Source: Flagellimonas amoyensis (lineage in GTDB: Bacteria > Bacteroidota > Bacteroidia > Flavobacteriales > Flavobacteriaceae). From it: a stretch of DNA of 64,000 nt. The stretch covers positions 186,001 to 250,000 of the forward strand of contig NZ_QBUK01000004.1 in assembly GCF_003058265.1 (NCBI RefSeq), given 5' to 3'. Below, piece by piece: positions 1 to 64,000 of this stretch. Each line of letters begins with the position of its first letter. The first letter of the stretch is position 1. The notes under the pieces are model-generated. The model searched no databases, was not told the DNA's origin, and saw only the letters and a program-made list of their open reading frames with translations. The translations under genes and the position numbers were made by a program.

Positions 1-171
1 GTATGTTTTGAAGGCGTCCCATGCCGCAGAAACGGCCTCCTCTATTTCTTCTTTTGTGGCTTCCACAAAAGTTGTTGGGTTTTCACTGTTCAATTTGGGG
101 TTGATGGTCTTGAACCCAACGCTCCCCTTTCCGCTAAAATCTCCTGCAATACAGTTTTTACCTGTAATCAT
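1..171 (-). CDS. Aldehyde dehydrogenase, N-terminal fragment (probable 2-oxoglutarate semialdehyde dehydrogenase)
   Basis: Only the first 57 codons lie in the window; the gene runs off the left edge. The translation starts MITGKNCIAGDF and continues through a TINPKLN stretch and the helix ATKEEIEEAVSAAWDAF, which is the N-terminal pattern of NADP-dependent aldehyde dehydrogenases used for 2-oxoglutarate (ketoglutaric) semialdehyde in flavobacteria. The start ATG overlaps the TGA of the upstream enzyme gene in an ATGA tetranucleotide (168-171), so the two are translationally coupled. With a dihydrodipicolinate-synthase-family neighbour this suggests the last oxidation step to 2-oxoglutarate in hydroxyproline breakdown; sugar-acid catabolism is the alternative. 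The catalytic Cys and Glu lie outside the window. Confidence 0.78.
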   Translation of the reverse strand, partial: MITGKNCIAGDFSGKGSVGFKTINPKLNSENPTTFVEATKEEIEEAVSAAWDAFKTY

Positions 172-1091
172 ACTGTGCTTTTTATATTCTTATATTCTGG
201 GAGCACCGGCCTGTTTTTCATTGCCGTTTCTATAATATTGAGAACACGCTCCCTTTCTTTTCCTTGCAAGGGCAACCTTGGTGCCCTAACATTTTCGGTA
301 CCGATTCCAGTGGCCACTTCCGCCAATTTAATGTTCTGCACCAATTGGGGCACTATATCCAACTCCAACAATGGCATGAACCACCTATAGATTTCAAGGG
401 CTTCATTGATTCTTCCCGCCTTGACCAACTCATAGATGGCAACGGTTTCCGCTGGATAGGCACATACCAATCCGGCCACCCAACCATCGGCACCGCTTAC
501 CAAGCTTTCCAATCCCAGGGTATCTACTCCTGTGAATACCTTCAAGCGGTCACCAAAACGGTTTCTCAACCTTATGATATTGGTAATGTCCCTTGTGGAT
601 TCCTTTATGGCTTGGATATTATCACATTTCAAGAGTTCGGCCATCATGTCCAAAGTTACCTCAATTTTATAATCTATGGGGTTGTTATAGATCATCATGG
701 GAAGTGAAGTGCTGTTGGCAATGGACTGAAAAAACACAACGGTTTCGTGGTCGGTCGCCTTATATCGCATAGGAGGCAATACCATGATTCCCTGTGCTCC
801 TGCCTTTTCGGCTTGTTGGGCCATGAAAATGGCTTCTTTGGTACTTTGTTCGGCAATGGTCATCACAACAGGAATCCGACCCCCTACCATTTCAAGGGTA
901 GCCTTGATCAGGGTTTCTTTTTCGCTCTTGGTCAGTGTACTTGCTTCACCCAAGGAACCTCCTAGAATGATCCCATGGACTCCGGCATCCATTTGGGCCT
1001 TGATATTTTTCTCGAACATAGCAAGGTCCAGTTCGTCCTCGCTTGTGAATTTTGTCGTAACAGCAGGCATGATGCCTTCCCATTGTATCAT
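168..1091 (-). CDS. Dihydrodipicolinate synthase family protein, probable 1-pyrroline-4-hydroxy-2-carboxylate deaminase
   Basis: This is a 307-residue cytosolic TIM-barrel lyase of the DapA/N-acetylneuraminate lyase family. The start chosen is the ATG at 1091 (MIQWEGIMPAVTTKF), because family members begin just before the MPAVTT strand; the frame stays open 12 codons further upstream. The Schiff-base lysine is K163 in AIKESTRD, and the family tyrosine is Y135 in MIYNNP. The phosphate/glycine loop is GGSLGEAST. Family members have many substrates; the coupled aldehyde dehydrogenase downstream and the divergent AraC regulator point to the deaminase of hydroxyproline catabolism, with keto-deoxy sugar-acid dehydratase as the alternative. 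The gene has a TATTTTTG -7 element about 20 bases upstream and a putative activator site at 1161-1174. Confidence 0.85.
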   Translation of the reverse strand: MIQWEGIMPAVTTKFTSEDELDLAMFEKNIKAQMDAGVHGIILGGSLGEASTLTKSEKETLIKATLEMVGGRIPVVMTIAEQSTKEAIFMAQQAEKAGAQGIMVLPPMRYKATDHETVVFFQSIANSTSLPMMIYNNPIDYKIEVTLDMMAELLKCDNIQAIKESTRDITNIIRLRNRFGDRLKVFTGVDTLGLESLVSGADGWVAGLVCAYPAETVAIYELVKAGRINEALEIYRWFMPLLELDIVPQLVQNIKLAEVATGIGTENVRAPRLPLQGKERERVLNIIETAMKNRPVLPEYKNIKSTV

Positions 1092-1110
1092 ATTGCTAAT
1101 ATTTTGGTTA

Positions 1111-1118
1111 CAAAAATA
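1111..1118 (-). promoter_or_regulatory. -7 promoter element of the DHDPS-family operon
   Basis: The minus strand reads TATTTTTG, a perfect match to the Bacteroidota TAnnTTTG element. It ends 20 bases before the ATG at 1091. No TTTG -33 box is seen at the usual spacing, which fits an activator-dependent promoter. Its centre is 53 bases from the centre of the motif at 1161-1174. Confidence 0.5.
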
Positions 1119-1160
1119 AAAGACCATTCAGCAAGATGCGGTCTATTTATTAGCCTTTTA

Positions 1161-1174
1161 TGATACTATATTGA
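1161..1174. promoter_or_regulatory. Putative AraC-family operator (copy 1)
   Basis: The sequence TGATACTATATTGA is identical at all 14 positions to 17982-17995 upstream of the second susC gene, and closely related to 5963-5976 upstream of a DUF885 gene. It lies between the DHDPS-family operon and the divergent araC-type gene. The binding protein is inferred to be the product of the gene at 1360. Confidence 0.5.
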
Positions 1175-1287
1175 CAGAAGAATAAGACATAGTCCATCCA
1201 ATAGGCAAAATTTAGTTCATAAAATAAGGGTAAATAGAGCTTCCAAAGGGGGTTTTCTCCATTTTCTTGATTTTTATTATCTAAAAT

Positions 1288-1303
1288 CTATACTATATTA
1301 CCC
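1288..1303. promoter_or_regulatory. Putative AraC-family operator (weaker copy)
   Basis: The 10-base core ATACTATATT (1290-1299) is shared with the sites at 1161 and 17982. It lies 57 bases before the araC-type start codon and 127 bases (about 12 helical turns) from the first copy in the same orientation. It could serve autoregulation or a repression loop; both roles are inference. Confidence 0.35.
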
Positions 1304-1359
1304 GAAAACATTGTTTTGACCCATAAAGTTAGTAATTTCATATAAAAACCTCGTAAGCC

Positions 1360-2235
1360 ATGAAAGTTCTCCCATTCAAAATCCCCAAGCCCGAACAAGA
1401 AGCACTCGTCTATCAAGAAGATTCCGGCATCATCTTTTATGACAAGTTGCACCAACATGAAGAAATACAGATAAGCTATGTTGCCGCTGGGGAAGGATCC
1501 CTCATTGTGGGTGACACCGTCAACGATTTCAATCCGGGTGACGTGCTGGTCATAGGGGAAAATGTACCCCATGTGTTCCGAAGCGACCCTAAGAACTCCC
1601 CAAAATCCGTTATGTACACCTTGTTCTTCACCAAAAAATCATTCGGCAAGGATTTTTTCAGCCTTTCGGACCTGACCAGGTTACAGCTTTTCTTTGAAGA
1701 ATCGGGATATGGCATCAAGATCATGTCTAACTTGGAAAGGTTATCGTCCCATTTTGGACATCTCAAAAACCAGAGCCGTATCCAACGGATCGCAACCTTG
1801 CTGCACATTCTCGATATCATGATATCCTCTGAAAAACAACCTTTGTCCACTTTCGTATACCGAAAAATCTATACGAACGACGAGGGCAACCGAATGAACA
1901 ATGTGTTTGAATTTGCCCTGAACCATTTCCACGAACCTTTTTCCCTGGATACTGTGGCGGATAGGGCCAACATGAGCAAGAATGCTTTCTGTCGCTATTT
2001 TAAGAAGCGGACCAACAAGACTTTTTTTCAGTTTTTGATAGAGATCAGGATAGAACATGCTTGCCGATTGCTTTTCAGGAACAACGATCTTTCCATTGCC
2101 ATGGTGTCCGAACAATGTGGCTTTCTCAACATTGCCAACTTCAACAGAAAGTTCAAAGAACTAAAGGGCTCCACGCCCACCCAGTACAGAAAATACTCCA
2201 TTGAAAAATGGAACAACCAATCCAAGGCCTCCTGA
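1360..2235 (+). CDS. AraC family transcriptional regulator with cupin sensor domain
   Basis: This is a 291-residue cytosolic DNA-binding regulator. The N-terminal half (about 20-110) is a cupin-type sensing domain, seen in HQHEEIQISYVAAGEGSLIV and the PGDVLVIGENVPHVF strand. The C-terminal 100 residues form the double helix-turn-helix of the AraC/XylS family (DTVADRANMSKNAFCRYFKKRT and the second HTH ending in FNRKFKELKGSTPTQYRK). It is divergent from the DHDPS-family/aldehyde-dehydrogenase operon and is the only regulator in the first 18 kb. I infer that it activates that operon, the DUF885 genes and at least one susCD pair through the shared TGATACTATATTGA motif. The inducer is not known from sequence; hydroxyproline or a breakdown product is likely. 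Confidence 0.9.
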   Translation: MKVLPFKIPKPEQEALVYQEDSGIIFYDKLHQHEEIQISYVAAGEGSLIVGDTVNDFNPGDVLVIGENVPHVFRSDPKNSPKSVMYTLFFTKKSFGKDFFSLSDLTRLQLFFEESGYGIKIMSNLERLSSHFGHLKNQSRIQRIATLLHILDIMISSEKQPLSTFVYRKIYTNDEGNRMNNVFEFALNHFHEPFSLDTVADRANMSKNAFCRYFKKRTNKTFFQFLIEIRIEHACRLLFRNNDLSIAMVSEQCGFLNIANFNRKFKELKGSTPTQYRKYSIEKWNNQSKAS

Positions 2236-2281
2236 TGATTCAAAATGAAACCACCTGGAGGCATTGTTCAGTTGTGCGTTT

Positions 2282-4018
2282 CTATTCGTAAAACTTCCAA
2301 TTGGTCTTGAAGTCCTTGGTCAATTTTTGGCCAGTGATGATAGCCCTTACCATTTCCATGGGCATGGCGTTCAGCTTGATGGCCTTGTCATGGAATTCCT
2401 TTATCCCCATTTTCCCACTGTCCACCATTTCCTTTTTCAAGGCGTAGAATTGGCGTCCTCCTGTCAAATAGCCCACTTGGTACAATGGGTTACTGTTGCT
2501 GGACAAGGGTCCACGGATCTCACTTTCAGCATTGATGCGCTCATGGCCCACTTTATCCACCAGAAAGTCGATACATTGCTGCGGCGTCCATTCGCCCATG
2601 TGGAAATTAAAGGAAAAGATGATACGAGCGCAGCGGTGCATGTGCCAGAACAGCATCCCTACGCGCTCTTCCGGCGTGGTCGGAAAATCCATGTCCCACA
2701 ACAAGAGCTCCCAGTACAATGCCCATCCTTCCATCCAGAATGGTGTACCGAAGTTGCGATAGGTACGGTAACGCTCATTCATGAAATATTGCATGTTGTG
2801 CCCAGGAATCAGCTCATGGTGCACTGTTGCGAACGAGAAATTGGGATTGTTGCCCCGCATGCTCATCATCTTGAACTCATGGTCCATGGTATTTGTGGGG
2901 TACGAAATGGTAATATTGGTCCCTCCCGTGAAGAAGGCGTTGGTACGCTGTCTTTCGGGTGACATCATATACATCCCCCAAACCTCTTCTTCCAAAGGTG
3001 GAATGGTGACCAAATCATGTTTTTTGAGGAACGCTACGGATTTTTCATATAGATCCAATATCGCCTCTGGCTGTTTTCCGGGAGGCACATAGGTGTCCTT
3101 CACATGCTCCAAGGCAGCTTTCCAATCGTTGCCAAATCCAAGCTCTTGGGAGGCCTTCAGCATCTCCTTTTCACACCAGGCAAATTCCTCATTGGCTATT
3201 TTGGTGAGCTCCTCTGGGGTGTACGGAACCATTTGATATTCCAGCAGACGGTTGAGCTCCTCTCGGCCTACAGGTTTTCGGGAAACGATGCCATTTTTGT
3301 CCGGGGTCTGTTTCTGCTTGAACAATTCGGTGTATTCCTTCAACGATGCATCCAGATCTTCATAGGTTTTTGAGGTCCACCAGGTGAACATGGGATCATA
3401 CCCATTGTAAAACCCATGAACATCGGCCAAGGCCTGTTGCAGGCCGTTGCCAACATCGGTCGCCTTCCTGATGACCAGCACGCTCAGGTCGTCCGAAGCC
3501 TTTAGCGTTGTTTTCAGGGAGTCGATCTGATCAAAGATTCCGGACCAATCCTTTGCCACTTGTTGTGCATGGGGCTGGATTCCTCTTCTTCTCAATTTAA
3601 ACAGGTCGTAGACCGTATTGCTAAAAGGGAACCATTTGGCCACACTGTCCAACTCGCGTCGCTCCACTTGGGACTGACGCAAGTTTTCATTGAGATCTCT
3701 TTTGAAAAGAATATAATCCACTTGGCATTCTTGGGACAACGCATCAAAGTCCATGGCGCTCAGTTTGTCCAAATATTCCTTGTACAAGCGGTCCATACGG
3801 TCCAATTTTTCTGGGTATGATGCAGATGGACCCCTTCTTCCAAAACCGTAGAACGACCCTGTGGAAGGACTATAAAAATTGTCCAATACCCTGGAATCTG
3901 CCTGAAAATTTTCCATGAGATAGGGCATCTCCTGGCAGGGAACAAAATCCGCTTCTTGGGCAAAGCCCATAGCTATGGTTACAAGACTAAAAAGCCCTCC
4001 AATAAAAGTGTTCCTCAT
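2282..4018 (-). CDS. DUF885 family secreted putative metallopeptidase (copy 1)
   Basis: The product is 578 residues from the ATG at 4018, chosen because it opens a clear signal peptide (MRNTFIGGLFSLVTIAMGFA, cleavage before Q) and lies 2 bases after the stop of the upstream paralogue. The in-frame start at 4051 would put unrelated residues before it. DUF885 proteins carry a zinc-peptidase-like HExxxGH signature; here it is HHELIPGHN at about residues 400-408. Conserved EGWALYWELLLWD, GHERINAESEIRG and YLTGGRQF blocks follow. It is the distal gene of a two-gene unit with the paralogue at 4021-5796. A role as periplasmic or surface peptidase acting on imported peptides is inferred from family and context; substrate specificity cannot be read from sequence. 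Confidence 0.85.
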   Translation of the reverse strand: MRNTFIGGLFSLVTIAMGFAQEADFVPCQEMPYLMENFQADSRVLDNFYSPSTGSFYGFGRRGPSASYPEKLDRMDRLYKEYLDKLSAMDFDALSQECQVDYILFKRDLNENLRQSQVERRELDSVAKWFPFSNTVYDLFKLRRRGIQPHAQQVAKDWSGIFDQIDSLKTTLKASDDLSVLVIRKATDVGNGLQQALADVHGFYNGYDPMFTWWTSKTYEDLDASLKEYTELFKQKQTPDKNGIVSRKPVGREELNRLLEYQMVPYTPEELTKIANEEFAWCEKEMLKASQELGFGNDWKAALEHVKDTYVPPGKQPEAILDLYEKSVAFLKKHDLVTIPPLEEEVWGMYMMSPERQRTNAFFTGGTNITISYPTNTMDHEFKMMSMRGNNPNFSFATVHHELIPGHNMQYFMNERYRTYRNFGTPFWMEGWALYWELLLWDMDFPTTPEERVGMLFWHMHRCARIIFSFNFHMGEWTPQQCIDFLVDKVGHERINAESEIRGPLSSNSNPLYQVGYLTGGRQFYALKKEMVDSGKMGIKEFHDKAIKLNAMPMEMVRAIITGQKLTKDFKTNWKFYE

Positions 4019-4020
4019 TT

Positions 4021-5796
4021 CTATTGTTTTGGTGGATCGTAGAATTTCCATTTGGCCTTGTAGTTCTTGCTGATTTTCTGATCGGTCATGATGGCCTTTA
4101 TCATTTCAACCGGCATTGCATTCATGGTGATAATCCTATCATGGAATTCCTTGTTGGTCATTTTACCGCTGTCCACGAGTTCTTTGTGCAAAGCATAGAA
4201 CTGACGACCTCCTGTGAGATAGGCCAACTGATACAATGGAGGATAGTTGCCCACAAAAGAACGTCTTACCTCGCCTTCTGCATTGGCCCGCTCATGCCCA
4301 ACACGGTCCACCAAAAAGTCGATACATTCCTGAGGCGTCCATTTGCCCAAATGATAGTTCAAGGAGAAAATGATACGTGCGCAACGGTGCATGTGCCAGA
4401 ACAACATGCCTATGCGGTCTTCGGGTCCTTGCGGGAAACCTTTGTCCCACAACAGAAGTTCCCAGTAGAGTGCCCATCCCTCGGTCCAGAATGGGGTGCG
4501 GAAATTGCGGTAGGTTCGGTGACGGCTGTTCATGAACCCTTGCAGGTTGTGCCCTGCAATCAATTCGTGGTGCACGGTCGCCATGGAGAAATGTGGGTTG
4601 TTGCCCCTCATGCTCATCATGCGTTGCTCATAGGTCATGGCATCAGTGGGGTATGAAATACTGATCGAAGAGCCACCGGTAAAGAATGGATTTACCAATT
4701 GACGCTCTGGGGACATCATACCCATACCCCAAACTTCTTCTGCCAATAGGGGAATTGTGATCAAATCGTTCTTTTTAAGGAAATCCACCGCTTCTGTGTA
4801 AAGGCGCAAAATCAATTCTGGCTGTTTTCCAGGCTCCACATACGCGTTCTTTACTTTTTCCTGGGCCGCTTTCCAGTCATTGCCAAATCCCATTTCTTGA
4901 GTTGCCTTCAATAGTTCGGCATCGCACCAAGCAAATTCTTCATTGGCCAATTTTATCAATTCTTCAGGGGTATAATCGATCATTTCATACTCCAATTGCT
5001 TCATCAGTTCTTCCCTGCCCACAGGATTGCCCACAATGCCACTTTCATCCACAGGCTTCCCTTTATCGATTTTTTTGTTGAATACTTCGGCATACGCGTC
5101 AAAGCCTTTGCCCATTTCTTCGTAAACGGTGGACATCCACCACGTGAATAGCGGATCATACCCATTATAGAAGGAATATACGTTCTCCGCTGAATTTTTA
5201 AGGTCCGTGATGACAAGAAGTGCTTCTTCCACCTCATCCTTCGCCAAAGTGGTTGTTCCTTCAAGTTGGGTCTTCAGTGTCTTCAACTGCACCACCACAT
5301 CGTTCCATTCCTTGGCCATTTTGGTGGCATCAGGTTGATGGCCCCTTCTTCTTCCTTCAAGATACGAATAGATGTTGCTGGAGAACGGAAACCATTTTTT
5401 GATCTTTTGATAGACGACTTCTTGTTCCTTGGCCTCGGCATTTTCCTTTTCCAAATCCCGTTTGAAAAGCACATAGTCGGCCTTACATTCTTGGGCCAGT
5501 GCATTGAAGTCCAATTTTTCCAACTTCACCAAGTAGTCGTTCCTTAGTTTGGTCATTCTGGCCCTTCGTTCGGGAGATCCTCCGGGATCATTTGTCCTTC
5601 CCCAAGATCTACGGGCACCCGGCGCATAAAAACGGACCAATGAACCATAATCCGCATTGTATTTGGTCATTAGATCTGGCATTTCCTCGCAGGGCACATA
5701 CAGCGCTTCTTGTTTTGCCTGTGCATTCAAGGACATTGAAATTGGCCCCATCAAAAGAATGGCCGAGGCAATCCATAACATTTTTTTATTTCTCAT
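4021..5796 (-). CDS. DUF885 family secreted putative metallopeptidase (copy 2)
   Basis: The product is 591 residues from the ATG at 5796 (MRNKKMLWIA...LNAQA, a signal peptide); the frame is open to 5859, but those extra residues are not signal-like. The active-site motif is HHELIAGHN near residue 409, followed by EGWALYWELLLWD and GHERANAEGEVRR. It is clearly paralogous to both neighbours over its whole length. It is the first gene of a two-gene transcription unit. A TACCTTTA -7-like element (5913-5920) and the operator-like motif at 5963-5976 precede it with the same spacing as in the DHDPS-family operon. Hydrolysis of peptides in the periplasm is inferred, not shown. Confidence 0.85.
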   Translation of the reverse strand: MRNKKMLWIASAILLMGPISMSLNAQAKQEALYVPCEEMPDLMTKYNADYGSLVRFYAPGARRSWGRTNDPGGSPERRARMTKLRNDYLVKLEKLDFNALAQECKADYVLFKRDLEKENAEAKEQEVVYQKIKKWFPFSSNIYSYLEGRRRGHQPDATKMAKEWNDVVVQLKTLKTQLEGTTTLAKDEVEEALLVITDLKNSAENVYSFYNGYDPLFTWWMSTVYEEMGKGFDAYAEVFNKKIDKGKPVDESGIVGNPVGREELMKQLEYEMIDYTPEELIKLANEEFAWCDAELLKATQEMGFGNDWKAAQEKVKNAYVEPGKQPELILRLYTEAVDFLKKNDLITIPLLAEEVWGMGMMSPERQLVNPFFTGGSSISISYPTDAMTYEQRMMSMRGNNPHFSMATVHHELIAGHNLQGFMNSRHRTYRNFRTPFWTEGWALYWELLLWDKGFPQGPEDRIGMLFWHMHRCARIIFSLNYHLGKWTPQECIDFLVDRVGHERANAEGEVRRSFVGNYPPLYQLAYLTGGRQFYALHKELVDSGKMTNKEFHDRIITMNAMPVEMIKAIMTDQKISKNYKAKWKFYDPPKQ

Positions 5797-5912
5797 TCTG
5801 ATCGTTGGTTTGGTTAAAAAATTATCCAATACCGAAAGAAAATGACCTCTGTACCTCACTGGACCGAGTCATTTAGGGCATTGCAAAAAACTTGTGTTTC
5901 TGTAAAACACTT

Positions 5913-5920
5913 TAAAGGTA
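5913..5920 (-). promoter_or_regulatory. -7-like promoter element of the DUF885 two-gene unit
   Basis: The minus strand reads TACCTTTA, 7 of 8 matches to TAnnTTTG. It lies about 117 bases before the ATG at 5796. No -33 box is visible. The operator-like motif centre is 53 bases further upstream. Confidence 0.4.
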
Positions 5921-5962
5921 TTGTAGATTTATGCCGTCCCGTAATCGCATATTAACTGTAAT

Positions 5963-5976
5963 TGATATTATATTAT
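5963..5976. promoter_or_regulatory. Putative AraC-family operator (copy 2)
   Basis: The sequence TGATATTATATTAT matches the motif at 1161 and 17982 at 11 of 14 positions. It is in the same orientation relative to the controlled gene, and its centre is 53 bases upstream of the -7-like element. Confidence 0.42.
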
Positions 5977-6046
5977 CTAATGCGGTATCAAGCAGATATC
6001 CTTGGAACAGAACCCTTTGATCGGGTTTCGCGAGCTCTTATAAAAT

Positions 6047-6078
6047 CCTAGGGCCATCATTTTACCGATGGCCCTAGG
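6047..6078 (-). terminator. Rho-independent terminator after DUF885 copy 3
   Basis: A perfect 12-base stem (CCTAGGGCCATC paired with GATGGCCCTAGG) encloses an 8-base loop. On the minus strand it is followed by ATTTTAT. It lies just beyond the stop codon at 6107. Confidence 0.8.
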
Positions 6079-6106
6079 AGACTAAACTCAAAACAATTAA
6101 AAACAA

Positions 6107-7855
6107 CTATTTTCCATTATAGAACTTCCAGGAAGTTTTATAATTCTTGTCCAAAGGTTGGTTGGTAAGTATGGCCCTGACCATTTCCACAGGCATACTG
6201 TTCTCGCGCAAAACGGCATCATGGTATTCCTTGTAGGTCATTTTTCCAGAGTCCACCAATTCTTTTTTGAGGGCATAGAACTGCATTCCCCCGGTCATGT
6301 AGGCCAATTGGTACAAGGGTCCATATCTGCCGGTAAACGAACGCCTGACCTCTCCTTCCGCATTGGCCCTTTCGTGGCCCACTCGGTCCACCAGATAATC
6401 AATGCACTCCTGCGGAGTCCATTTGCCCAAATGGTAATTGAGGGAGAATATAATTCTTGCACAACGGTGCATTCTCCAGAACAACATCCCGATACGATCT
6501 TCAGGAGATCGCGGAAAATCCATATCCCAAAGGATAAGTTCCCAGTAGAGTGCCCATCCTTCGGTCCAGAATGGAGTCCTGAAGTTTCTGTAGGTCTTGT
6601 TCCTTCTGTTCATGAAACCTTGCAAGTGGTGGCCCGCGATCAGCTCATGGTGCACAGTGGCCCTGGAGAAATGTGGGTTGTTCCCCCTCATGCTCATCAT
6701 TTTGTCCTCATGGTCCATGGTATTGGTTGGATAGGAGATCTGCAAGGTTTCACCCCCCAGGAAGAAAGGGGCAATTTTCTGTCTTTCTGGGCTCATCATG
6801 CTCATTCGCCAAGTTTCCTCAGCCACAGGCGGAATGCTCAAGAGGTCATTTTTCTTCAAAAATGCTATGGATTGGTTGTAAAGGTCCAACATGGCTTCGG
6901 GCTGTTGTCCTTCTGGCACATAGGATTGCTTCACCTTTTCCTGTGCGGCCTTCCAGTCATCCCCAAATCCCATTTCACGGGATGCCTTCAAAAGTTCCTT
7001 GTCGCACCAGGCAAATTCCTTGTTGGCGATTTCCACCAATTCTTCTGCCGAGTAGGGAATGAAGGCATCTTCCAATAGGTTCTTGAGTTCCTTTGCGCCG
7101 ACCGGGCTTCCTACGATACCGCTGCCATCGTCCTTGGAAAGGGTGCTTTCATCCACCTTGCTCATGATGAGCGCTCCATAGGCTTTCAACTGCTCCATGA
7201 GCTGGGCATAGGGTTTTTCCATCCACCAGGTGAAGTCAGGGTCGTATCCATTATAGAATTGATAGATGCTTTCCAGGGCCGTTTGGTGGCCTTTGACCAC
7301 ATCCTGACCTCTCTCGGCCTGTTTACGATCGAATGTGGGCGGTTCCTTGGAAAGTGTTGCCGACAGGCTTTTCAGTTCGTTGCTGATCTCGTTGAACTGA
7401 GCGGCTATTTTGGAAGATTCCAAATGGATGCCCCTTCTGCGCAATTTTTCTGTTTCGTAGATGGGCCCTGCATAGGATACCCATTTTTCAATTTTGGCGT
7501 ATTCCTGCTTTTCCTCTTCCAGATTTCTGAGATTTCTGTTGATCTCACTTTTTACCAAGAGATAATCCACCCTACCGTTCACCGATAGTTGGTTGAATGG
7601 AAATTTTTCCAATCTGGAGAGGTAATCTTGATAGAATTGCTTGAAACGTTCCCTTTTTTCTGGCGAGCTGTCCACGATGTAGAACCTGCCCAGGCTCCCT
7701 TCATCGGCGGACATCTCGTTCATGAGCTGGTAAAGTTCGCTCACCGGAGCTTCGTTGCCTGCACTGTTCTGGGAATGCGCGGTCCATCCCATGATCAAGG
7801 CCAACACTAGGGTCTTGAGATGCATTTTGTGAAATTTCTTCATGCTTTTGTTCAT
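6107..7855 (-). CDS. DUF885 family secreted putative metallopeptidase (copy 3)
   Basis: The product is 582 residues from the ATG at 7855; 7867 and 7843 are possible alternatives. All of them leave a signal peptide ending LIMGWTAHS before QN. The zinc-peptidase-like motif is HHELIAGHH near residue 402, followed by EGWALYWELILWD and GHERANAEGEVRR blocks shared with the two downstream paralogues. It stands alone between two terminators and has its own TATTTTTG -7 element (7899-7906) without a nearby copy of the operator-like motif, so it may be regulated differently from copies 1 and 2. Peptidase function is inferred from the family signature. Confidence 0.84.
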   Translation of the reverse strand: MNKSMKKFHKMHLKTLVLALIMGWTAHSQNSAGNEAPVSELYQLMNEMSADEGSLGRFYIVDSSPEKRERFKQFYQDYLSRLEKFPFNQLSVNGRVDYLLVKSEINRNLRNLEEEKQEYAKIEKWVSYAGPIYETEKLRRRGIHLESSKIAAQFNEISNELKSLSATLSKEPPTFDRKQAERGQDVVKGHQTALESIYQFYNGYDPDFTWWMEKPYAQLMEQLKAYGALIMSKVDESTLSKDDGSGIVGSPVGAKELKNLLEDAFIPYSAEELVEIANKEFAWCDKELLKASREMGFGDDWKAAQEKVKQSYVPEGQQPEAMLDLYNQSIAFLKKNDLLSIPPVAEETWRMSMMSPERQKIAPFFLGGETLQISYPTNTMDHEDKMMSMRGNNPHFSRATVHHELIAGHHLQGFMNRRNKTYRNFRTPFWTEGWALYWELILWDMDFPRSPEDRIGMLFWRMHRCARIIFSLNYHLGKWTPQECIDYLVDRVGHERANAEGEVRRSFTGRYGPLYQLAYMTGGMQFYALKKELVDSGKMTYKEYHDAVLRENSMPVEMVRAILTNQPLDKNYKTSWKFYNGK

Positions 7856-7898
7856 TTTTATGTCCATTGGTCAAGGTCCATTTAAAAACAGACCCTAC

Positions 7899-7906
7899 CA
7901 AAAATA
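7899..7906 (-). promoter_or_regulatory. -7 promoter element of DUF885 copy 3
   Basis: The minus strand reads TATTTTTG, a perfect TAnnTTTG match, 44 bases before the chosen ATG at 7855. It lies between the susD terminator (7938-7970) and the gene. Confidence 0.45.
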
Positions 7907-7937
7907 CCCAATCCATTGTTACACCTTGTCCAAAAAA

Positions 7938-7970
7938 GGAAAAGGGGGCCAATGGCCTGGCCCCTTTTCC
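7938..7970 (-). terminator. Rho-independent terminator after susC/susD pair 1
   Basis: A GC-rich stem (GGAAAAGGGGGCCA against TGGCCCCTTTTCC, one bulged G) is followed on the minus strand by CTTTTTTGG. It lies 16 bases past the susD stop codon. Confidence 0.75.
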
Positions 7971-7985
7971 ACCTTTATTGGTTGG

Positions 7986-9446
7986 TTATTTATTGTCCCA
8001 AGTGGTTCCCTTGGCAAACCAATCCGGTTGACCAACAGCGGTTACATTCGGGTTTCTTTCCACTTCATTGAGCGGATAGGGAAACCTTCGGGGAAAGGTT
8101 TCGGTGTTGTACACGTTCAACAACATGTAATCAAAATCAAACTCTGGATACCCGGTCCTCACAAAATCAAAATAGGTTTCGTGGGTCCTGAACACATTGG
8201 CTATATATTTTTGCTCGATGATAAGCTGTTGTGCATCTTCCACATTGGTCGGCATGGTCAATGAAGGTTGGGCCAAATGGGCATCGATGTCCGCTTGGGC
8301 GACCCCTATGAATTCCATATCGGCCGTTATGCCCGCTTTCATGGCCTCCTCTGCCAAAGCCCATTGGCCATTGAAGGCATAGGCCTCGGCCCTGATGAAC
8401 TCGGATTCGGCGTACATCATGATCTGTGCGGGATAGGACATGGAAATGTAGGTATACCTGTAGTGACTGGGCGTTTGTCCTGGTTGGACAACTGCTCCTG
8501 ACTGCAAGCCCACGAACCCATCTGGAAACTCTTCGGAATAGGTGAACATGATGGGCCTACGGGGATCATCGAAAGAATTCATCAAATCGATCAAAAAGTT
8601 GCCGGGTGTCAATCCAAGTCCACCGGAATATGCCCGGTTCATGTAGCCGAACAAGGGGTTTGCATTGGCCAATTCCTCCAAATGCCTCCACATCACATTA
8701 TCGTCATTGGATGTCATTCCATCTTCAAGATAGGTCAAGGCCAAAGTGGCCTGAGCTGCCGGAGTTGTTCCAGGCGCATAGGACAAACGCAACGCTTGTC
8801 TGGCTTTCATCGAATTTGCATACCTGATCCATTTGTCCATATCCCCTCCAAGAAGGTAATCGTCAGTTCCGGGAACACGGTCTCCTTGGTTAGGCGCTCC
8901 CAAAAGGGTGATGGCCTCATCCAAAAGTCCATTGGCATGTGCATACAGTTCCGCTTGGCTGGCCAAGGCAGGCTGCAGTGCATCCAATCCTTGAATGGCA
9001 TCTTCCAATGGTGCCTGATCGTAAACATCGGCGATGTAGAACCAATGAAAGGCGGCAATGATCCCCGCCACACCTTGGTAATGGGTGTTCCCATTTTCTT
9101 CGGCCTTGTTGTACAGCTCCACGGCATGCTTCAATGAAATGGAATAGGAATCCCAAACTTCGTTACCATAATCGGCATTGATGTCCATGGACCTTGAAGT
9201 AGATCCTTCAATGGAGTGCCAGGACAGCCATTGGGCAAAACCTTCCCATGTGTTCAATTGTTCTGTGGCCAATGCGGCCCATTCCGCTTCTACCCCGATC
9301 AACATCACATTTTCTGTGATCAGCGGGCTATCCACAATGCTATTGGGGTCTTGGTCAACGTCTATCCAACTTTCACAACTTGTAAAGAAGGTCAGTATGG
9401 CGACCAAAATAGCGTATGGCTTTATATATGTTCTTTTCATAGTCAT
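7986..9446 (-). CDS. SusD/RagB family nutrient-binding lipoprotein (pair 1)
   Basis: This is a 486-residue surface lipoprotein. The signal peptide ends in a lipobox with FFTSC, so lipidation is expected near Cys24. The start could be the ATG at 9446 or the ATG two codons later at 9440. The CESWIDVDQDPN opening and the overall length fit the SusD-like_2 type of the SusD/RagB superfamily, whose TPR-like helices bind oligomeric ligands on top of the SusC barrel. It begins 5 bases after the susC stop codon and forms one operon with it. The ligand is not readable from sequence; the neighbouring DUF885 peptidases suggest peptides rather than glycans. Confidence 0.9.
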   Translation of the reverse strand: MTMKRTYIKPYAILVAILTFFTSCESWIDVDQDPNSIVDSPLITENVMLIGVEAEWAALATEQLNTWEGFAQWLSWHSIEGSTSRSMDINADYGNEVWDSYSISLKHAVELYNKAEENGNTHYQGVAGIIAAFHWFYIADVYDQAPLEDAIQGLDALQPALASQAELYAHANGLLDEAITLLGAPNQGDRVPGTDDYLLGGDMDKWIRYANSMKARQALRLSYAPGTTPAAQATLALTYLEDGMTSNDDNVMWRHLEELANANPLFGYMNRAYSGGLGLTPGNFLIDLMNSFDDPRRPIMFTYSEEFPDGFVGLQSGAVVQPGQTPSHYRYTYISMSYPAQIMMYAESEFIRAEAYAFNGQWALAEEAMKAGITADMEFIGVAQADIDAHLAQPSLTMPTNVEDAQQLIIEQKYIANVFRTHETYFDFVRTGYPEFDFDYMLLNVYNTETFPRRFPYPLNEVERNPNVTAVGQPDWFAKGTTWDNK

Positions 9447-9450
9447 CGTA

Positions 9451-12400
9451 TTAAAATTTGGCGGTTAAGGTGAGTGTATATGTCTTGGTGGCCGGCATAC
9501 TGTAACCCAAGTAGGCGTTACCATTGGTGATACCGTCGGTGTTCACCTCGGGATCGGCACCTTCAAAACCATCCTTGAACTTTCTCCACAGGTTCCTTCC
9601 CGAGAGGGAGATGTCCAAAGCGGTAAGGCCCACATTGGACAACATGTCCTTTGGAATCTTGTAGGACAGGTTCACTTCCCTTAGTTTGATGTAGTCCCTT
9701 GGCATGATGTTGTCTTCCCAAACGTTTTGGGCCACGGTCTGCCAATACAGGTCATATCGGGTCGCTTCTGGTGTTTCACTGGTCACCACAACTTCTCCAT
9801 TTTCAACATGGCCCATGACACCATCAAAAGTGATCATGTTATCCTCTGGTCTGTTCTCTTGGTGCTTGGCCATACCGTAATAAGTAAGGTAGTGGTCGTT
9901 CAAACTGTACAGGTAACCTCCTTTGCTGATGTCCAACAAAGCGGAAAGCGAAATGTTCTTGTACCTGAAGGCTGTCCTGAAACTTCCCATCCAATCGGGC
10001 ACGGTCTGTCCCAATATTTGGTTTTGGGAGTTGTCCGCCAATGGGCGTCCGTAGCCTGTTCCAGGAGCATCGCTCAAGACCAATCTTCCTTGATCGTCCC
10101 TAAGGAAACCGGGGCCGAAGATCACGGGATAAGGTTGGCCCACAACAGCAGTACCATAAGAGCCTACCGATACAGGTTCGTCGTTGTTCCCTAAGTTATC
10201 CACAACGGGGTTATCCTTGGAGAAATTGATATTGAGATCCCATTCAAAATCATTGGTCTGTATCGGTGTTGCATTGATGGCCAATTCCACCCCTTTGTGG
10301 GTAATTCCTCCAATGTTCACATCACCAAAGGTATATCCTGTTGAGGCCAAGAACTGCTCGCTCAAGATCTGGTTATCGCTCCAGTTATGATAGTACGCGA
10401 AGTCGATTCCCAATCTATTTTGCAAAAACTTCAATTCGGCACCCAATTCAACCTCGCTCTTGAACTCATTGCTCAAACCCGAGTTTGGTATTTTGTCTGT
10501 TGACAAGTAGCTCCTTTGTCCACTGAAAGGCCAAAGCACCCCGTCACTGGAAGGATCATCCAATACAATATTTCGGGCATAGGGATCGGCAGGGGAACCT
10601 ACCTTAGCATAACTGGCCCTTAATTTACCATAGTTGAACACATCAGATTTGGGCAACAGCTCGCTGAATATAAAACCAACGCTATGGCTGGGATAGAAGA
10701 AGCTATCGGCCACACTGGACGCCCAGTCGTTCCTACCGGTCACGGTGTAGTATAGCCAGTTTTTGTATCCGATCATGGCCTGTCCGAAGAACGAATACGC
10801 CCTAAAAAGTCTTTTGTATTCGTAGGCATTGAAGCCACTAACGTTGGCCGTGTTGTAGATTCCCGGAAGGACCAACCCATTGCCTTCAAAATTGATTTCC
10901 CGCCTTCTGTTCTCGGAAATGTTATGACCCACCAAGGCCATGACACTGAAATCCCCAAAATCATTATCGTAGGTCAAAGTTTCCGTGGACTCTATGTTAC
11001 GATCAAATCGCTCCATAGTATCATAGCTTCCCTGTACTGAAGCATAGCCTCCCCTATTGTAATGGGCATCTTCATGCAAACTGGAAAAACTGATACCGGT
11101 TATGGTTCTAAAACTCAGCTTGGGAACAATCTCATATTCTATGCTGACGGTACCGTTAAATCGATCTCTCTCGTTATTATTTCCTACATTGTCCAACAAC
11201 CACAGGTAGGGATCCCTAGATCCTCCACGGAAAGATCGCAAACGACCATCCTCATCATATAAGGGATAGGGGTTCCATGTGTTCGGCTGGGCCAATAGGG
11301 TGTTCATGAACGCACTGTTGGAGCTGTTCTCGTCCAAGCGGGTATTCTTTTGTGTGGAATACATAAGGTTGGTGGAAACTGTCAGCTTTGGGGTAAACTT
11401 AAAGGTTGTGTTGGCATTGATGGCATTCCTACGGAACTTCATCGGATCCAAGATACCGTCGTTCATCAAGTTACTGTAGCTCACAAAATAGGATGCTTTT
11501 GAGGTGCCACCCATGGCACTGATGGTACTTTCATTGGTAAAGGCCGTCTTGAACACATCCCATCGATCATAGTATTGTGCCCCTGGCACATCGGAGATCC
11601 TTGGACCAAAACTTGTGGAGGTGAAGGCTGTTTCCCCATCTACGTAGCTCCAACCTGTGCCATCCCAAAAACCTTGCGCCCACTCTTTTTGAAGTGGAAC
11701 TTCATAAATTCTATCAAAGCTTACAGAGTTGGAAAAAGTGATCACCGGTTTAGATTCAAATTCACCGGATTTGGTGGTGATGAGCAGTACCCCATTCGCT
11801 GCACGGCTTCCATAAAGTGCCGCTGCCGAGGCTCCTTTAAGTACACTAAGGCTTTCAATGGAGTTGGGGTCGATATCCCCGAGACCTGATGATGTGCTGG
11901 AGTTGGCCGCATCAAAAGGCACACCGTTCACTACGATCAAAGGTTGGTTGTTCCCTGTTATGGAAGACCCGCCCCTGATCACGATACGGGTACCACTACC
12001 GGGCTGACTAGAGGTGCTGGAGATCTGTACCCCTGCTACCTTACCGCTCAATGAGTTCACAAAGTTGTTGGTCGCCTTGACCCCACTTATATCGTCCCCA
12101 TCCACTTGGGCCGTGGCATAGCCCAGCGCCCGCTTATCGCTCTTGATGCCCAAGGCGGTAACGACCACTTCCTGCAATGCCTGCGCATTCTCTTGCAACA
12201 CTACAGAAATACTGGTGCGACCATTAAGGGCAACCTCTTGGGAATTGTATCCCATATATGAGATTTCCAAAACGGCATTTTGGCCAGATACCTCAAGGGT
12301 AAAGTTTCCATCAAAATCGGTCTGGGTGCCATTGGGACTTCCCTTCTCCACAATACTGGCTCCGGGAAGGGGTGTTCCGGTCTCGTCCACAACGGTCCCG

Positions 12401-12597
12401 GTTACTGAAAACTGGAACCTGTCCGCAACTTTTTCGGAACCGGTCATCTTTGTCACGTCATTTCCATCTTCTCCCATTGAAATAGAAACATCCATGGCGT
12501 TGGTTTCTGTGGTCCCTACAAAAAAGCAAATCATGCACGTACAGACCAACAACAATTGGTTTGTTATCCTTTTGGACAACTTTATCAGGTTTTTCAT
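9451..12597 (-). CDS. SusC/RagA family TonB-linked outer-membrane transporter (pair 1)
   Basis: The product is 1048 residues: a signal peptide (to about residue 35), a CarboxypepD_reg-like domain at about 65-140 (GTVVDETGTPLPGASI, then DFDGNFTLEV), a plug domain at about 150-270 (VNSLSGKVAGVQI, RGGSSITGNNQPLIVVNGVP) and a long beta-barrel ending in TKTYTLTLTAKF with the terminal phenylalanine typical of barrel proteins. The length matches the family (about 1000). It imports ligand captured by the following SusD using TonB energy. A long leader of up to 350 bases precedes it, with a short open frame and tandem copies of the operator-like motif. Confidence 0.95.
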   Translation of the reverse strand: MKNLIKLSKRITNQLLLVCTCMICFFVGTTETNAMDVSISMGEDGNDVTKMTGSEKVADRFQFSVTGTVVDETGTPLPGASIVEKGSPNGTQTDFDGNFTLEVSGQNAVLEISYMGYNSQEVALNGRTSISVVLQENAQALQEVVVTALGIKSDKRALGYATAQVDGDDISGVKATNNFVNSLSGKVAGVQISSTSSQPGSGTRIVIRGGSSITGNNQPLIVVNGVPFDAANSSTSSGLGDIDPNSIESLSVLKGASAAALYGSRAANGVLLITTKSGEFESKPVITFSNSVSFDRIYEVPLQKEWAQGFWDGTGWSYVDGETAFTSTSFGPRISDVPGAQYYDRWDVFKTAFTNESTISAMGGTSKASYFVSYSNLMNDGILDPMKFRRNAINANTTFKFTPKLTVSTNLMYSTQKNTRLDENSSNSAFMNTLLAQPNTWNPYPLYDEDGRLRSFRGGSRDPYLWLLDNVGNNNERDRFNGTVSIEYEIVPKLSFRTITGISFSSLHEDAHYNRGGYASVQGSYDTMERFDRNIESTETLTYDNDFGDFSVMALVGHNISENRRREINFEGNGLVLPGIYNTANVSGFNAYEYKRLFRAYSFFGQAMIGYKNWLYYTVTGRNDWASSVADSFFYPSHSVGFIFSELLPKSDVFNYGKLRASYAKVGSPADPYARNIVLDDPSSDGVLWPFSGQRSYLSTDKIPNSGLSNEFKSEVELGAELKFLQNRLGIDFAYYHNWSDNQILSEQFLASTGYTFGDVNIGGITHKGVELAINATPIQTNDFEWDLNINFSKDNPVVDNLGNNDEPVSVGSYGTAVVGQPYPVIFGPGFLRDDQGRLVLSDAPGTGYGRPLADNSQNQILGQTVPDWMGSFRTAFRYKNISLSALLDISKGGYLYSLNDHYLTYYGMAKHQENRPEDNMITFDGVMGHVENGEVVVTSETPEATRYDLYWQTVAQNVWEDNIMPRDYIKLREVNLSYKIPKDMLSNVGLTALDISLSGRNLWRKFKDGFEGADPEVNTDGITNGNAYLGYSMPATKTYTLTLTAKF

Positions 12598-12672
12598 ATT
12601 TTGAATTAGTGGTTTAAGTTTAATTGGTTTTCATGGTCGCTTGCAATTTTTCAAACTGCCAGTGACCTTGTT

Positions 12673-12828
12673 TTACTCCTCTGTTCTTTTTTTCATATAG
12701 TTTATCGTTTGTTGTTTTGTTTTGAACCTTGGTCTCATTTGGAAAAATCCCAAGTTTGAAGTTCTTTCCATACCAGGTGGATCCTGGGCCATAAATCCAC
12801 CTGCCATGGTAGGTTCACTCAAACCCAT
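12673..12828 (-). CDS. Candidate short leader ORF upstream of susC (51 codons)
   Basis: An ATG-initiated frame of 51 codons ends with TAA 75 bases before the susC ATG. The peptide starts MGLSEPTMAGGFMAQDPPGM and ends basic (MKKRTEE). The first half is markedly more GC-rich than the rest of the spacer and contains an inverted repeat (AGGTGGAT at 12775-12782 against ATCCACCT at 12795-12802). I do not recognise the peptide. It could be a leader peptide, a small protein, or a chance frame in a structured mRNA leader. Confidence 0.3.
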   Translation of the reverse strand: MGLSEPTMAGGFMAQDPPGMERTSNLGFFQMRPRFKTKQQTINYMKKRTEE

Positions 12829-12949
12829 AGAAGGGTCCCCATGAACGTATTATATTCATTACACAGACGTCCTTTACCTGCTTATTTAAAAGGACTTAAC
12901 GTTTTGGTTACTGAAACTTAAAAAAAATTTGAGGAGGTAAATTGGTGCG

Positions 12950-12984
12950 GGATAATATAATATGCATATGCGATAATATCTTAT
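12950..12984. promoter_or_regulatory. Tandem operator-like direct repeats upstream of susC pair 1
   Basis: GGATAATATAATAT (12950-12963) and CGATAATATCTTAT (12971-12984) each match the operator at 5963-5976 at 11 of 14 positions. They are in the same orientation and exactly 21 bases apart, the spacing of tandem half-sites for AraC-type regulators. Confidence 0.35.
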
Positions 12985-13139
12985 TACAAACGCCATTTTT
13001 TAACTATAAAAGACCTTTATATATCCCTTTAAATGGGACGTTTGCAGCAGTATCCTAAAGGTAATCGGAGTAAAAAAGTGGATTTATATACACCCATTGC
13101 CCCCGCATCCTAGTCAGAAGAAAAACCTAGGCTAAAAAA

Positions 13140-13167
13140 GAAAGCGAACGGGTATCCGTTCGCTTTC
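13140..13167 (-). terminator. Rho-independent terminator after susC/susD pair 2
   Basis: A perfect 12-base stem (GAAAGCGAACGG with CCGTTCGCTTTC) has a 4-base loop GTAT. On the minus strand it is followed by TTTTTTAG. It lies 53 bases past the susD stop. Confidence 0.85.
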
Positions 13168-13219
13168 AACTAACTACTAACTCAAAACAATTAATGAAAA
13201 AAGTGGCTTTATTTTCCCA

Positions 13220-14824
13220 TTAGTTGGGGTATCCTGGGTTCTGTTCCAAATTGGTGTTGGTGTTCCTTTCTTCCAGTCCTATGGGAAAAAGAATGGTATA
13301 GTCTCCCTTAGGGGTATGGTTGTACCAATTTTTGGTCTGATAGACCCCAAAACGTATCAAATCTGTCCTTCTTCTGGCCTCGGCAGCAAATTCCCAGCCC
13401 AATTCGTCCAAAAAGCGTCCATAGGGCACTACAGATTGGTCTCCTGGTTGGTCAATGGTCCCATCCTCGGCCAAAGTACCATACTGGACCGTGGTATCCC
13501 CTTCCAATTCGGCTCCGGTGACTGTTGCATCGGCTGGGTCATCAAAAGAACGTTGGCGCACTTGGGTCACTATTATGGCCGCATCATCACTTCTATTGGT
13601 ACGGAGCAATGCTTCAGCTTTCATCATCAGGACATCGGTATATCGAAGAAATGGAAAGTCGACACTGAGACCTCCAGTTGCTCCTGGCTCAATTTCATAT
13701 TTTGCACATCTGAACCCTTCGGTAAAATCACAATCGTAAATGCTTGGCATTTCTTTCACCAAGGTCATCACAACGCTTCCATCCGAATAGTTCAACTGAT
13801 CTCCCATCAACCAAGTGTCGGCCAAACGGTTGTCCGTTGGCTCATAACTGTCTATAAATTGGGGATTACAGCTGGATCCTCCCCATGGTTGTGCCTGCAT
13901 TCCGAAAACCAATCGGTGGTCGGGCAAGAGCATTTTCATGTGGGCACTCCATTGTCCCGCAAAAATCTGATCATAGGGAATGGCAAAGACCATTTCAGAG
14001 TTGCCTTGGTTCTCCGTGGCGAATATATCTGAATAGCTGGACGAAAGGGTGAAAGCCCCACTACCGATGATGGCATCACATACCGTGATCACATTGGCCC
14101 ATTGTGGAGTTCCGGTATAGACTTCGGCGTTCAGGTACACACGTGCCAAAACATGGTAGGCTGCCCACTTGGTCATACGTCCATAGGTGGACTGATCTAC
14201 CGTTTCGGTCAGGTTTGGAATCACTTCGTTCAATTCCGACACGATGAAATCATAGACCTCGGAGCGAGTGTTTTGGACGGGAAGTTCATCACTATAGCTG
14301 GCTATGATCGGTACATTTCCGTGCGTATCCACCAACATGGAATAGTACAGGGCCCTGAGTGCACGCATCTCGGCAATGATGGATGCGGCTTGGGCCTCGC
14401 TCACAGGCAGTTCCCCAGACTCGATTTGAAGAATGACCCTGTTGGTACTGTTGATACCGTTAAAACAGGTTATCCAGGTATTTCTGGGCTGCCATTGGGT
14501 CTCGGTCCATTCGTGAAAATGCATCCTTTTATAGGTTCCCCCATCATCCCATCCGTTGGGCCTTGTTGGGGTCACAAACATATCCGCTGGTTCTTCCTGA
14601 AGATCAAAATAACCCTGCCACCCCATAACAAACCGCATGGGGGTATAGGCCGAGGCCATCACTGAAATAATGTCCGACTCCGCAGGCACGAAGGAGGATT
14701 CCGTCACTTCGGAAAACACTTCCTCTTCAAGGTCGGTACAACCTATCGGCAGCAAGATCACACTGGCCGACAGTATCAAAAATCTCAATCTAAGTGAAAT
14801 CACTTTGTTCAATATATTTTTCAT
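13220..14824 (-). CDS. RagB/SusD family nutrient-binding lipoprotein (pair 2)
   Basis: This is a 534-residue lipoprotein of the classical SusD/RagB type. The signal peptide ends in LLPIGC, giving a lipidated Cys29 followed by TDLEEE. The helical TPR region includes RALRALYYSMLVDTHGNVPI, and the C-terminal domain ends EAEARRRTDLIRFG followed by a LFPIGLEE segment; both are family hallmarks. It starts 11 bases after the stop of its susC partner and is followed by a strong terminator. It would sit on the cell surface and hand ligand to the SusC channel. The specific ligand is unknown. It differs in type from the SusD at 7986, so the two pairs probably take different oligomers. Confidence 0.93.
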   Translation of the reverse strand: MKNILNKVISLRLRFLILSASVILLPIGCTDLEEEVFSEVTESSFVPAESDIISVMASAYTPMRFVMGWQGYFDLQEEPADMFVTPTRPNGWDDGGTYKRMHFHEWTETQWQPRNTWITCFNGINSTNRVILQIESGELPVSEAQAASIIAEMRALRALYYSMLVDTHGNVPIIASYSDELPVQNTRSEVYDFIVSELNEVIPNLTETVDQSTYGRMTKWAAYHVLARVYLNAEVYTGTPQWANVITVCDAIIGSGAFTLSSSYSDIFATENQGNSEMVFAIPYDQIFAGQWSAHMKMLLPDHRLVFGMQAQPWGGSSCNPQFIDSYEPTDNRLADTWLMGDQLNYSDGSVVMTLVKEMPSIYDCDFTEGFRCAKYEIEPGATGGLSVDFPFLRYTDVLMMKAEALLRTNRSDDAAIIVTQVRQRSFDDPADATVTGAELEGDTTVQYGTLAEDGTIDQPGDQSVVPYGRFLDELGWEFAAEARRRTDLIRFGVYQTKNWYNHTPKGDYTILFPIGLEERNTNTNLEQNPGYPN

Positions 14825-14835
14825 AGTCTTTTATT

Positions 14836-17832
14836 TTAAAATGTGAAGTTGATACCCAATGTAAATGTCCTAATGGTAGGATATTTATCCCTTTCATCAT
14901 TGCCAGGTGCCAATCCATCCCGGTTTACTTCTGGGTCGATTCCCTTATATTTTGAAAAGGTCGCCAAGTTCAGGCCAGAGGCATAAATGCGAAAGGTCTG
15001 GGCAAACTTGACCGCATCTTTCGGCAGGGTGTACCCTAGGGTAACGTTATCTATCTTCAAAAAGTCACCATCTTCCACGTAATGGCTCACAAAACGCTGT
15101 ACATCCTGGAGAACCGCTTTGCCATAGACCAAATCGTAGGCTGAATCCAAGGTGTTGTAGCCTATGGTAGGGTTTTCATAGAACATACGGGAGAAATTCA
15201 GAATCTGGTAATCCAGTGCCCCTCTCAGGTTGAACATAAGGTCCCAGTTCTTGTATTTCATGGTGTTGTTCCAGCTATAGTATGCTTTGGGAAGGCCGTT
15301 GCCCAACACCTGACGGTCATCGTTGGTAGCCTCAGTGGCAGGCACCCTTGTGCCATCTGGCCTTTCTATGATCCAGATACCATCATCCGTGATGTCCACG
15401 CTCTTCAATCCGAAGAAATTACCGATGGGCTGCCCTTCCTGGACCCTATGGGTGGCAATCTGTATGGGCTCTCCCGTATAGCCTTGATCGAAGAAATCGT
15501 TGGTCAATTGGAATTCATCATTGGATAGGGAAACAATCTCATTGGAGTTGGTGGAATAGGTCAAATTGGCCGTCCACTGGAAATTCTCCGTTTGGAACGG
15601 GGTCAAGTTCACCAAGAATTCCAGACCGGAGTTCTTGATCTGTGCCACGTTGGCTGCAATATTGCCATAAAAATAAGGGGGAGTGGGAACGCTATAGTTG
15701 AACAATGCATCCTTGGTTGTCCTATTATAATAGTCCACGGAACCATTGATGCGTCCATCCAAAATCCCAAAATCCAGACCCACGTTAAATTCCTCTTTCT
15801 TTTCCCAACGCAAATTGGGGTTGGCATTACGGGAAGGCACCAACTGTCTTACCCATTCCCCATTGTTCAAGAAATAGTCCCCATAGGTAAGGCCGCTCAA
15901 CGACTGGTATCTGGCTCCTGCGTTGGTACCTGTCACACCAAATCCTGTCCGTAGTTTCAAGTTGGACAACCAATCCCAATTATCCGCAAAGGACTCTTGG
16001 TCAATACGCCATCCCAAGGAAATACCAGGGAAATTACCCCATTTGTAATCCTCACCAAAACGGGTGGACCCTTCACGGCGCATACTGGCCATCAAAAGGT
16101 AGCGGTCATCATAATTATAGGTGACCCTGGAGAAGAACGCAATCAACTTGTCGGCATTCTTGTAGCTGCCCATGCCGCCTTCACCAAGCTGCAGTCCTTG
16201 TCCACTGCCCAGGTTATTATAGGTGAATCCATCGGTGGGAAACCTACGGTTGGTGGCCCAGAAACCTTCGTTCATGTTGTCCTCGTAGTTATACCCCACC
16301 AGTGCCGTTACCTTGTGGGCACCAAAACTGTTGTCGTAATCCACTGTGAACTGACCATAGTTCCCTACATAATTATCCGTACCCCTTGAGGCGAATCCCC
16401 CTTGTCCATTTTCCGTGGTGGACACGTGGTTCTTGGTCTGATAGAATCCCCTGATATTGGTCTCCCCTTTTCGGGTATACAGACCTTTTACGGTAAGATG
16501 ATCGCCAAAATCATAGCTCATGGATAAATCTATCCTACTGGTTCGGTATCGGTTCTCCCCAAAGGTTTCCTCAATATAGGAAACCGGGTTGTCGTAGAAA
16601 TATACGGCCCTTTCAAACCAGCTACCGTCCTCGTTTCGGATGGGCTCCGTTGGGTTATGGATAATGGCCTGACGGTAGATGTATGGGTTGAAACTATCCC
16701 CATCACCCAATGCATTGTATACCTGCTCACTCAAGATGACACCAACACTGGTCTTCAATTTGTTGTCGAACATGGCATGGTTCACATTGATCCTACCTGT
16801 ATATTTTTCATTGTTGGATTTCAGGAATATTCCCTCAATATCCCTATAGTTGATAGAGGCGGTCATATTCGAAGTGGAATTCCCGCCCCGGAAGATAATG
16901 TTGTGCACTTGGCTGAAGGCATCCCTGGTGATTGCATCCACCCAATCCGTATCGTCTCCAAAATCCTGTAGGTTGGCACCGGTAAACGTGTATCCCTCAT
17001 TGAATTTTTCCCTGAGCTCGGACGCGTTCAAAAAGTCCATTCTGTCCGCTATGGTGGCCAAAGAGGCATACCCGTTGTATTCAATGGTGGATTTCATGTC
17101 GGTGGTACCTTGCTTGGTGGTAATGATGATCACCCCATTGGTTCCCCTAGTACCATAGATCGCTGTGGCGGAACCATCCTTCAGTACATCGATGGATTCG
17201 ATATCCTCAGGCGCAACTGTGTTCAAGCTGCCCGGAACGCCATCCACCAACACCAAGGGATTAGATCCTTCAGATGATAAAGTCGATATCCCCCTCAGAT
17301 TGATCTGTGTGCCTTCGGTCGGGTCCCCTGAAGGTGCCGAAACGGACAGACCTGCCACCTTACCTTGGATAAGCTGTGCCGCATCCCTAACGTTGCCCTG
17401 CACAAAATCCTCGGCCTTTACCGTGGCCACCGAACTGGTCACGTCGGCACGCTTTTGCGTACCGTAACCGATCACCACCACTTCCGAAAGTTGCTGAAGG
17501 TCCTCTTTCAGCACTACATTTATTGTAGCTCCCCAAACAGGAATCTCCTGGGCCACAAAGCCCAAATAGGAAAACACCAGTACGGCATTGGATTCCGTGG
17601 TGGTGATCTCAAAATTCCCATCAAAATCCGTAGCGGTACCATTGCTGGTGTTCTTTTGCATAACCGCTGCCCCTGCAATGGGGATTCCCTGCTCATCGGT
17701 CACAGTACCCGAAACCCTCTGTTGGGAGAATCCGGCATGTACCGCAAAAAGGCCGAACATGGCAAACAAAACCAGTTTCTTGAAACGATTTGTTCCCTGA
17801 CATTCTTTGAATAAAAAGCTAGCCAATTTCAT
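14836..17832 (-). CDS. SusC/RagA family TonB-linked outer-membrane transporter (pair 2)
   Basis: The product is 998 residues from the ATG at 17832 (MKLASFLFKECQG...), which opens a signal peptide ending AVHAGFS; an in-frame ATG at 17904 would add 24 non-signal residues. A CarboxypepD_reg-like domain (VSGTVTDEQGIPIAGAAVM) is followed by the SusC linker EVVVIGYGTQKRADVTSS, the plug domain (LIQGKVAGLSVSAPSGDPTE) and a beta-barrel ending FTLGINFTF. It couples with the SusD at 13220 in one operon. An identical copy of the 14-base operator-like motif lies about 150 bases upstream, 52 bases from a TACATTTA -7-like element. Confidence 0.95.
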   Translation of the reverse strand: MKLASFLFKECQGTNRFKKLVLFAMFGLFAVHAGFSQQRVSGTVTDEQGIPIAGAAVMQKNTSNGTATDFDGNFEITTTESNAVLVFSYLGFVAQEIPVWGATINVVLKEDLQQLSEVVVIGYGTQKRADVTSSVATVKAEDFVQGNVRDAAQLIQGKVAGLSVSAPSGDPTEGTQINLRGISTLSSEGSNPLVLVDGVPGSLNTVAPEDIESIDVLKDGSATAIYGTRGTNGVIIITTKQGTTDMKSTIEYNGYASLATIADRMDFLNASELREKFNEGYTFTGANLQDFGDDTDWVDAITRDAFSQVHNIIFRGGNSTSNMTASINYRDIEGIFLKSNNEKYTGRINVNHAMFDNKLKTSVGVILSEQVYNALGDGDSFNPYIYRQAIIHNPTEPIRNEDGSWFERAVYFYDNPVSYIEETFGENRYRTSRIDLSMSYDFGDHLTVKGLYTRKGETNIRGFYQTKNHVSTTENGQGGFASRGTDNYVGNYGQFTVDYDNSFGAHKVTALVGYNYEDNMNEGFWATNRRFPTDGFTYNNLGSGQGLQLGEGGMGSYKNADKLIAFFSRVTYNYDDRYLLMASMRREGSTRFGEDYKWGNFPGISLGWRIDQESFADNWDWLSNLKLRTGFGVTGTNAGARYQSLSGLTYGDYFLNNGEWVRQLVPSRNANPNLRWEKKEEFNVGLDFGILDGRINGSVDYYNRTTKDALFNYSVPTPPYFYGNIAANVAQIKNSGLEFLVNLTPFQTENFQWTANLTYSTNSNEIVSLSNDEFQLTNDFFDQGYTGEPIQIATHRVQEGQPIGNFFGLKSVDITDDGIWIIERPDGTRVPATEATNDDRQVLGNGLPKAYYSWNNTMKYKNWDLMFNLRGALDYQILNFSRMFYENPTIGYNTLDSAYDLVYGKAVLQDVQRFVSHYVEDGDFLKIDNVTLGYTLPKDAVKFAQTFRIYASGLNLATFSKYKGIDPEVNRDGLAPGNDERDKYPTIRTFTLGINFTF

Positions 17833-17932
17833 AAATACATTTTTAGTTTGTTTAGTTAATTCCTCGCGCGAAAAACACCGTTCTTGATTTTCAAAATTCA
17901 TCAAAAATTAATAAGCGTTGTTTTTACACTTG

Positions 17933-17940
17933 TAAATGTA
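17933..17940 (-). promoter_or_regulatory. -7-like promoter element of susC pair 2
   Basis: The minus strand reads TACATTTA, 7 of 8 matches to TAnnTTTG, about 100 bases before the chosen ATG. No -33 box is visible. The centre is 52 bases from that of the motif at 17982-17995. Confidence 0.42.
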
Positions 17941-17981
17941 GCTTTCTGAAATTGAAGATTTATGAAAATATTATCCTGTTT

Positions 17982-17995
17982 TGATACTATATTGA
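17982..17995. promoter_or_regulatory. Putative AraC-family operator (copy 3)
   Basis: TGATACTATATTGA is identical over 14 bases to the copy at 1161-1174, almost 17 kb away, and extends to TTGATACTATATTGATC here. It lies upstream of the second susC gene in the same orientation relative to the controlled gene as copies 1 and 2. Confidence 0.5.
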
Positions 17996-18145
17996 TCTTT
18001 TAAGCTATTTTTTGAGGATTTGGTCAAAAAATCCTATCAAAAAGCAACTTACAAGTATATTTTTTACACTTTTTACGTGGTTGTGAAAATCCACATACTT
18101 ACCTATCATTTTAAGGTCGACGAAACATTTACTAGAGGAAAAAAC

Positions 18146-18153
18146 TAACTTTG
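18146..18153 (+). promoter_or_regulatory. -7 element immediately before the ABC exporter start
   Basis: TAACTTTG matches TAnnTTTG perfectly and ends only four bases before the ATG at 18158. If used, the mRNA would start at or next to the initiation codon (a leaderless transcript). Confidence 0.35.
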
Positions 18154-18157
18154 GCCA

Positions 18158-19945
18158 ATGAGCATCCTCTCCCTTTTCAAAAAGATCCTTCCTTTCATAA
18201 AACCATACAAGTGGTTGTTGATCGCCACATTGTGCCTAACACTGATTGGTTCGGTGATGGCTCAGGTGAATGCCTACATCTTGCGATATACCGTCGATGA
18301 ACTTACTGTCATCACCCAAAACCCCGACCCCATGCAGCAAGGGGCACGCATCCTACTTATTATCAGCATAATACTTATAGTAAAGGAACTCATCTATGCA
18401 GCCATACAGTTTGGGCAAAAATTCTATGGTGAAAAACTGCGTATTTTTATTTCAAGGGACTTTGCACAATTGGTGGTCGATAAGATCCTATCTTACCGCA
18501 TGGCCTTCTACACGGCTTCCAACAATGAAAGTGGGAAGCTACAGACCCGGATAGACATGGGCATATCCAGCCTTACCCGATTGGTCAGGAATTTTTTCAT
18601 CGACATTCTCCCTCTTTTTGCCAATGCATTGCTCGCGCTCATTGCCATGTTCAATGCCAACGTTTGGGTGGGACTGGTGAGCCTCAGCATCATCCCCATC
18701 TACTTTTATGTGAGCAACCTACAGGCGAAGAGGTTGAGCGGTTTTCGGCGTTCCCTTCGCAACTATAGGGAAACCAAGAGCAATGCCATCATCAGCATCA
18801 TCAATTCCATAACGGTCATCAAATCCTTTACCCGTGAGCCGCTTGAAGCGGACAAACATGAAAAGATCCAGTTTGACATGACCGAGAACCAGATGAAGAC
18901 AAGGCACACCAGTTTCATGTTCGACAGCATCAAATCCATGTTGGAACAGGTCGGGGTCGTTGTCGTCATCATTCTCACCGCATTTTTTGTATTGAACGGC
19001 ACCATGAGCATCGGTGCCATCATGTTCCACATCATGCTGTTTGGCAATGTCACCAGTCCCATCCGACAACTGCACCGGATCTATGACGAGATCAACGATG
19101 CGCTCATCTACTCCGAATCATTCTTTGAGATCATGGAAGCCGATGACGAAAAGGAGACTTCGGGGAGCTACATCCCCTCGGAACTGAAGGGCAACATCGA
19201 ACTGAAAAATGTAGATTTCACGTATCCCAATGGCACCAAGGCACTGTACGACGTCTCCATGACCATTCCCGCCAATACCATCACGGCCCTGGTAGGACTC
19301 AGCGGGGCCGGGAAGAGCACGGTGGTGAACTTGTTGGACAAATTCTACCAGCCCCAGTCCGGCAAAATCCTCTTGGACAATGTGGACCTCATGGAATACG
19401 ACACCAATTGGCTCAGGAACAATATCGGTTTGGTGCTCCAAAGAAACCATATTTTCAATGGGAGCATCAAGGAGAACATCCTGTACGGAAAACCCAACGC
19501 CACGGACGACGAAGTGTTCTTGGCCGCAAAAAAGGCGCACATACACGATCAGGTCATGGAACTGCCCAAAGGGTATGAATCCGAGGCCAACCTGCTTTCC
19601 GGCGGACAGCAGCAACGCATTTCTATAGCCCGAATGTTCCTAAAAAACCCTCTCATCATCTTTTTGGACGAGCCCACCGCCAGCTTGGATGCCATTGCCA
19701 CCCAGGAGATCAAGAACAGTCTGGATGCCATCAAAAAAGACCGCACAGTCATCATCATCTCGCACAGCATCTCCCAGATCATTGATGCGGAAAACGTGGT
19801 CGTACTGGACAAGGGCCAGGTGATGGAGCAGGGTACGCATGAGCAACTTTATGCGCAGAACGGCAAATACCACGAAATCTTCAGTGCTATGGCCAGCAGT
19901 CTCAACCTCGACAAGATCACGGATACCTTGAACGATCAACAGTAA
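18158..19945 (+). CDS. ABC transporter half-exporter (fused permease and ATPase)
   Basis: This is a 595-residue inner-membrane protein with the type I ABC exporter layout: about six transmembrane helices in residues 15-300 and a C-terminal ATPase. The Walker A motif is GLSGAGKST (380-388), the signature LSGGQQQR (480-487), Walker B IIFLDEP (D504, E505), and the switch histidine H536 in SHS. It would work as a homodimer, or as a heterodimer with a partner not present here. The substrate could be a lipid, a peptide or a drug; neighbours give no hint. It is monocistronic, with a terminal extension LNLDKITDTLNDQQ. Confidence 0.92.
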   Translation: MSILSLFKKILPFIKPYKWLLIATLCLTLIGSVMAQVNAYILRYTVDELTVITQNPDPMQQGARILLIISIILIVKELIYAAIQFGQKFYGEKLRIFISRDFAQLVVDKILSYRMAFYTASNNESGKLQTRIDMGISSLTRLVRNFFIDILPLFANALLALIAMFNANVWVGLVSLSIIPIYFYVSNLQAKRLSGFRRSLRNYRETKSNAIISIINSITVIKSFTREPLEADKHEKIQFDMTENQMKTRHTSFMFDSIKSMLEQVGVVVVIILTAFFVLNGTMSIGAIMFHIMLFGNVTSPIRQLHRIYDEINDALIYSESFFEIMEADDEKETSGSYIPSELKGNIELKNVDFTYPNGTKALYDVSMTIPANTITALVGLSGAGKSTVVNLLDKFYQPQSGKILLDNVDLMEYDTNWLRNNIGLVLQRNHIFNGSIKENILYGKPNATDDEVFLAAKKAHIHDQVMELPKGYESEANLLSGGQQQRISIARMFLKNPLIIFLDEPTASLDAIATQEIKNSLDAIKKDRTVIIISHSISQIIDAENVVVLDKGQVMEQGTHEQLYAQNGKYHEIFSAMASSLNLDKITDTLNDQQ

Positions 19946-20010
19946 TGGCCCATCCGTTTGGTCACTGTTTACTTTATATCTAATTTCAGGGTCGATTAGC
20001 ACCTATCATT

Positions 20011-21381
20011 TTGTACACCATCATCGACATAGAGACCACGGGCAACGGTATCAAGGGCAACAAGATTACTGAAATCTCCATTTTCAAACACGATGGAAAC
20101 CAGATTGTGGATGAGTTCACTTCCTTGGTGAACCCCCAATGCCCCATTCCGCATTTTATTACCGGCCTCACGGGCATCGATGACCAAATGGTGCAGGGTG
20201 CACCCACGTTTTCGGAAATAGCGGACAATGTTCTGAACCTAACGGAAAGCTGTGTCTTTGTGGCGCACTCCGTAAATTTTGACTATGGGGTGATCAAGGA
20301 AGAGTTCAGGCAGATTGGGATTGATTTTACAAGAAAAAAATTGTGTACGGTACGATTGTCCCGAAAACTCATCCCCGGATTGCGATCCTACAGCTTGGGA
20401 AAACTGTGCTCCGCCATCCAGATTCCGTTGGTGGACCGGCACAGGGCCCGGGGCGATGCCCATGCCACCGTGCTGCTCTTTCAAAAATTGAGGGCCCTTC
20501 CAGCTTCCGAAAGTGTCTTCAAACAATTTTTGAACGCCCGGAGCCAAGAGGCCACACTCCCTCCCCACCTGCCCAAATCCGTTTTTGAAAAGATCCCTGC
20601 CAAACCGGGCATCTATTATTTCAAAAACCAAGAAGGCAAGATCATTTACGTGGGAAAGGCCATCAACCTGAAAAAAAGGGTGCTCGGACACTTTTATGAC
20701 AAAAGCGTGAAGGAAACCCAAATGTGCAGTGAAACGGCCGACATCGATTTTAAGCTTTCCGGCAACGAACTGGTCGCCCTGCTGATGGAATCCGCCGAGA
20801 TCAAAAGACTCTTTCCCCCCTACAACCGTGCCCAAAAGCGCACAGTGCGGCAATATGCCATTTTTGCCTACGAGGACAGGAACGGTATTGTGCACTTGGC
20901 CTTCAATACCAGTAAAGGCGTTCCCAACCCGCTAAAGATTTTCTACAACCAGACCGATTGCAGGGCCTATTTGGAAGAACTGTGCAGAAATTTTGCGCTT
21001 TGCCCCAAGTATTGCCATTTGCAACAGACGAATGCCGCTTGCTCCCATCACCAGATCAACACCTGTGAAGGAATCTGCAGAGGGGAAGAAACCGTTGCAT
21101 CCTACAATGAAAAAGTACAGGAAGCCATTGACCACATGAAGATGTTGGCTTCCGAAGTGAAGATCATCAAGGAAAAAGGCAGGGACGAAACTGAAAATGC
21201 CGTGGTGCTCATTTCGGACGGTCTGTATAAGGGGTATGGTTTTATCGACAGCGATGCGGACATCTCCTCTTTTGACGATATCGAGGCGTTCATCACCCCG
21301 CAAAAAAACACCGTCGAAACGGACAGCATCCTGGCCACCTATTTGTTGAAATATGCCAAGACCAACGTTTTGACCCCTTAA
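20011..21381 (+). CDS. DnaQ-like exonuclease fused to a UvrC-type GIY-YIG nuclease domain
   Basis: The product is 456 residues. Residues 1-165 are a DEDDh 3'-5' exonuclease domain with D6/E8 (DIETTG), D91 (HSVNFDY), and H144/D149 (HRARGDA). Residues 190-275 are a GIY-YIG endonuclease domain with GIY (200-202) and YVG (213-215), followed by the R/E region of UvrC/Cho proteins. A cysteine-rich segment (CPKYCHLQQTNAAC, CEGIC) follows. The start is the TTG at 20011, since the catalytic DIETTG lies at residue 6 and no ATG is available before it. This architecture is known in Bacteroidota and Actinobacteria. A role in DNA repair, like Cho plus exonuclease trimming, is inferred. Confidence 0.9.
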   Translation: MYTIIDIETTGNGIKGNKITEISIFKHDGNQIVDEFTSLVNPQCPIPHFITGLTGIDDQMVQGAPTFSEIADNVLNLTESCVFVAHSVNFDYGVIKEEFRQIGIDFTRKKLCTVRLSRKLIPGLRSYSLGKLCSAIQIPLVDRHRARGDAHATVLLFQKLRALPASESVFKQFLNARSQEATLPPHLPKSVFEKIPAKPGIYYFKNQEGKIIYVGKAINLKKRVLGHFYDKSVKETQMCSETADIDFKLSGNELVALLMESAEIKRLFPPYNRAQKRTVRQYAIFAYEDRNGIVHLAFNTSKGVPNPLKIFYNQTDCRAYLEELCRNFALCPKYCHLQQTNAACSHHQINTCEGICRGEETVASYNEKVQEAIDHMKMLASEVKIIKEKGRDETENAVVLISDGLYKGYGFIDSDADISSFDDIEAFITPQKNTVETDSILATYLLKYAKTNVLTP

Positions 21382-21392
21382 AATAAATCCTG

Positions 21393-22169
21393 TTACGCCT
21401 CTGGTTTCAAGCTGACTTTAAATGTTGCTGTTCCGTCCAAATGCAGGAAGCCTTCGTGCAGGCTCGATTGTTTCACGGTGTATGGATAAAACGAAATCGG
21501 TTCAATGCAGACCATATTGTCCACTTCGGTCCAGCACATAAAATGTCTAAAACCTTCGGTCTCCACGGTTATCTGCCTGCTATCCTGTAGTATGATGGAG
21601 CTACAGTCGGGCACCTGAAATGCTCTGTTTCCTACAGCGAGGACCTCATCCAAAGAGATTTCCCTACCCTTGGCCACGATCTTTGGGGAGCTGGAATGCA
21701 ACTTGAAGGCGGGATGGTACCCCAACATGAAGGGCATTCCCTTTTCGCCCGATATCTGGAAGGCAATTTCCAACACATCGTCCTTCAATTGAAAGGATTT
21801 TTCAAAAACAAAATCGTAGGGCCAAGCCAATTGGGGCTCGGTGGATTTATCGGGGTACTTGGAATTGTTCACGGCCGTGCCTGCCTGGTATCGTTTTGCA
21901 AAGACTGCCGAAGTTTCGGTTTGTGATTCCAATCCGTAGGGCATTTGGCGCAATAATCCATGTTGATCCTGGACTGCCTCCCCTTTGGGTGTCCTTACCC
22001 TGAAATTGGCTTCGTTCACTGGGCCGATGATGGGGAACATCTCCGTATCGGAACTCCCCCAACCCGGACTCCCTTTTTGGTGGATGAACTCATGCCCATC
22101 GACCACAAAACTTACCAGTTCTCCTGCATCGATTCCGACTTTGACATGATTACTATTCAATGTGACCAT
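21393..22169 (-). CDS. Aldose 1-epimerase family protein
   Basis: This is a 258-residue cytosolic protein of the galactose mutarotase-like fold. Recognisable segments are the N-terminal ELVSFVVDGHEFIHQ, the MFPIIGPV strand, QHGLLRQMPY (equivalent of the general-acid His region) and MLGYHPAFKL. It ends with a strand that carries substrate-binding acidic residues. It belongs to the LacX/YihR-like branch rather than to true GalM; interconversion of sugar anomers is the family activity, with unknown substrate here. It is convergent with the nuclease gene, 11 bases apart, and downstream of a repeat-rich spacer. Confidence 0.85.
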   Translation of the reverse strand: MVTLNSNHVKVGIDAGELVSFVVDGHEFIHQKGSPGWGSSDTEMFPIIGPVNEANFRVRTPKGEAVQDQHGLLRQMPYGLESQTETSAVFAKRYQAGTAVNNSKYPDKSTEPQLAWPYDFVFEKSFQLKDDVLEIAFQISGEKGMPFMLGYHPAFKLHSSSPKIVAKGREISLDEVLAVGNRAFQVPDCSSIILQDSRQITVETEGFRHFMCWTEVDNMVCIEPISFYPYTVKQSSLHEGFLHLDGTATFKVSLKPEA

Positions 22170-22216
22170 TACTTCACTTCTATTTGGTTATTCAACAATT
22201 TTTTAATGACGAAAAA

Positions 22217-22327
22217 GTCATTTCGAGTGAAATTCCAGAGGAATTTTGTATCGAGAAATCAAAGATTTTGCACTTGAAATTCTGGTTCTCGATACAATTT
22301 TTCTTTCGAAAAATCACTCGAACTGAC
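22217..22327. repeat. Imperfect inverted repeat built from two copies of a 41-base hairpin unit
   Basis: The left arm (22217-22257) and the right arm (22286-22327) are inverted copies. Both share outer bases TTCGAGTGA and TTGTATCGAGAA. Each arm folds on itself, with different inner stems: AAATTCC/GGAATTT on the left and ATTTTTC/GAAAAAT on the right. A third related unit lies at 50851-50891. It fills the spacer between the aldose-epimerase-like gene and the FtsX-type gene. Confidence 0.7.
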
Positions 22328-22380
22328 CAACTTCAATCGATATTCACTATTTCATGCATCGGTTCAAAACCGATAAACTT

Positions 22381-23622
22381 TTATTCAAACTGTATAGCCT
22401 TCACTGGAGTGATCTTGGTGATAATGTAGGACGGCACCAAGAGCATCAACAAACAAAGGAGCATCACCCCAACATTCAGTAGCAAAATGGTGGGCAGGTC
22501 GATGCTTATGGGGATGTATTCAATATAATATTCCTCGGGATTGGGGAACTTGAACAAACGATACCTGTCCTGAAGGAAAATGAACCCCAACCCTATGGCA
22601 TTGCCCCAGAAAAGTCCAATGGCGATCAAATAGGCCGCATTGTAGAGGAACACCTTTCTGATGCTCCAATTTGCGGAACCCAACGCTTTTAGGATGCCGA
22701 TCATTTGGGTACGTTCCAAGATCAGGACCAAAAGGGCCGTGATCATGTTGATGCCTCCCACGATGACCATGATCCCGATGATCAGGGCAATGTTGAAGTC
22801 GAAAAGGCCCAACCATTCAAAAATCCGATAGTATTTTGTTTGGATGTTCTGGGTGTCCAAGCTCGAAACCGTTTTGCCATAGATCTCGTTGCTCTTTTCC
22901 TCCAATTGGTCAAAATTCTCCAAAAAGACCTCAAAATTGCCAATCTGGTCCTCTTCCCACTTGTTCATACGTTGGATGTGGCGGATATCCACAAAGACAT
23001 AGGTGGCATCGAACTCTTCAAAACCACTGTCATAGATCCCAACAATGCTAAACCTTCGGTTATTGGGTATCTGCGACGCATCGTCATCTTTCAGAAAAAA
23101 GGAAAAGAAGGTATCCCCTACGCCCAGTTGCAAGCGATTGGCCATTCTTTTGGAGACCAATACCTCATCGTTCAATTTTCCAGAATAGTCGGGCAATCTA
23201 CCCTCCACAAGAAAATCCTGAAAGGCCGTCCAGTCATAATCGGTGCCCACTCCCTTGGCCAACATTCCCTCAAAAGTATCCTCGGTACGGATAATCCCAC
23301 CTTTGGTGGCCACCGCTTGCACGTGGCTCACCCCTTCCACGTCCTTGAATGTGGGATAAAAATCCTGATGGATGGATATGGGCGAGACCGAAACCTCGGA
23401 AGTATTGTTGTCGTAGTTGGAAACTTGGATGTGCCCGTTGAAGGCTGCAATTTTCTCCCTGACCTTGTGTTTTAGGCCCACGCCGGTGGCAATGGCAATC
23501 AGCATCATGACCACGCCAATGGCAATCGCAGCGATTGCGATTTTTATAATAGGAGCGGAAATACTAATTTTATGTTCCTTCCCTGTAATCAGGCGCTTGG
23601 CAATAAACAATTCTAAATTCAA
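22381..23622 (-). CDS. FtsX/LolE-type ABC transporter permease
   Basis: This is a 413-residue inner-membrane protein with the layout of the FtsX-like lipoprotein-releasing permeases: one N-terminal helix (about 22-48, ISAPIIKIAIAAIAIGVVMM), a large periplasmic MacB_PCD-like domain to about residue 280, then three helices (IALIIGIMVIVGGINMITAL, the segment around AAYLIAIGLFWGNAIG, and the last around LLNVGVMLLCLLMLL). No ATPase partner is adjacent. In Flavobacteria this single permease is thought to serve the Lol lipoprotein-sorting pathway with a LolD-type ATPase elsewhere; this is family knowledge. Its start codon is only 3 bases from the divergent NamZ start. Confidence 0.88.
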   Translation of the reverse strand: MNLELFIAKRLITGKEHKISISAPIIKIAIAAIAIGVVMMLIAIATGVGLKHKVREKIAAFNGHIQVSNYDNNTSEVSVSPISIHQDFYPTFKDVEGVSHVQAVATKGGIIRTEDTFEGMLAKGVGTDYDWTAFQDFLVEGRLPDYSGKLNDEVLVSKRMANRLQLGVGDTFFSFFLKDDDASQIPNNRRFSIVGIYDSGFEEFDATYVFVDIRHIQRMNKWEEDQIGNFEVFLENFDQLEEKSNEIYGKTVSSLDTQNIQTKYYRIFEWLGLFDFNIALIIGIMVIVGGINMITALLVLILERTQMIGILKALGSANWSIRKVFLYNAAYLIAIGLFWGNAIGLGFIFLQDRYRLFKFPNPEEYYIEYIPISIDLPTILLLNVGVMLLCLLMLLVPSYIITKITPVKAIQFE

Positions 23623-23625
23623 CGA

Positions 23626-24852
23626 ATGCCCATTTTATCTAAAGTCAAAAGTACAGTTTTATTATTGTTTTTGATCCTTTGCGCGTGCAAGGGCCAACAA
23701 AAACAGGACCCTATTGCTACAACCGAACCTATTTTGGAACCCGCACCGGAAATCATCGTGGCTGCCAACCGCACCGAGGCCTACCTTCCCTTGTTGCAAG
23801 GAAAGCGAGTGGGTGTCGTGGCCAACCCCACCAGCGTCGTGTTCCATGAAAATGGGCATACCCACTTGGTGGATTCCCTGCTTTCCCGTGATGTACAGGT
23901 GAAACAAGTATTTGCGCCCGAACATGGTTTTCGGGGCACCGCCGATGCCGGAGAGCATGTAAAGGACGGTGTGGATTCACAAACAGGTCTTCCCATTGTT
24001 TCATTGTACGGTAAAAACCGAAAGCCCTCCAAAACGCAATTGGAAGAATTGGATGTGGTGGTTTTCGATATCCAGGATGTGGGCGTGCGGTTCTACACCT
24101 ATATTGCCACCTTGCAATTGGTGATGGAGGCCTGTGCGGAAAACGGAACCTCCATTATTGTTTTGGATAGGCCCAACCCGAACGGACATTACGTGGATGG
24201 CCCCACCATGATGAAAGAACACGCAGGCTATCTTGGCCTGAACCCGATACCGTTGGTGTATGGCATGACCATGGGTGAATATGCCCAGATGCTGAATGGC
24301 GAGGGGTGGTTGGAAAACGGCCTAAAGGCCGATCTGACTGTGGTTCATTTGGAGAACTATACCCATGCTTCCGAATACCATTTGCCCATTCGGCCCTCTC
24401 CCAACCTACCCAGCGATGCCTCCATCACCCTCTATCCCAGTCTGGGACTTTTTGAAGGCACCAACGTGAATGCAGGTCGCGGTACCGAATTTCAGTTCCA
24501 GCGTTATGGGGCCTCCTTTATGGATAGCACCCAGTATGATTTCAAATATGTACCGGAACCCAACTTCGGTTCCAAAACCCCGAAAGAGGAAGGCAAGACC
24601 TGTTATGGCAAGGACCTTTCCCAAACACCACGAATGAACGAAGTGACCATGGAATGGGTCATTGATGCTTACCAAAACACCGTGGATAAAACGAAATTCT
24701 TTTTAACGGATGGATTCACCAAACACGCAGGCACTCCCTTATTGCAAAAACAGATTGAACAAGGGATGACGAATGCAGAGATCAAGGCCACTTGGCAAGA
24801 TGATCTGGAAAAATTCAAAAAAATCAGGGATAAGTATTTGATTTATAATTAA
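23626..24852 (+). CDS. DUF1343 / NamZ-type exo-beta-N-acetylmuramidase lipoprotein
   Basis: This is a 408-residue lipoprotein; the signal peptide ends LFLILCAC with lipidation near Cys21. Family features include LLQGKRVGVVANPTS, the FAPEHGFRG loop, VFDIQDVGVRFYTYIATL, DRPNPNGHYVDGP and NVNAGRGTEFQFQRYGA. NamZ enzymes remove terminal MurNAc from peptidoglycan fragments, so the likely job is recycling or scavenging of cell wall in the periplasm. The start codon lies 3 bases from the start of the divergent FtsX-type gene, so each promoter must lie within the other gene or the mRNAs have almost no leader. Confidence 0.9.
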   Translation: MPILSKVKSTVLLLFLILCACKGQQKQDPIATTEPILEPAPEIIVAANRTEAYLPLLQGKRVGVVANPTSVVFHENGHTHLVDSLLSRDVQVKQVFAPEHGFRGTADAGEHVKDGVDSQTGLPIVSLYGKNRKPSKTQLEELDVVVFDIQDVGVRFYTYIATLQLVMEACAENGTSIIVLDRPNPNGHYVDGPTMMKEHAGYLGLNPIPLVYGMTMGEYAQMLNGEGWLENGLKADLTVVHLENYTHASEYHLPIRPSPNLPSDASITLYPSLGLFEGTNVNAGRGTEFQFQRYGASFMDSTQYDFKYVPEPNFGSKTPKEEGKTCYGKDLSQTPRMNEVTMEWVIDAYQNTVDKTKFFLTDGFTKHAGTPLLQKQIEQGMTNAEIKATWQDDLEKFKKIRDKYLIYN

Positions 24853-25244
24853 TTATCAGAATTTCGATGGAGATAAATTAAATTTCCCAACAGCCTTTCC
24901 TCCTTCAAAACAAGTTCGTCGTGAGTGAGTTTTTTAATTGTATAAATAAAATGAGATATCCGAAGTGTATCCTGTTTTAGTGAATAAAGAGTATCTAATT
25001 CTTCAATCCAATTAATACGTTTTACTTTGCTATTTTTATAGAAGACCAAATCAAGTTTGACTTTAAACGGTTCACCACTCAACGTAATCGAGCTTCCATC
25101 ATCTCCTTCTAGAGTTGTTTCTTTATAAGCCGTCCATGACCCTAAGATATTGCCTTCTAAATTTTTTTGCCCAAAGCTTTTAAAATAAAAGCAAACAGCT
25201 ATGATAACTAGGTAAAAATCTTTTCGCATCTTGAAAACCTTCAT
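24849..25244 (-). CDS. Small secreted protein of unknown function, lipocalin-like
   Basis: The product is 131 residues with an N-terminal signal peptide (FYLVIIAVCFYFKSFG before QKN). After it comes LEGNILGSWTAYKETTLEGDDG, the 'G-W' strand typical of small lipocalin-like domains of Bacteroidota. Its ATG overlaps the TGA of the upstream sterol-desaturase-family gene (ATGA at 25241-25244), so it is translationally coupled, although an ATG at 25229 is also possible. It overlaps the end of the convergent NamZ gene by 4 bases. It is clearly more AT-rich than its neighbours, which may indicate recent acquisition. I cannot assign a function. Confidence 0.7.
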   Translation of the reverse strand: MKVFKMRKDFYLVIIAVCFYFKSFGQKNLEGNILGSWTAYKETTLEGDDGSSITLSGEPFKVKLDLVFYKNSKVKRINWIEELDTLYSLKQDTLRISHFIYTIKKLTHDELVLKEERLLGNLIYLHRNSDN

Positions 25245-26080
25245 CTTTTGAATTCTTCAGTAGTCGGTCTCCGATATTTATGAAATGGCTGTTTTAAAAG
25301 TCCTTTGATGCTGCTGTTCTCTTTTTCGTCCGGGAACGTATCCACTCCATAGACAATGTCCTTCACGTCCAACGTCATGTAGGTCCCAAAAAGTCGGTCC
25401 CAAATAGAGAAAATATTGCCATAATTGGAATCGGTGTAGGGCAACTGATAATGATGGTGCACTTTGTGCATGTCGGGACTCACCACAAACCAACTGATGG
25501 CATTGTCCACCTTTTTGGGCAAACGGATATTGGCGTGGTTAAACTGCGAGAACACCACGGAAAGACTCTGGTAGAGCATGATGATGCCGATGGGCGCACC
25601 GACGATCAAAACACCTGCCAAGGTAAAGGTATATCGGATCAGGCTTTCCAGCGGATGGTGCCGATTGGCCGTGGTGGTGTCCACATTATGATCGGAGTGG
25701 TGCACCAAATGGACCATCCAAAGCGGCTTTACCTTATGCTCTACCCAATGTGCGGCGTAGGCACCAATTAGGTCCAAGAGCATGACCCCCAAGACCACAT
25801 AGAGCCACAAGGGCATTTCGGGCAACCAGTTGATGATCCCAAACTGGTTTTCCACCGCCCAATCCGAGGATTTCAGCAAGAGAAACGCCAACGGAAAGTT
25901 GACGATAATGGTGGTCAATGTGAAAAAGAAATTGGGAACGGAATGCCTCCATTTTTTATAGGGTACATTGAACAAGGGTACAATTCCTTCCAAAACCCAG
26001 AAAAAAATGATCCCACCCACCAGGATCAAGCTTCGGTGCGAGGATGGGATGGTCTCAAAATAGGATATGATCTGCTCCAT
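25241..26080 (-). CDS. Sterol desaturase / fatty acid hydroxylase family membrane protein
   Basis: This is a 279-residue inner-membrane di-iron enzyme. The histidine clusters are HWVEH (111-115), HLVHH (124-128) and HKVHH (205-209), with the extra HH at 141-142. These are the ligands of the fatty acid hydroxylase superfamily. Four membrane segments are visible around 18-38, 50-70, 92-110 and 150-172. The family inserts hydroxyl groups or double bonds in lipids or carotenoids. The substrate is unknown here; a membrane lipid is likely. It is co-transcribed with the small AT-rich secreted protein downstream. Confidence 0.9.
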   Translation of the reverse strand: MEQIISYFETIPSSHRSLILVGGIIFFWVLEGIVPLFNVPYKKWRHSVPNFFFTLTTIIVNFPLAFLLLKSSDWAVENQFGIINWLPEMPLWLYVVLGVMLLDLIGAYAAHWVEHKVKPLWMVHLVHHSDHNVDTTTANRHHPLESLIRYTFTLAGVLIVGAPIGIIMLYQSLSVVFSQFNHANIRLPKKVDNAISWFVVSPDMHKVHHHYQLPYTDSNYGNIFSIWDRLFGTYMTLDVKDIVYGVDTFPDEKENSSIKGLLKQPFHKYRRPTTEEFKR

Positions 26081-26101
26081 ACCCCCAAATATAAAAAATC
26101 G

Positions 26102-26596
26102 TCAAATTTTTATGCTTTTTTTCATCGCTTCCACAATGTTAAAAGCTGCAGGGCATATGGCAACGTTCTTCAGCGTGAGATTACTGATCTGCTGGAACTT
26201 TTTGCGGTCGGTATGTGGAAATTCGCGACAGGCCTTTGGCCTTACCTCATAAATGGAGCAGTAATTGTCCGCTCCCAAGAAAGTGCAGGGAACTTCTTGG
26301 AGCACATGGTCGTTCTCTTCGTCGATCCTCAAGTATCGATCTATGAACTGGGAGGGTTTCATCCGAAAATGCTTCGCAATGCGTTCAATATCGGCATTGG
26401 TGAACAATGGCCCTGTGGTTTTACAACAATTGGCACAAGTGAGGCAGTCCGTCCGCCTAAACTCTTCTTCATGCAGTTCCTGCATTACATAGTCAAGGTC
26501 CTTGGGCGGCTTTTTTTTCAGCTTCGCAAAAAACTTCTTGTTCTCTGCCTGCTTTTCCCTCGCTCTTTGGGGCAATTCTTCCAAAAATTCGTCCAT
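26102..26596 (-). CDS. YkgJ family cysteine-cluster protein
   Basis: This is a 164-residue cytosolic protein with the CxxCxxCC-type cluster (CLTCANCCKTTGPLF) and a second group CTFLGADNYCSIYEVRPKAC typical of the YkgJ/UPF0153 zinc- or iron-chelating family. The N-terminus is a charged helix rich in Lys/Glu. The biochemical role of the family is not established. The start at 26596 is the only ATG before the conserved part. It is divergent from the methyltransferase gene at 26671. Confidence 0.85.
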   Translation of the reverse strand: MDEFLEELPQRAREKQAENKKFFAKLKKKPPKDLDYVMQELHEEEFRRTDCLTCANCCKTTGPLFTNADIERIAKHFRMKPSQFIDRYLRIDEENDHVLQEVPCTFLGADNYCSIYEVRPKACREFPHTDRKKFQQISNLTLKNVAICPAAFNIVEAMKKSIKI

Positions 26597-26670
26597 AACA
26601 CCACAAACTTATCCATTTTAAACCTTTCCAAACAATTAAAGTCAGACCTTTGCAGAAACTTTTCCGACCC

Positions 26671-27381
26671 ATGGCAGATGTTTTTGGCAAGGCGTTGATG
26701 GACTTTCAACACGGCAAATACACCGAGGACATAAAAACCTATTCCTCTTTGGATGAAGAGGACGTGATTCCCATACCCTATCTGTTCCGCAATTTTGACG
26801 AGATGCCCAAAATGGAGCAAAAAGCCCTGCAAATGGCCCGTGGAAAGGTGCTGGACATTGGTTGCGGGACCGGGAGCCACTCCCTCTATCTCCAGGACAA
26901 AGGTCTGGACGTTACCGCTCTGGACAACTCGGAGGGGTGTATCTCGGTGTGCAGGGAACGTGGCATAACCAACACGGTGAAAAGCCCTATCTTGGAGTAT
27001 GGCAACGATACGTTCGACACCATCCTTTTGCTGATGAACGGGATTGGATTGGCAGGCACTTTGGATCAATTGGATGTTTTTTTACCGCATTTGGCCTCAT
27101 TATTGCGGCCCAATGGACAAATCCTATTGGACAGTAGCGACATCATCTATATGTTCGATCAAGATGAAGATGGGGGCTACTGGATTCCTGACAATGGTGG
27201 GTATTATGGCGAAGTTAACTTTACCATGGAATACAAGGGATTGAAAAGTGAGCCTTTTGACTGGGTCTATGTGGATTTCAACACCCTGCAAAATGCATGT
27301 TTGGCAAACCATATTACTTGTGAGCTCATCATGGAAGGTGAACATTATGATTACTTGGCCAAACTTACTGTGGCACCATAA
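26671..27381 (+). CDS. Class I SAM-dependent methyltransferase
   Basis: The product is 236 residues from the ATG at 26671 (MADVFGKALMDFQ); an upstream in-frame TTG is not needed. Motif I is VLDIGCGTGSHSLYLQ, followed by the acidic motif II VTALDNS, with GNDTFDTILLLMNGIGLAG as the motif IV region. It resembles unassigned Bacteroidota methyltransferases with the Methyltransf_11/25 fold. The substrate is unknown; nothing in the neighbourhood points to a pathway. Confidence 0.85.
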   Translation: MADVFGKALMDFQHGKYTEDIKTYSSLDEEDVIPIPYLFRNFDEMPKMEQKALQMARGKVLDIGCGTGSHSLYLQDKGLDVTALDNSEGCISVCRERGITNTVKSPILEYGNDTFDTILLLMNGIGLAGTLDQLDVFLPHLASLLRPNGQILLDSSDIIYMFDQDEDGGYWIPDNGGYYGEVNFTMEYKGLKSEPFDWVYVDFNTLQNACLANHITCELIMEGEHYDYLAKLTVAP

Positions 27382-27422
27382 TAGTTTCCGCCAACGAACG
27401 TTTTAATCTTATATTCAAGATC

Positions 27423-28250
27423 ATGAAAAAGAAAATTGCCCTTTATCCCATTCTCTCTTTGATGCTCTTTTTAGGCTGTTCCAAGGATTCCGGAAATGAC
27501 TCAGATTCCAACCCGACCCCAAACAGGTCTGCCAACTTATTGGCGACCGGGGCTTCTGCCAATGATATTTTGGCCAATGGTTCGTTTGACAAACTTCTTA
27601 TCGAAATAGGCTACGTCAGCGGTTTTCAACCCACTGTAGATGGCATCGACACTCTTGAGGAATTCATCAGGGCCAGGACTTTTAAGGAAGATGTGGAATT
27701 CAGGTACACCCCGCTCTCTTCACCTGGTGAGGAAACCCTTACCCTCAATGAGGTAGCTGAGCTGGAAAGGGACAATAGGACGGCCTATAACGATGGCAGT
27801 ACTTTGGCCATTTATATTTATTTCGCCGATGCCCCTTCCGATTCAGACGATGAAAGTGAGGACTTGGTCACTTTGGGTGCCGTGTATCGCAATACGTCCA
27901 TGATCATCTACGAATCCACCGTAAGGGATTTGGCCAACAGAAGTGTGTCCATTTCCGTTGCCGATTTGGAAGCGGCCACTCTCAACCATGAATTTGGGCA
28001 TTTATTGGGCCTTGTCAACCTAGGCACCGACCCTGTCCACCCCGAACATGAGGATACCCAAATTGGTGACAATGACGAGGAAACGGGCAACAACCACTGC
28101 AATGTGGATGGTTGTCTGATGCTTGCCGAACTTCAATTTGGAGGTCCCATGGTCAAATCCATGCTGAGCAATGTTTCCCGAGGATTGGCCTCGGTGCCCC
28201 AATTGGATGCCGAATGCCTACTGGACCTTCAGAACAACGGGGGACGTTAA
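27423..28250 (+). CDS. Metzincin-like zinc metallopeptidase lipoprotein
   Basis: This is a 275-residue lipoprotein with lipobox LFLGC (Cys19). The zinc site is HEFGHLLGL (H189, E190, H193), followed by HxxxxH-rich residues and a CNVDGCLM segment (about 226-233), which looks like the Met-turn with a cysteine pair, as in archaemetzincin-type and flavobacterial 'membrane metalloprotease' proteins. Between the lipid anchor and the active site the sequence is acidic and Asp/Ser-rich. It would act in the periplasm or on the surface. The substrate is unknown. The spacing between the second His and the third ligand is longer than in classical metzincins. Confidence 0.8.
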   Translation: MKKKIALYPILSLMLFLGCSKDSGNDSDSNPTPNRSANLLATGASANDILANGSFDKLLIEIGYVSGFQPTVDGIDTLEEFIRARTFKEDVEFRYTPLSSPGEETLTLNEVAELERDNRTAYNDGSTLAIYIYFADAPSDSDDESEDLVTLGAVYRNTSMIIYESTVRDLANRSVSISVADLEAATLNHEFGHLLGLVNLGTDPVHPEHEDTQIGDNDEETGNNHCNVDGCLMLAELQFGGPMVKSMLSNVSRGLASVPQLDAECLLDLQNNGGR

Positions 28251-28260
28251 GCACTTCGTA

Positions 28261-28893
28261 TTAAGGAATGTTCAGATACTTGTGGGTCTGTAGGGAAACC
28301 TTCCATTTGGGATTTTTCATGACGTAGTCCACAATCAAGGGAACCATCTTGTCCCGAACGCTCCATTCCGGCTGCAGATAGAGAATACAGTTTTCGCCCA
28401 CTTCGGCCGCCTGTTCCTCCGCGAATATGAAATCGTGCTTGTTGTAGACAATCACTTTGAGTTCATCCGCTTTTTTGGAGATATCACCCACGGGCAATTT
28501 GTTCTTTTTTGGGGAAAGACAGATCCAATCCCAAACCCCGGTCAATGGGTAGGCCCCAGAAGTCTCAATATGGGTCTTCATTCCTTTTTCCTTAAGACCT
28601 TGGGTCAAAGGTCCCATATCCCAGGTCAAGGGCTCACCACCCGTTATGACAATGGTATCCGAGTGTTTTTTTGCATTGGCAATGATACTGTCAATGGAGG
28701 TCGGTGGATGTGTCTCCGCATCCCAGCTTTCCTTCACGTCACACCAATGGCAGCCTACATCGCAGCCACCAACCCGGATAAAATAAGCGGCCGTCCCTTT
28801 ATGGAACCCTTCCCCTTGAATGGTATAAAATTCTTCCATCAAGGGAAGCATCAGCCCCTTGTCCACCAATACCATCACGTTTTCTTCTACCAT
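28261..28893 (-). CDS. queE: 7-carboxy-7-deazaguanine synthase (radical SAM)
   Basis: This is a 210-residue enzyme of queuosine/7-deazaguanine biosynthesis, converting 6-carboxy-tetrahydropterin to 7-carboxy-7-deazaguanine. The iron-sulfur cluster motif is C44-x3-C48-x2-C51 (GGCDVGCHWCDVKESW), the CxxxCxxC spacing of radical SAM enzymes. The GGEPL motif is near residue 83, and the N-terminal EEFYTIQGEGFHKGTAAYF substrate segment is present. The ATG at 28893 is used; 28875 is an alternative. It is convergent with the metallopeptidase gene, with 10 bases between stops, so a short shared 3' region is expected. Confidence 0.93.
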   Translation of the reverse strand: MVEENVMVLVDKGLMLPLMEEFYTIQGEGFHKGTAAYFIRVGGCDVGCHWCDVKESWDAETHPPTSIDSIIANAKKHSDTIVITGGEPLTWDMGPLTQGLKEKGMKTHIETSGAYPLTGVWDWICLSPKKNKLPVGDISKKADELKVIVYNKHDFIFAEEQAAEVGENCILYLQPEWSVRDKMVPLIVDYVMKNPKWKVSLQTHKYLNIP

Positions 28894-28940
28894 GGCGCAA
28901 AGATAATGCTAAGTATTTGCAATATGGTGCAACTTGGCCA

Positions 28941-31451
28941 TTATTGCTTCAAGGTAAAATGTCCTTGTTTTCGATGTACCGCTCCATGAACATCCAGCAG
29001 TTCCATAACGTACCAATAATCGGATGGCGGCAAAGGTTTACCGTCATATAACCCGTTCCAACCTTCGACCATTGGATCTCTTTGGGCAAGCAACTTTCCA
29101 TAACGGTCATAAATGTAAAATGCCCCACTCTGATAAAATTCCTCCGTGACCCCCAAAACGTTCAACCGATCATTGACATTGTCATTGTTTGGGGTAAAGA
29201 ATTTTGGCACGCCCGTGACCCCAACTCGGATCATATCGGAACCACAGCCATTCACATCCATGACATAGAGGGTATAAAGCCCAGGTTCCAAATCGGTAAA
29301 AACACCTTCCTGCTGCATGTCACCAAACGGGCCTTCCAATGAAAATACATAGGTTCCCAGACCCAGTTGCTCATCTTGGTGCAAAACGGTTATGGTGCCC
29401 GCTTCCCCATCATCCTCGACGCGCACATGTTGGGGCAATATGTTGGGAGGTCCAGATTCCTGGACTTCAAAATGTATAGGTTCCGATGCACATCCATGCT
29501 CTGAGATGGCCGTAATACTATAGGAACCTTGTTGTGAAATGGTATCGGCATTGTCATTTCCTATAGGTTGACCATTGGCATCATACCATTCGTATTGATA
29601 CTCCCCATCCGCGCCAAAGGGTTGCACCGTTACACTATCACCTGTACAGAAAACATAGTTTTCTTCCATCTGAAAGAATGGGATTGGATGGACTGTCAAC
29701 AACAAATGCTGCCCAACCCCATAACAGGTCCCCGACTGCTCATCCTCCACACGGACATACACAAGTTCGGAATATGGTGTTGTGTTGGAATGGGCACTCG
29801 TTGCGACGATTTTGTTTCGATTCAAATAGGCATCGTCCTCATTTTGGTAAAAGGAAATGGATAGATCTTGACCATTGGGAAACTGCGAAAGAATGGCTCC
29901 GGCCGCTTCCTCCAAATCGAATGAAGTTATGCCATCTACCATACCCTGGTCGCAGGATTCCAGTTCAAACTGATAGTCCTGGGGCAGTGAGGTCGTTGTC
30001 ACATCCAAAAACAAACTGCCTACCGAATAGCAATAGTCGCCCGAACCTTCGCCCCTAAAATAAAGTGCATTGGCTGTGCTATTGTTGAAAAGCGTTGCGG
30101 TCTGTGGGTTCACATTGTTTTCGGCATCACTTTCGGACAAATGGAATGTGATGTCCAAATTGACATGGTCCGGTCCGATGAGATACACATATTGGGTAAG
30201 GTCGAAATCCATGAAGCCATCGAGCACTCCATCAGAATCACAATTGGTGATGGTAAAGCCATCATTGATGGACGGTCTCTGTTTCACAATCGCCTCCACG
30301 GCCACTCTTTCCCCTGTCAGGCATCCATCATAGGAAGCCAAGGCATAAAAAGTGGTGTTTTGGGTCAACCACGGGGTCTGGAATGTCGTGCCAGTTCCCA
30401 GGGGAACACCACCATCTTCCGTATCGAACCACAAAATGTCGCCCATGCTCGCTTCGGCCTGTAAAGTCAGTTCTCCCGGTCCACAAATAGTGTCGGGGGT
30501 GACTTCCAGTATTTTGGGCGTGCTTATTTTGGTGCTGGCCGAAAGTGTCAGGGTTGGGTCTCCCGGAAGTCCCCCATATTCCACAATATACCCCTTGGGC
30601 TGAAAGTCCCCCATAGTGTCCCCGGTAATGGCCAAATCGTTCCAAGAACCTGTTATGCCAACCCCAGGAGCTGTGATATGGGCATAATCCTCATCTCCCA
30701 AATTATTGGGCTCCATGGTGTTCCAAAAAGCAAAGTTGGGACTGCTCCCATTATAGTCCCCGTTCCAGAAAATCTGTCCTTGCTCAGGACCTGTCATCCA
30801 CCTCCAGACTCCTTCTGTCTGCTCATCTGAACCTCCGATCCATCCTGTTCCCGCAGCTTGCTCCCCCGTAAGTTGGGCCTCTGCATCCGAGGTTATGGTG
30901 GCCAAATATCCCTGTAAACCAAAAAAAGTCCTGTTCCCTGCAGCAGTCCTGGCATCGTCCCATCGTATGCCCAGTGCGGGCACATACTCATAGTAATGTT
31001 CCGTTTCCGGCAAATAGTTGGCACTCCCAATGGTGAGCGAAAAATATTTTTCATCAACCGGTGCCTCCGCAGTGCTCACAAAAACGATGTCCTGCACAGC
31101 CGCTATCAAATCAGAATAGGAAACTGCCGCGCCAGAGGGTCCCCTTACGGTCAGTTTTCCTTCTTGGGCATCCCATGCCGTAGTGACCGACGGATGGTTG
31201 TTCGTGAGTTGCAGTTGATCGTACGCTCTCTCATAGCCCGTGGAAATTTGGACATAAAACGCATCGATTTCAGTATCATCCGGATCAATAATATTGAAAG
31301 AAGAGACAATTGGAATGGAGGTTTGCGGGCAATAGACCTGATCACCGGTCGCAGTTACTTCCGGGGCCACATTATTTTGAGCCTGCACCATGGAGAGCAA
31401 TGGGAACAAGAAAGCAATGATGGCGAACAACCTTGCTTTTCGCATGTGCAT
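28941..31451 (-). CDS. Type IX-secreted, gliding-associated C-terminal domain protein with C-type lectin-like domain
   Basis: The product is 836 residues from the ATG at 31451, chosen for its signal peptide (MHMRKARLFAIIAFLFPLLS...VQAQ). After a beta-rich N-terminal region there is a C-type lectin-like domain at about 150-290 (RTFFGLQGYLATITS, GWIGGSDEQTEGVWRW, NNLGDEDYAHI, GSWNDL). Ig-like repeats follow (CGPGELTLQAEAS, ...TTFYALASYDGC), then three similar beta repeats with CDSDG/CDQG. The C-terminal ~85 residues (PKFFTPNNDNVNDRLNV ... QGHFTLKQ) are the CHU_C sorting domain recognised by the type IX secretion system. It is predicted to be a cell-surface or secreted adhesin; the ligand is unknown. 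Confidence 0.88.
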   Translation of the reverse strand: MHMRKARLFAIIAFLFPLLSMVQAQNNVAPEVTATGDQVYCPQTSIPIVSSFNIIDPDDTEIDAFYVQISTGYERAYDQLQLTNNHPSVTTAWDAQEGKLTVRGPSGAAVSYSDLIAAVQDIVFVSTAEAPVDEKYFSLTIGSANYLPETEHYYEYVPALGIRWDDARTAAGNRTFFGLQGYLATITSDAEAQLTGEQAAGTGWIGGSDEQTEGVWRWMTGPEQGQIFWNGDYNGSSPNFAFWNTMEPNNLGDEDYAHITAPGVGITGSWNDLAITGDTMGDFQPKGYIVEYGGLPGDPTLTLSASTKISTPKILEVTPDTICGPGELTLQAEASMGDILWFDTEDGGVPLGTGTTFQTPWLTQNTTFYALASYDGCLTGERVAVEAIVKQRPSINDGFTITNCDSDGVLDGFMDFDLTQYVYLIGPDHVNLDITFHLSESDAENNVNPQTATLFNNSTANALYFRGEGSGDYCYSVGSLFLDVTTTSLPQDYQFELESCDQGMVDGITSFDLEEAAGAILSQFPNGQDLSISFYQNEDDAYLNRNKIVATSAHSNTTPYSELVYVRVEDEQSGTCYGVGQHLLLTVHPIPFFQMEENYVFCTGDSVTVQPFGADGEYQYEWYDANGQPIGNDNADTISQQGSYSITAISEHGCASEPIHFEVQESGPPNILPQHVRVEDDGEAGTITVLHQDEQLGLGTYVFSLEGPFGDMQQEGVFTDLEPGLYTLYVMDVNGCGSDMIRVGVTGVPKFFTPNNDNVNDRLNVLGVTEEFYQSGAFYIYDRYGKLLAQRDPMVEGWNGLYDGKPLPPSDYWYVMELLDVHGAVHRKQGHFTLKQ

Positions 31452-31571
31452 CTTAAAAAAATGTATTCCTTGCATGGACCTCAGCTTCTGCCTTGAAGTT
31501 GACAAAGTAAGACAAAGGTTCCAATTTTACCAGTCAATTGCTCCATATCTTCGACCATACACCTCTAACAA

Positions 31572-32024
31572 TCACTTTACTGCAATAACATCGATCTCAA
31601 TTTTTCCATTGGCCGCAATACCACTTGCCGCAAAGGTGGTCCTTGCGGGTTTGTTCGTGAAATACTTGGCATAGACTTCATTGAAAGCTGCAAAATCATC
31701 CATACTGGCCAAGATTACGGTACATTTGACCACATTTTTCAGTCCCAATCCGTGTTGGGCCAATACAGCCTCAATGTTTTTAATGGTCTGTTCCGTTTCG
31801 GCCTGTATCCCTCCTTCGACCACGGTACGACTGGAATGGTCCATCCCAATCTGTCCTGCCAAAAAGAACAGGTTTCCGGCCTGTACCACATCACTGAAAG
31901 GAGCAGTCTGCTTTTTGGGTTCGTGCGATGGATGAAAAATGATCTCGGTGTTTTCCTGGGCATAGGTTGTACCCAATAATCCACTTCCTAAAACTACCAG
32001 CAGTATATGTTGAAAAGGTTTCAT
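31572..32024 (-). CDS. RidA family protein with signal peptide (exported)
   Basis: This is 150 residues. The RidA/YjgF/UK114 domain starts at about residue 28 and is complete: the FLAGQIGMD strand, EQTIKNIEAVLAQHGLGLKNVVK helix and the ARTTFAASGIAANGKIEID end. Cytosolic RidA deaminates reactive enamine/imine intermediates; this copy has a clear signal peptide (LLVVLGSGLLGTTYA before QEN) and therefore acts in the periplasm, a pattern known in Bacteroidota. The catalytic arginine of RidA lies within PARTTF. It is divergent from the HerA-like ATPase gene. Confidence 0.88.
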   Translation of the reverse strand: MKPFQHILLVVLGSGLLGTTYAQENTEIIFHPSHEPKKQTAPFSDVVQAGNLFFLAGQIGMDHSSRTVVEGGIQAETEQTIKNIEAVLAQHGLGLKNVVKCTVILASMDDFAAFNEVYAKYFTNKPARTTFAASGIAANGKIEIDVIAVK

Positions 32025-32080
32025 GATCTCACTTTTAGTTTTGCTTAAAATTACCCTATTTTTATCGGAAATTGAGCAGC

Positions 32081-33589
32081 ATGGGCAACAAAGAAAAATT
32101 CTTTGCAGAGATAGAACAGGGCTATGCCATGAAAGGGGATTACATTACCCTAGGTGCTGGCATGCTGGATGGCGAGGCCATCACCAATGCCTTGATCAAG
32201 GTTCCCTTAAAAACCCTTAACCGACATGGCCTGATTGCCGGGGCCACGGGTACGGGAAAGACCAAGACCCTGCAGGTGTTGGCCGAAAATCTATCGGACA
32301 AGGGTATTCCCGTGCTGCTCATGGACCTCAAAGGAGATCTCAGCGGCATTGCCCAACCCGGTCCGGGACATCCTAAAATTGATGAGCGACACCAGAAAAT
32401 CGGGATTCCTTTTGAGTCCAAAAGTTTTCCTGTGGAGATTTTGTCCCTTTCCGAACAAGGAGGCGTTCGCTTGAGGGCCACAGTTTCAGAATTTGGACCT
32501 GTACTCTTGTCCAGGATCCTAGATCTTTCAGAGACCCAAGAAGGCATAGTGGCCGTGGTGTTCAAATATTGTGATGACCACAAATTACCGTTACTGGACC
32601 TGAAAGATTTTAAAAAGGTGCTGCAATATGCGACCGAAGAGGGCAAGGACGAATTCCAATCGGCCTATGGGCGCATCTCCACCAGTTCCACAGGTACCAT
32701 CCTGAGAAAAATCATTGAACTGGAACAGCAAGGAGCCGACCTGTTCTTTGGAGAAAAATCCTTTGAGGTAGACGACTTGGTCCGAATCGACGAAAAAGGA
32801 AGAGGATACATCAACATCATCCGATTGACGGACATTCAGGACCGTCCCAAACTGTTCTCTACGTTCATGTTGAGCCTATTGGCCGAAATTTATGCCACCT
32901 TTCCCGAACAAGGGGACAGTGACAGACCGGAACTGGTGCTTTTCATCGATGAGGCCCACCTCATATTCGACAATGCGTCCAAAGCGCTTTTGGACCAAAT
33001 TGAAAGCATTGTAAAACTGATCCGTTCCAAAGGAATAGGGCTCTATTTTGTGACCCAGAACCCAACCGACGTTCCAGATGACGTATTGGCCCAATTGGGA
33101 TTGAAGGTACAGCACGCGCTTCGTGCATTCACCGCCAAGGACCGAAAAGCCATCAAACTGACGGCACAGAACTATCCCATTACCGAGTTCTATGATACCG
33201 CAGAGGTACTCACCTCCCTTGGGACGGGGGAAGCCTTGGTCTCCGTATTGGACGAAAAGGGCAGGCCCACCCCGCTGGCCGCTACGCTAATGCGGGCTCC
33301 CATGAGCCGAATGGACATCTTGACCGATGATGAGCTCAAAAATGTGTTGGACCAATCCAGATTGATCAAAAAATACAATGAGGAAATAGACCGCGAAAGC
33401 GCCTACGAGATCCTCAATGAAAAAATTGAAAAGGCCGAAAAAGAAGCCGAAAAAGAAAAAGAACAACGTCCCACCAGCAGGTCTTCATCTACTAGACGAA
33501 GCACCCGAATGAACCCTGTGGTCAAAGTTTTGACCAGCGCCACTTTTATCAGGGGGGTTTTGGGCGTGTTAAAAAAAGTGATGCGATAA
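32081..33589 (+). CDS. HerA-like ATPase, DUF853 family
   Basis: The product is 502 residues from the ATG at 32081 (MGNKEKFFAEIEQGYAM). The P-loop is AGATGTGKTKT near residues 50-59, and Walker B is LVLFIDEAHLIF near 290. A conserved LYFVTQNPTDVPDDVLAQLGLKVQHALR block (sensor region) follows, and the tail is Lys/Glu/Ser-rich, ending in a basic patch. DUF853 (YjgR) proteins are hexameric ATPases related to HerA/FtsK; their cellular job is not established, DNA translocation being the expected one. It is followed after 5 bases by a small lipoprotein gene, so they form an operon. Confidence 0.9.
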   Translation: MGNKEKFFAEIEQGYAMKGDYITLGAGMLDGEAITNALIKVPLKTLNRHGLIAGATGTGKTKTLQVLAENLSDKGIPVLLMDLKGDLSGIAQPGPGHPKIDERHQKIGIPFESKSFPVEILSLSEQGGVRLRATVSEFGPVLLSRILDLSETQEGIVAVVFKYCDDHKLPLLDLKDFKKVLQYATEEGKDEFQSAYGRISTSSTGTILRKIIELEQQGADLFFGEKSFEVDDLVRIDEKGRGYINIIRLTDIQDRPKLFSTFMLSLLAEIYATFPEQGDSDRPELVLFIDEAHLIFDNASKALLDQIESIVKLIRSKGIGLYFVTQNPTDVPDDVLAQLGLKVQHALRAFTAKDRKAIKLTAQNYPITEFYDTAEVLTSLGTGEALVSVLDEKGRPTPLAATLMRAPMSRMDILTDDELKNVLDQSRLIKKYNEEIDRESAYEILNEKIEKAEKEAEKEKEQRPTSRSSSTRRSTRMNPVVKVLTSATFIRGVLGVLKKVMR

Positions 33590-33594
33590 TTTTT

Positions 33595-34143
33595 ATGAAA
33601 AGAACAACAAAAGTACTGGTGTTGATGCTAGGTATGGCATCGATTCAATCCTGTCAAAAAGATACCACATTCCTCATTACCGAAAACAGTGTGGGGCCGT
33701 TGTCACAAACCACCAAAGTAAGTGAACTGGAATCGGTCTTTGCCCAAGATTCCATTGTTCAGGACACTACGGCCATAAAACTGGGCGACTCCAACAAGAA
33801 GATAGAGGTGTTTGAAAAAGGGGGCAAGCACCTTCTCACCCTGACCCCTAGTTCGGATAGCATCCCGACCATTGAAAATGTTCGGGTCATGGACCCTCGT
33901 TATGTTTCCGAAAACGGCATTGGCCTCCAGAGCACTTTCAAGGATATTGAAAAAGCATACAAGTTCAAGAAAATAGTGACCACTTTGAACAGCATCGTGA
34001 TTTTCCCAAAGGGAAGCAACCTGTATTTTACCATCGACAAACAGGAACTGCCCTCTGGACTCAGGTACACTACCTCCACCATTGAAGCGGTGCAGATCCC
34101 TGATGATGCCAAGATCAAATATTTGATGTTGGGGTGGGAATAA
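33595..34143 (+). CDS. Lipoprotein of unknown function
   Basis: This is a 182-residue protein with signal peptide and lipobox (MASIQSC, Cys20). The rest is beta-rich: ENSVGPLSQTTKVSELESVFAQ, then a segment with repeated hydrophobic strands ending LRYTTSTIEAVQIPDDAKIKYLMLGWE. It follows the HerA-like gene by 5 bases and is probably co-transcribed. Homologues are expected in Flavobacteriaceae, but I recognise no domain. The stop codon lies inside a stem-loop shared with the convergent hxlR-type gene. Confidence 0.75.
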   Translation: MKRTTKVLVLMLGMASIQSCQKDTTFLITENSVGPLSQTTKVSELESVFAQDSIVQDTTAIKLGDSNKKIEVFEKGGKHLLTLTPSSDSIPTIENVRVMDPRYVSENGIGLQSTFKDIEKAYKFKKIVTTLNSIVIFPKGSNLYFTIDKQELPSGLRYTTSTIEAVQIPDDAKIKYLMLGWE

Positions 34144-34171
34144 AAACCTGGCCTTAGAGACTATTTATTCC
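34137..34171. terminator. Bidirectional stem-loop formed by the ends of two convergent genes
   Basis: GGAATAAA (34137-34144) pairs with TTTATTCC (34164-34171). Both stop codons lie inside the stem arms. A run of A/T follows on either side, but no long U tract. It probably acts as a shared end for both transcripts. Confidence 0.4.
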
Positions 34172-34593
34172 AACCCATATCTCTTGCGATTCGCCAAGAC
34201 TTTGGGACTGTTGTCATGCATCCATTCGGCCAGGTCCAAGAGTTTTTCCACATACGACCGTCCAAATTCGGTCAGGTTGTACTCGACCCTTATGGGCACT
34301 TCCGGATAGGCCTTTCGCTCGATATAACCATCGGCTTCCAGCACTTTCAAACGTTGGCTCAGCACCTTATTGGAGATGCCATATACATATTTCTTGAGCT
34401 TATTGAACCGGAGGACAGAAAAATAGCCCAGCCAAAGAAGTATCAAAATGCTCCACTGGTCCGATGCCACGGACATCACATCCCTTACCGGACAAAGTTC
34501 GGGCGGGTTTCTGTAATCGATGTGACCGAACATTTTTTCCAATTTTTTAACGGTCCTAACTTTCTGATTTTCAACAATAGTTTCCATTCCCAT
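34165..34593 (-). CDS. HxlR family winged-helix transcriptional regulator
   Basis: The product is 142 residues from the ATG at 34593 (MGMETIVENQ); upstream codons in frame would need a TTG start. The HxlR core is complete: CPVRDVMSVASDQWSILILLWL, then RFNKLKKYVYGISNKVLSQRLKVLEADGYIERKAYPEVPIRVEYNLTE with the recognition helix and wing. The family responds to redox or reactive electrophiles and usually controls adjacent genes. The divergent alpha/beta hydrolase at 34686 is the likely target. The spacer contains GTATCAAATAC (34649-34659), a possible half-palindromic operator. Confidence 0.88.
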   Translation of the reverse strand: MGMETIVENQKVRTVKKLEKMFGHIDYRNPPELCPVRDVMSVASDQWSILILLWLGYFSVLRFNKLKKYVYGISNKVLSQRLKVLEADGYIERKAYPEVPIRVEYNLTEFGRSYVEKLLDLAEWMHDNSPKVLANRKRYGLE

Positions 34594-34685
34594 ACCTAGT
34601 TTTGCAACAGTGACTTCTTTTTTGTTCAAAAATGAATCTGTACATTTAGTATCAAATACAGAGTAAGTTACAAAAAGAAACCTTA

Positions 34686-35525
34686 ATGAAAAAACTGCTC
34701 AACAAGATAATGCCACTGGCCTACGGGCAATACTACAACACCTATTCCTTGGTCGCTCCCAAAAAAGTGGCCAACCATGCGTTCCATTTGTTCTGTACCG
34801 TACGGAAAGGTCGTGTGCTGCCCCAGCAGGCCGAATATCTGGAGAAGGCCAAGTTGACGGTGGAAAATGTGGCCGATCATGAACTACAGGTCTATCATTG
34901 GCCGGGAAAGAAGGAAACCGTTCTCCTCGTCCATGGTTGGGAGAGCAATACCTTCCGTTGGCGCAACCTCATCAAGAAACTTCAAGAGGCCGACTTTAAC
35001 ATTATTGCCTTCGATGCCCCTTCGCATGGTCACTCTTCGGGAAATTATCTGTATGTACCCCTGTATGAGGAAGCGGTGGACCACATGGTCAAAAAGTATG
35101 CTCCAAAACACCTCATCGGTCACTCTGTAGGAGGCATGACCATCATGTACAACCAATACAAAAATCCCTGTAGCAATGTAGAAAAAATGGTCACCATTGG
35201 TTCCCCCTCGGAGTTTTACGAGATCATGGAGCATTTCCAGAACATCTTGAAATTCAATGACCGGGTGATGGGCCACTTGGATGCGTATGTGATGGATCGG
35301 TTTGGTTTTAGGATCCGTGAATTTTCCACTTCCAATTTTGCGAAGTCCATCAACAAAAAAGGCCTGCTTTTCCATGATCGATTGGATGCGATTACCCCCT
35401 ACCATGCCTCCGTTCAGGTAAATTCCAACTGGAAGGGCAGTTCGTTGGTGAGCACGGAAGGGCTGGGCCACTCCATGCACCAAGACGATGTGAACGATCA
35501 GATCATCTCTTTTTTGGAAGCCTGA
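34686..35525 (+). CDS. Alpha/beta hydrolase
   Basis: This is a 279-residue cytosolic serine hydrolase. The oxyanion strand is [13 protein letters not shown], the nucleophile elbow GHSVGG (Ser at about 150), and the catalytic histidine is in [10 protein letters not shown] near the end. An acid residue is expected near LDAITPYHA. The substrate is unknown. It is divergent from an HxlR regulator and followed by a VOC-family gene, a common stress/detoxification arrangement. Confidence 0.88.
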
Positions 35526-35557
35526 AAAAGTTGTCCTACTTTTCAGAAAAATTTTCC

Positions 35558-35980
35558 ATGCAGAACGTAACTCCTTTTCACGTGGCCATTCCCGTGCACA
35601 ATCTGGATGAGTGCAGGACTTTTTATAGGGAAATCCTTGAATGCGAGGAAGGCCGGAGCAGTGACCATTGGGTAGATTTCAACTTGTTTGGGCACCAACT
35701 CGTCATCCACTACAAACCAAAATCCGAGGAGGAACTCCACACCAATCCCGTGGATGGGAAAAATGTGCCTGTTCCGCACTATGGTGTGGTCTTGCCTTGG
35801 GACGTTTTCCAATCCTTTTCCAAAAAACTGGAAAACAAGGGCATTGCCTTTGTGATTGAGCCTTACATTCGGTTCAAAGGGGAAGTTGGGGAGCAGGCCA
35901 CCATGTTCTTTTTGGACCCCGCTGGGAATGCCTTGGAATTCAAGGCATTTAAAGATATGGGACAATTGTTTGCCAAATAA
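35558..35980 (+). CDS. VOC family protein (glyoxalase/dioxygenase fold)
   Basis: The product is 140 residues from the ATG at 35558 ([15 protein letters not shown]); the in-frame TTG at 35531 is rejected. The paired beta-alpha-beta-beta-beta modules are visible, with metal-ligand candidates H in FHVAIPVHN and E/H in the [11 protein letters not shown] strand, and [17 protein letters not shown] at the end. It lies 32 bases after the hydrolase stop and is probably in its operon. Reaction and substrate are unknown. It is convergent with the DUF2306 gene, directly abutting it. Confidence 0.85.
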
Positions 35981-36607
35981 TCAGGCCAAAGTGAGTCCTT
36001 TTCTACGCACCCAAAGATGGGCAAATACGATATTGGGCACCCAACAGAGCCAGGCCACAATTTTATAGGCCAACAAAAATTCCCCTAAAACAATGGTAAG
36101 CAAGGGCAACCAGATCCGAAGGGTAACCGCTGCAAAACATGCTGCATAGCTATAGACCATCATCCCTTGATGAAGGGAAATATCCTTTTTTCGTATGGCG
36201 AGATATGCCCTGATGGTCGTGAACAACCAAACGATTCCCAAACTGATAAACCCTAAGGATGGGACAAATCCGCCCGAGGCATAAAAACCTATATACACCC
36301 CACAAATCCCACTTATCACAGCGGACAGAACATAGATTTTTCCCAAATTTCTGTGGAGTTCCAGTTTTTTGGTCCTGAGTTTTCTGCTGAACTGGGACCA
36401 ACCCGTCAAAAGGGCCATTCCACCAAATACAATATGCCCGTAAAAGCCGATTCTCCAGAGCATATTGGCCGATATTTCCTTGGATTTTCCCTGCAAAAGG
36501 CCAAATTCTTCTGCCGAAAAGAAGTACATCAACGGATAGAGCCCTATCCCTATGGCCAAAATGGCAAATACGGCCCAAGCTGTTTTGTTCCTGACGGATC
36601 CAGCCAT
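35981..36607 (-). CDS. DUF2306 integral membrane protein
   Basis: This is a 208-residue membrane protein with about six helices, starting WAVFAILAIGIGLYPLMYFF. The DUF2306 pattern includes LHRNLGKIYVLSAVISGICGVYI, TIRAYLAIRKKDISLHQGMMVYSYA with conserved histidines that could bind haem or a metal, and WVPNIVFAHLW. The function of the family is not established. It abuts the convergent VOC gene (stops at 35980 and 35981). Confidence 0.85.
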   Translation of the reverse strand: MAGSVRNKTAWAVFAILAIGIGLYPLMYFFSAEEFGLLQGKSKEISANMLWRIGFYGHIVFGGMALLTGWSQFSRKLRTKKLELHRNLGKIYVLSAVISGICGVYIGFYASGGFVPSLGFISLGIVWLFTTIRAYLAIRKKDISLHQGMMVYSYAACFAAVTLRIWLPLLTIVLGEFLLAYKIVAWLCWVPNIVFAHLWVRRKGLTLA

Positions 36608-36726
36608 AACGTTATGATTTATAGTGAGGTAAGTTATCGATTATTTGATAACAAAAACAAGATTCTGCAACGGAATTCGTTATCATGTACAGAACAGGCC
36701 ACAATGCCATCCCAAATGTTACCTTT

Positions 36727-36885
36727 ATGAAAACAATTCTACTTTTGATCACCGTGCTATTTTCTTCCATGGCACTATCCAGTTGCACCAACGATGAAGG
36801 TGAGACCGAATTTGACCGCATTACCCCAGAAGAGGAGCAACAGGCTGCCTTAGCGAAAACAGAACAAAAGGAACAGGTACATTAA
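36727..36885 (+). CDS. Small lipoprotein of unknown function
   Basis: The product is 52 residues from the ATG at 36727. It has a signal peptide ([16 protein letters not shown]) and lipobox LSSC (Cys19), and the mature peptide is acidic and Gln/Glu-rich ([20 protein letters not shown]). Its stop codon overlaps that of the convergent folD gene (36882-36885). Small flavobacterial lipoproteins of this type are common near core genes; I know of no function. Confidence 0.6.
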
Positions 36886-37769
36886 GCCTGTTTGGACTTG
36901 TGCCTTTCCCTGGCCAATAGCGTGTTTTGGAGGAGCATGGCAATGGTCATGGGCCCCACTCCGCCCGGAACAGGGGTAATATAGGATGCTTTTTTGCTGA
37001 CATTTTCAAAATCGACATCCCCGGTGATGTAGTATCCTTTTTCATGGGTATCATCGGGCACACGGGTAATGCCCACATCGATGATGGTGACCCCCTCCTT
37101 CACCATATCTTCCTTTAGGAAGTTGGGGACTCCCAATGCCGATACCACAATATCCGCCTGAAGAGTCAGTGCCTTGAGGTCCTTGGTTCTGCTGTGGGTA
37201 AGGGTGACCGTGGAGTCGGCCGCCTGTCCTTTTTGGCTCATCAAAATACTGATAGGTCTCCCCACAATATGGCTCCTACCGATCACCACAGTGTGCTTTC
37301 CCGAAGTTTCCACATTGTACCTACGCAATAGTTCCATAATACCGAAGGGCGTGGCAGGGATAAAGGATTCCATATCAAGGGCCATCTTACCAAAATTGGT
37401 GGGATGGAACCCATCCACATCCTTATCGGGATCTACGGCAAGCAGTACTTTTTGTTCATCGATGTGCTTGGGCAATGGCAATTGCACAATGTACCCATCA
37501 ATGTCAGGATTGGCATTCAAGTCAGCCACTTGCTTCAGCAGGGCTTCTTCTGTAGTATCTTCTGGCAGATGGATCAGGGTGGATTCGAAACCTATCTTTT
37601 TGCAGGACCGCACCTTGCTGCCCACATAGGTGAGACTGGCCCCGTCGTTGCCGACAAGAACTGCGGCCAAGTGGGGAACCTTCTCCCCTCTTTCCTTCAT
37701 TTGAGCTACCTCAACGGCAATCTCATCTTTGATTTGGTTGGATATTTTTTTTCCGTCAAGGATTTCCAT
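36882..37769 (-). CDS. folD: Bifunctional methylenetetrahydrofolate dehydrogenase / methenyltetrahydrofolate cyclohydrolase
   Basis: This is a 295-residue cytosolic enzyme of one-carbon metabolism that interconverts 5,10-methylene- and 10-formyl-tetrahydrofolate with NADP. The signature [14 protein letters not shown] (with the catalytic lysine KK), the [11 protein letters not shown] dinucleotide site and [15 protein letters not shown] are all present. Length is normal for FolD. It lies upstream of an unrelated small lipoprotein and directly downstream of ffh (58 bases), and is probably co-transcribed with ffh. Confidence 0.97.
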
Positions 37770-37827
37770 ACTGGTTATTTGGTTTTGATCATTTTCAACT
37801 TGAGCAACTTCTGACTTCTGACTAAAG

Positions 37828-39156
37828 TTATCTCATGTTCTGCATCATCTGCATCATCTTTTTGCCCCCACCGCCTTGCATCATCTTCATCATTTTGCTC
37901 ATTTGATCGAACTGTTTTAGGAGCTGGTTCACTTCCTGGACGGAGGTACCACTACCGGCTGCGATGCGTTTTTTGCGGCTTGCGTCCAATTTGGAAGGTG
38001 TGGAACGCTCATCTGGGGTCATGGAATGGATGATGGCCTCAATGTGCTTGAAGGCATCGTCGTCTATATCGAGACCTTTCAGTGCTTTCCCAGCACCGGG
38101 AATCATCCCCATCAGGTCCTTCATGCTTCCCATTTTCTTGATCTGTTGTATCTGGCTCAAGAAATCGTCAAAGCCGAACTTGTTCTTGGCGATCTTCTTT
38201 TGGATCTTACGCGCCTGTTCTTCATCAAACTGTTCTTGGGCGCGCTCCACCAACGAGACCACGTCACCCATTCCCAATATCCGATCGGCCATCCTTGAAG
38301 GGTGGAAGACATCAATGGCCTCCATTTTCTCCCCTGTTCCGATGAACTTGATGGGCTTATCCACCACAGATTTGATGGAAATGGCCGCACCACCTCGGGT
38401 ATCACCATCGAGCTTGGTCAAGATGACCCCGTCAAAATTGAGGACGTCGTTGAAGGCCTTGGCCGTGATCACGGCATCTTGACCTGTCATGGAATCCACC
38501 ACAAAAAGGGTCTCTTGGGGCTGTATGGCCTTGTGGATGTTGGCAATCTCGGTCATCATCTGCTCATCCACGGCCAAACGACCTGCGGTATCGATGATCA
38601 CCACATTGCAGCCCAAGCTTTTGGCCTGTGCCACACCTGCCTTGGTAATGGCCACGGGATCGTTGTTTTCCCTATCGGAATAGACCTCTACACCAATTTG
38701 TTCTCCGACCACGTGCAATTGGTCGATAGCCGCCGGACGGTACACGTCACAGGCAACCAAAAGAGGCTTTTTGTTTTTCTTGCTTTTAAGGTAATTGGCG
38801 AGTTTCCCGGAAAAGGTGGTCTTACCCGACCCTTGGAGACCGGACATCAGGATCACGGAGGGGTTTCCGGAGAGGTTCACATCCTCTGCATCGCCCCCCA
38901 TCAGTTCGGTGAGTTCGTCCTTTACGATCTTCACCATGAGCTGACCGGGCTGTAACGTGGTCAACACGTTCTGTCCCAGTGCCTTTTCCTTTACTTTATT
39001 GGTAAAATCCTTTGCAATCTTGAAGTTGACGTCGGCATCCAAAAGGGCCCTTCGCACTTCCTTCAGGGTTTCCGCAACATTGATCTCGGTTATCTGCCCA
39101 TGCCCTTTGAGGACGTGGAGCGCCTTGTCCAGTTTTTCGCTTAAATTATCGAACAT
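37828..39156 (-). CDS. ffh: Signal recognition particle protein Ffh
   Basis: This is a 442-residue SRP54 GTPase that binds signal peptides and 4.5S RNA and delivers nascent membrane proteins to FtsY. N domain, then G domain with G1 [16 protein letters not shown] near 108, [25 protein letters not shown] and GTGEK are seen. The M domain (from about 300) contains the [21 protein letters not shown] and a Met-rich tail ([17 protein letters not shown]), which forms the flexible signal-peptide groove. It is probably in an operon with folD. Confidence 0.97.
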
Positions 39157-39207
39157 AAGTTCTTGTGTTTTAAAGGAGCGACAAATTTAAGAATAATAAA
39201 AATGAAA

Positions 39208-39233
39208 AGGACGGCTTTGGGGATGGCCGTCCT
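39208..39233 (-). terminator. Rho-independent terminator after the modular lipoprotein gene
   Basis: An 8-base stem (AGGACGGC with GCCGTCCT) encloses 10 bases and is followed on the minus strand by TTTCATTTTTATT. It lies 27 bases past the stop codon at 39260. Confidence 0.7.
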
Positions 39234-39259
39234 CTAAAAAAAGAATTGGGGAAAAATTT

Positions 39260-40999
39260 TTAAGGTTTTTCGAACACCAAGGTCTTCAAATTACCTTCTT
39301 CACTATCATCTTTGAGTTCTATTCGAGTGGATGTGATGGAAACCACTTTCCAATCATCAGTCAGTTCCAACAAATCTCCATCGGTTTCAAAATTGAGGTA
39401 GCACTTCAGGCCCTCCTCTGAATCCCTGACCACCCTCCATAGTCCAGTTTCGATGGGATCTTGGTTCAAGGAGACCTCCACTTGGTACATCGAGGAGAAA
39501 TCGAAATCCATTCCAGCAAACGATGTGGTCAAGTCCACTTCGGCTTCTTTGTAGAGTGCAATGTTCCATGGTCCATCCATGGCAATGTTCCTGATTTCGA
39601 CCACATCGCCATCATCTGCATTGTCGTTGCAGACACGGAGCAGTGTCATTTCATGGTCAGTGCCAGGCACTTCAAATTTCAAGCGGGTATCCGTCAGTTC
39701 CCGCAGAGGCCATTCAAAACTGACCCCCGGCTCAGTACCCATAGTGATCATGAGGGCCAATTGGAGCTGACTGCTGAGGCCGATTTCCCAAGTTCCTTCT
39801 GATACTTCCACGCCATTGCTCAACGTCACGGTACCATCTGCCATAAACTGGAATCCATAGCCCAAAAGCCTTCTGACTTCCTCACCATCGTTCTTCACCT
39901 TTTTGATGACCCATTCACATTCGTTTAAAATGGCCCTGAGGGTGTTTGGGTCGATTTCTTCTACTGGATCTACATCACATCGTTTTTTGAGGATGATCCT
40001 GTTTCCTCCATCTTTGTATAATTTGATGACCCCAGGCTCCAATTCATATACATCCCATGTCATGGAAAAATCCACCAAGGCACTGAATTCCAATGTCAAC
40101 TGCACACCGTTGTTCGTGCTTTGGGAAGTCCAGGTGCCTGTTAATGGTGCACTGACGCCTCCTCCGATCACCACGGTACCATCTTGGGAAAAGGTCATGA
40201 TGGACTCAAAATACTGGTCCGTACTGTCCAGATTCTCCCGAAGTACTTCCCGCACTTCCAATTGACAGGCCAATAGAAAGGCATCGAGGATTTCCTTGTT
40301 GAGGGCATTGCGGTCACATTCATTACCGGCGATGCTGAGGGCCATGTGCAAATCTTCATTGTTCTCAACAATGATTTCGCTGCCATCACTTTTCTTTAGC
40401 GTGATGGGAAAACTGATGCTGACCAATTGGTCGTCCTCCAATTCCGAGAAGAACCTTCTCATTTGCAGATCACTTTCCACAACAACCTCTCCGGTCATTT
40501 GATTGTCGACATTGAAGGTAAAAAGCGCTATGGGGTATACAAAATCTATACATTTAATATGGTCCTCCACACTACTTTCCACACATTCCCCGGCAAGCTC
40601 TAGGAGTTGCTCCTGGTTTTCCACAACAATTTCGCTATGGTTGGAAAGGGTGATGGTGACCGGAAAACTGATTTCCAAAGCACCATTGTCCAGCCCTGCG
40701 AGGGTCACTTTGATGCTCTGAAGATCTTCCATGGAAGTAATGGTGATGGCCGCAGCACCGTTGATACTTACGGTATAGGGAAAATTTATGGCAAAACAGC
40801 TTGACTCATCCACAACATCGTCATAGGAGCCATCAAATGCAGTGGTCTTTTCAATCAAACTTGCTGTGGCGGAATTGGCTTGGATGGTCTGTTCCTCATT
40901 GCCTCCGTTGACATCCTCAAACTCGTCTTGACAAGATGAGAAAAGGGAAACAATCCCTATAAAGGCAACATACACTATCTTTTTCACAAAACTTTTCAT
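39260..40999 (-). CDS. Large modular lipoprotein of unknown function
   Basis: The product is 579 residues from the ATG at 40999 (MKSFVKK), with lipobox SLFSSC (Cys23). The mature protein has internal duplication: two N-terminal modules each start C-(I)-F-x-YP and contain a (S/D)(I)SFP(I/V)T(I/L)-(S)-x-SEI(V)VEN(Q/N)E module, then three lipocalin-like modules, each with a T-W-x(6-8)-strand pattern and a final cysteine pair (…KKRC, …LLRVC). It is divergent from the ECF sigma gene, sharing a palindromic promoter region, and is followed by a terminator. Its expression is probably linked to the sigma/FecR system. The function is unknown; surface display is likely. Confidence 0.8.
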   Translation of the reverse strand: MKSFVKKIVYVAFIGIVSLFSSCQDEFEDVNGGNEEQTIQANSATASLIEKTTAFDGSYDDVVDESSCFAINFPYTVSINGAAAITITSMEDLQSIKVTLAGLDNGALEISFPVTITLSNHSEIVVENQEQLLELAGECVESSVEDHIKCIDFVYPIALFTFNVDNQMTGEVVVESDLQMRRFFSELEDDQLVSISFPITLKKSDGSEIIVENNEDLHMALSIAGNECDRNALNKEILDAFLLACQLEVREVLRENLDSTDQYFESIMTFSQDGTVVIGGGVSAPLTGTWTSQSTNNGVQLTLEFSALVDFSMTWDVYELEPGVIKLYKDGGNRIILKKRCDVDPVEEIDPNTLRAILNECEWVIKKVKNDGEEVRRLLGYGFQFMADGTVTLSNGVEVSEGTWEIGLSSQLQLALMITMGTEPGVSFEWPLRELTDTRLKFEVPGTDHEMTLLRVCNDNADDGDVVEIRNIAMDGPWNIALYKEAEVDLTTSFAGMDFDFSSMYQVEVSLNQDPIETGLWRVVRDSEEGLKCYLNFETDGDLLELTDDWKVVSITSTRIELKDDSEEGNLKTLVFEKP

Positions 41000-41076
41000 A
41001 ACTATTTGAACTTTGGGGTTATAATTCAACTTTAGAACAACTCTTCCTAAAAAAACCCTACTTTGGCTCCATAATT

Positions 41077-41092
41077 TTCAAATATATTTGAA
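41077..41092. promoter_or_regulatory. 16-base palindrome with divergent overlapping -7 elements
   Basis: TTCAAATATATTTGAA is a perfect palindrome. It contains TATATTTG, a perfect -7 element, on the plus strand (41083-41090) and on the minus strand (41086-41079). A TTTG box at 41062-41065 is a possible -33 for the sigma gene. It therefore serves both the sigma gene (ATG 41114) and the lipoprotein gene (ATG 40999). Confidence 0.5.
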
Positions 41093-41113
41093 CCGAGAAA
41101 CAATTCTTTCCCT

Positions 41114-41611
41114 ATGGACAATGTTTGCGAAGATCGTATATTCAGTTCCATTTTCAAGACACATTCCAAAACGGTCTTCAACTATATCTATTATAAGTTC
41201 GGGAACGAGGAGAAGGCCAACGATGCCGTCCAAGAGGCTTTCGTAAAGTTATGGGAGAACTGTGCCAAGGTGAGTCCCGAAAAGGCAAAATCGTTTGTCT
41301 ATACCGTGGCCAACAATCTCTATCTGAATGTGATCAAAGCCGAAAAGGTCCGGATTAAGTATGCGGATAAAGGAAATGACCGATCCCACGAGTCACCCGA
41401 ATTTTTGATGGAGGAAAAACAATACAAGGAAAAACTGGAAAAAGCACTGGATGCCCTTCCGGAAAACCAACGTACCACCTTTCTGCTCAACCGGATAGAT
41501 GGAAAAAAGTATGCGGAAATTGCCGAGATGGAAGGTGTCAGCGTAAAGGCCATTGAAAAGAGGATGCATTTGGCCCTGAAAAGCCTGCGGGAACAGATTG
41601 ATGGAATTTGA
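41114..41611 (+). CDS. ECF-type RNA polymerase sigma factor
   Basis: This is a 165-residue sigma-70 family member of the extracytoplasmic-function type. Region 2 is seen in FKTHSKTVFNYIYYKFGNEEKANDAVQEAFVKLWEN, with region 4 in LPENQRTTFLLNRIDGKKYAEIAEMEGVSVKAIEKRMHLAL. It is followed after 128 bases by a FecR-type anti-sigma factor and a TonB-dependent receptor, the FecIR-type signalling set of Bacteroidota in which ligand binding at the receptor releases the sigma factor. Its start is 24 bases after the -7 element. Its targets probably include its own operon. Confidence 0.92.
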   Translation: MDNVCEDRIFSSIFKTHSKTVFNYIYYKFGNEEKANDAVQEAFVKLWENCAKVSPEKAKSFVYTVANNLYLNVIKAEKVRIKYADKGNDRSHESPEFLMEEKQYKEKLEKALDALPENQRTTFLLNRIDGKKYAEIAEMEGVSVKAIEKRMHLALKSLREQIDGI

Positions 41612-41739
41612 CCCCATGACCTGAAAACCAAAGAGAAGAGACCAAAAACAAAAGATTGGAATTTGGGATTTACTGTTTGGAAATTAAAAAGTAGGGTATT
41701 GTATAAGTTAGTTGTTGTAATAAGGTAAAGCATAGACCC

Positions 41740-42654
41740 ATGCAAGAAAATTATTTGGCAAAATGGCTGAGCGGTGAACTATCCGCGGAAGAACTTGCGG
41801 AATTCAAAAAATCCGACGAGTATGCTTCCTATGTCAAATTGATGGAGGTTTCCGGCACCATGGAAGCCCCCGATTTTGATGTGGACGGCGCACTGCAACG
41901 CATCAAGGATGAGCGCATCGGGAATGCACCAAAGGTCATTGCCCTGAACCCTTTCAAGAAATTTCTACGGGTCGCCGCCGTTATCGCCGTGCTCATGGTG
42001 GGTTCTTATCTGTATTTGAACACCTTGGATGAATCCGTCACCACAGATTTTGCCGAACGTTCCGAAGTGATCCTTCCCGATAACTCGGAAATTTTCCTCA
42101 ATGCCGGTTCCCAAGTATCCTTCAGCGAGAAGAAATGGGACCAAAAAAGGGATGTCTCCCTAAAGGGTGAGGCTTTCTTCAAAGTGGCCAAGGGAAAAAA
42201 ATTCACCGTGTCCACCGAACATGGAACCGTTGCCGTTCTGGGCACCCAGTTCAATGTGGAAAACAGAAAGGGCTTTTTTGAAGTGACCTGTTATGAAGGT
42301 CTCGTGAGCGTCACCCACAACAACACAGAGACAAAATTGCCCGCAGGGACTTCCTTTGTGGTCATCGATGGAAAAATCATAGATTCCACAAAACCCAACG
42401 GAACCCGACCTGCGTGGATGGGCAACGAAAGTAGCTTTGAACGCATTCCATTGCAATATGTCCTGGCCGAATTGGAAAGACAGTTCAACATCAAGGTAAA
42501 GACCAAAAATGTAAACACTGAACTCTTGTTTACCGGCACTTTCAACAACACAAATCTAGAAATGGCGTTAAAAAGTATAAGTACCCCGTCTCAAATCCAA
42601 TACAAAATAGAAGGCGACAACGTACTTTTTTATGCTGGGAACACTCTTCAATAA
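41740..42654 (+). CDS. FecR family anti-sigma factor
   Basis: This is 304 residues: a cytoplasmic N-terminal part (about 1-72), one membrane helix (FLRVAAVIAVLMVGSYLYL, about 73-92), then the periplasmic FecR domain (FAERSEVILPDNSEIFLNAGSQVSF ... GEAFFKVAKGKKFTV, VLGTQFNVENR) and a C-terminal DUF4974 region (IPLQYVLAELERQFNIKVKTKN). The start is the ATG at 41740. The gene overlaps the receptor gene by 23 bases, so translation is coupled. It holds the ECF sigma factor inactive until a signal arrives from the receptor. Confidence 0.93.
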   Translation: MQENYLAKWLSGELSAEELAEFKKSDEYASYVKLMEVSGTMEAPDFDVDGALQRIKDERIGNAPKVIALNPFKKFLRVAAVIAVLMVGSYLYLNTLDESVTTDFAERSEVILPDNSEIFLNAGSQVSFSEKKWDQKRDVSLKGEAFFKVAKGKKFTVSTEHGTVAVLGTQFNVENRKGFFEVTCYEGLVSVTHNNTETKLPAGTSFVVIDGKIIDSTKPNGTRPAWMGNESSFERIPLQYVLAELERQFNIKVKTKNVNTELLFTGTFNNTNLEMALKSISTPSQIQYKIEGDNVLFYAGNTLQ

Positions 42655-45199
42655 GCATTCGGGCCTCTTTCTTGCCCTTTTGTTTTTCCTGTTCCATTCC
42701 ACACATGCGCAGGAAGAGCAACAATCTCTTATTGACCTTGTTTCCTATATCAAAAGTCTGGAAGGCCGTTTCAACATAAAGTTTTCGTACATCAATGAGG
42801 ATATGGAAGGTCTATCCATCGACCCGCCTGAAAACCTTGGTGAACTTGATGACATCTTGGATTTCATCCAATCCCAATTCCAGATAAAAGCAGAAAAACT
42901 GAGCGACCGCTACTACACGCTCACCAAAAGTTCATTGGTGGATGTGTGCGGCACTGTACTGGACAATTTTGCCGAAAACACCATCCCTGGGGCCACCGTG
43001 GAAATCCTGGGAACGGACATCGCCCAAATATCGGATACCGATGGTGTGTTCAACCTGAGGCAGGTGCCCAGAAAAGCATCACTCAAGATCCGATATTTGG
43101 GATACCTCACCAAGTACATCAGTGTGGAAGAGCTCTTGCGCCAAGGCGAATGCCCCAAAATTCTTTTGGGCCAACACTATGAGGAACTGGATGAAGTGAT
43201 TGTCTACAAGTTTCTTACCGCGGGCATCATCAAGGAAAAGGATGCAAGCATAAGCCTGAACACCTCAGAATTCGGCATCCTTCCCGGGCTTATCGAACCC
43301 GACGTACTACAAACCGTTCAGGCCCTTCCCGGGATCAAAAGTATAGACGAGACGGTCTCCGACATCAATGTAAGGGGCGGCACCAACGACCAGAACCTCA
43401 TTCTCTGGAATGGCATCAAAATGTACCAATCCGGACATTTTTTTGGGTTGATTTCTGCCTTTAACCCCTACCTGACCGATAAAGTGACCATTTATAAAAA
43501 TGGCACCCCTGCGGCTTTTGGGGACGGGGTCAGCAGCGTGATCCAAATGGAAACCAGCGACCACATAGCCAACACATGGACGGGCGGGGCCGGCTTCAAC
43601 CTCATCAATGGCGACATGTATACCGAAGTTCCCATCAGCGAAAAACTGGGATTCCAATTTTCAGCAAGGCGCTCGATGACCGATTTCTTGAGCACCCCCG
43701 CCTACAAACAATTTTTTGACCGTGCCTTTCAGGACAGCGAGATCACGGACGGAAACAACAATACCGTGGACGATGAAATCACCCGCGAAGAGGACTTTTT
43801 CTTCTACGATTTTGGAGGCAAGCTCCTTTATGACATCAACGACAGGCACAAGGTCAGGTTGAGTTTGATCAACATCAAGAACAACCTAAAATATGTGGAG
43901 CGCAACGTGACCGACAATGAAAGGACCGTCAGCCTATTGAAACAGGACAACCTTTCGGTCGGCGGACAGTTTCAAAGCCAATGGTCCGACAGGTTTTCTT
44001 CCCATCTGAACATCTATTACTCCCGCTATAACCTGGATGCCCAAAACGTTTTTGGAAACCAAGTGCAATTGCTGTTCCAGAACAATCGGGTCACGGAAAA
44101 CGCCTTGAAGCTGAGTACGGACTATGTGGTCAGTGAGCATTTGGATTGGAACAATGGCTACCAATATATAGAAACAGGGATCACCAATGCCACAGAGCTC
44201 AACGAGCCGGAGTTCAGTAGTAACATCAAAGGGGTTATCCGGATCCATGCCCCTTTTTCACAGTTGAACTATGCATCTTCCGACAATAGGTTCATGGCCA
44301 AAGTGGGCGCACGGTTCAATTTTATTGAAAACCTGAATACTTTTTCCAAGGTCTTGATAGAGCCAAGGGTCAACCTGAACGTTAAACTGGCCAACTACTT
44401 GAGAGCAGAGATTTTGGGGGAGTTCAAGAGCCAGACCACCAATCAGGTCGTGGATCTGGAGCAAAATTTTTTAGGAGTGGAAAAACGCAGATGGGTATTA
44501 TCCAATGACACCACACTTCCCGTGACCAAGAGCAAGCAAGGCTCCGCCGGCATCAATTATGAAAAGAACAACTTTTATGTGGGTGTGGAAGGTTTCTACA
44601 AAAATGTGGACGGCATCAGCACCAACACACAAGGATTCCAGAATCCAAATCAATTTTCCGGGGAGATAGGCAGTTATCAGGTCAAAGGCATCGAATTCCT
44701 CATCAACAAGAAGAGTGATCGGTTCAGTACTTGGTTGAGTTATTCCTTCAACAAGAACGACTACACTTTTGATTCCATAGTGCCCCAAAAATTCCCCAAC
44801 AATCTGGACATCCGCCACACGCTCACATTTGCCGGGGCCTATACCTATAAAAATCTGAAGTTGAGCGTAGGGGTGAACTATCGCACAGGCAAACCATTTA
44901 CGGAACCCTTGGACGGCGACGATGCCCTCGACAATAATTTCTCTCCGGCACGCATCAATTACAAGCCACCGAACAGCAGCCGATTGCCGGAATATTTCAG
45001 GGCAGATGCCTCGGCTATTTATAGCTTTAAACTGGGTTCGGGCATCAATGCCAATGCCGGTCTCTCTTTATTGAACATGACCAACCGGAAGAACAGTCTG
45101 AACAAATACTATCGCGTGAACCAGAGTGATGAAATAGAGGCCGTGGAAAATCTTTCCTTGGGCATTACCCCTAATTTCAGTTTTCGGGTGAGTTTTTAA
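42632..45199 (+). CDS. TonB-dependent receptor with N-terminal signalling-like and CarboxypepD_reg domains
   Basis: The product is 855 residues. The signal peptide ends HSTHAQ. An STN-like segment follows (SLEGRFNIKFSYINEDMEGLSI ... FQSQFQIKAEKLSDRYYTL, region about 30-90), which receives the FecR signal in this type of receptor. A CarboxypepD_reg domain spans about 105-180 (TIPGATVEILGTDIAQISDTDGVFNL), then a plug domain (QTVQALPGIKSIDETVSDINVRGGTNDQNLILWNGI) and a beta-barrel ending NFSFRVSF. It is the third gene of the sigma/FecR/receptor unit and is followed by a hairpin terminator at 45250. Its transport substrate is unknown. Confidence 0.93.
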   Translation: MLGTLFNKHSGLFLALLFFLFHSTHAQEEQQSLIDLVSYIKSLEGRFNIKFSYINEDMEGLSIDPPENLGELDDILDFIQSQFQIKAEKLSDRYYTLTKSSLVDVCGTVLDNFAENTIPGATVEILGTDIAQISDTDGVFNLRQVPRKASLKIRYLGYLTKYISVEELLRQGECPKILLGQHYEELDEVIVYKFLTAGIIKEKDASISLNTSEFGILPGLIEPDVLQTVQALPGIKSIDETVSDINVRGGTNDQNLILWNGIKMYQSGHFFGLISAFNPYLTDKVTIYKNGTPAAFGDGVSSVIQMETSDHIANTWTGGAGFNLINGDMYTEVPISEKLGFQFSARRSMTDFLSTPAYKQFFDRAFQDSEITDGNNNTVDDEITREEDFFFYDFGGKLLYDINDRHKVRLSLINIKNNLKYVERNVTDNERTVSLLKQDNLSVGGQFQSQWSDRFSSHLNIYYSRYNLDAQNVFGNQVQLLFQNNRVTENALKLSTDYVVSEHLDWNNGYQYIETGITNATELNEPEFSSNIKGVIRIHAPFSQLNYASSDNRFMAKVGARFNFIENLNTFSKVLIEPRVNLNVKLANYLRAEILGEFKSQTTNQVVDLEQNFLGVEKRRWVLSNDTTLPVTKSKQGSAGINYEKNNFYVGVEGFYKNVDGISTNTQGFQNPNQFSGEIGSYQVKGIEFLINKKSDRFSTWLSYSFNKNDYTFDSIVPQKFPNNLDIRHTLTFAGAYTYKNLKLSVGVNYRTGKPFTEPLDGDDALDNNFSPARINYKPPNSSRLPEYFRADASAIYSFKLGSGINANAGLSLLNMTNRKNSLNKYYRVNQSDEIEAVENLSLGITPNFSFRVSF

Positions 45200-45249
45200 T
45201 TTTCCCTATATTCAAGGTATCAATCTCCCCGGTTCAGTACCCTGAACCA

Positions 45250-45277
45250 CCCCTCTTACGAAAGAGGGGAGCTTTTT
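45250..45277 (+). terminator. Hairpin terminator after the TonB receptor, at the edge of a DUF559 cassette
   Basis: CCCCTCTT pairs with AAGAGGGG across loop ACGA, followed by AGCTTTTT. The 13-base string CCCTCTTACGAAA recurs at 54544-54556, so this hairpin is also part of a dispersed repeat. Confidence 0.65.
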
Positions 45278-45288
45278 AATTGAGATTG

Positions 45289-45657
45289 ATGAAAAAAAGA
45301 ATCCACAACCGGAAGGAACTCATCCAATTCCGAAAAAAATTAAGGAACAACGCCACTCCTGCTGAAGCATTCCTTTGGAGACACCTAAAGGCCAAAAAGT
45401 TATGTGGCAGACGTTTCAATAGGCAACATAGCATCAAAAACTACATTGTTGACTTCTATTGTGCAGCGGAAAAACTTGTCATTGAATTGGATGGGGCTGT
45501 CCATCAGTCGCCCAAAGCCCAAGAATATGACAAAAAGCGCACTGAAATTCTAAATGAACTGGGATATACCGTAATTCGGTTTGAGAACAAAATGGTATTT
45601 GAAAACTTGGAATCGGTACTCTCGGAAATTTCGGAACATTTTAAACAAACTCCATGA
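45289..45657 (+). CDS. DUF559 endonuclease-like protein
   Basis: This is 122 residues from the ATG at 45289; the in-frame TTG at 45280 is less likely. The Vsr/restriction-endonuclease-like fold of DUF559 is seen: LRNNATPAEAFLWRHLKAKKLCGRRFNRQHSI, then the catalytic strand YIVDFYCAAEKLVIELDGAVH with the Asp and the ELD motif, and VIRFENKMVF. It stands alone between a terminator hairpin and two further hairpins (45662-45710). Such DUF559 genes recur in Flavobacteria as single-gene units bordered by these repeats. A nicking endonuclease role is expected from family, but not proven. Confidence 0.85.
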   Translation: MKKRIHNRKELIQFRKKLRNNATPAEAFLWRHLKAKKLCGRRFNRQHSIKNYIVDFYCAAEKLVIELDGAVHQSPKAQEYDKKRTEILNELGYTVIRFENKMVFENLESVLSEISEHFKQTP

Positions 45658-45661
45658 GCCT

Positions 45662-45710
45662 CTCCCTTTTTCAAAAAAGGGAGGTGTCCGTTGACTATTC
45701 GTCAATGGAC
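45662..45710. repeat. Double hairpin downstream of the DUF559 gene
   Basis: The first hairpin is CTCCCTTTT (45662-45670) with AAAAGGGAG (45675-45683). The second is GTCCGTTGAC (45686-45695) with GTCAATGGAC (45701-45710), one mismatch. Together with 45250-45269 they border the DUF559 gene. They also lie just beyond the argS stop codon and could end both transcripts. Confidence 0.6.
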
Positions 45711-45723
45711 GGAGGGATGTATG

Positions 45724-47502
45724 CTACATCCGCTCCGGCACATCGATGCCCAAAAGCAGGAACGCCGATTTGATCACTTCCCCCACTTTTTGGGACAACA
45801 ACACCCTAAGCTGTTTCTTCTGCCCGTCGGGTTCGCCCAAAATGGACACCTGTTGGTAGAACGAGTTGAATTCCTTCACCAGATCATAGGTATAATTGGC
45901 GATAAGCGCCGGACTATAGTTTTCCGCAGCCAACTGTACCGTTTCCGGGAACAGTTGCACCTGCTTCAACAGCTCCTTTTCCTTTTCGTGGAGAACCAGT
46001 GAAGTCTCGACTGCGCTCGACCTGACATTGTCCGCCTTTCGGAGGATGGATTGGATCCTTGCATAGGTATATTGGATAAACGGCCCGGTATTGCCTTGAA
46101 AATCCACCGATTCCTCTGGGTTGAACAAAATCCGCTTTTTGGGGTCCACTTTTAGAATGTAGTATTTGAGGGCGCCAAGACCAATGGTGCGGTAGAGCTC
46201 CTTTTTTTCGGCATCGGAATAACCGTCCAATTTGCCCAGTTCCTCGGAAATGGCCTCGGCAGTATCCTCCATGCTCTGGATGAGGTCATCCGCATCCACA
46301 ACGGTGCCTTCCCTACTCTTCATCTTACCGCTGGGCAGGTCCACCATGCCATAACTGAGGTGGTACAACTGTTCGGCCCAGGTGTAGCCCAATTTTTTCA
46401 GGATGAGGAACAGCACCTTGAAATGGTAGTCCTGTTCGTTCCCCACCGTATAGACCATTCCGTTGATGTCGGGAAAATCCGTCACCCGTTGGATGGCCGT
46501 ACCGATATCTTGCGTCATATAGACCGCTGTACCATCGGAGCGCAGCACGATTTTTTCATCCAGGCCGTCCTCGGTAAGATCGATCCACACACTGCCGTCT
46601 TCTTTTTTAAAGAAGACCCCTTTTTCCAGACCGTCCTTGACCACATCACGACCCAACAGATAGGTATCACTTTCGTAGTACAATTGATCAAAGTCCACCC
46701 CAAGATTTTTATAGGTGATGTCAAAGCCTGCATATACCCAAGTATTCATCTTTTTCCAAAGGGCCACCACCGCTTCATCACCGGCCTCCCATTTGCGGAG
46801 CATTTCTTGGGCCTCCAACAAAATAGGGGCTTCCCGTTCCGCTTTTTCCTTCTCTGTTCCGGCAGCGATCAGTTCACCGACCTGCTCCTTGTAGGCCTTG
46901 TCAAACGCCACATAATATTTTCCCACCAAATGATCGCCCTTCAAGCCAGAGGATTCCGGGGTCTCCCCTTCTCCAAACTTCTGCCAAGCCAACATGCTCT
47001 TGCAGATGTGGATGCCCCTATCGTTGATGATCTGCGTCTTGTACACTTTGTTGCCCGATGCCTTTAAAATTTCGGCTACGGAATAGCCCAAAAGGTTGTT
47101 TCGAACATGCCCCAAATGCAGCGGCTTGTTGGTGTTGGGCGAAGAATATTCCACCATGATGGCATCATTGGACGTTGATTTCACGTATCCAAAATCCGCC
47201 TCATCTTTGATGGTGTTGAAAAAATTGAGGTAATAGCTGTCCGCGATCACAATGTTCAAAAAGCCCTGAACCACGTTGCACTTGGTCACCTCAGCCACAT
47301 GTTCCTGAAGATAGTCCCCGATCTGGGCTGCAATCTGGGCCGGATTGCCCTTCACATAGCGCAACATGGGAAACACCACCACCGTGATGTCCCCTTCAAA
47401 ATCCTTTCGGGTCGGTTGAAATTCCACCGAAGGCAGCTCAACTTGGTACAGTTGTTTTACCGCCTCGATCACTTTTTGGGTCAAATCGTTCTGTAAACTC
47501 AT
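45724..47502 (-). CDS. argS: Arginyl-tRNA synthetase
   Basis: This is a 592-residue class I aminoacyl-tRNA synthetase. The HIGH motif region reads SSPNTNKPLHLGHVRNN, followed by GYSVAEILKASGNKVYKTQIINDRGIHICKSM. The KMSKS-like loop is LPSGKMKSREG. The C-terminal anticodon-binding helices end with LRVLLSQKVGEVIKSAFLLLGIDVPERM. Residues about 492-500 (VRSSAVETS) are encoded by a dispersed repeat (46005-46027) that is in frame and probably makes a surface loop. It is monocistronic here. Confidence 0.97.
   Translation of the reverse strand: MSLQNDLTQKVIEAVKQLYQVELPSVEFQPTRKDFEGDITVVVFPMLRYVKGNPAQIAAQIGDYLQEHVAEVTKCNVVQGFLNIVIADSYYLNFFNTIKDEADFGYVKSTSNDAIMVEYSSPNTNKPLHLGHVRNNLLGYSVAEILKASGNKVYKTQIINDRGIHICKSMLAWQKFGEGETPESSGLKGDHLVGKYYVAFDKAYKEQVGELIAAGTEKEKAEREAPILLEAQEMLRKWEAGDEAVVALWKKMNTWVYAGFDITYKNLGVDFDQLYYESDTYLLGRDVVKDGLEKGVFFKKEDGSVWIDLTEDGLDEKIVLRSDGTAVYMTQDIGTAIQRVTDFPDINGMVYTVGNEQDYHFKVLFLILKKLGYTWAEQLYHLSYGMVDLPSGKMKSREGTVVDADDLIQSMEDTAEAISEELGKLDGYSDAEKKELYRTIGLGALKYYILKVDPKKRILFNPEESVDFQGNTGPFIQYTYARIQSILRKADNVRSSAVETSLVLHEKEKELLKQVQLFPETVQLAAENYSPALIANYTYDLVKEFNSFYQQVSILGEPDGQKKQLRVLLSQKVGEVIKSAFLLLGIDVPERM
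46005..46027. repeat. Dispersed repeat element inside argS
   Basis: The segment contains TCGACTGCGCTCGACCTGAC. Its right end CTCGACCTGAC is identical to that at 50881-50891, and its core CGACTGCGCTC is shared with the elements at 48605-48620. It stays in frame with argS. Confidence 0.6.
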
Positions 47503-47606
47503 CTCATAGGCTTTCAGCCCGCAAAACTACATATTTTTTGCCCTTTTATGGCAATTCGGAGCAGTGTTGCCCCGATAGAAACCGTAATTTTATGCAAAAC
47601 TCCCAT

Positions 47607-47960
47607 ATGGAACATTTACAACGTGCCGTGCCGGTACTCTTTGCCCTCAACGTTCGGAAAGCGGTCACTTTTTATCGTGAAAAATTTGGATTCGACAAAC
47701 AAGGCTGGGTCGATGACCACTACGCCGTGATCGGTAGGGATAAGATTGAGCTCCATATTGCCAAATGCAATGACAAGATTTTTCCCGAGAACACCAGTTG
47801 CTATATCCATGTGGAAGGTGTGGACGAACTCTATGCGGAACTGAAAGAAACCGGGGTGGTCCACCCCAATGGCCCCTTGGGCGACAAACCATGGGGACTT
47901 CGTGAATTTTCGGCCCTGGACGGCGATGGCAATCTACTACGGTTCGGACAAAAATTGTGA
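47607..47960 (+). CDS. VOC family / bleomycin-resistance-like protein
   Basis: The product is 117 residues from the ATG at 47607 (MEHLQRAVPVLFALN); 47592 (MQNSHMEH) is also possible. The glyoxalase-type fold is seen: RAVPVLFALNVRKAVTFYREKFGFDKQGW, the strand VIGRDKIELHIAK, and the closing REFSALDGDGNLLRFGQ. It is cytosolic and likely works as a dimer; binding of a small toxic molecule is typical, but the substrate is not known. Its stop codon overlaps the start of the next gene (GTGA at 47957-47960). Confidence 0.82.
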   Translation: MEHLQRAVPVLFALNVRKAVTFYREKFGFDKQGWVDDHYAVIGRDKIELHIAKCNDKIFPENTSCYIHVEGVDELYAELKETGVVHPNGPLGDKPWGLREFSALDGDGNLLRFGQKL

Positions 47961-48388
47961 CCATGCTCCTGAACGTTTCCTATTCCGACAAGAACATCAC
48001 CCAAAAAATAGACGAGGCCGTGGGCAAGCCCTTAACGCTAAAGGAACGTTTTGCCCTGGGCGGCATCGGTTCCCCAAAACTCCATATTACCCAGGCCAGT
48101 ATGGAGATCAACAACCTGCTCCTTTTGGACAACAACCTCAACACCTGCAACATCGAGATCAGGCCCAAGGGCATCATCGTGCGGTTCCGTTCCCTGTTGG
48201 AGACCTACGGCCTCATCATCCCCTACTACAAATTGAACCTGTTCAAGGGGGATTTGGCGATCCATTCCATACACGTGGACAAGCATTTCATCAAGGTACG
48301 GTCGGACACAAAGGCCGTCCAAAAGTTTTTCAAAAAACTGCTGGATCATCGGACGGACAATTTGCCACCCTCTATCGATGATCTTTGA
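47957..48388 (+). CDS. Conserved-looking protein of unknown function coupled to the VOC gene
   Basis: This is 143 residues from GTG at 47957, or 141 from the ATG at 47963. It opens MLLNVSYSDKNITQKIDEAVGKPLTLKERFALGGIGSP, suggesting an alpha/beta fold, with a long beta-strand pair ICNIEIRPKGIIVRF-like region and a basic C-terminal helix (KAVQKFFKKLLDH). There is no signal peptide or membrane helix. The codon usage and length argue that it is real. It is coupled to the VOC gene by a 4-base overlap. I recognise no family. Confidence 0.65.
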   Translation: MTMLLNVSYSDKNITQKIDEAVGKPLTLKERFALGGIGSPKLHITQASMEINNLLLLDNNLNTCNIEIRPKGIIVRFRSLLETYGLIIPYYKLNLFKGDLAIHSIHVDKHFIKVRSDTKAVQKFFKKLLDHRTDNLPPSIDDL

Positions 48389-48395
48389 AGTATGC

Positions 48396-48628
48396 TGTCG
48401 GACTGAGCGTGGTCGAAATCTAGACAACGGACGAAGTACGAAGGTGGAAGTACAAACCAAACACTTTTGGAACACTCCACCAACCCATAGATTTCTCACA
48501 TGCGTTCGAAATGACAGATGACTTTTACTGTCAGACTGAGCGCAGTCGAAGTCCATGTAAAAGAAGTACCCAAAAGCATTTCTAGACTGCTCCTTTGACT
48601 GCCCCTTCGACTGCGCTCAGGGTGACAG
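48396..48628. repeat. Cluster of dispersed short repeats in a 413-base spacer
   Basis: The spacer 48389-48801 holds no gene. Three copies of a repeat occur: a diverged GGACTGAGCGTGGTCGAAATC (from 48400), CTGAGCGCAGTCGAAG (48536-48551) and its exact inverse CTTCGACTGCGCTCAG (48605-48620). Fragments reading TCGAAATGACAG at about 48505-48517 and 48642-48653 belong to the same family. The inverted pair could form a large cruciform or RNA hairpin. Confidence 0.65.
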
Positions 48629-48801
48629 TTCAGGATGACATCTCGAAATGACAGATGGGCTATCAAGGAAAATTGTGTCAAAATCAACATCAGAAATAAC
48701 AATCCTTTAAAACGCTTTGTTACAAAATTCGGCTAAGTTCGTCATATGACCGAAGCAACCTTGGCCGCTCCAATGGCGTCTTTATAGTAAAACACAAAAC
48801 C

Positions 48802-50307
48802 ATGGCATTCCACAAGATCCTGACCCTCTGTTCCCTTTTCATGTTGATGGCCCCTTCCCTCAGCGCCCAGACCATCAGTTCCCGTTTGGTGGATTCCAAG
48901 ACCAAAAAGGGCATCCCCTACGCCACCGTGCAATATGGCGAACACCAAGGTGTGATCACCAACGACGAGGGCCGTTTCAGTTTTGTGCTGGAAGCCGGCA
49001 CCATTCTACCCGACTCCATCCACATCTCCTCCATGGGGTACGAGAAAAAAGGTTTTGCCCCACAACAACTTCAGGACAGTGTGGTGATGCTCATCCCCAA
49101 GGCCATCGAGCTCAGCGGCGTGTACCTGTTTGACAAGGAACTGGAGGTGGACGACATCATCGAGAAAATGAAGGAACGCCTGCCCCAGAACATCAACAAC
49201 GACCCCGTGAAACAACGGTTTTTCCTGCGGCGGTCCGAGTTCGCCACCATCACCAAGGTGGATTTCGGGTTTGAAAAGTCCACCATCAAGGAACTGGACA
49301 AGGAACTCATGGACAGCATTGCCCGCTCCGTGCCCAAAAATGCCCATCACTATACGGAGAGCCTGGGCGACCTCTACAAAAAGGGAACGGACTACAAACT
49401 GGCCATCGTCAAGGCCGCCGACCTGTACGACAAGAACAATGTGGGTTCTTTTGAGGACCTCGGCAAGCGCATGGAGGACATTTTCAAAAAGAACATCAAG
49501 CCGGATTCCTACCTGAAGATCAAGTCGGGTATTTTTAGCCAAAAAGTGCAGGTGGATTCCATTTTGGACGAAATGGACGAAGAACAGGCGCAGGAAGTGA
49601 AGCAGCGCATCCAAAAGGACAGCACTTCGGGGCTGTTGGACTCGCAGCGGCATACCATCAAGGACCTACTCGCGGAACTCTACTACCGGGAGGACAGCAA
49701 GCTGGACCTTATTGAAAAAACGAACCGCTACGACTTCAAACTGGCCGGCTATGCCGATATTGATGGTATGGGGGTGTATGTGGTGGACTTTTTCCCCAAG
49801 CGCAGCAGTGCCGATTTCAAGGGGCGGCTCTACATCAACATCGAGGATTTTGCCGTGATGCGGATGGATTTTGAGAACACCGACCGCCTGCGCAACTTCC
49901 GGTTGCTGGGCATTACCTACCGCGAGGTGCTCTACAAGGGTACGGCCCGCTTTGCCCAACTCCCCAATGGCCGGTACGACCTCAAGTTTATGGACCTTAC
50001 CTTGGGGAACTACTTTGCTGTGGACCGTCCGCTGAAGGTGGTGGAAAAGAACAAACACGTAAAGGGCCGCCGCAAGCAGAACGAACTGGAGCTGAACATC
50101 GATTTTCGGATGAGCCCTACCGAAAAGTGGGAACTGGTGGTGTTTGGGCAGGACCTCGTGGACGAGCCGCAGTTTGCCAACTTCAAGGAGGACAAGACCG
50201 TGCGGGCCACCTATATGCCGCGCTACGACCCCGAGTTTTGGCAAGGCCACACCATCATGGAACCCAACCAGGCGATTAGGGGGTTTACCGTTGAGGAGGA
50301 GGATTAG
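48802..50307 (+). CDS. Secreted protein with CarboxypepD_reg-like domain
   Basis: This is 501 residues with signal peptide LMAPSLSAQ. Residues about 25-105 form a CarboxypepD_reg-like beta-sandwich (SSRLVDSKTKKGIPYATVQYGEHQGVITNDEGRFSF). The rest is a long alpha/beta region with many charged helices (DKELEVDDIIEKMKERLPQNINNDP), then a beta-rich part resembling outer-membrane-assembly-type proteins of Bacteroidota (FPKRSSADFKGRLYINIEDFAVMRMDF, DLKFMDLTLGNYFAV). It is clearly more GC-rich than the genes that follow. The specific function is unknown; cell-envelope location is expected. It overlaps the convergent membrane-protein gene by 23 bases. Confidence 0.78.
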   Translation: MAFHKILTLCSLFMLMAPSLSAQTISSRLVDSKTKKGIPYATVQYGEHQGVITNDEGRFSFVLEAGTILPDSIHISSMGYEKKGFAPQQLQDSVVMLIPKAIELSGVYLFDKELEVDDIIEKMKERLPQNINNDPVKQRFFLRRSEFATITKVDFGFEKSTIKELDKELMDSIARSVPKNAHHYTESLGDLYKKGTDYKLAIVKAADLYDKNNVGSFEDLGKRMEDIFKKNIKPDSYLKIKSGIFSQKVQVDSILDEMDEEQAQEVKQRIQKDSTSGLLDSQRHTIKDLLAELYYREDSKLDLIEKTNRYDFKLAGYADIDGMGVYVVDFFPKRSSADFKGRLYINIEDFAVMRMDFENTDRLRNFRLLGITYREVLYKGTARFAQLPNGRYDLKFMDLTLGNYFAVDRPLKVVEKNKHVKGRRKQNELELNIDFRMSPTEKWELVVFGQDLVDEPQFANFKEDKTVRATYMPRYDPEFWQGHTIMEPNQAIRGFTVEEED

Positions 50308-50707
50308 TCCCTTTTGTTGGAATAGATACTACCTCTGTCGTTTCCATGTTGTAATAATATACCGCAATTCCTATGCTTACAAATATAATTTGAAGGAACA
50401 AAGAACCCAGTTCGACATTATCTCCTATGGTGAGATAAATAATTTTACTCAACAATGAAAACCCTGACCCAACCATTAATAGCATTGACCATATATTGAT
50501 GGCCGATTTAGCATATTTATCTTTGGTGAGGACCAACACCAATACTGTTGCTTGAACAGCAAAAGGGAGCAGGGAAATATAACTTAAAGCAAAAATCGCA
50601 TTAAATAGATTTACCGTCATCAAAATACCCAAAGCTGCCACTACTAATGCTTGGAAAGTTTGGTTATTAAAAACCGTTTTTTCTTGAATACTTGTCATAT
50701 CCGACAT
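50285..50707 (-). CDS. Small membrane protein of unknown function
   Basis: This is a 140-residue protein with about four transmembrane helices: QALVVAALGILMTVNLFNAI, ALSYISLLPFAVQATVLVLVL, INIWSMLLMVGSGFSLLSKI and LFLQIIFVSIGIAVYYY. The C-terminus is short and Pro-rich. The gene is AT-rich compared with its neighbour and overlaps its 3' end by 23 bases in the opposite direction. An ATG at 50698 is an alternative start. I recognise no family and can propose no function. Confidence 0.65.
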   Translation of the reverse strand: MSDMTSIQEKTVFNNQTFQALVVAALGILMTVNLFNAIFALSYISLLPFAVQATVLVLVLTKDKYAKSAINIWSMLLMVGSGFSLLSKIIYLTIGDNVELGSLFLQIIFVSIGIAVYYYNMETTEVVSIPTKGTNPPPQR

Positions 50708-51020
50708 TTAAAGTTGTCAATATAACCCTTTTCTTGTTTACCCAAAAGGCAGTAATAGTCCATTCATCCGATAGCTTATAATTTTGATTTTGTGCATGTT
50801 CGTATCAATCCATAAAACGAAGCACAAATCAATTTTACCTTGGCAAGCGGTCTCGATACATTCCAAACCCATTTGGAACACTCGACCTGACAACTACTTG
50901 CGGTATTGATAATTGGTTATTGTAAATTGTTCATTGCGATTTCCTTTACACCCCTAAAGTCCCCTTCCTTCGGCAGGCAGGCCTCAAGGGGACAATTCCT
51001 GGCAACCTATTGGAAATTGT
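50708..51020. other. Repeat-rich intergenic spacer
   Basis: No gene is seen. It contains a hairpin repeat unit (50851-50891), an inverted repeat GTCCCCTT/AAGGGGAC (50959-50993), and AT-rich direct repeats ending in the Pr6Pr gene. The first 140 bases are AT-rich and show nothing specific beyond possible promoter sequence for the membrane protein gene. Confidence 0.55.
50851..50891. repeat. Single copy of the 41-base hairpin repeat unit
   Basis: The outer bases TCTCGATACA and CACTCGACCTGAC match the right arm at 22286-22327, while the inner hairpin differs (TTCCAAA with TTTGGAA). This is the same family with a changed but still paired stem. Confidence 0.65.
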
Positions 51021-51041
51021 TTATTGATCATTGGAAATTGT
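51009..51041. repeat. AT-rich direct repeat overlapping the Pr6Pr 3' end
   Basis: ATTGGAAATTGT occurs at 51009-51020 and again at 51030-51041, 21 bases apart. The second copy and the sequence between encode the last codons of the gene at 51021-51659. Related ATTG-rich strings are at 50905-50936. Confidence 0.5.
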
Positions 51042-51659
51042 CCCCCTTCTGGGCTGCATCAATTTGCCCAAATAGAAAAGGGCGACCATGACCAACACCA
51101 TCAAAGCACATACCACCGCAATGTTGAGCAAGGTGGGTGCCAGCCCCAATACTCCCACGTTCAGGAACGGATACGGGTAAAAACTGGAGAAATGCCCACG
51201 CACCATCACGAACAGCACATACCCTAAAGGGTATAGCAACCATCGGAAAAGCGGTTTCCACCCAACGGGCGTCCGCGCATGGAACATGACCCAGTAGATG
51301 TACACCAATACGGGGATGATGGTATGGAGCAGTTCGTCCACCACCATTTGCAATCCCGTGGGGTTCCAGAGTTTTCGCAGCACCACTTGGTATACCAGAC
51401 CCACCACAATGATGAAGGCCGTGAGGGCCATCGGGGTTGCCTTTCCATGGAGCAGGGCCAATCGTTTTTGGTCTGCCCCAAATATTTTGATGGTAAAGAA
51501 AAGGGCCACCAAAGCGTTTGTCAAAATGGTGAAATAGCTGAAAAAGCGCACCAGGCTCTCGGCAACGCTCACTTCACGGTTTTGGAGCATCAGGTAGAGT
51601 TGGGCCATCACGGCGAACCAGCCCAAACAGAGCCCCAAGATCTCAAAATTTCTTCGCAA
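51021..51659 (-). CDS. Pr6Pr family membrane protein
   Basis: This is a 212-residue protein with about six transmembrane helices. The N-terminus FEILGLCLGWFAVMAQLYLML followed by ESLVRFFSYFTILTNALVALFFTI is typical of Pr6Pr proteins, and LLHTIIPVLVYIYWVMF and the FLNVGVLGLAP segment follow. The start is a TTG at 51659, because the conserved N-terminal helix begins right there and the next ATG would cut it. The final residues (GTISNDQ) are encoded by AT-rich repeat sequence. The function of the family is unknown. Confidence 0.82.
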   Translation of the reverse strand: MRRNFEILGLCLGWFAVMAQLYLMLQNREVSVAESLVRFFSYFTILTNALVALFFTIKIFGADQKRLALLHGKATPMALTAFIIVVGLVYQVVLRKLWNPTGLQMVVDELLHTIIPVLVYIYWVMFHARTPVGWKPLFRWLLYPLGYVLFVMVRGHFSSFYPYPFLNVGVLGLAPTLLNIAVVCALMVLVMVALFYLGKLMQPRRGTISNDQ

Positions 51660-51807
51660 GGTCGGTTTTTGAACGTGAAGTTACAGATTTTTGGGGTTTT
51701 GTCAGGTAGCAAAAGCCTTTGGATAATTGATAGGCTTCAACTCATTTTGAGTTATAAATCTCAACAGAACGCTTTGGTTCACCAATATACTCCTTTTCAG
51801 GACCCCG

Positions 51808-52371
51808 TCAAAAACCCCTTAAATAAGTTATTACCGTTTGTCCAATAAATGGAGGTTTCAATACTTCAAAATCACCAATTGGAAATGCGATTTGATTTCC
51901 GTATTCTGATTTATCAGTATCATTTTTACATATATAAAGTCTACTTCTTATTGTTGAGATGTATGTTATAATCCTTACATGGCTCAATTTTTCATAATCA
52001 GATGAGTAACTATTCCCTACCAAGACCCTTTTTTCTTTTATCAAATTCCTTAGTTCTGCTAGATATCCATCATAATCAGGGATATTTTTTATTGGAAGAG
52101 AGATACTGTCCAAACAATACGTTTCCAATTGGCTACCATATGTGGATTCACTGTCCAAGTAAATTACAAATGGGTCATTTAGAAACTCATCTTCACCTGT
52201 ATTCTCATTTTTTACAAGCTCAGCAGCCCAATACTTTGTTTTAATTTCTTTAGGTTCTGAAAACGTATCAGTTTCGTAAGTAAAAATCATCCATTCCTTT
52301 TCAGCAGTTTCTTGAGACTGTACATTATTGGTGGTAACAAACAAAAGCAGAAAATATATGCTTCCCCTCAT
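51808..52371 (-). CDS. Secreted protein of unknown function
   Basis: The product is 187 residues from the ATG at 52371 (MRGSIYFLLLFVTTNNVQSQ, a signal peptide); an upstream in-frame TTG is not needed. The mature protein has strands such as EWMIFTYETDTFSEPKEI and YLAELRNLIKEKRVLVGNSYSSD, and a single cysteine pair. The gene is very AT-rich compared with the surrounding genes, and both flanks are intergenic. I recognise no domain. It is one of several AT-rich secreted orphans in the window. Confidence 0.65.
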   Translation of the reverse strand: MRGSIYFLLLFVTTNNVQSQETAEKEWMIFTYETDTFSEPKEIKTKYWAAELVKNENTGEDEFLNDPFVIYLDSESTYGSQLETYCLDSISLPIKNIPDYDGYLAELRNLIKEKRVLVGNSYSSDYEKLSHVRIITYISTIRSRLYICKNDTDKSEYGNQIAFPIGDFEVLKPPFIGQTVITYLRGF

Positions 52372-52538
52372 AGTCAATACATTTTAATGTTCTAAAAAGA
52401 AGGGGAGCTTTTGATTAACCATTACAATATAAGTCTTTTATTAGAAAGCTTCCAATGAATAAACAGAGATAAATATGCGACAAAAAAGATACTTCAGGTC
52501 AATCACCATAATACATGTATCCCAAATATTCTTTTAAC

Positions 52539-53492
52539 CTAGGATATCGTGAGACCCGATAAGTTTGGCAAAAACACTTCGGCCATCATACAACGGGCAC
52601 TCCCGCCCCCGCAAGTCTCGATGGTGTCCAACGGACAGTGGATGATACCGCAATGCTTTTCCATGGCAGCGATCTGATCCTTCCGCAAACTATTGTAGGC
52701 CGCGGAACTCATCACCAGGTAACGTTGGTCGTCCGCACCTATAACTTGGAGCATGTTGCCCGCAAAGTGGTACATCTGGTCCACGGTAATGTCAATGATT
52801 TCCTTCCCGTCCTTTTTGAGGTGGTCCACCACGTTCTTGCGTTCTTTTTTATCGTCAATGGTGGCCAAACAGATCACGGCAAACGTCTCCGCCATGGCCA
52901 TCATCACATTGGTGTGGTAAATGGGCAACCGCTGCCCGTCCACCGTCTGGTTGGCCGTAAAAATGACAGGGAAACAGTCAAAATCCTCACAGAACTCAAT
53001 AAAAAGCTCCTCGTGCGCGCGCTCGGAAAGGGCGCAATAGGCTTTTTGGTTCACCCGGTCCAGCAGGATGCTGCCCGTACCCTCCAAAAAAACACCTTCC
53101 TCTTCCGCAGCGGTATAATCCATCACGTGGTCGATCACAAATCCCTGTTCCTCCAACAAGGCCAAAATATCCTCCCGGCGTTCCTTCCGACGGTTTTCGG
53201 CGAACATAGGATAGAGACAGACGGTCCCATCCTCATGAAAGGACACCCAATTGTTCGGAAAGATGGAATCGGGGGTGTCCCGCTCCTTGGTGTCGTCCAC
53301 GGTGATCACGTTCACCCCATGGTCACGGAGCACCTGTACAAACTGGTCGAATTCCTGTTGGGCCTTGTGGTTGATCTCCGTGTTCCTCACATCCAGGTCT
53401 TCCTGGAAATAGTTGTTCACAGCGGTCTGTTCGTTCATCCTGAAATTCACGGGACGGACCATAAGAATGGTATCGGTAATCTGTTTTTTCAC
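52539..53492 (-). CDS. ctlX: Citrulline utilization hydrolase, CtlX family
   Basis: This is a 317-residue member of the amidinotransferase/arginine-deiminase fold. It opens with ITDTILMVRPVNFRMNEQTAVNNYFQ, and FPNNWVSFHEDG carries the substrate Asn/His. The end ETCGGGSARCMMAEVFLP carries the catalytic cysteine; this is the CtlX signature. The start codon is a GTG at 53492, since the family N-terminus begins there and no ATG precedes it. It hydrolyses a guanidino or ureido group, with citrulline use inferred for the family. It lies directly after the dimethylargininase-type gene, which suggests joint arginine/citrulline breakdown. Confidence 0.88.
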   Translation of the reverse strand: MKKQITDTILMVRPVNFRMNEQTAVNNYFQEDLDVRNTEINHKAQQEFDQFVQVLRDHGVNVITVDDTKERDTPDSIFPNNWVSFHEDGTVCLYPMFAENRRKERREDILALLEEQGFVIDHVMDYTAAEEEGVFLEGTGSILLDRVNQKAYCALSERAHEELFIEFCEDFDCFPVIFTANQTVDGQRLPIYHTNVMMAMAETFAVICLATIDDKKERKNVVDHLKKDGKEIIDITVDQMYHFAGNMLQVIGADDQRYLVMSSAAYNSLRKDQIAAMEKHCGIIHCPLDTIETCGGGSARCMMAEVFLPNLSGLTIS

Positions 53493-53527
53493 TCGTATGC
53501 TTTTTTAAATATGTGTAATGGTGGTGA

Positions 53528-53553
53528 TTCTTCGACGGCGCTCAGAATGACAT
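53528..53553. repeat. Dispersed repeat overlapping the 3' end of the dimethylargininase-type gene
   Basis: CTTCGACGGCGCTCAG (53530-53545) differs from the element at 48605-48620 by one base. The continuation AATGACAT supplies the last codons (Met-Ser-Phe) and the TGA stop of the gene at 53542. Confidence 0.6.
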
Positions 53554-54468
53554 TCGTTCCCTGATCAAGGGCATGGTGCTGCAACGCAAAAGTCCCTCTT
53601 GCTTGGCAATCTCGGCATAGGGAATCTCCTCCACGGTCAGCCCCTGATCGCGGAGCCAGTGGTTCAAGCGGGTAAAGTTTTTCTCGGAGACCACCACCTC
53701 GGGTGAAATGGAGAACACGTTGCTGAACATCTGGTACATTTCGTCCTTATTGATTTCGAAAATGTTTTCCGGCCCAAAAAAATCCACCAAATACTGGTAT
53801 TCCTCTTTCACTAAAAACCCATTCTTGTGCAAAATGGCCTTGTCCTTGCCCACGGGCTGAAAACAACAATCCAGATGTAGGGCATTTTCCCTAGGGTCGG
53901 TATTGGATTTTCGCAACTCGAAGGATTTCACCGTTTTGTGGGGAAATAGCTCCCGGATATATTCCACGGCTTCTTTATTGGTACGGGCGGTGATATAGCC
54001 TGCATAGTCCGGCCCGGTATAGGTTCCGATGAAAATATGATTGTTCCAAGGCATCACGTCCCCACCTTCGATGTGTACTTCCGCCGGAGGCCTGATGATG
54101 TTTTCCGAGGCGATCATGTCCAACACTTCGTGGATGGCCTCAAATTCCTGCTCCCGATCCGGCAGTATATTGGCATGAAAAAGCTTATCCTCTATCACAA
54201 AAGCTATGTCGCGGGCAAAAATCTGGTTACAATCTTCCAAAACTTCTGGCCGATAGACCTCCACTCCATATTTTTGGAACACTTGGACAAAGGCATCCAT
54301 TTCACGTACCATATCCTCCTCTTTGGGATATGTGCCTGCCAAGATATGTTCCAACGATTTGGGGTCATAGGCTTCCTCTGGTTTCGGGGTGGGACCACAG
54401 CTTTTGGCCGTTCCCAACAGCACCGCCCTTAGTGGAGCCGTCTCATTTTCTATGTGCAATCGTATCAT
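53542..54468 (-). CDS. Dimethylarginine dimethylaminohydrolase / arginine deiminase family protein
   Basis: This is a 308-residue enzyme of the pentein fold. The N-terminal LRAVLLGTAKSCGPTP, the metal-free acidic site HIEGGDVMPWNNHIFIG, ALHLDCCFQPVGKDKAILH with the catalytic histidine, and the nucleophilic cysteine in EGLLRCSTMPLIRE match the dimethylargininase/arginine deiminase group. It probably hydrolyses arginine or methylarginine to citrulline. The last three codons and the stop come from a dispersed repeat. It is upstream of ctlX, 49 bases away, in the same direction. Confidence 0.87.
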   Translation of the reverse strand: MIRLHIENETAPLRAVLLGTAKSCGPTPKPEEAYDPKSLEHILAGTYPKEEDMVREMDAFVQVFQKYGVEVYRPEVLEDCNQIFARDIAFVIEDKLFHANILPDREQEFEAIHEVLDMIASENIIRPPAEVHIEGGDVMPWNNHIFIGTYTGPDYAGYITARTNKEAVEYIRELFPHKTVKSFELRKSNTDPRENALHLDCCFQPVGKDKAILHKNGFLVKEEYQYLVDFFGPENIFEINKDEMYQMFSNVFSISPEVVVSEKNFTRLNHWLRDQGLTVEEIPYAEIAKQEGLLRCSTMPLIRERMSF

Positions 54469-54543
54469 TTTGGTGGACCGTATTGACCGTTGAACGAATA
54501 CCTTAAAATTTCTAGGGCAAATCTAGTGTTTTACTATTTATTT

Positions 54544-54556
54544 CCCTCTTACGAAA
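54544..54556. repeat. Fragment of the DUF559-associated hairpin repeat
   Basis: The 13 bases CCCTCTTACGAAA are identical to 45251-45263. Here the right stem arm is degenerate (AAAAAGG) and no DUF559 gene follows. The rest of the spacer 54469-54732 is AT-rich, and a TACATTTG -7 element at 54705-54712 may serve the next gene. Confidence 0.45.
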
Positions 54557-54732
54557 AAGGAAAAAACATAATAATCCCAATGGTTTACCCCATGCTTAAA
54601 AAGGAAAATCAAATTAAGCTAACACAATGTATATCAATTAGTTAATTTTTAATTTTTTGATACACTTTTCTTAAGATAAATGACCCGATACCATTTTTAA
54701 TAATTACATTTGCTTCAAGATTTTTCCTACAA

Positions 54733-55182
54733 ATGAAGAAAATACTATTATTGGCCTCACTCCTCACAGGTGCCTTTGCCGTGCTTGGGGGTATTGATGC
54801 GATTCATGGTGAACGAGGGGTTAATGACACTACTGTCTCCAATGACAGTACGCCAACTAACTATGCTGCAAAGTATAAGGATTGTATAGGTCAGGGAGAT
54901 TTCCCTGAAAGCTATGTTCCCGATGCCGGTACTGACAATGATTGGGACATGAAAAAGGTGGACAATTCCTTGGCGAAGTACAAAATTTCCATGGAAACAG
55001 TGACCAAAAACCTGAACTACATCGATGCGCATAATTTCATCCATCAAGAGTTCCTGCGTTCCAAGGATTATCTCCAAAACAGGGAACTTTCGGAGATACA
55101 GAAACACTACCATGAGGAGGTCATGCGGATATGCTATGATACCGACAAGGCACTGAACTTAGGTTCCGCCAGTAGGCTATAA
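54733..55182 (+). CDS. Small secreted protein of unknown function
   Basis: This is 149 residues with a signal peptide (MKKILLLASLLTGAFA). The mature part is polar and helical, with a SYVPDAGTDNDWDMKKVDN region and a C-terminal helical stretch containing HNFIHQEFLRSKDYLQ and HYHEEVMRICYDTDK, two single cysteines about 90 residues apart. I recognise no family. A perfect -7 element TACATTTG lies 20 bases before the ATG, and a bidirectional terminator shared with gltA follows. Confidence 0.65.
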   Translation: MKKILLLASLLTGAFAVLGGIDAIHGERGVNDTTVSNDSTPTNYAAKYKDCIGQGDFPESYVPDAGTDNDWDMKKVDNSLAKYKISMETVTKNLNYIDAHNFIHQEFLRSKDYLQNRELSEIQKHYHEEVMRICYDTDKALNLGSASRL

Positions 55183-55189
55183 CATGCAA

Positions 55190-55211
55190 AAAGGGCGATA
55201 AATCGCCCTTT
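55190..55211. terminator. Bidirectional terminator between the small secreted protein gene and gltA
   Basis: AAAGGGCGA pairs with TCGCCCTTT around loop TAAA. A and T runs flank the stem, so it works in both directions for the convergent genes ending at 55182 and 55235. Confidence 0.8.
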
Positions 55212-55234
55212 CTATATAGTGGTTGTCCCAAATC

Positions 55235-56518
55235 TTACCTTTTTTCCAACGGCACAAAAGACCTTAGGTTTTCGCCGATATATACTTGGCGGGGTCTTCC
55301 AATGGGCTCTTTTCGCAATCGCATCTCTCTCCATTGCGCAATCCAACCGGGCAATCTTCCCAGTGCGAACATCACGGTGAACATTTCTGTAGGGATGCCG
55401 AGGGCTCGGTAAATGATCCCTGAATAAAAATCGACATTGGGGTACAGTTTTCTGTCCACGAAATAAGGGTCTTCCAGAGCTTCTTTCTCCAGTCCCTTCG
55501 CAATGTCAAGAATGGGATCTTGGATGCCCAGATTACCCAGGACATCGTCTGCCGCTTTCTTGATGATCTTGGCCCTTGGGTCAAAATTCTTATAGACTCG
55601 GTGCCCGAAGCCCATCAATCGGAACGGGTCGTCCTTGTCCTTGGCCTTCGCCATATATTTTTTGGTATCGCCACCATCAGCTTCGATAGCTTCCAACATT
55701 TCCAGAACGGCTTGGTTGGCCCCTCCATGTAGTGGCCCCCAAAGGGCGGAAATACCGGCGGACAACGAAGCGAACAGACCTGCATGTGAAGATCCCACGA
55801 TACGCACGGTGGATGTGGAGCAGTTCTGCTCGTGGTCTGCGTGCAATATCAGCAACTTGTCCAATGCATCTATGGCAATCGGGTCTTTCTTGTAATCTTG
55901 GTTGGGTCTTTTGAACATCATTTTGTGGATGTTCTCCACATATCCCAATGAATCGTCTCCATAATCCAGTGGAAGCCCTTTCTTTTTGCGAAGGGTCCAC
56001 GCCACCAAAACCGGGAACTTGGCCAGAATGCGCACAATGGAATTGTACATGGCCGTTTCCGAAGATACATCTACGGACGTAGGGTTAAAGGCGACCAAGG
56101 CACTGGTCAGGGAGGAAAGCACACCCATGGGATGGGCAGATTTTGGAAACCCGTCCAATATCTTCTTCATCTCCTCATCCACTTGGGATTCCTCTTTAAT
56201 GTCGTTATGGAATTTTGCCAGCTGCGCCTTGTTGGGCAGCTCTCCAAAAATCAGCAGGTAAGCTACTTCCAAAAAGTCGGCTTTCTCGGCCAATTCTTCA
56301 ATGGAGTAACCTCGGTACCTCAAAATCCCCTTTTCGCCATCGAGGAAGGTAACAGCACTTTCACAGGATCCCGTGTTCTTGTAACCCGGGTCTATGGTCA
56401 CCATTCCCGTTTCGGCCCTCAACGCCTTTATATCTATAGCCAATTCATCTTCAGTACCTTTGATTACAGGGAATTCATACCGTTTACCCCCATATTCGAG
56501 TATAGCTTTATCCGACAT
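55235..56518 (-). CDS. gltA: Citrate synthase
   Basis: This is a 427-residue TCA-cycle enzyme condensing acetyl-CoA with oxaloacetate. It is the long type II bacterial form with the N-terminal beta-rich segment (GYKNTGSCESAVTFLDGEKGILRYRGY). Catalytic segments include ADHEQNCSTSTVRIVGSSHAGLFASLSAGISALWGPLHGGANQAV with the catalytic His, and GFGHRVYKNFDPRA with the second His; the catalytic Asp follows further on. It is monocistronic, and ends at a bidirectional terminator. Confidence 0.97.
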   Translation of the reverse strand: MSDKAILEYGGKRYEFPVIKGTEDELAIDIKALRAETGMVTIDPGYKNTGSCESAVTFLDGEKGILRYRGYSIEELAEKADFLEVAYLLIFGELPNKAQLAKFHNDIKEESQVDEEMKKILDGFPKSAHPMGVLSSLTSALVAFNPTSVDVSSETAMYNSIVRILAKFPVLVAWTLRKKKGLPLDYGDDSLGYVENIHKMMFKRPNQDYKKDPIAIDALDKLLILHADHEQNCSTSTVRIVGSSHAGLFASLSAGISALWGPLHGGANQAVLEMLEAIEADGGDTKKYMAKAKDKDDPFRLMGFGHRVYKNFDPRAKIIKKAADDVLGNLGIQDPILDIAKGLEKEALEDPYFVDRKLYPNVDFYSGIIYRALGIPTEMFTVMFALGRLPGWIAQWREMRLRKEPIGRPRQVYIGENLRSFVPLEKR

Positions 56519-56640
56519 TTATACAATTAAATAGATTAGTAAAAATAGAATGCGGAATTTACGAAAAAGCGGAACCATTAACAATTTACTGTTGTGATTT
56601 GTGCTGTTATTAACAATAAAATATCAATGGCAAGAAATCC

Positions 56641-58179
56641 TCAATTTGTTTTGTAAAGTTGCGTGTAATATTCGTCCACGGACTTTTGCCAAGTGAAGCG
56701 CATTTTTTTGGCGGAAGCTTGGATCTTTTTCCATTTGGGCTTGTCGTTTTGGAACACATCCAGTGCCTCGTCCAAGGCTTCCAACATGTTCTTGATCTTC
56801 TCATCGTAACTGTCGCCATCGAAACTGAAACCCGTCACCATATGCTCCACGGTGTCCTTCAACCCGCCGGTGTGATGGACAAGGCATGGGTTCCCATTGC
56901 GCATGGCCAACATCTGGCTGATGCCGCACGGCTCAAAAAGGCTTGGCATAAAATAAAGGTCGGATTCGAGATACATGGAATCGATCAATTTCTCCGATTG
57001 ACCGTTGGTAAAGATGAGATTCTTGTGCTCGTAGCTCAGTTTTCTAAAAAGTTCTTCGTACTCGGGCGCCCCGGTTCCGAGGAGTATAAAAATCCCGTCC
57101 ACTTTTTCCAAACGTTTCAAGATTTCCACAAAGGCTTCCGGGGAACGCATAAAAAAGTAGAATTTCTGTTCCGTCAAACGGGCCACGCTGGACGCAATGA
57201 ACTTGGGCCTATTCTCCACGTACTCCATGATCTTTTCCCCCGTATGGGCCAGAAAATCGGCCTTGTACTTCTTGGATTCTTCCTGCAGCCATCGAAACAG
57301 TGCCTTGACGGTATTGCGGTAGATGTTTCCCTTTTTCTCCTTGTTGATGTTCTTGTAATTGCAGCCGTTCAAAATGCCAAAAAGTCTTCCTTCGGCATCG
57401 GCTTTTTGCAGGTCCCGTTCCAGACCTTCCCCCCCTATGAACTCGGGTGGGGAACTGGGCAAAAGCACATCTTCTTTGTAGGACGGGGAAACGGTGTGCA
57501 CTGCATCCGCGAAGCGGATGCCCACGGCCATGAGGTTGATGCAGTCCCGGTACCTGGGATCCATCAAAGCCCTTTGGTCAATGGCTATGTCGGGAAACCA
57601 GTTCCTCACGGACGAATAGTTGTTTTCGAACGGTCGGATACCCTGTATGGCCAAATTGTGGATGCTGTACACGAACCGGATATCCTTCAAGTTGGTGTAT
57701 TCGGGATGGAATTTTCGCAAGAACAGCAATAGACTGGAGTGCCAATCGTGCAAATGGACCACATCCAAACCCCCGAAAGCCCCCTTTTTGATGGCCTCGG
57801 CCACTGCCGTGCAAAAGATGAAATATTTTATGGCATCGGTATAGAAGGGTTCCTCCGGATCGTTGTGATAAATATGCGCAATGTCCCCGGCTTCGATTTC
57901 CGGGTGGTGCAGCACATAGTGGAAGATGTTCGGGAATTCCCTCTTCGGTTTTACTTCGTAGAGTTCCGCGGTATAGCCCAGTCCCCTTAGTGAGAAATTG
58001 AGCGTGGTCTTGGGCACTCCCCCATGATGGAGCCTTGAATAGGACGGCACAATGACATGCACTCTGTCCCCACGTTCTGAAATCTGTCTTGGAACATCCC
58101 TGACCACATCGCCCATGCCTCCTGCTTTGCAGTTTTCCAAGGCATCGTTTTCGGCCGCTACGAAAAGAAAATTCTTCAT
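56641..58179 (-). CDS. Glycogen/starch synthase family glycosyltransferase (GT5)
   Basis: This is a 512-residue protein with two Rossmann domains. The N-terminal ADP-glucose site is in FLFVAAENDALENCKAGGMGDVVRDVP (KxGGxGDV), and HLHDWHSSLLLFLRKF follows. The C-terminal signature is EPCGISQMLAMRNGNPCLVHHTGGLKDTVE, as in glycogen synthases with the catalytic Glu. The first motif has Met where most have Leu (GGMGDV), within family variation. No branching, phosphorylase or glgC gene is nearby, so its partner genes lie elsewhere. It is downstream of eno in the same direction with a terminator in between. Confidence 0.88.
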   Translation of the reverse strand: MKNFLFVAAENDALENCKAGGMGDVVRDVPRQISERGDRVHVIVPSYSRLHHGGVPKTTLNFSLRGLGYTAELYEVKPKREFPNIFHYVLHHPEIEAGDIAHIYHNDPEEPFYTDAIKYFIFCTAVAEAIKKGAFGGLDVVHLHDWHSSLLLFLRKFHPEYTNLKDIRFVYSIHNLAIQGIRPFENNYSSVRNWFPDIAIDQRALMDPRYRDCINLMAVGIRFADAVHTVSPSYKEDVLLPSSPPEFIGGEGLERDLQKADAEGRLFGILNGCNYKNINKEKKGNIYRNTVKALFRWLQEESKKYKADFLAHTGEKIMEYVENRPKFIASSVARLTEQKFYFFMRSPEAFVEILKRLEKVDGIFILLGTGAPEYEELFRKLSYEHKNLIFTNGQSEKLIDSMYLESDLYFMPSLFEPCGISQMLAMRNGNPCLVHHTGGLKDTVEHMVTGFSFDGDSYDEKIKNMLEALDEALDVFQNDKPKWKKIQASAKKMRFTWQKSVDEYYTQLYKTN

Positions 58180-58250
58180 GAGGGAAAATTTAGATAGTAT
58201 GTTTAGTTGAATATCAATTTAACCAAAGTTTGTTACTGTAACAAAAAAAA

Positions 58251-58274
58251 GCCCCTCCAAATTTGGAAGGGCTT
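58251..58274 (-). terminator. Rho-independent terminator after eno
   Basis: AGCCCCTCC pairs with GGAAGGGCT (one mismatch) around AAATTT. On the minus strand the stem is followed by eight T residues. It lies 24 bases past the eno stop. Confidence 0.85.
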
Positions 58275-58297
58275 TTATATTTAAAAAATCAATCTTT

Positions 58298-59614
<1,317 letters not shown>

Positions 59615-59708
59615 TTAATTGGGCTAAGATACAAAAGGAGCGGCTTTTTGATACTATGTAGCCCGCGATAAAACCCTCTTGATAACCTAAAAATAAAATT
59701 ATAACGAT

Positions 59709-60821
59709 TTAGTTTTTCCCTGTTTTGATCATATCAAAGAACTGATCGAACAAGTAGTCGGCATCGTGTGGTCCAGGGCTTGCCTCAGGGTGGTATTGCA
59801 CCGAGAAAACGTCCTTGTCCTTCATCCGGATTCCAGCCACGGTCTGATCGTTCAGGTGCACGTGGGTGATCTCCAGCTGTGGGTGTGCCTCGGTCTCTTC
59901 CCTGTTCACGGCAAAGCCGTGGTTCTGGGAAGTGATCTCTCCCTTGCCTGTCACCAAGTTCAATATAGGGTGGTTGATCCCCCTGTGCCCATTGTGCATC
60001 TTGTAGGTGGACACCCCATTGGCCAAGGCCAGTACTTGATGTCCCAAACAGATACCGAACAAAGGCTTATCGGATTTTATCATTTCCTTGGCGGCTGCAA
60101 TGGCATCCGTCAATGGTTCTGGGTCACCGGGTCCATTGGATATGAAATAGCCATCGGGGTTCCACGATTTCATTTCCTCAAAAGAAGTGTTGTAAGGGAA
60201 CACCTTGATATAGGCTCCTCTTTTGGCCAAGTTTCTCAAGATGTTCTTTTTGATCCCGATGTCCAAAGCAGAGATACGATATGTTGAATTTTCGTCCCCG
60301 TAATAATAGGGCTCTTTGGTGGAAACCATGGAAGAAAGCTCCAATCCTTCCATACTGGGCACTTGCTTGAGCTCTTCTTTTAAGGCATCGATCTCATCGA
60401 CCCTTGTGGAAATGAGGGCATTCATGGCCCCATTGTCCCGGATATAGCTTACCAGGGCACGCGTGTCCACATCGGAAATGGCAAAGAGGTTGTTCTTGTC
60501 CAAAAATTCCAAAAGGCTGGAATCTGCACTTGGCCTGGAATACTCGTAGCTGAAATTTTTACAGATAAGCCCTGCGATCTTGACGGTTTCGGATTCCACT
60601 TCATCTTCATGGGTGCCATAGTTGCCAATGTGGGCATTGGTGGTCACCATTAACTGTCCGAAATAGGAAGGGTCGGTAAAAATTTCCTGGTACCCGGTCA
60701 TCCCTGTGTTGAAACAGACTTCCCCAACGGCGGTACCTTCCTTTCCCCCAACGGATTTACCATAGAAAATGGTTCCATCGGCCAACAAAATCAATGCGCT
60801 TTTCTTTGTGTGATACTTCAT
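59709..60821 (-). CDS. carA: Carbamoyl-phosphate synthase small subunit
   Basis: This is 370 residues. The N-terminal CPSase domain (LADGTIFYGKSVGGKEGTAVGEVCFNTGMTGYQEIFTDPSY) is followed by a class I glutamine amidotransferase domain from about 185, with nucleophile Cys in PLFGICLGHQVLALANG and the His-Glu pair in FSVQYHPEASPGPHD. It releases ammonia from glutamine for the large subunit, encoded elsewhere. It feeds arginine and pyrimidine synthesis. It follows a small secreted orphan gene across a terminator. Confidence 0.97.
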   Translation of the reverse strand: MKYHTKKSALILLADGTIFYGKSVGGKEGTAVGEVCFNTGMTGYQEIFTDPSYFGQLMVTTNAHIGNYGTHEDEVESETVKIAGLICKNFSYEYSRPSADSSLLEFLDKNNLFAISDVDTRALVSYIRDNGAMNALISTRVDEIDALKEELKQVPSMEGLELSSMVSTKEPYYYGDENSTYRISALDIGIKKNILRNLAKRGAYIKVFPYNTSFEEMKSWNPDGYFISNGPGDPEPLTDAIAAAKEMIKSDKPLFGICLGHQVLALANGVSTYKMHNGHRGINHPILNLVTGKGEITSQNHGFAVNREETEAHPQLEITHVHLNDQTVAGIRMKDKDVFSVQYHPEASPGPHDADYLFDQFFDMIKTGKN

Positions 60822-60857
60822 GCTGTGTTCTAATTTCTATTATGACAAAAAAACATA

Positions 60858-60890
60858 AAAAAAAGATAGGCTAGGTGCCTATCTTTTTTT
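60858..60890 (-). terminator. Rho-independent terminator after the orphan gene upstream of carA
   Basis: AAAAAAAGATAGGC pairs with GCCTATCTTTTTTT around TAGGT, giving a 14-base stem with A and T tracts on the two sides. It separates the gene at 60926 from carA. Confidence 0.85.
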
Positions 60891-60925
60891 CAATTGTATA
60901 AATACTTTAATGTAAACTTCATAGA

Positions 60926-61654
60926 TCAATTATATCTTGAATAAGTGACTATTTTTTGTAAATCATCTTCTTCCTTAACTGAAAGTCCATTACTTTTTAT
61001 AAACTTTTTGAGGTCTTTTGCTTCACTTTCATCAGCTTCCAACACTTTGACTATTGCATTTGTGGATAGCTTAAGTTCTGTCAACTTCTTTTCGTCTCCC
61101 ACAAAGTAAAACACCTTGCTCTCTTGAACATACTTGTCTGATGTTTCCTTTACATGTGTCATAGGGTTAACTCTTCCCTCCTTCACACTTGCAGTATATC
61201 TTTTCAAGATGCTAAAATTATCGGACTCGGCGATAACCTCATAATAACTGTTCCTACCGAAATCAGGGTCTAAATATCTTTTGAACATTCTATTTTCAAT
61301 TGAAAACTGTTCTATTATCCCTGGATTAAAAGAATAAATCGAATCTTTTGATACTTGAAGAATAAGCATATCCAACTTTGTATCATAATTGATTTTTTTT
61401 GTCTTATAAGTTTTTCCATTCGTTGTGGTAATGGAACCCGTCGTGTTCCATTCAGGAAATAAATATACAGACCCTTTTATTCTTTCATTTGAATAGGAAG
61501 TATTCCAAGTCCCTTTTCTCCAAAAATCATTCATTTGCTTTTCCAATACACCTTGTCCATCAATACCTCCAAATTGTCCAAAAGCACAAAAAAAGGATAA
61601 GAATGAAAGGAAAGGAAATAAAGCTTTAGTGAAAAATTGTTTGTGAAAAAACAT
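60926..61654 (-). CDS. Secreted protein of unknown function, AT-rich
   Basis: This is 242 residues with a signal peptide (LFPFLSFLSFFCAFG). The mature protein is beta-rich: RKGTWNTSYSNERIKGSVYLFPEW, TKLDMLILQVSKDSIYSF, EQFSIENRMFKRYLD, YTASVKEGRVNPM. It ends in a charged helical tail (ESEAKDLKKFIKSNGLSVKEEDDLQKIVTY). I recognise no family. It sits between the ribosomal/rpoA operon and carA, lower in GC than both, and is closed by its own terminator. It looks like an accessory gene placed into a conserved core region. Confidence 0.65.
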   Translation of the reverse strand: MFFHKQFFTKALFPFLSFLSFFCAFGQFGGIDGQGVLEKQMNDFWRKGTWNTSYSNERIKGSVYLFPEWNTTGSITTTNGKTYKTKKINYDTKLDMLILQVSKDSIYSFNPGIIEQFSIENRMFKRYLDPDFGRNSYYEVIAESDNFSILKRYTASVKEGRVNPMTHVKETSDKYVQESKVFYFVGDEKKLTELKLSTNAIVKVLEADESEAKDLKKFIKSNGLSVKEEDDLQKIVTYSRYN

Positions 61655-61679
61655 CTTGGATAAATAAACGTCCTAATTT

Positions 61680-62180
61680 TTACTCTTCAGAATCGTCGGT
61701 TTTGGTTTCAGCAACCGGTGCAACCACCTCTGCTTTCTTAGTTCCTCCCCTTCGGCTTCTTCGGGTTGTTTTCTTAGCGGTCTTACCAGCGTTGTATAGC
61801 TCGTTGAAGTCCACCAACTCTATCATCGCCATATCAGCGTTGTCACCCAAACGGTTACCCAATTTGATGATACGGGTGTACCCTCCTGGTCTGTCGCCTA
61901 CTTTCTCGGCCACTGTTCCAAAAAGTTCGGTCACCGCTTCCTTGCTCCTCAAGTTGCTGAAAACGATCCTTCTGTTGTGCGTGCCTTTTTCGGCAGTCTG
62001 GTTGTTCTCGGTCTTTGATTTGGTGATCAAAGGCTCAACGAACTGCTTCAAAGCTTTGGCCTTGGCAACAGTGGTGCTGATTCTCTTGTGCTCTATCAAG
62101 GAACAAGCCATATTGGCCAACATGGCCTTTCTGTGGGCCGATTTCCTTCCTAGGTGATTGATTTTTTTACCGTGTCTCAT
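61680..62180 (-). CDS. rplQ: Ribosomal protein bL17
   Basis: This is a 166-residue large-subunit protein. The conserved L17 core is [37 protein letters not shown] through [18 protein letters not shown]. The C-terminal ~40 residues ([12 protein letters not shown] then acidic [16 protein letters not shown]) are an extension seen in Bacteroidota. It is the last ribosomal gene of the operon rpsK-rpsD-rpoA-rplQ, 62 bases after rpoA. Confidence 0.97.
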
Positions 62181-62242
62181 GTTTACAGTTTATCATCTTG
62201 CTACCAAATCCCATCTTCATAGGGAGAGCAAAATATGATTGA

Positions 62243-63235
62243 TTAATCTTTATCTAATTTGTATTTGCCCAAATCCATTCCAAACTGAAGTCCTTTGTTG
62301 ATCACCAACTCTTCCAATTCGGTCAAGGATTTTTTACCAAAGTTCCTAAATTTCATTAGGTCGTTCTTGTTGAAGGAAACCAAATCTCCCAAAGTATCCA
62401 CTTCGGCAGCTTTCAGACAGTTCAATGCCCTTACGGACAGGTCCATGTCCACCAATTTGGTCTTCAACAGTTGACGCATGTGCAATGACTCCTCATCGTA
62501 GGTCTCTGTCTGTGCAATCTCATCAGCCTCTAGGGTGATGCGCTCATCGGAGAACAACATAAAGTGGTGGATCAAAACCTTGGCGGCTTCGGTCAATGCA
62601 TCTTTTGGGTGGATGGAACCATCGGTGATGATCTCAAAAACCAATTTCTCATAATCGGTCTTTTGCTCTACCCTGTAGTTCTCGATGCTATATTTTACGT
62701 TCTTAACGGGAGTGTACACAGAATCCACTGCGATGCTACCAAGCGGTGCATTGGATTTCTTGTTCTCCTCGGCAGGAACGTACCCACGTCCTTTTTCGAT
62801 GACGATCTCCATGTTGATACTCACTTTGGAGCCCATGTTACAGATCACCAAATCAGGATTGAGTACCTGATATCCTGAAATGAATTTCTGGAAATCACCG
62901 GCAGTCAATTGTTCTTTTCCGCTCACAGAGATGGAAACGGTCTCGCTCTCAACATCATCAATCTGTCTTTTGAACCTAACTTGTTTTAGGTTCAATATGA
63001 TTTCGGTTACATCCTCAACAACGCCAGGGACGACAGAAAATTCATGTTCAACTCCATCTATGCGCACAGAAGTGATGGCAAAACCTTCCAAAGAGGAAAG
63101 CAAAACCCTTCTCAGCGCGTTCCCAACTGTCAAGCCATAACCAGGTTCCAAAGGGCGGAATTCAAATTTCCCTTCGAAATCTGTTGAATCTATCATTATA
63201 ACTTTATCGGGCTTCTGAAAATTAAGTAATGCCAT
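62243..63235 (-). CDS. rpoA: RNA polymerase alpha subunit
   Basis: This is 330 residues. The N-terminal dimerisation domain includes [27 protein letters not shown] and [15 protein letters not shown]. The C-terminal domain (from about 250) contains [45 protein letters not shown], which binds UP elements and activators. Length is standard. It lies 21 bases after rpsD. Confidence 0.98.
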
Positions 63236-63256
63236 AATTGGATTAATGTTGAATTC

Positions 63257-63862
63257 TTATTTAGAGTATAATTCGACGATCAGCTGCTCCTTGATGTTTT
63301 CGGGAATCTGGATTCTTTGTGGAACAGATACGAAAGTACCTTCCTTCTTTTCAGAATTCCAAGTGATCCACTCATAAACGGAACTATTGGCAGCCAATGA
63401 ATCTACGATGGATTCAACGGATTTTGATTTTTCCCTTACACCTACCACGTCACCTGCTTTCAACTTGTATGAAGGAATGTTCACTACGTCACCGTTTACA
63501 GTGATGTGCCTGTGGGAGACCAACTGGCGTGCGCCCCTTCTTGAAGGGGAGATTCCCATCCTGTAGACTACGTTGTCCAAGCGGGATTCGCACAACTGGA
63601 GCAATACCTCACCGGTAACTCCTTCTTTTCTCTTGGCCTCTGCAAACAGGTTACGGAACTGACGCTCTAAAATACCGTAGGTATATTTGGCCTTTTGCTT
63701 TTCCATCAACTGCACGGCATATTCTGATTTCTTGCCGCGACGTCTGTTGTTCCCGTGTTGTCCTGGAGGGTAATTTTTCTTTTCAAAGGATTTGTCATCC
63801 CCGAAAATCGCTTCTCCAAACTTTCTAGCGATCTTTGTTTTTGGTCCTGTGTATCTTGCCAT
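63257..63862 (-). CDS. rpsD: Ribosomal protein uS4
   Basis: This is a 201-residue small-subunit protein that nucleates 30S assembly. [18 protein letters not shown] opens it, [32 protein letters not shown] is the basic N-terminal part, and the S4 RNA-binding domain is in [40 protein letters not shown]. In other bacteria S4 represses its own operon; the 104-base spacer upstream holds several small hairpins. Confidence 0.98.
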
Positions 63863-63899
63863 CTTCTTTAATTTGGAAAGCGCGATTATGAATTAAGGC

Positions 63900-63949
63900 T
63901 TATCCTTCGATAATCTAACTGCGCCTTCGGTGAAGACCCTTTTGGGGCC
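63900..63949 (-). promoter_or_regulatory. Row of three small hairpins between rpsK and rpsD
   Basis: The minus-strand RNA can form GGCCCC-AAAA-GGGTC (63935-63949), CTTC-acc-GAAG (63925-63935) and TTATC-gaag-GATAA (63900-63913). The spacer is long compared with the tight gaps elsewhere in the operon. An autoregulatory S4-binding leader is possible, but unproven. Confidence 0.3.
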
Positions 63950-63966
63950 ATTATGATTATACTTGA

Positions 63967-64000
63967 TTAAACTCTTCTTCTTTTGGGAGGTCTACAACCG
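63967..64000 (-). CDS. rpsK: Ribosomal protein uS11, C-terminal fragment
   Basis: Only the last 10 codons are in the window: the minus strand encodes GCRPPKRRRV followed by TAA. This is the invariant end of uS11. The rest lies beyond the right edge. It is the gene before rpsD in the alpha operon. Confidence 0.9.
   Translation of the reverse strand, partial: GCRPPKRRRV

Follow-up and report, generated by a model that had tools for sequence, protein, structure and literature searches.

An AraC-family regulator and a two-half-site operator probably connect hydroxyproline catabolism with peptidase and SusC/SusD genes in Flagellimonas amoyensis

A stretch of 64,000 nucleotides from Flagellimonas amoyensis (hereafter, the window) encodes an AraC-family regulator that is very likely an autoregulated activator of genes for hydroxyproline catabolism, uptake and peptide cleavage and, through the gene run headed by a DPP gene, of a beta-L-arabinofuranosidase-type gene. 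The window covers bases 186001-250000 of a 348-kb contig in a genome of 4.10 Mb. The operator, its spacing, its conservation, its genomic association with the AraC protein and the family-level identities of the genes are results at the level of sequence, and the regulatory model built on them is worded conditionally below. The genes concerned are as follows, in window coordinates.

1360..2235, plus strand: AraC/XylS-family regulator with a cupin/AraC_binding N-terminal domain and an HTH_18 C-terminal domain
168..1091, minus strand: dapA-like DHDPS-family enzyme, gene 1 of the hydroxyproline operon, start set at 1091
4021..5859, minus strand: DUF885 putative peptidase with its own operator (domain match)
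2282-4051 and 6107-7867: other DUF885 genes (domain match)
7986..12597, minus strand: second SusC/SusD pair, SusD-like_2 type, with the SusC gene at 9451-12597
13220..17832, minus strand: SusC/SusD transporter pair (domain and NCBIfam matches)

In the regulator, Pfam models identified an AraC-type helix-turn-helix domain (HTH_18, 76.8 bits against a cut-off of 33.6; HTH_AraC, 61.5 against 26.6) and an N-terminal, ligand-binding cupin-type domain (Cupin_2, 31.3 bits against 27.2; AraC_binding, 27.1 against 21.1). Close named relatives are from Flagellimonas hadalis (97%) and Allomuricauda taeanensis (94%). A number of orthologues, e.g., those of L196 and L200 (Flavobacterium) and L068, show TTG, not ATG, at the position aligned with the araC start. 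The open reading frame list places the start of dapA at 1127, which overlaps the -7 element; because the relatives begin at a WxG(V/I)MPA motif, we placed it at 1091, after that element. The SusC-type TonB receptor (TIGR04056, 750.4 bits against 368.25) adjoins a SusD lipoprotein (SusD_RagB, 75.2 against 23.1). The three DUF885 genes stand in tandem (2282-7867), and an operator lies directly upstream of the middle one only.

The element from which the analysis started, the 14-mer TGATACTATATTGA of a preliminary description of the window, is a portion of a larger operator that has two half-sites. Its occurrences, exact at 1161-1174 and 17982-17995 and with 11 of 14 bases at 5963-5976, were confirmed, as were the distances of 53, 52 and 53 bases from their centres to the TAnnTTT(G/A) elements TATTTTTG, TACATTTA and TACCTTTA on the minus strand. 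On the dapA strand the operator reads GGATAATATAGTATYA-N4-TGGATAA, and the 14-mer is the reverse complement of its distal part. The half-site that had been overlooked is the second one, 21 bases nearer the gene, so that RGNTAA recurs as a direct repeat at a period of 21 bases, upstream of the promoter core. The sites and their -7 elements are listed below with their matrix scores.

1150..1176, minus strand: operator of dapA and the hydroxyproline operon, TGTCAATATAGTATCATAAAAGGCTAA, 24.2 bits; contains most of the 14-mer and the second half-site
1111..1118, minus strand: -7 element TATTTTTG of the dapA promoter, forward spacing 55
1277..1303, minus strand: araC-proximal operator GGGTAATATAGTATAGATTTTAGATAA, inverted relative to araC, 30.4 bits
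1333..1339, plus strand: -7-like element TAATTTC of araC; gap to the operator edge, 29 bases
5952..5978, minus strand: operator preceding the DUF885 gene, AGATAATATAATATCAATTACAGTTAA, 26.4 bits
5913..5920, minus strand: -7 element TACCTTTA of the DUF885 promoter
12950..12976, plus strand: operator in inverted orientation ahead of the second SusC gene, 24.0 bits
12913..12920, minus strand: -7-like element TAAGTTTC for the second SusC gene; gap to the inverted operator, 29 bases
17971..17997, minus strand: operator of the SusC/SusD pair, GATCAATATAGTATCAAAACAGGATAA, 19.8 bits
17933..17940, minus strand: -7 element TACATTTA of the SusC promoter, spacing 54, one base shorter
L031:14265-14278, just outside the window: operator before a DPP/S9-peptidase gene, 28.2 bits

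The DPP site was located after the preliminary description had been made and has the 53-base centre distance predicted by it, to the -7 element TAGTTTTA at L031:14222..14215. The araC-proximal site, whose core match at 1290-1299 had been overlooked, as had the operator of the second SusC gene, lacks a forward -7 element and lies instead at the inverted spacing from the araC promoter. The claim of a uniform orientation holds for the three sites originally described and for the DPP site, but not for the sites of araC and the second SusC gene, which are inverted.

The 14-mer by itself is a poor guide. With up to three mismatches it occurs nine times in the window against 4.84 expected, a number reached by three of 100 shuffles, and with up to two mismatches genome-wide there were 34 matches against 23 for a reversed control. 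This enrichment is mild and too weak for genome-wide prediction, and the claim could not rest on the 14-mer in isolation. We constructed a matrix of 32 columns from 115 operators of relatives found in 137 loci (100 distinct; effective number, 24.4), with the window and three near-identical loci (L185, L186 and L263) omitted from the training. In the 94 kb around the window, the matrix gave six sites above 19 bits, all inside 22 kb: araC (30.4), DPP (28.2), DUF885 (26.4), dapA (24.2), second SusC (24.0) and SusC (19.8). The next-best scores were 15.8 and then 5.1; the former belongs to a site at window position 36974 (plus strand) that is within an open frame of the other strand and is probably due to chance. 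In 50 Markov shuffles the best score averaged 8.0, the highest being 23.5 and the second 15.7, so that one of the 50 exceeds the SusC site. Equally good matches at random positions, which the preliminary description had named as grounds for rejecting it, were thus partly found for the bare 14-mer but not for the full operator in the 94-kb scan. The pattern YAATATARTATN8GNTAA, composed after five of its six perfect sites had been seen, matches the whole genome six times without mismatch, all within C17:182254-203994. The same pattern with up to two mismatches (38 matches against 27 for the control) was set aside, and its two one-mismatch matches (L131 and L132), scoring below 10 bits by the matrix, were dropped.

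Each of the two orientations has its own distance to the promoter. The four forward operators (dapA, DUF885, SusC and DPP) share their spacing to TAnnTTT, ending 31 bases before the -7 element, or 30 at SusC, whereas the inverted operators of araC and the second SusC gene have a second spacing and end 29 bases before it. Extracts of a study of Flavobacterium psychrophilum report a -7 element that spans -12 to -5 (PMC9723704). If this numbering applies here, the forward operators would extend from about -70 to -44 and the inverted ones from about -68 to -42, and both would occupy nearly one stretch relative to the promoter.

The forward spacing recurs among relatives. When 59 sites were aligned before the matrix was made (two of them from the window; L076, L081 and L082, which have no acceptable site, were left out), TAnnTTT(G/A) was found at offset 55 in 48 and at offset 56 in six, i.e., in 54 in total. 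Training operators were required to have a -7 element at the spacing, and because of this selection the spacing within the training set is not evidence. The matrix detected 198 sites above 15 bits over 140 loci, and in gene classes outside the training a spacing of 54-56 was found at SusC (21/21 sites; 18/18 distinct), DPP (8/10; 8/10), DUF885 (4/4; 3/3) and aldehyde dehydrogenase genes (6/6; 5/5). The corresponding number for dapA, 106/109, consists largely of training sites chosen for their spacing; at other genes it was 16/29, and at sites without an assigned gene 7/19. The proposed link among the catabolic operon, the peptidases and the SusC/SusD transporter thus extends to the SusC, DPP and DUF885 genes of relatives at the same spacing. 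Even the one-base-shorter SusC spacing recurs in Flagellimonas relatives (54 as against 55 or 56). The DUF885 operator is kept in five relatives from the genus, with scores of 26.4-26.9 bits in three and 14.5-15.5 in two and a spacing of 55 throughout.

All three promoters had been described as lacking a -33 box. Among the forward promoters of relatives, TTG was absent at both 19 and 20 bases before the -7 element (0/152 at each distance), in agreement with that description, but 17 of the 152 have TTG at 17-18 bases. The lack of TTG at the usual distance suggests that these promoters depend on an activator. The inverted spacing is likewise conserved: in araC leaders aligned on the operator edge, TA..TTT was found at offset 28-30 in 82 of 115 distinct leaders, 61 of them at 29; seven further three-offset windows gave 0-24. 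TTG occurs at offset 6 in 45 of the 115, and the araC promoter of relatives often retains a -33 TTG. The operator of the second SusC gene is kept in 5/5 other genomes of the genus with this SusC, with the -7 element at offset 28 or 29 (71 genus genomes searched, E<=1e-150). The araC gene is probably its own target.

Conservation of the operator was followed in two sets of loci, the best 60 places by AraC score besides the window's own, with up to 20 kb each, and a further 80 loci (L185-L264). The operator block sits between araC and a divergent dapA in relatives of the first set, and the same block was present in nearly every locus of the second. An operator lies at most 150 bases from the start of araC in 125 of 141 AraC loci, a count over both sets that is not independent because the sets overlap in genomes; kinship among loci also inflates the raw counts. 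Several of the other 16 loci have a site further upstream, and in seven (L076, L078, L081, L082, L089, L239 and L251) the examined stretch contains no site of more than 15 bits on the araC side; some of these may be paralogues. At L071 and, in Leeuwenhoekiella, at L213-L215, L217 and L234, the AraC orthologue and the operator are near GH51-/DUF5695-type genes, and no match to the hydroxyproline operon was found in the stretches fetched.

The association with the AraC protein was also evident at the level of genomes. The family sample comprised 299 genomes, of which 125 gave a match to AraC with E<=1e-50. The strict operator, with at most one mismatch, gave 57 matches in the 299 genomes against two for the reversed control, and 45 of the 57 are within 1 kb of an AraC orthologue. 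An orthologue is present in 51 of the 55 genomes with a strict match, as compared with 125/299 overall (Fisher p 2.5e-18, uncorrected for phylogeny), while 4/174 genomes lacking an orthologue at that threshold have a strict match. Where araC is on another contig (G119) or 759 kb away (G172), the operator precedes the dapA orthologue with a spacing of 55 or 56, respectively, and hence the operator tracks the target gene too; these two genomes were picked via their operators and do not give the frequency of such cases. Conversely, at L187-L189 and L191 dapA is not beside araC, and the araC-proximal site stays, without a forward -7 element. Conservation beside AraC orthologues, co-occurrence in genomes and the remote dapA sites together support the proposal that one operator serves several promoters through this AraC protein. 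Outside the family (ten loci, L293-L302, in nine genomes), a dapA match adjoins araC in 8/10. Sites with a spacing of 55 were found at L299 (25.9 bits), L293 (17.6), L301 (13.5) and L297 (10.9), and sites without the spacing at L294 (11.5), L298 (11.3) and L302 (9.4); nothing above 9 bits was detected by the matrix at L295, L296 and L300. The operator is clear mainly within the family and is weak or absent in most outside loci.

Other explanations of these patterns were weighed. Chance occurrence of the 14-mer and its spacing in AT-rich intergenic DNA would suit the mild enrichment of the 14-mer alone, but it does not accommodate conservation across genera, recovery by an independent matrix, the fixed spacing or the dapA sites far from araC; its probability is negligible, and we consider it refuted as far as sequence allows. 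It is also quite unlikely that a real operator is read by another regulator, such as a different AraC paralogue, with this araC merely one of its targets. The operator before araC would be expected of any target, and a second regulator gene, of the NUDIX/NrtR type, is nearby (L031:2995-3732). Against this stand the strong co-occurrence of the operator with this AraC and the persistence of the site near araC where dapA is not adjacent. The four genomes that match the strict operator without an orthologue would fit another reader, but the two inspected (L171, 15.5 bits; L161, 24.5 bits) have no -7 element at the spacing. Moreover, a direct repeat with a period of two helical turns suits a dimer of an AraC-family protein.

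We further considered that AraC may chiefly repress, or may act through a loop that joins the paired araC-dapA operators 127 bases apart, a reading that partly overlaps with activation and that we judge unlikely. The two full operators of the window are about 12 helical turns apart, and the distance is 126-127 bases in three close relatives; in Galbibacter, the interval between araC and DPP contains similar pairs at a distance of 116-117 bases (L225 and L227, at about 4828 and 4944). In these Galbibacter pairs, as in that of the window, one operator has the forward -7 spacing and the other does not. However, only 7/141 loci have a pair of sites that score above 15 bits and lie no more than 420 bases from araC, and a pair is more simply understood as separate sites for araC and for the gene divergent from it. 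Because pairs are so rare and the araC site remains without an adjacent dapA, one operator per gene is the simplest arrangement. Repression is also at odds with the position of the forward sites, which are upstream of the promoter and not over it, and with the absence of TTG at 19-20 bases, which suits activation. Activation by this AraC protein is accordingly the reading that we prefer.

The putative targets point to a common physiological role. Four genes, encoding a DHDPS-family enzyme, an aldehyde dehydrogenase, a 4-hydroxyproline epimerase and an FAD oxidase, form one co-directional run whose synteny is seen in many relatives. A curated equivalog cut-off was reached by the epimerase only (NF010578, 591.7 bits against 376), and the other three are named at the family level: the FAD oxidase belongs to the DAO family in Pfam (best NCBIfam model, 265.5 bits; cut-off, 383), the DHDPS-family enzyme reached no such cut-off, and the aldehyde dehydrogenase belongs to the Aldedh family, its best NCBIfam model being 2,5-dioxovalerate (alpha-ketoglutarate semialdehyde) dehydrogenase (124.1 bits; cut-off, 750). 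The operon that had been described simply as catabolic is, judging from these matches, probably one for trans-4-hydroxyproline degradation, and its gene set fits the route described in extracts of PMC7883544. At eight loci (L074, L075, L077, L079, L238, L244, L249 and L254), a different protein of 316-322 aa (...MPAVFTWLKES...) is encoded behind the operator with a -7 spacing of 54-55. The one from L075, the only one scanned, is of the DHDPS family; at L074 and L238 this protein stands in the place of dapA and is possibly a replacement of the deaminase step.

Downstream of DPP are genes for a GH127-domain protein (after 27 bases), a DUF5695 protein (after 12) and, after a longer gap, a GH43 protein. 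The GH127 gene (catalytic domain, 242.3 bits) is co-directional with DPP, from which we infer co-transcription and hence control by the DPP operator. The closest PDB entry to its product is 5opj (E 9.5e-64), which we take to be BtGH146, and entries of the B. longum enzyme match weakly. At L080, an operator with the -7 spacing precedes an open frame of 1026 aa containing a GH127 match. The operator was also found before genes for an S15 X-Pro peptidase, a DUF6055 protein and an arabinofuranosidase-domain protein, all three without the forward -7 spacing. Over the 140 loci, arabinofuranosidase-type genes recur, with GH127-domain matches in at least 19 loci (four at only 23-24% identity), DUF5695 in at least 10, GH51 in at least six and GH43 in at least two; these counts are lower bounds, as many loci end 5 kb from araC. 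The NUDIX/NrtR-type regulator mentioned above has an AraR_C-like domain, lies outside the window (C17:170995-171732) between arabinofuranosidase-type genes (GH43 and alpha-L-AF_C) and may exert separate control over the arabinose-related part of the cluster.

Hydroxyproline is an amino acid typical of collagen and of plant cell-wall proteins. No M9 collagenase domain was found among 19 different cluster proteins scanned against Pfam, and collagen, though possible as a substrate, was set aside in view of this result and of the recurring arabinofuranosidase-type genes. Hydroxyproline-rich glycoproteins are a plausible substrate because a Xanthomonas set of GH127, GH43 and prolyl oligopeptidase acts on their sugars. 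According to extracts of PMC6085000, such gene sets with GH127 and GH43 occur in Bifidobacterium longum and Xanthomonas euvesicatoria, with a prolyl oligopeptidase neighbour in Xanthomonas. The present cluster resembles them in its GH127-type beta-L-arabinofuranosidase and GH43 genes and, as in Xanthomonas, a neighbouring peptidase; sugar release is what those extracts describe, whereas here hydroxyproline catabolism carries the same operator. A collagen utilisation cluster of Colwellia (MAG BB5), as outlined in extracts of PMC7883544, likewise combines peptidases, a TonB-dependent receptor and hydroxyproline genes, but it includes an M9 collagenase and PutR.

An AraC-type activator of hydroxyproline genes is already known as a kind. 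LhpR of P. aeruginosa, an AraC-family protein, is said in extracts of PMC6608401 to activate the lhp (hydroxyproline) genes on binding L-hydroxyproline. What the sequences add here is a well-defined operator and a broad, conserved putative regulon, whose SusC/SusD, DUF885 and arabinofuranosidase-type targets are unmentioned for LhpR in those extracts. HypR, which controls hydroxyproline utilisation in Sinorhizobium meliloti and Streptomyces coelicolor and is predicted in Shewanella, belongs to a different family (GntR) and is described as a repressor in S. meliloti (PMC6608401, PMC3223726). Extracts of PMC8811837 describe the marbox of MarA/SoxS/Rob/RamA as a single asymmetric site for AraC-family proteins, which may face either way at defined distances (~-41 and -71.5). 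The present operator is similarly asymmetric and used in both orientations at set distances, but it has two half-sites and lies over nearly one stretch in both. E. coli AraC at araBAD binds two directly repeated half-sites (I1/I2) that adjoin the -35 region and are separated by about two helical turns. The half-site arrangement is alike here, with a different sequence, a Bacteroidota-type -7 promoter and two promoter-relative orientations. In the literature searched, consisting mostly of non-subscription journals and partly of extracts, we found no published account of this regulon or of a Bacteroidota counterpart.

We propose the following model, in which binding, activation, autoregulation, the inducer and the substrate are the inferred parts. 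AraC would bind the 27-base operator through two directly repeated half-sites, 21 bases or two helical turns apart, and the forward-site promoters would depend on it as an activator. The inducer is probably hydroxyproline or a pathway intermediate. Once bound to its inducer, AraC would activate the genes for the epimerase, the FAD oxidase, the DHDPS-family enzyme and the aldehyde dehydrogenase, together with those for the DPP/S9 and DUF885 peptidases and two SusC/SusD importers. By way of the DPP gene run it would also activate the gene for the GH127/GH146-type beta-L-arabinofuranosidase. The inverted sites would serve araC itself and the second SusC gene. A wider reading, which we offer tentatively and do not regard as the expected outcome, is that one AraC protein, widespread in Flavobacteriaceae and recognisable beyond, reads one operator both ways at two fixed distances and thereby joins sugar trimming by beta-L-arabinofuranosidase, peptide cleavage, SusC/SusD import and hydroxyproline catabolism for the consumption of plant or algal hydroxyproline-rich glycoproteins, with hydroxyproline and not the glycan as the signal.

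With the operator, spacing and targets of a Bacteroidota regulator fixed by comparison of many genomes, the predicted regulon becomes directly testable for each gene. Should the arabinofuranosidase link prove correct, the cluster would represent a bacterial route for recycling hydroxyproline-rich glycoproteins in which an amino acid signals to SusC/SusD loci.
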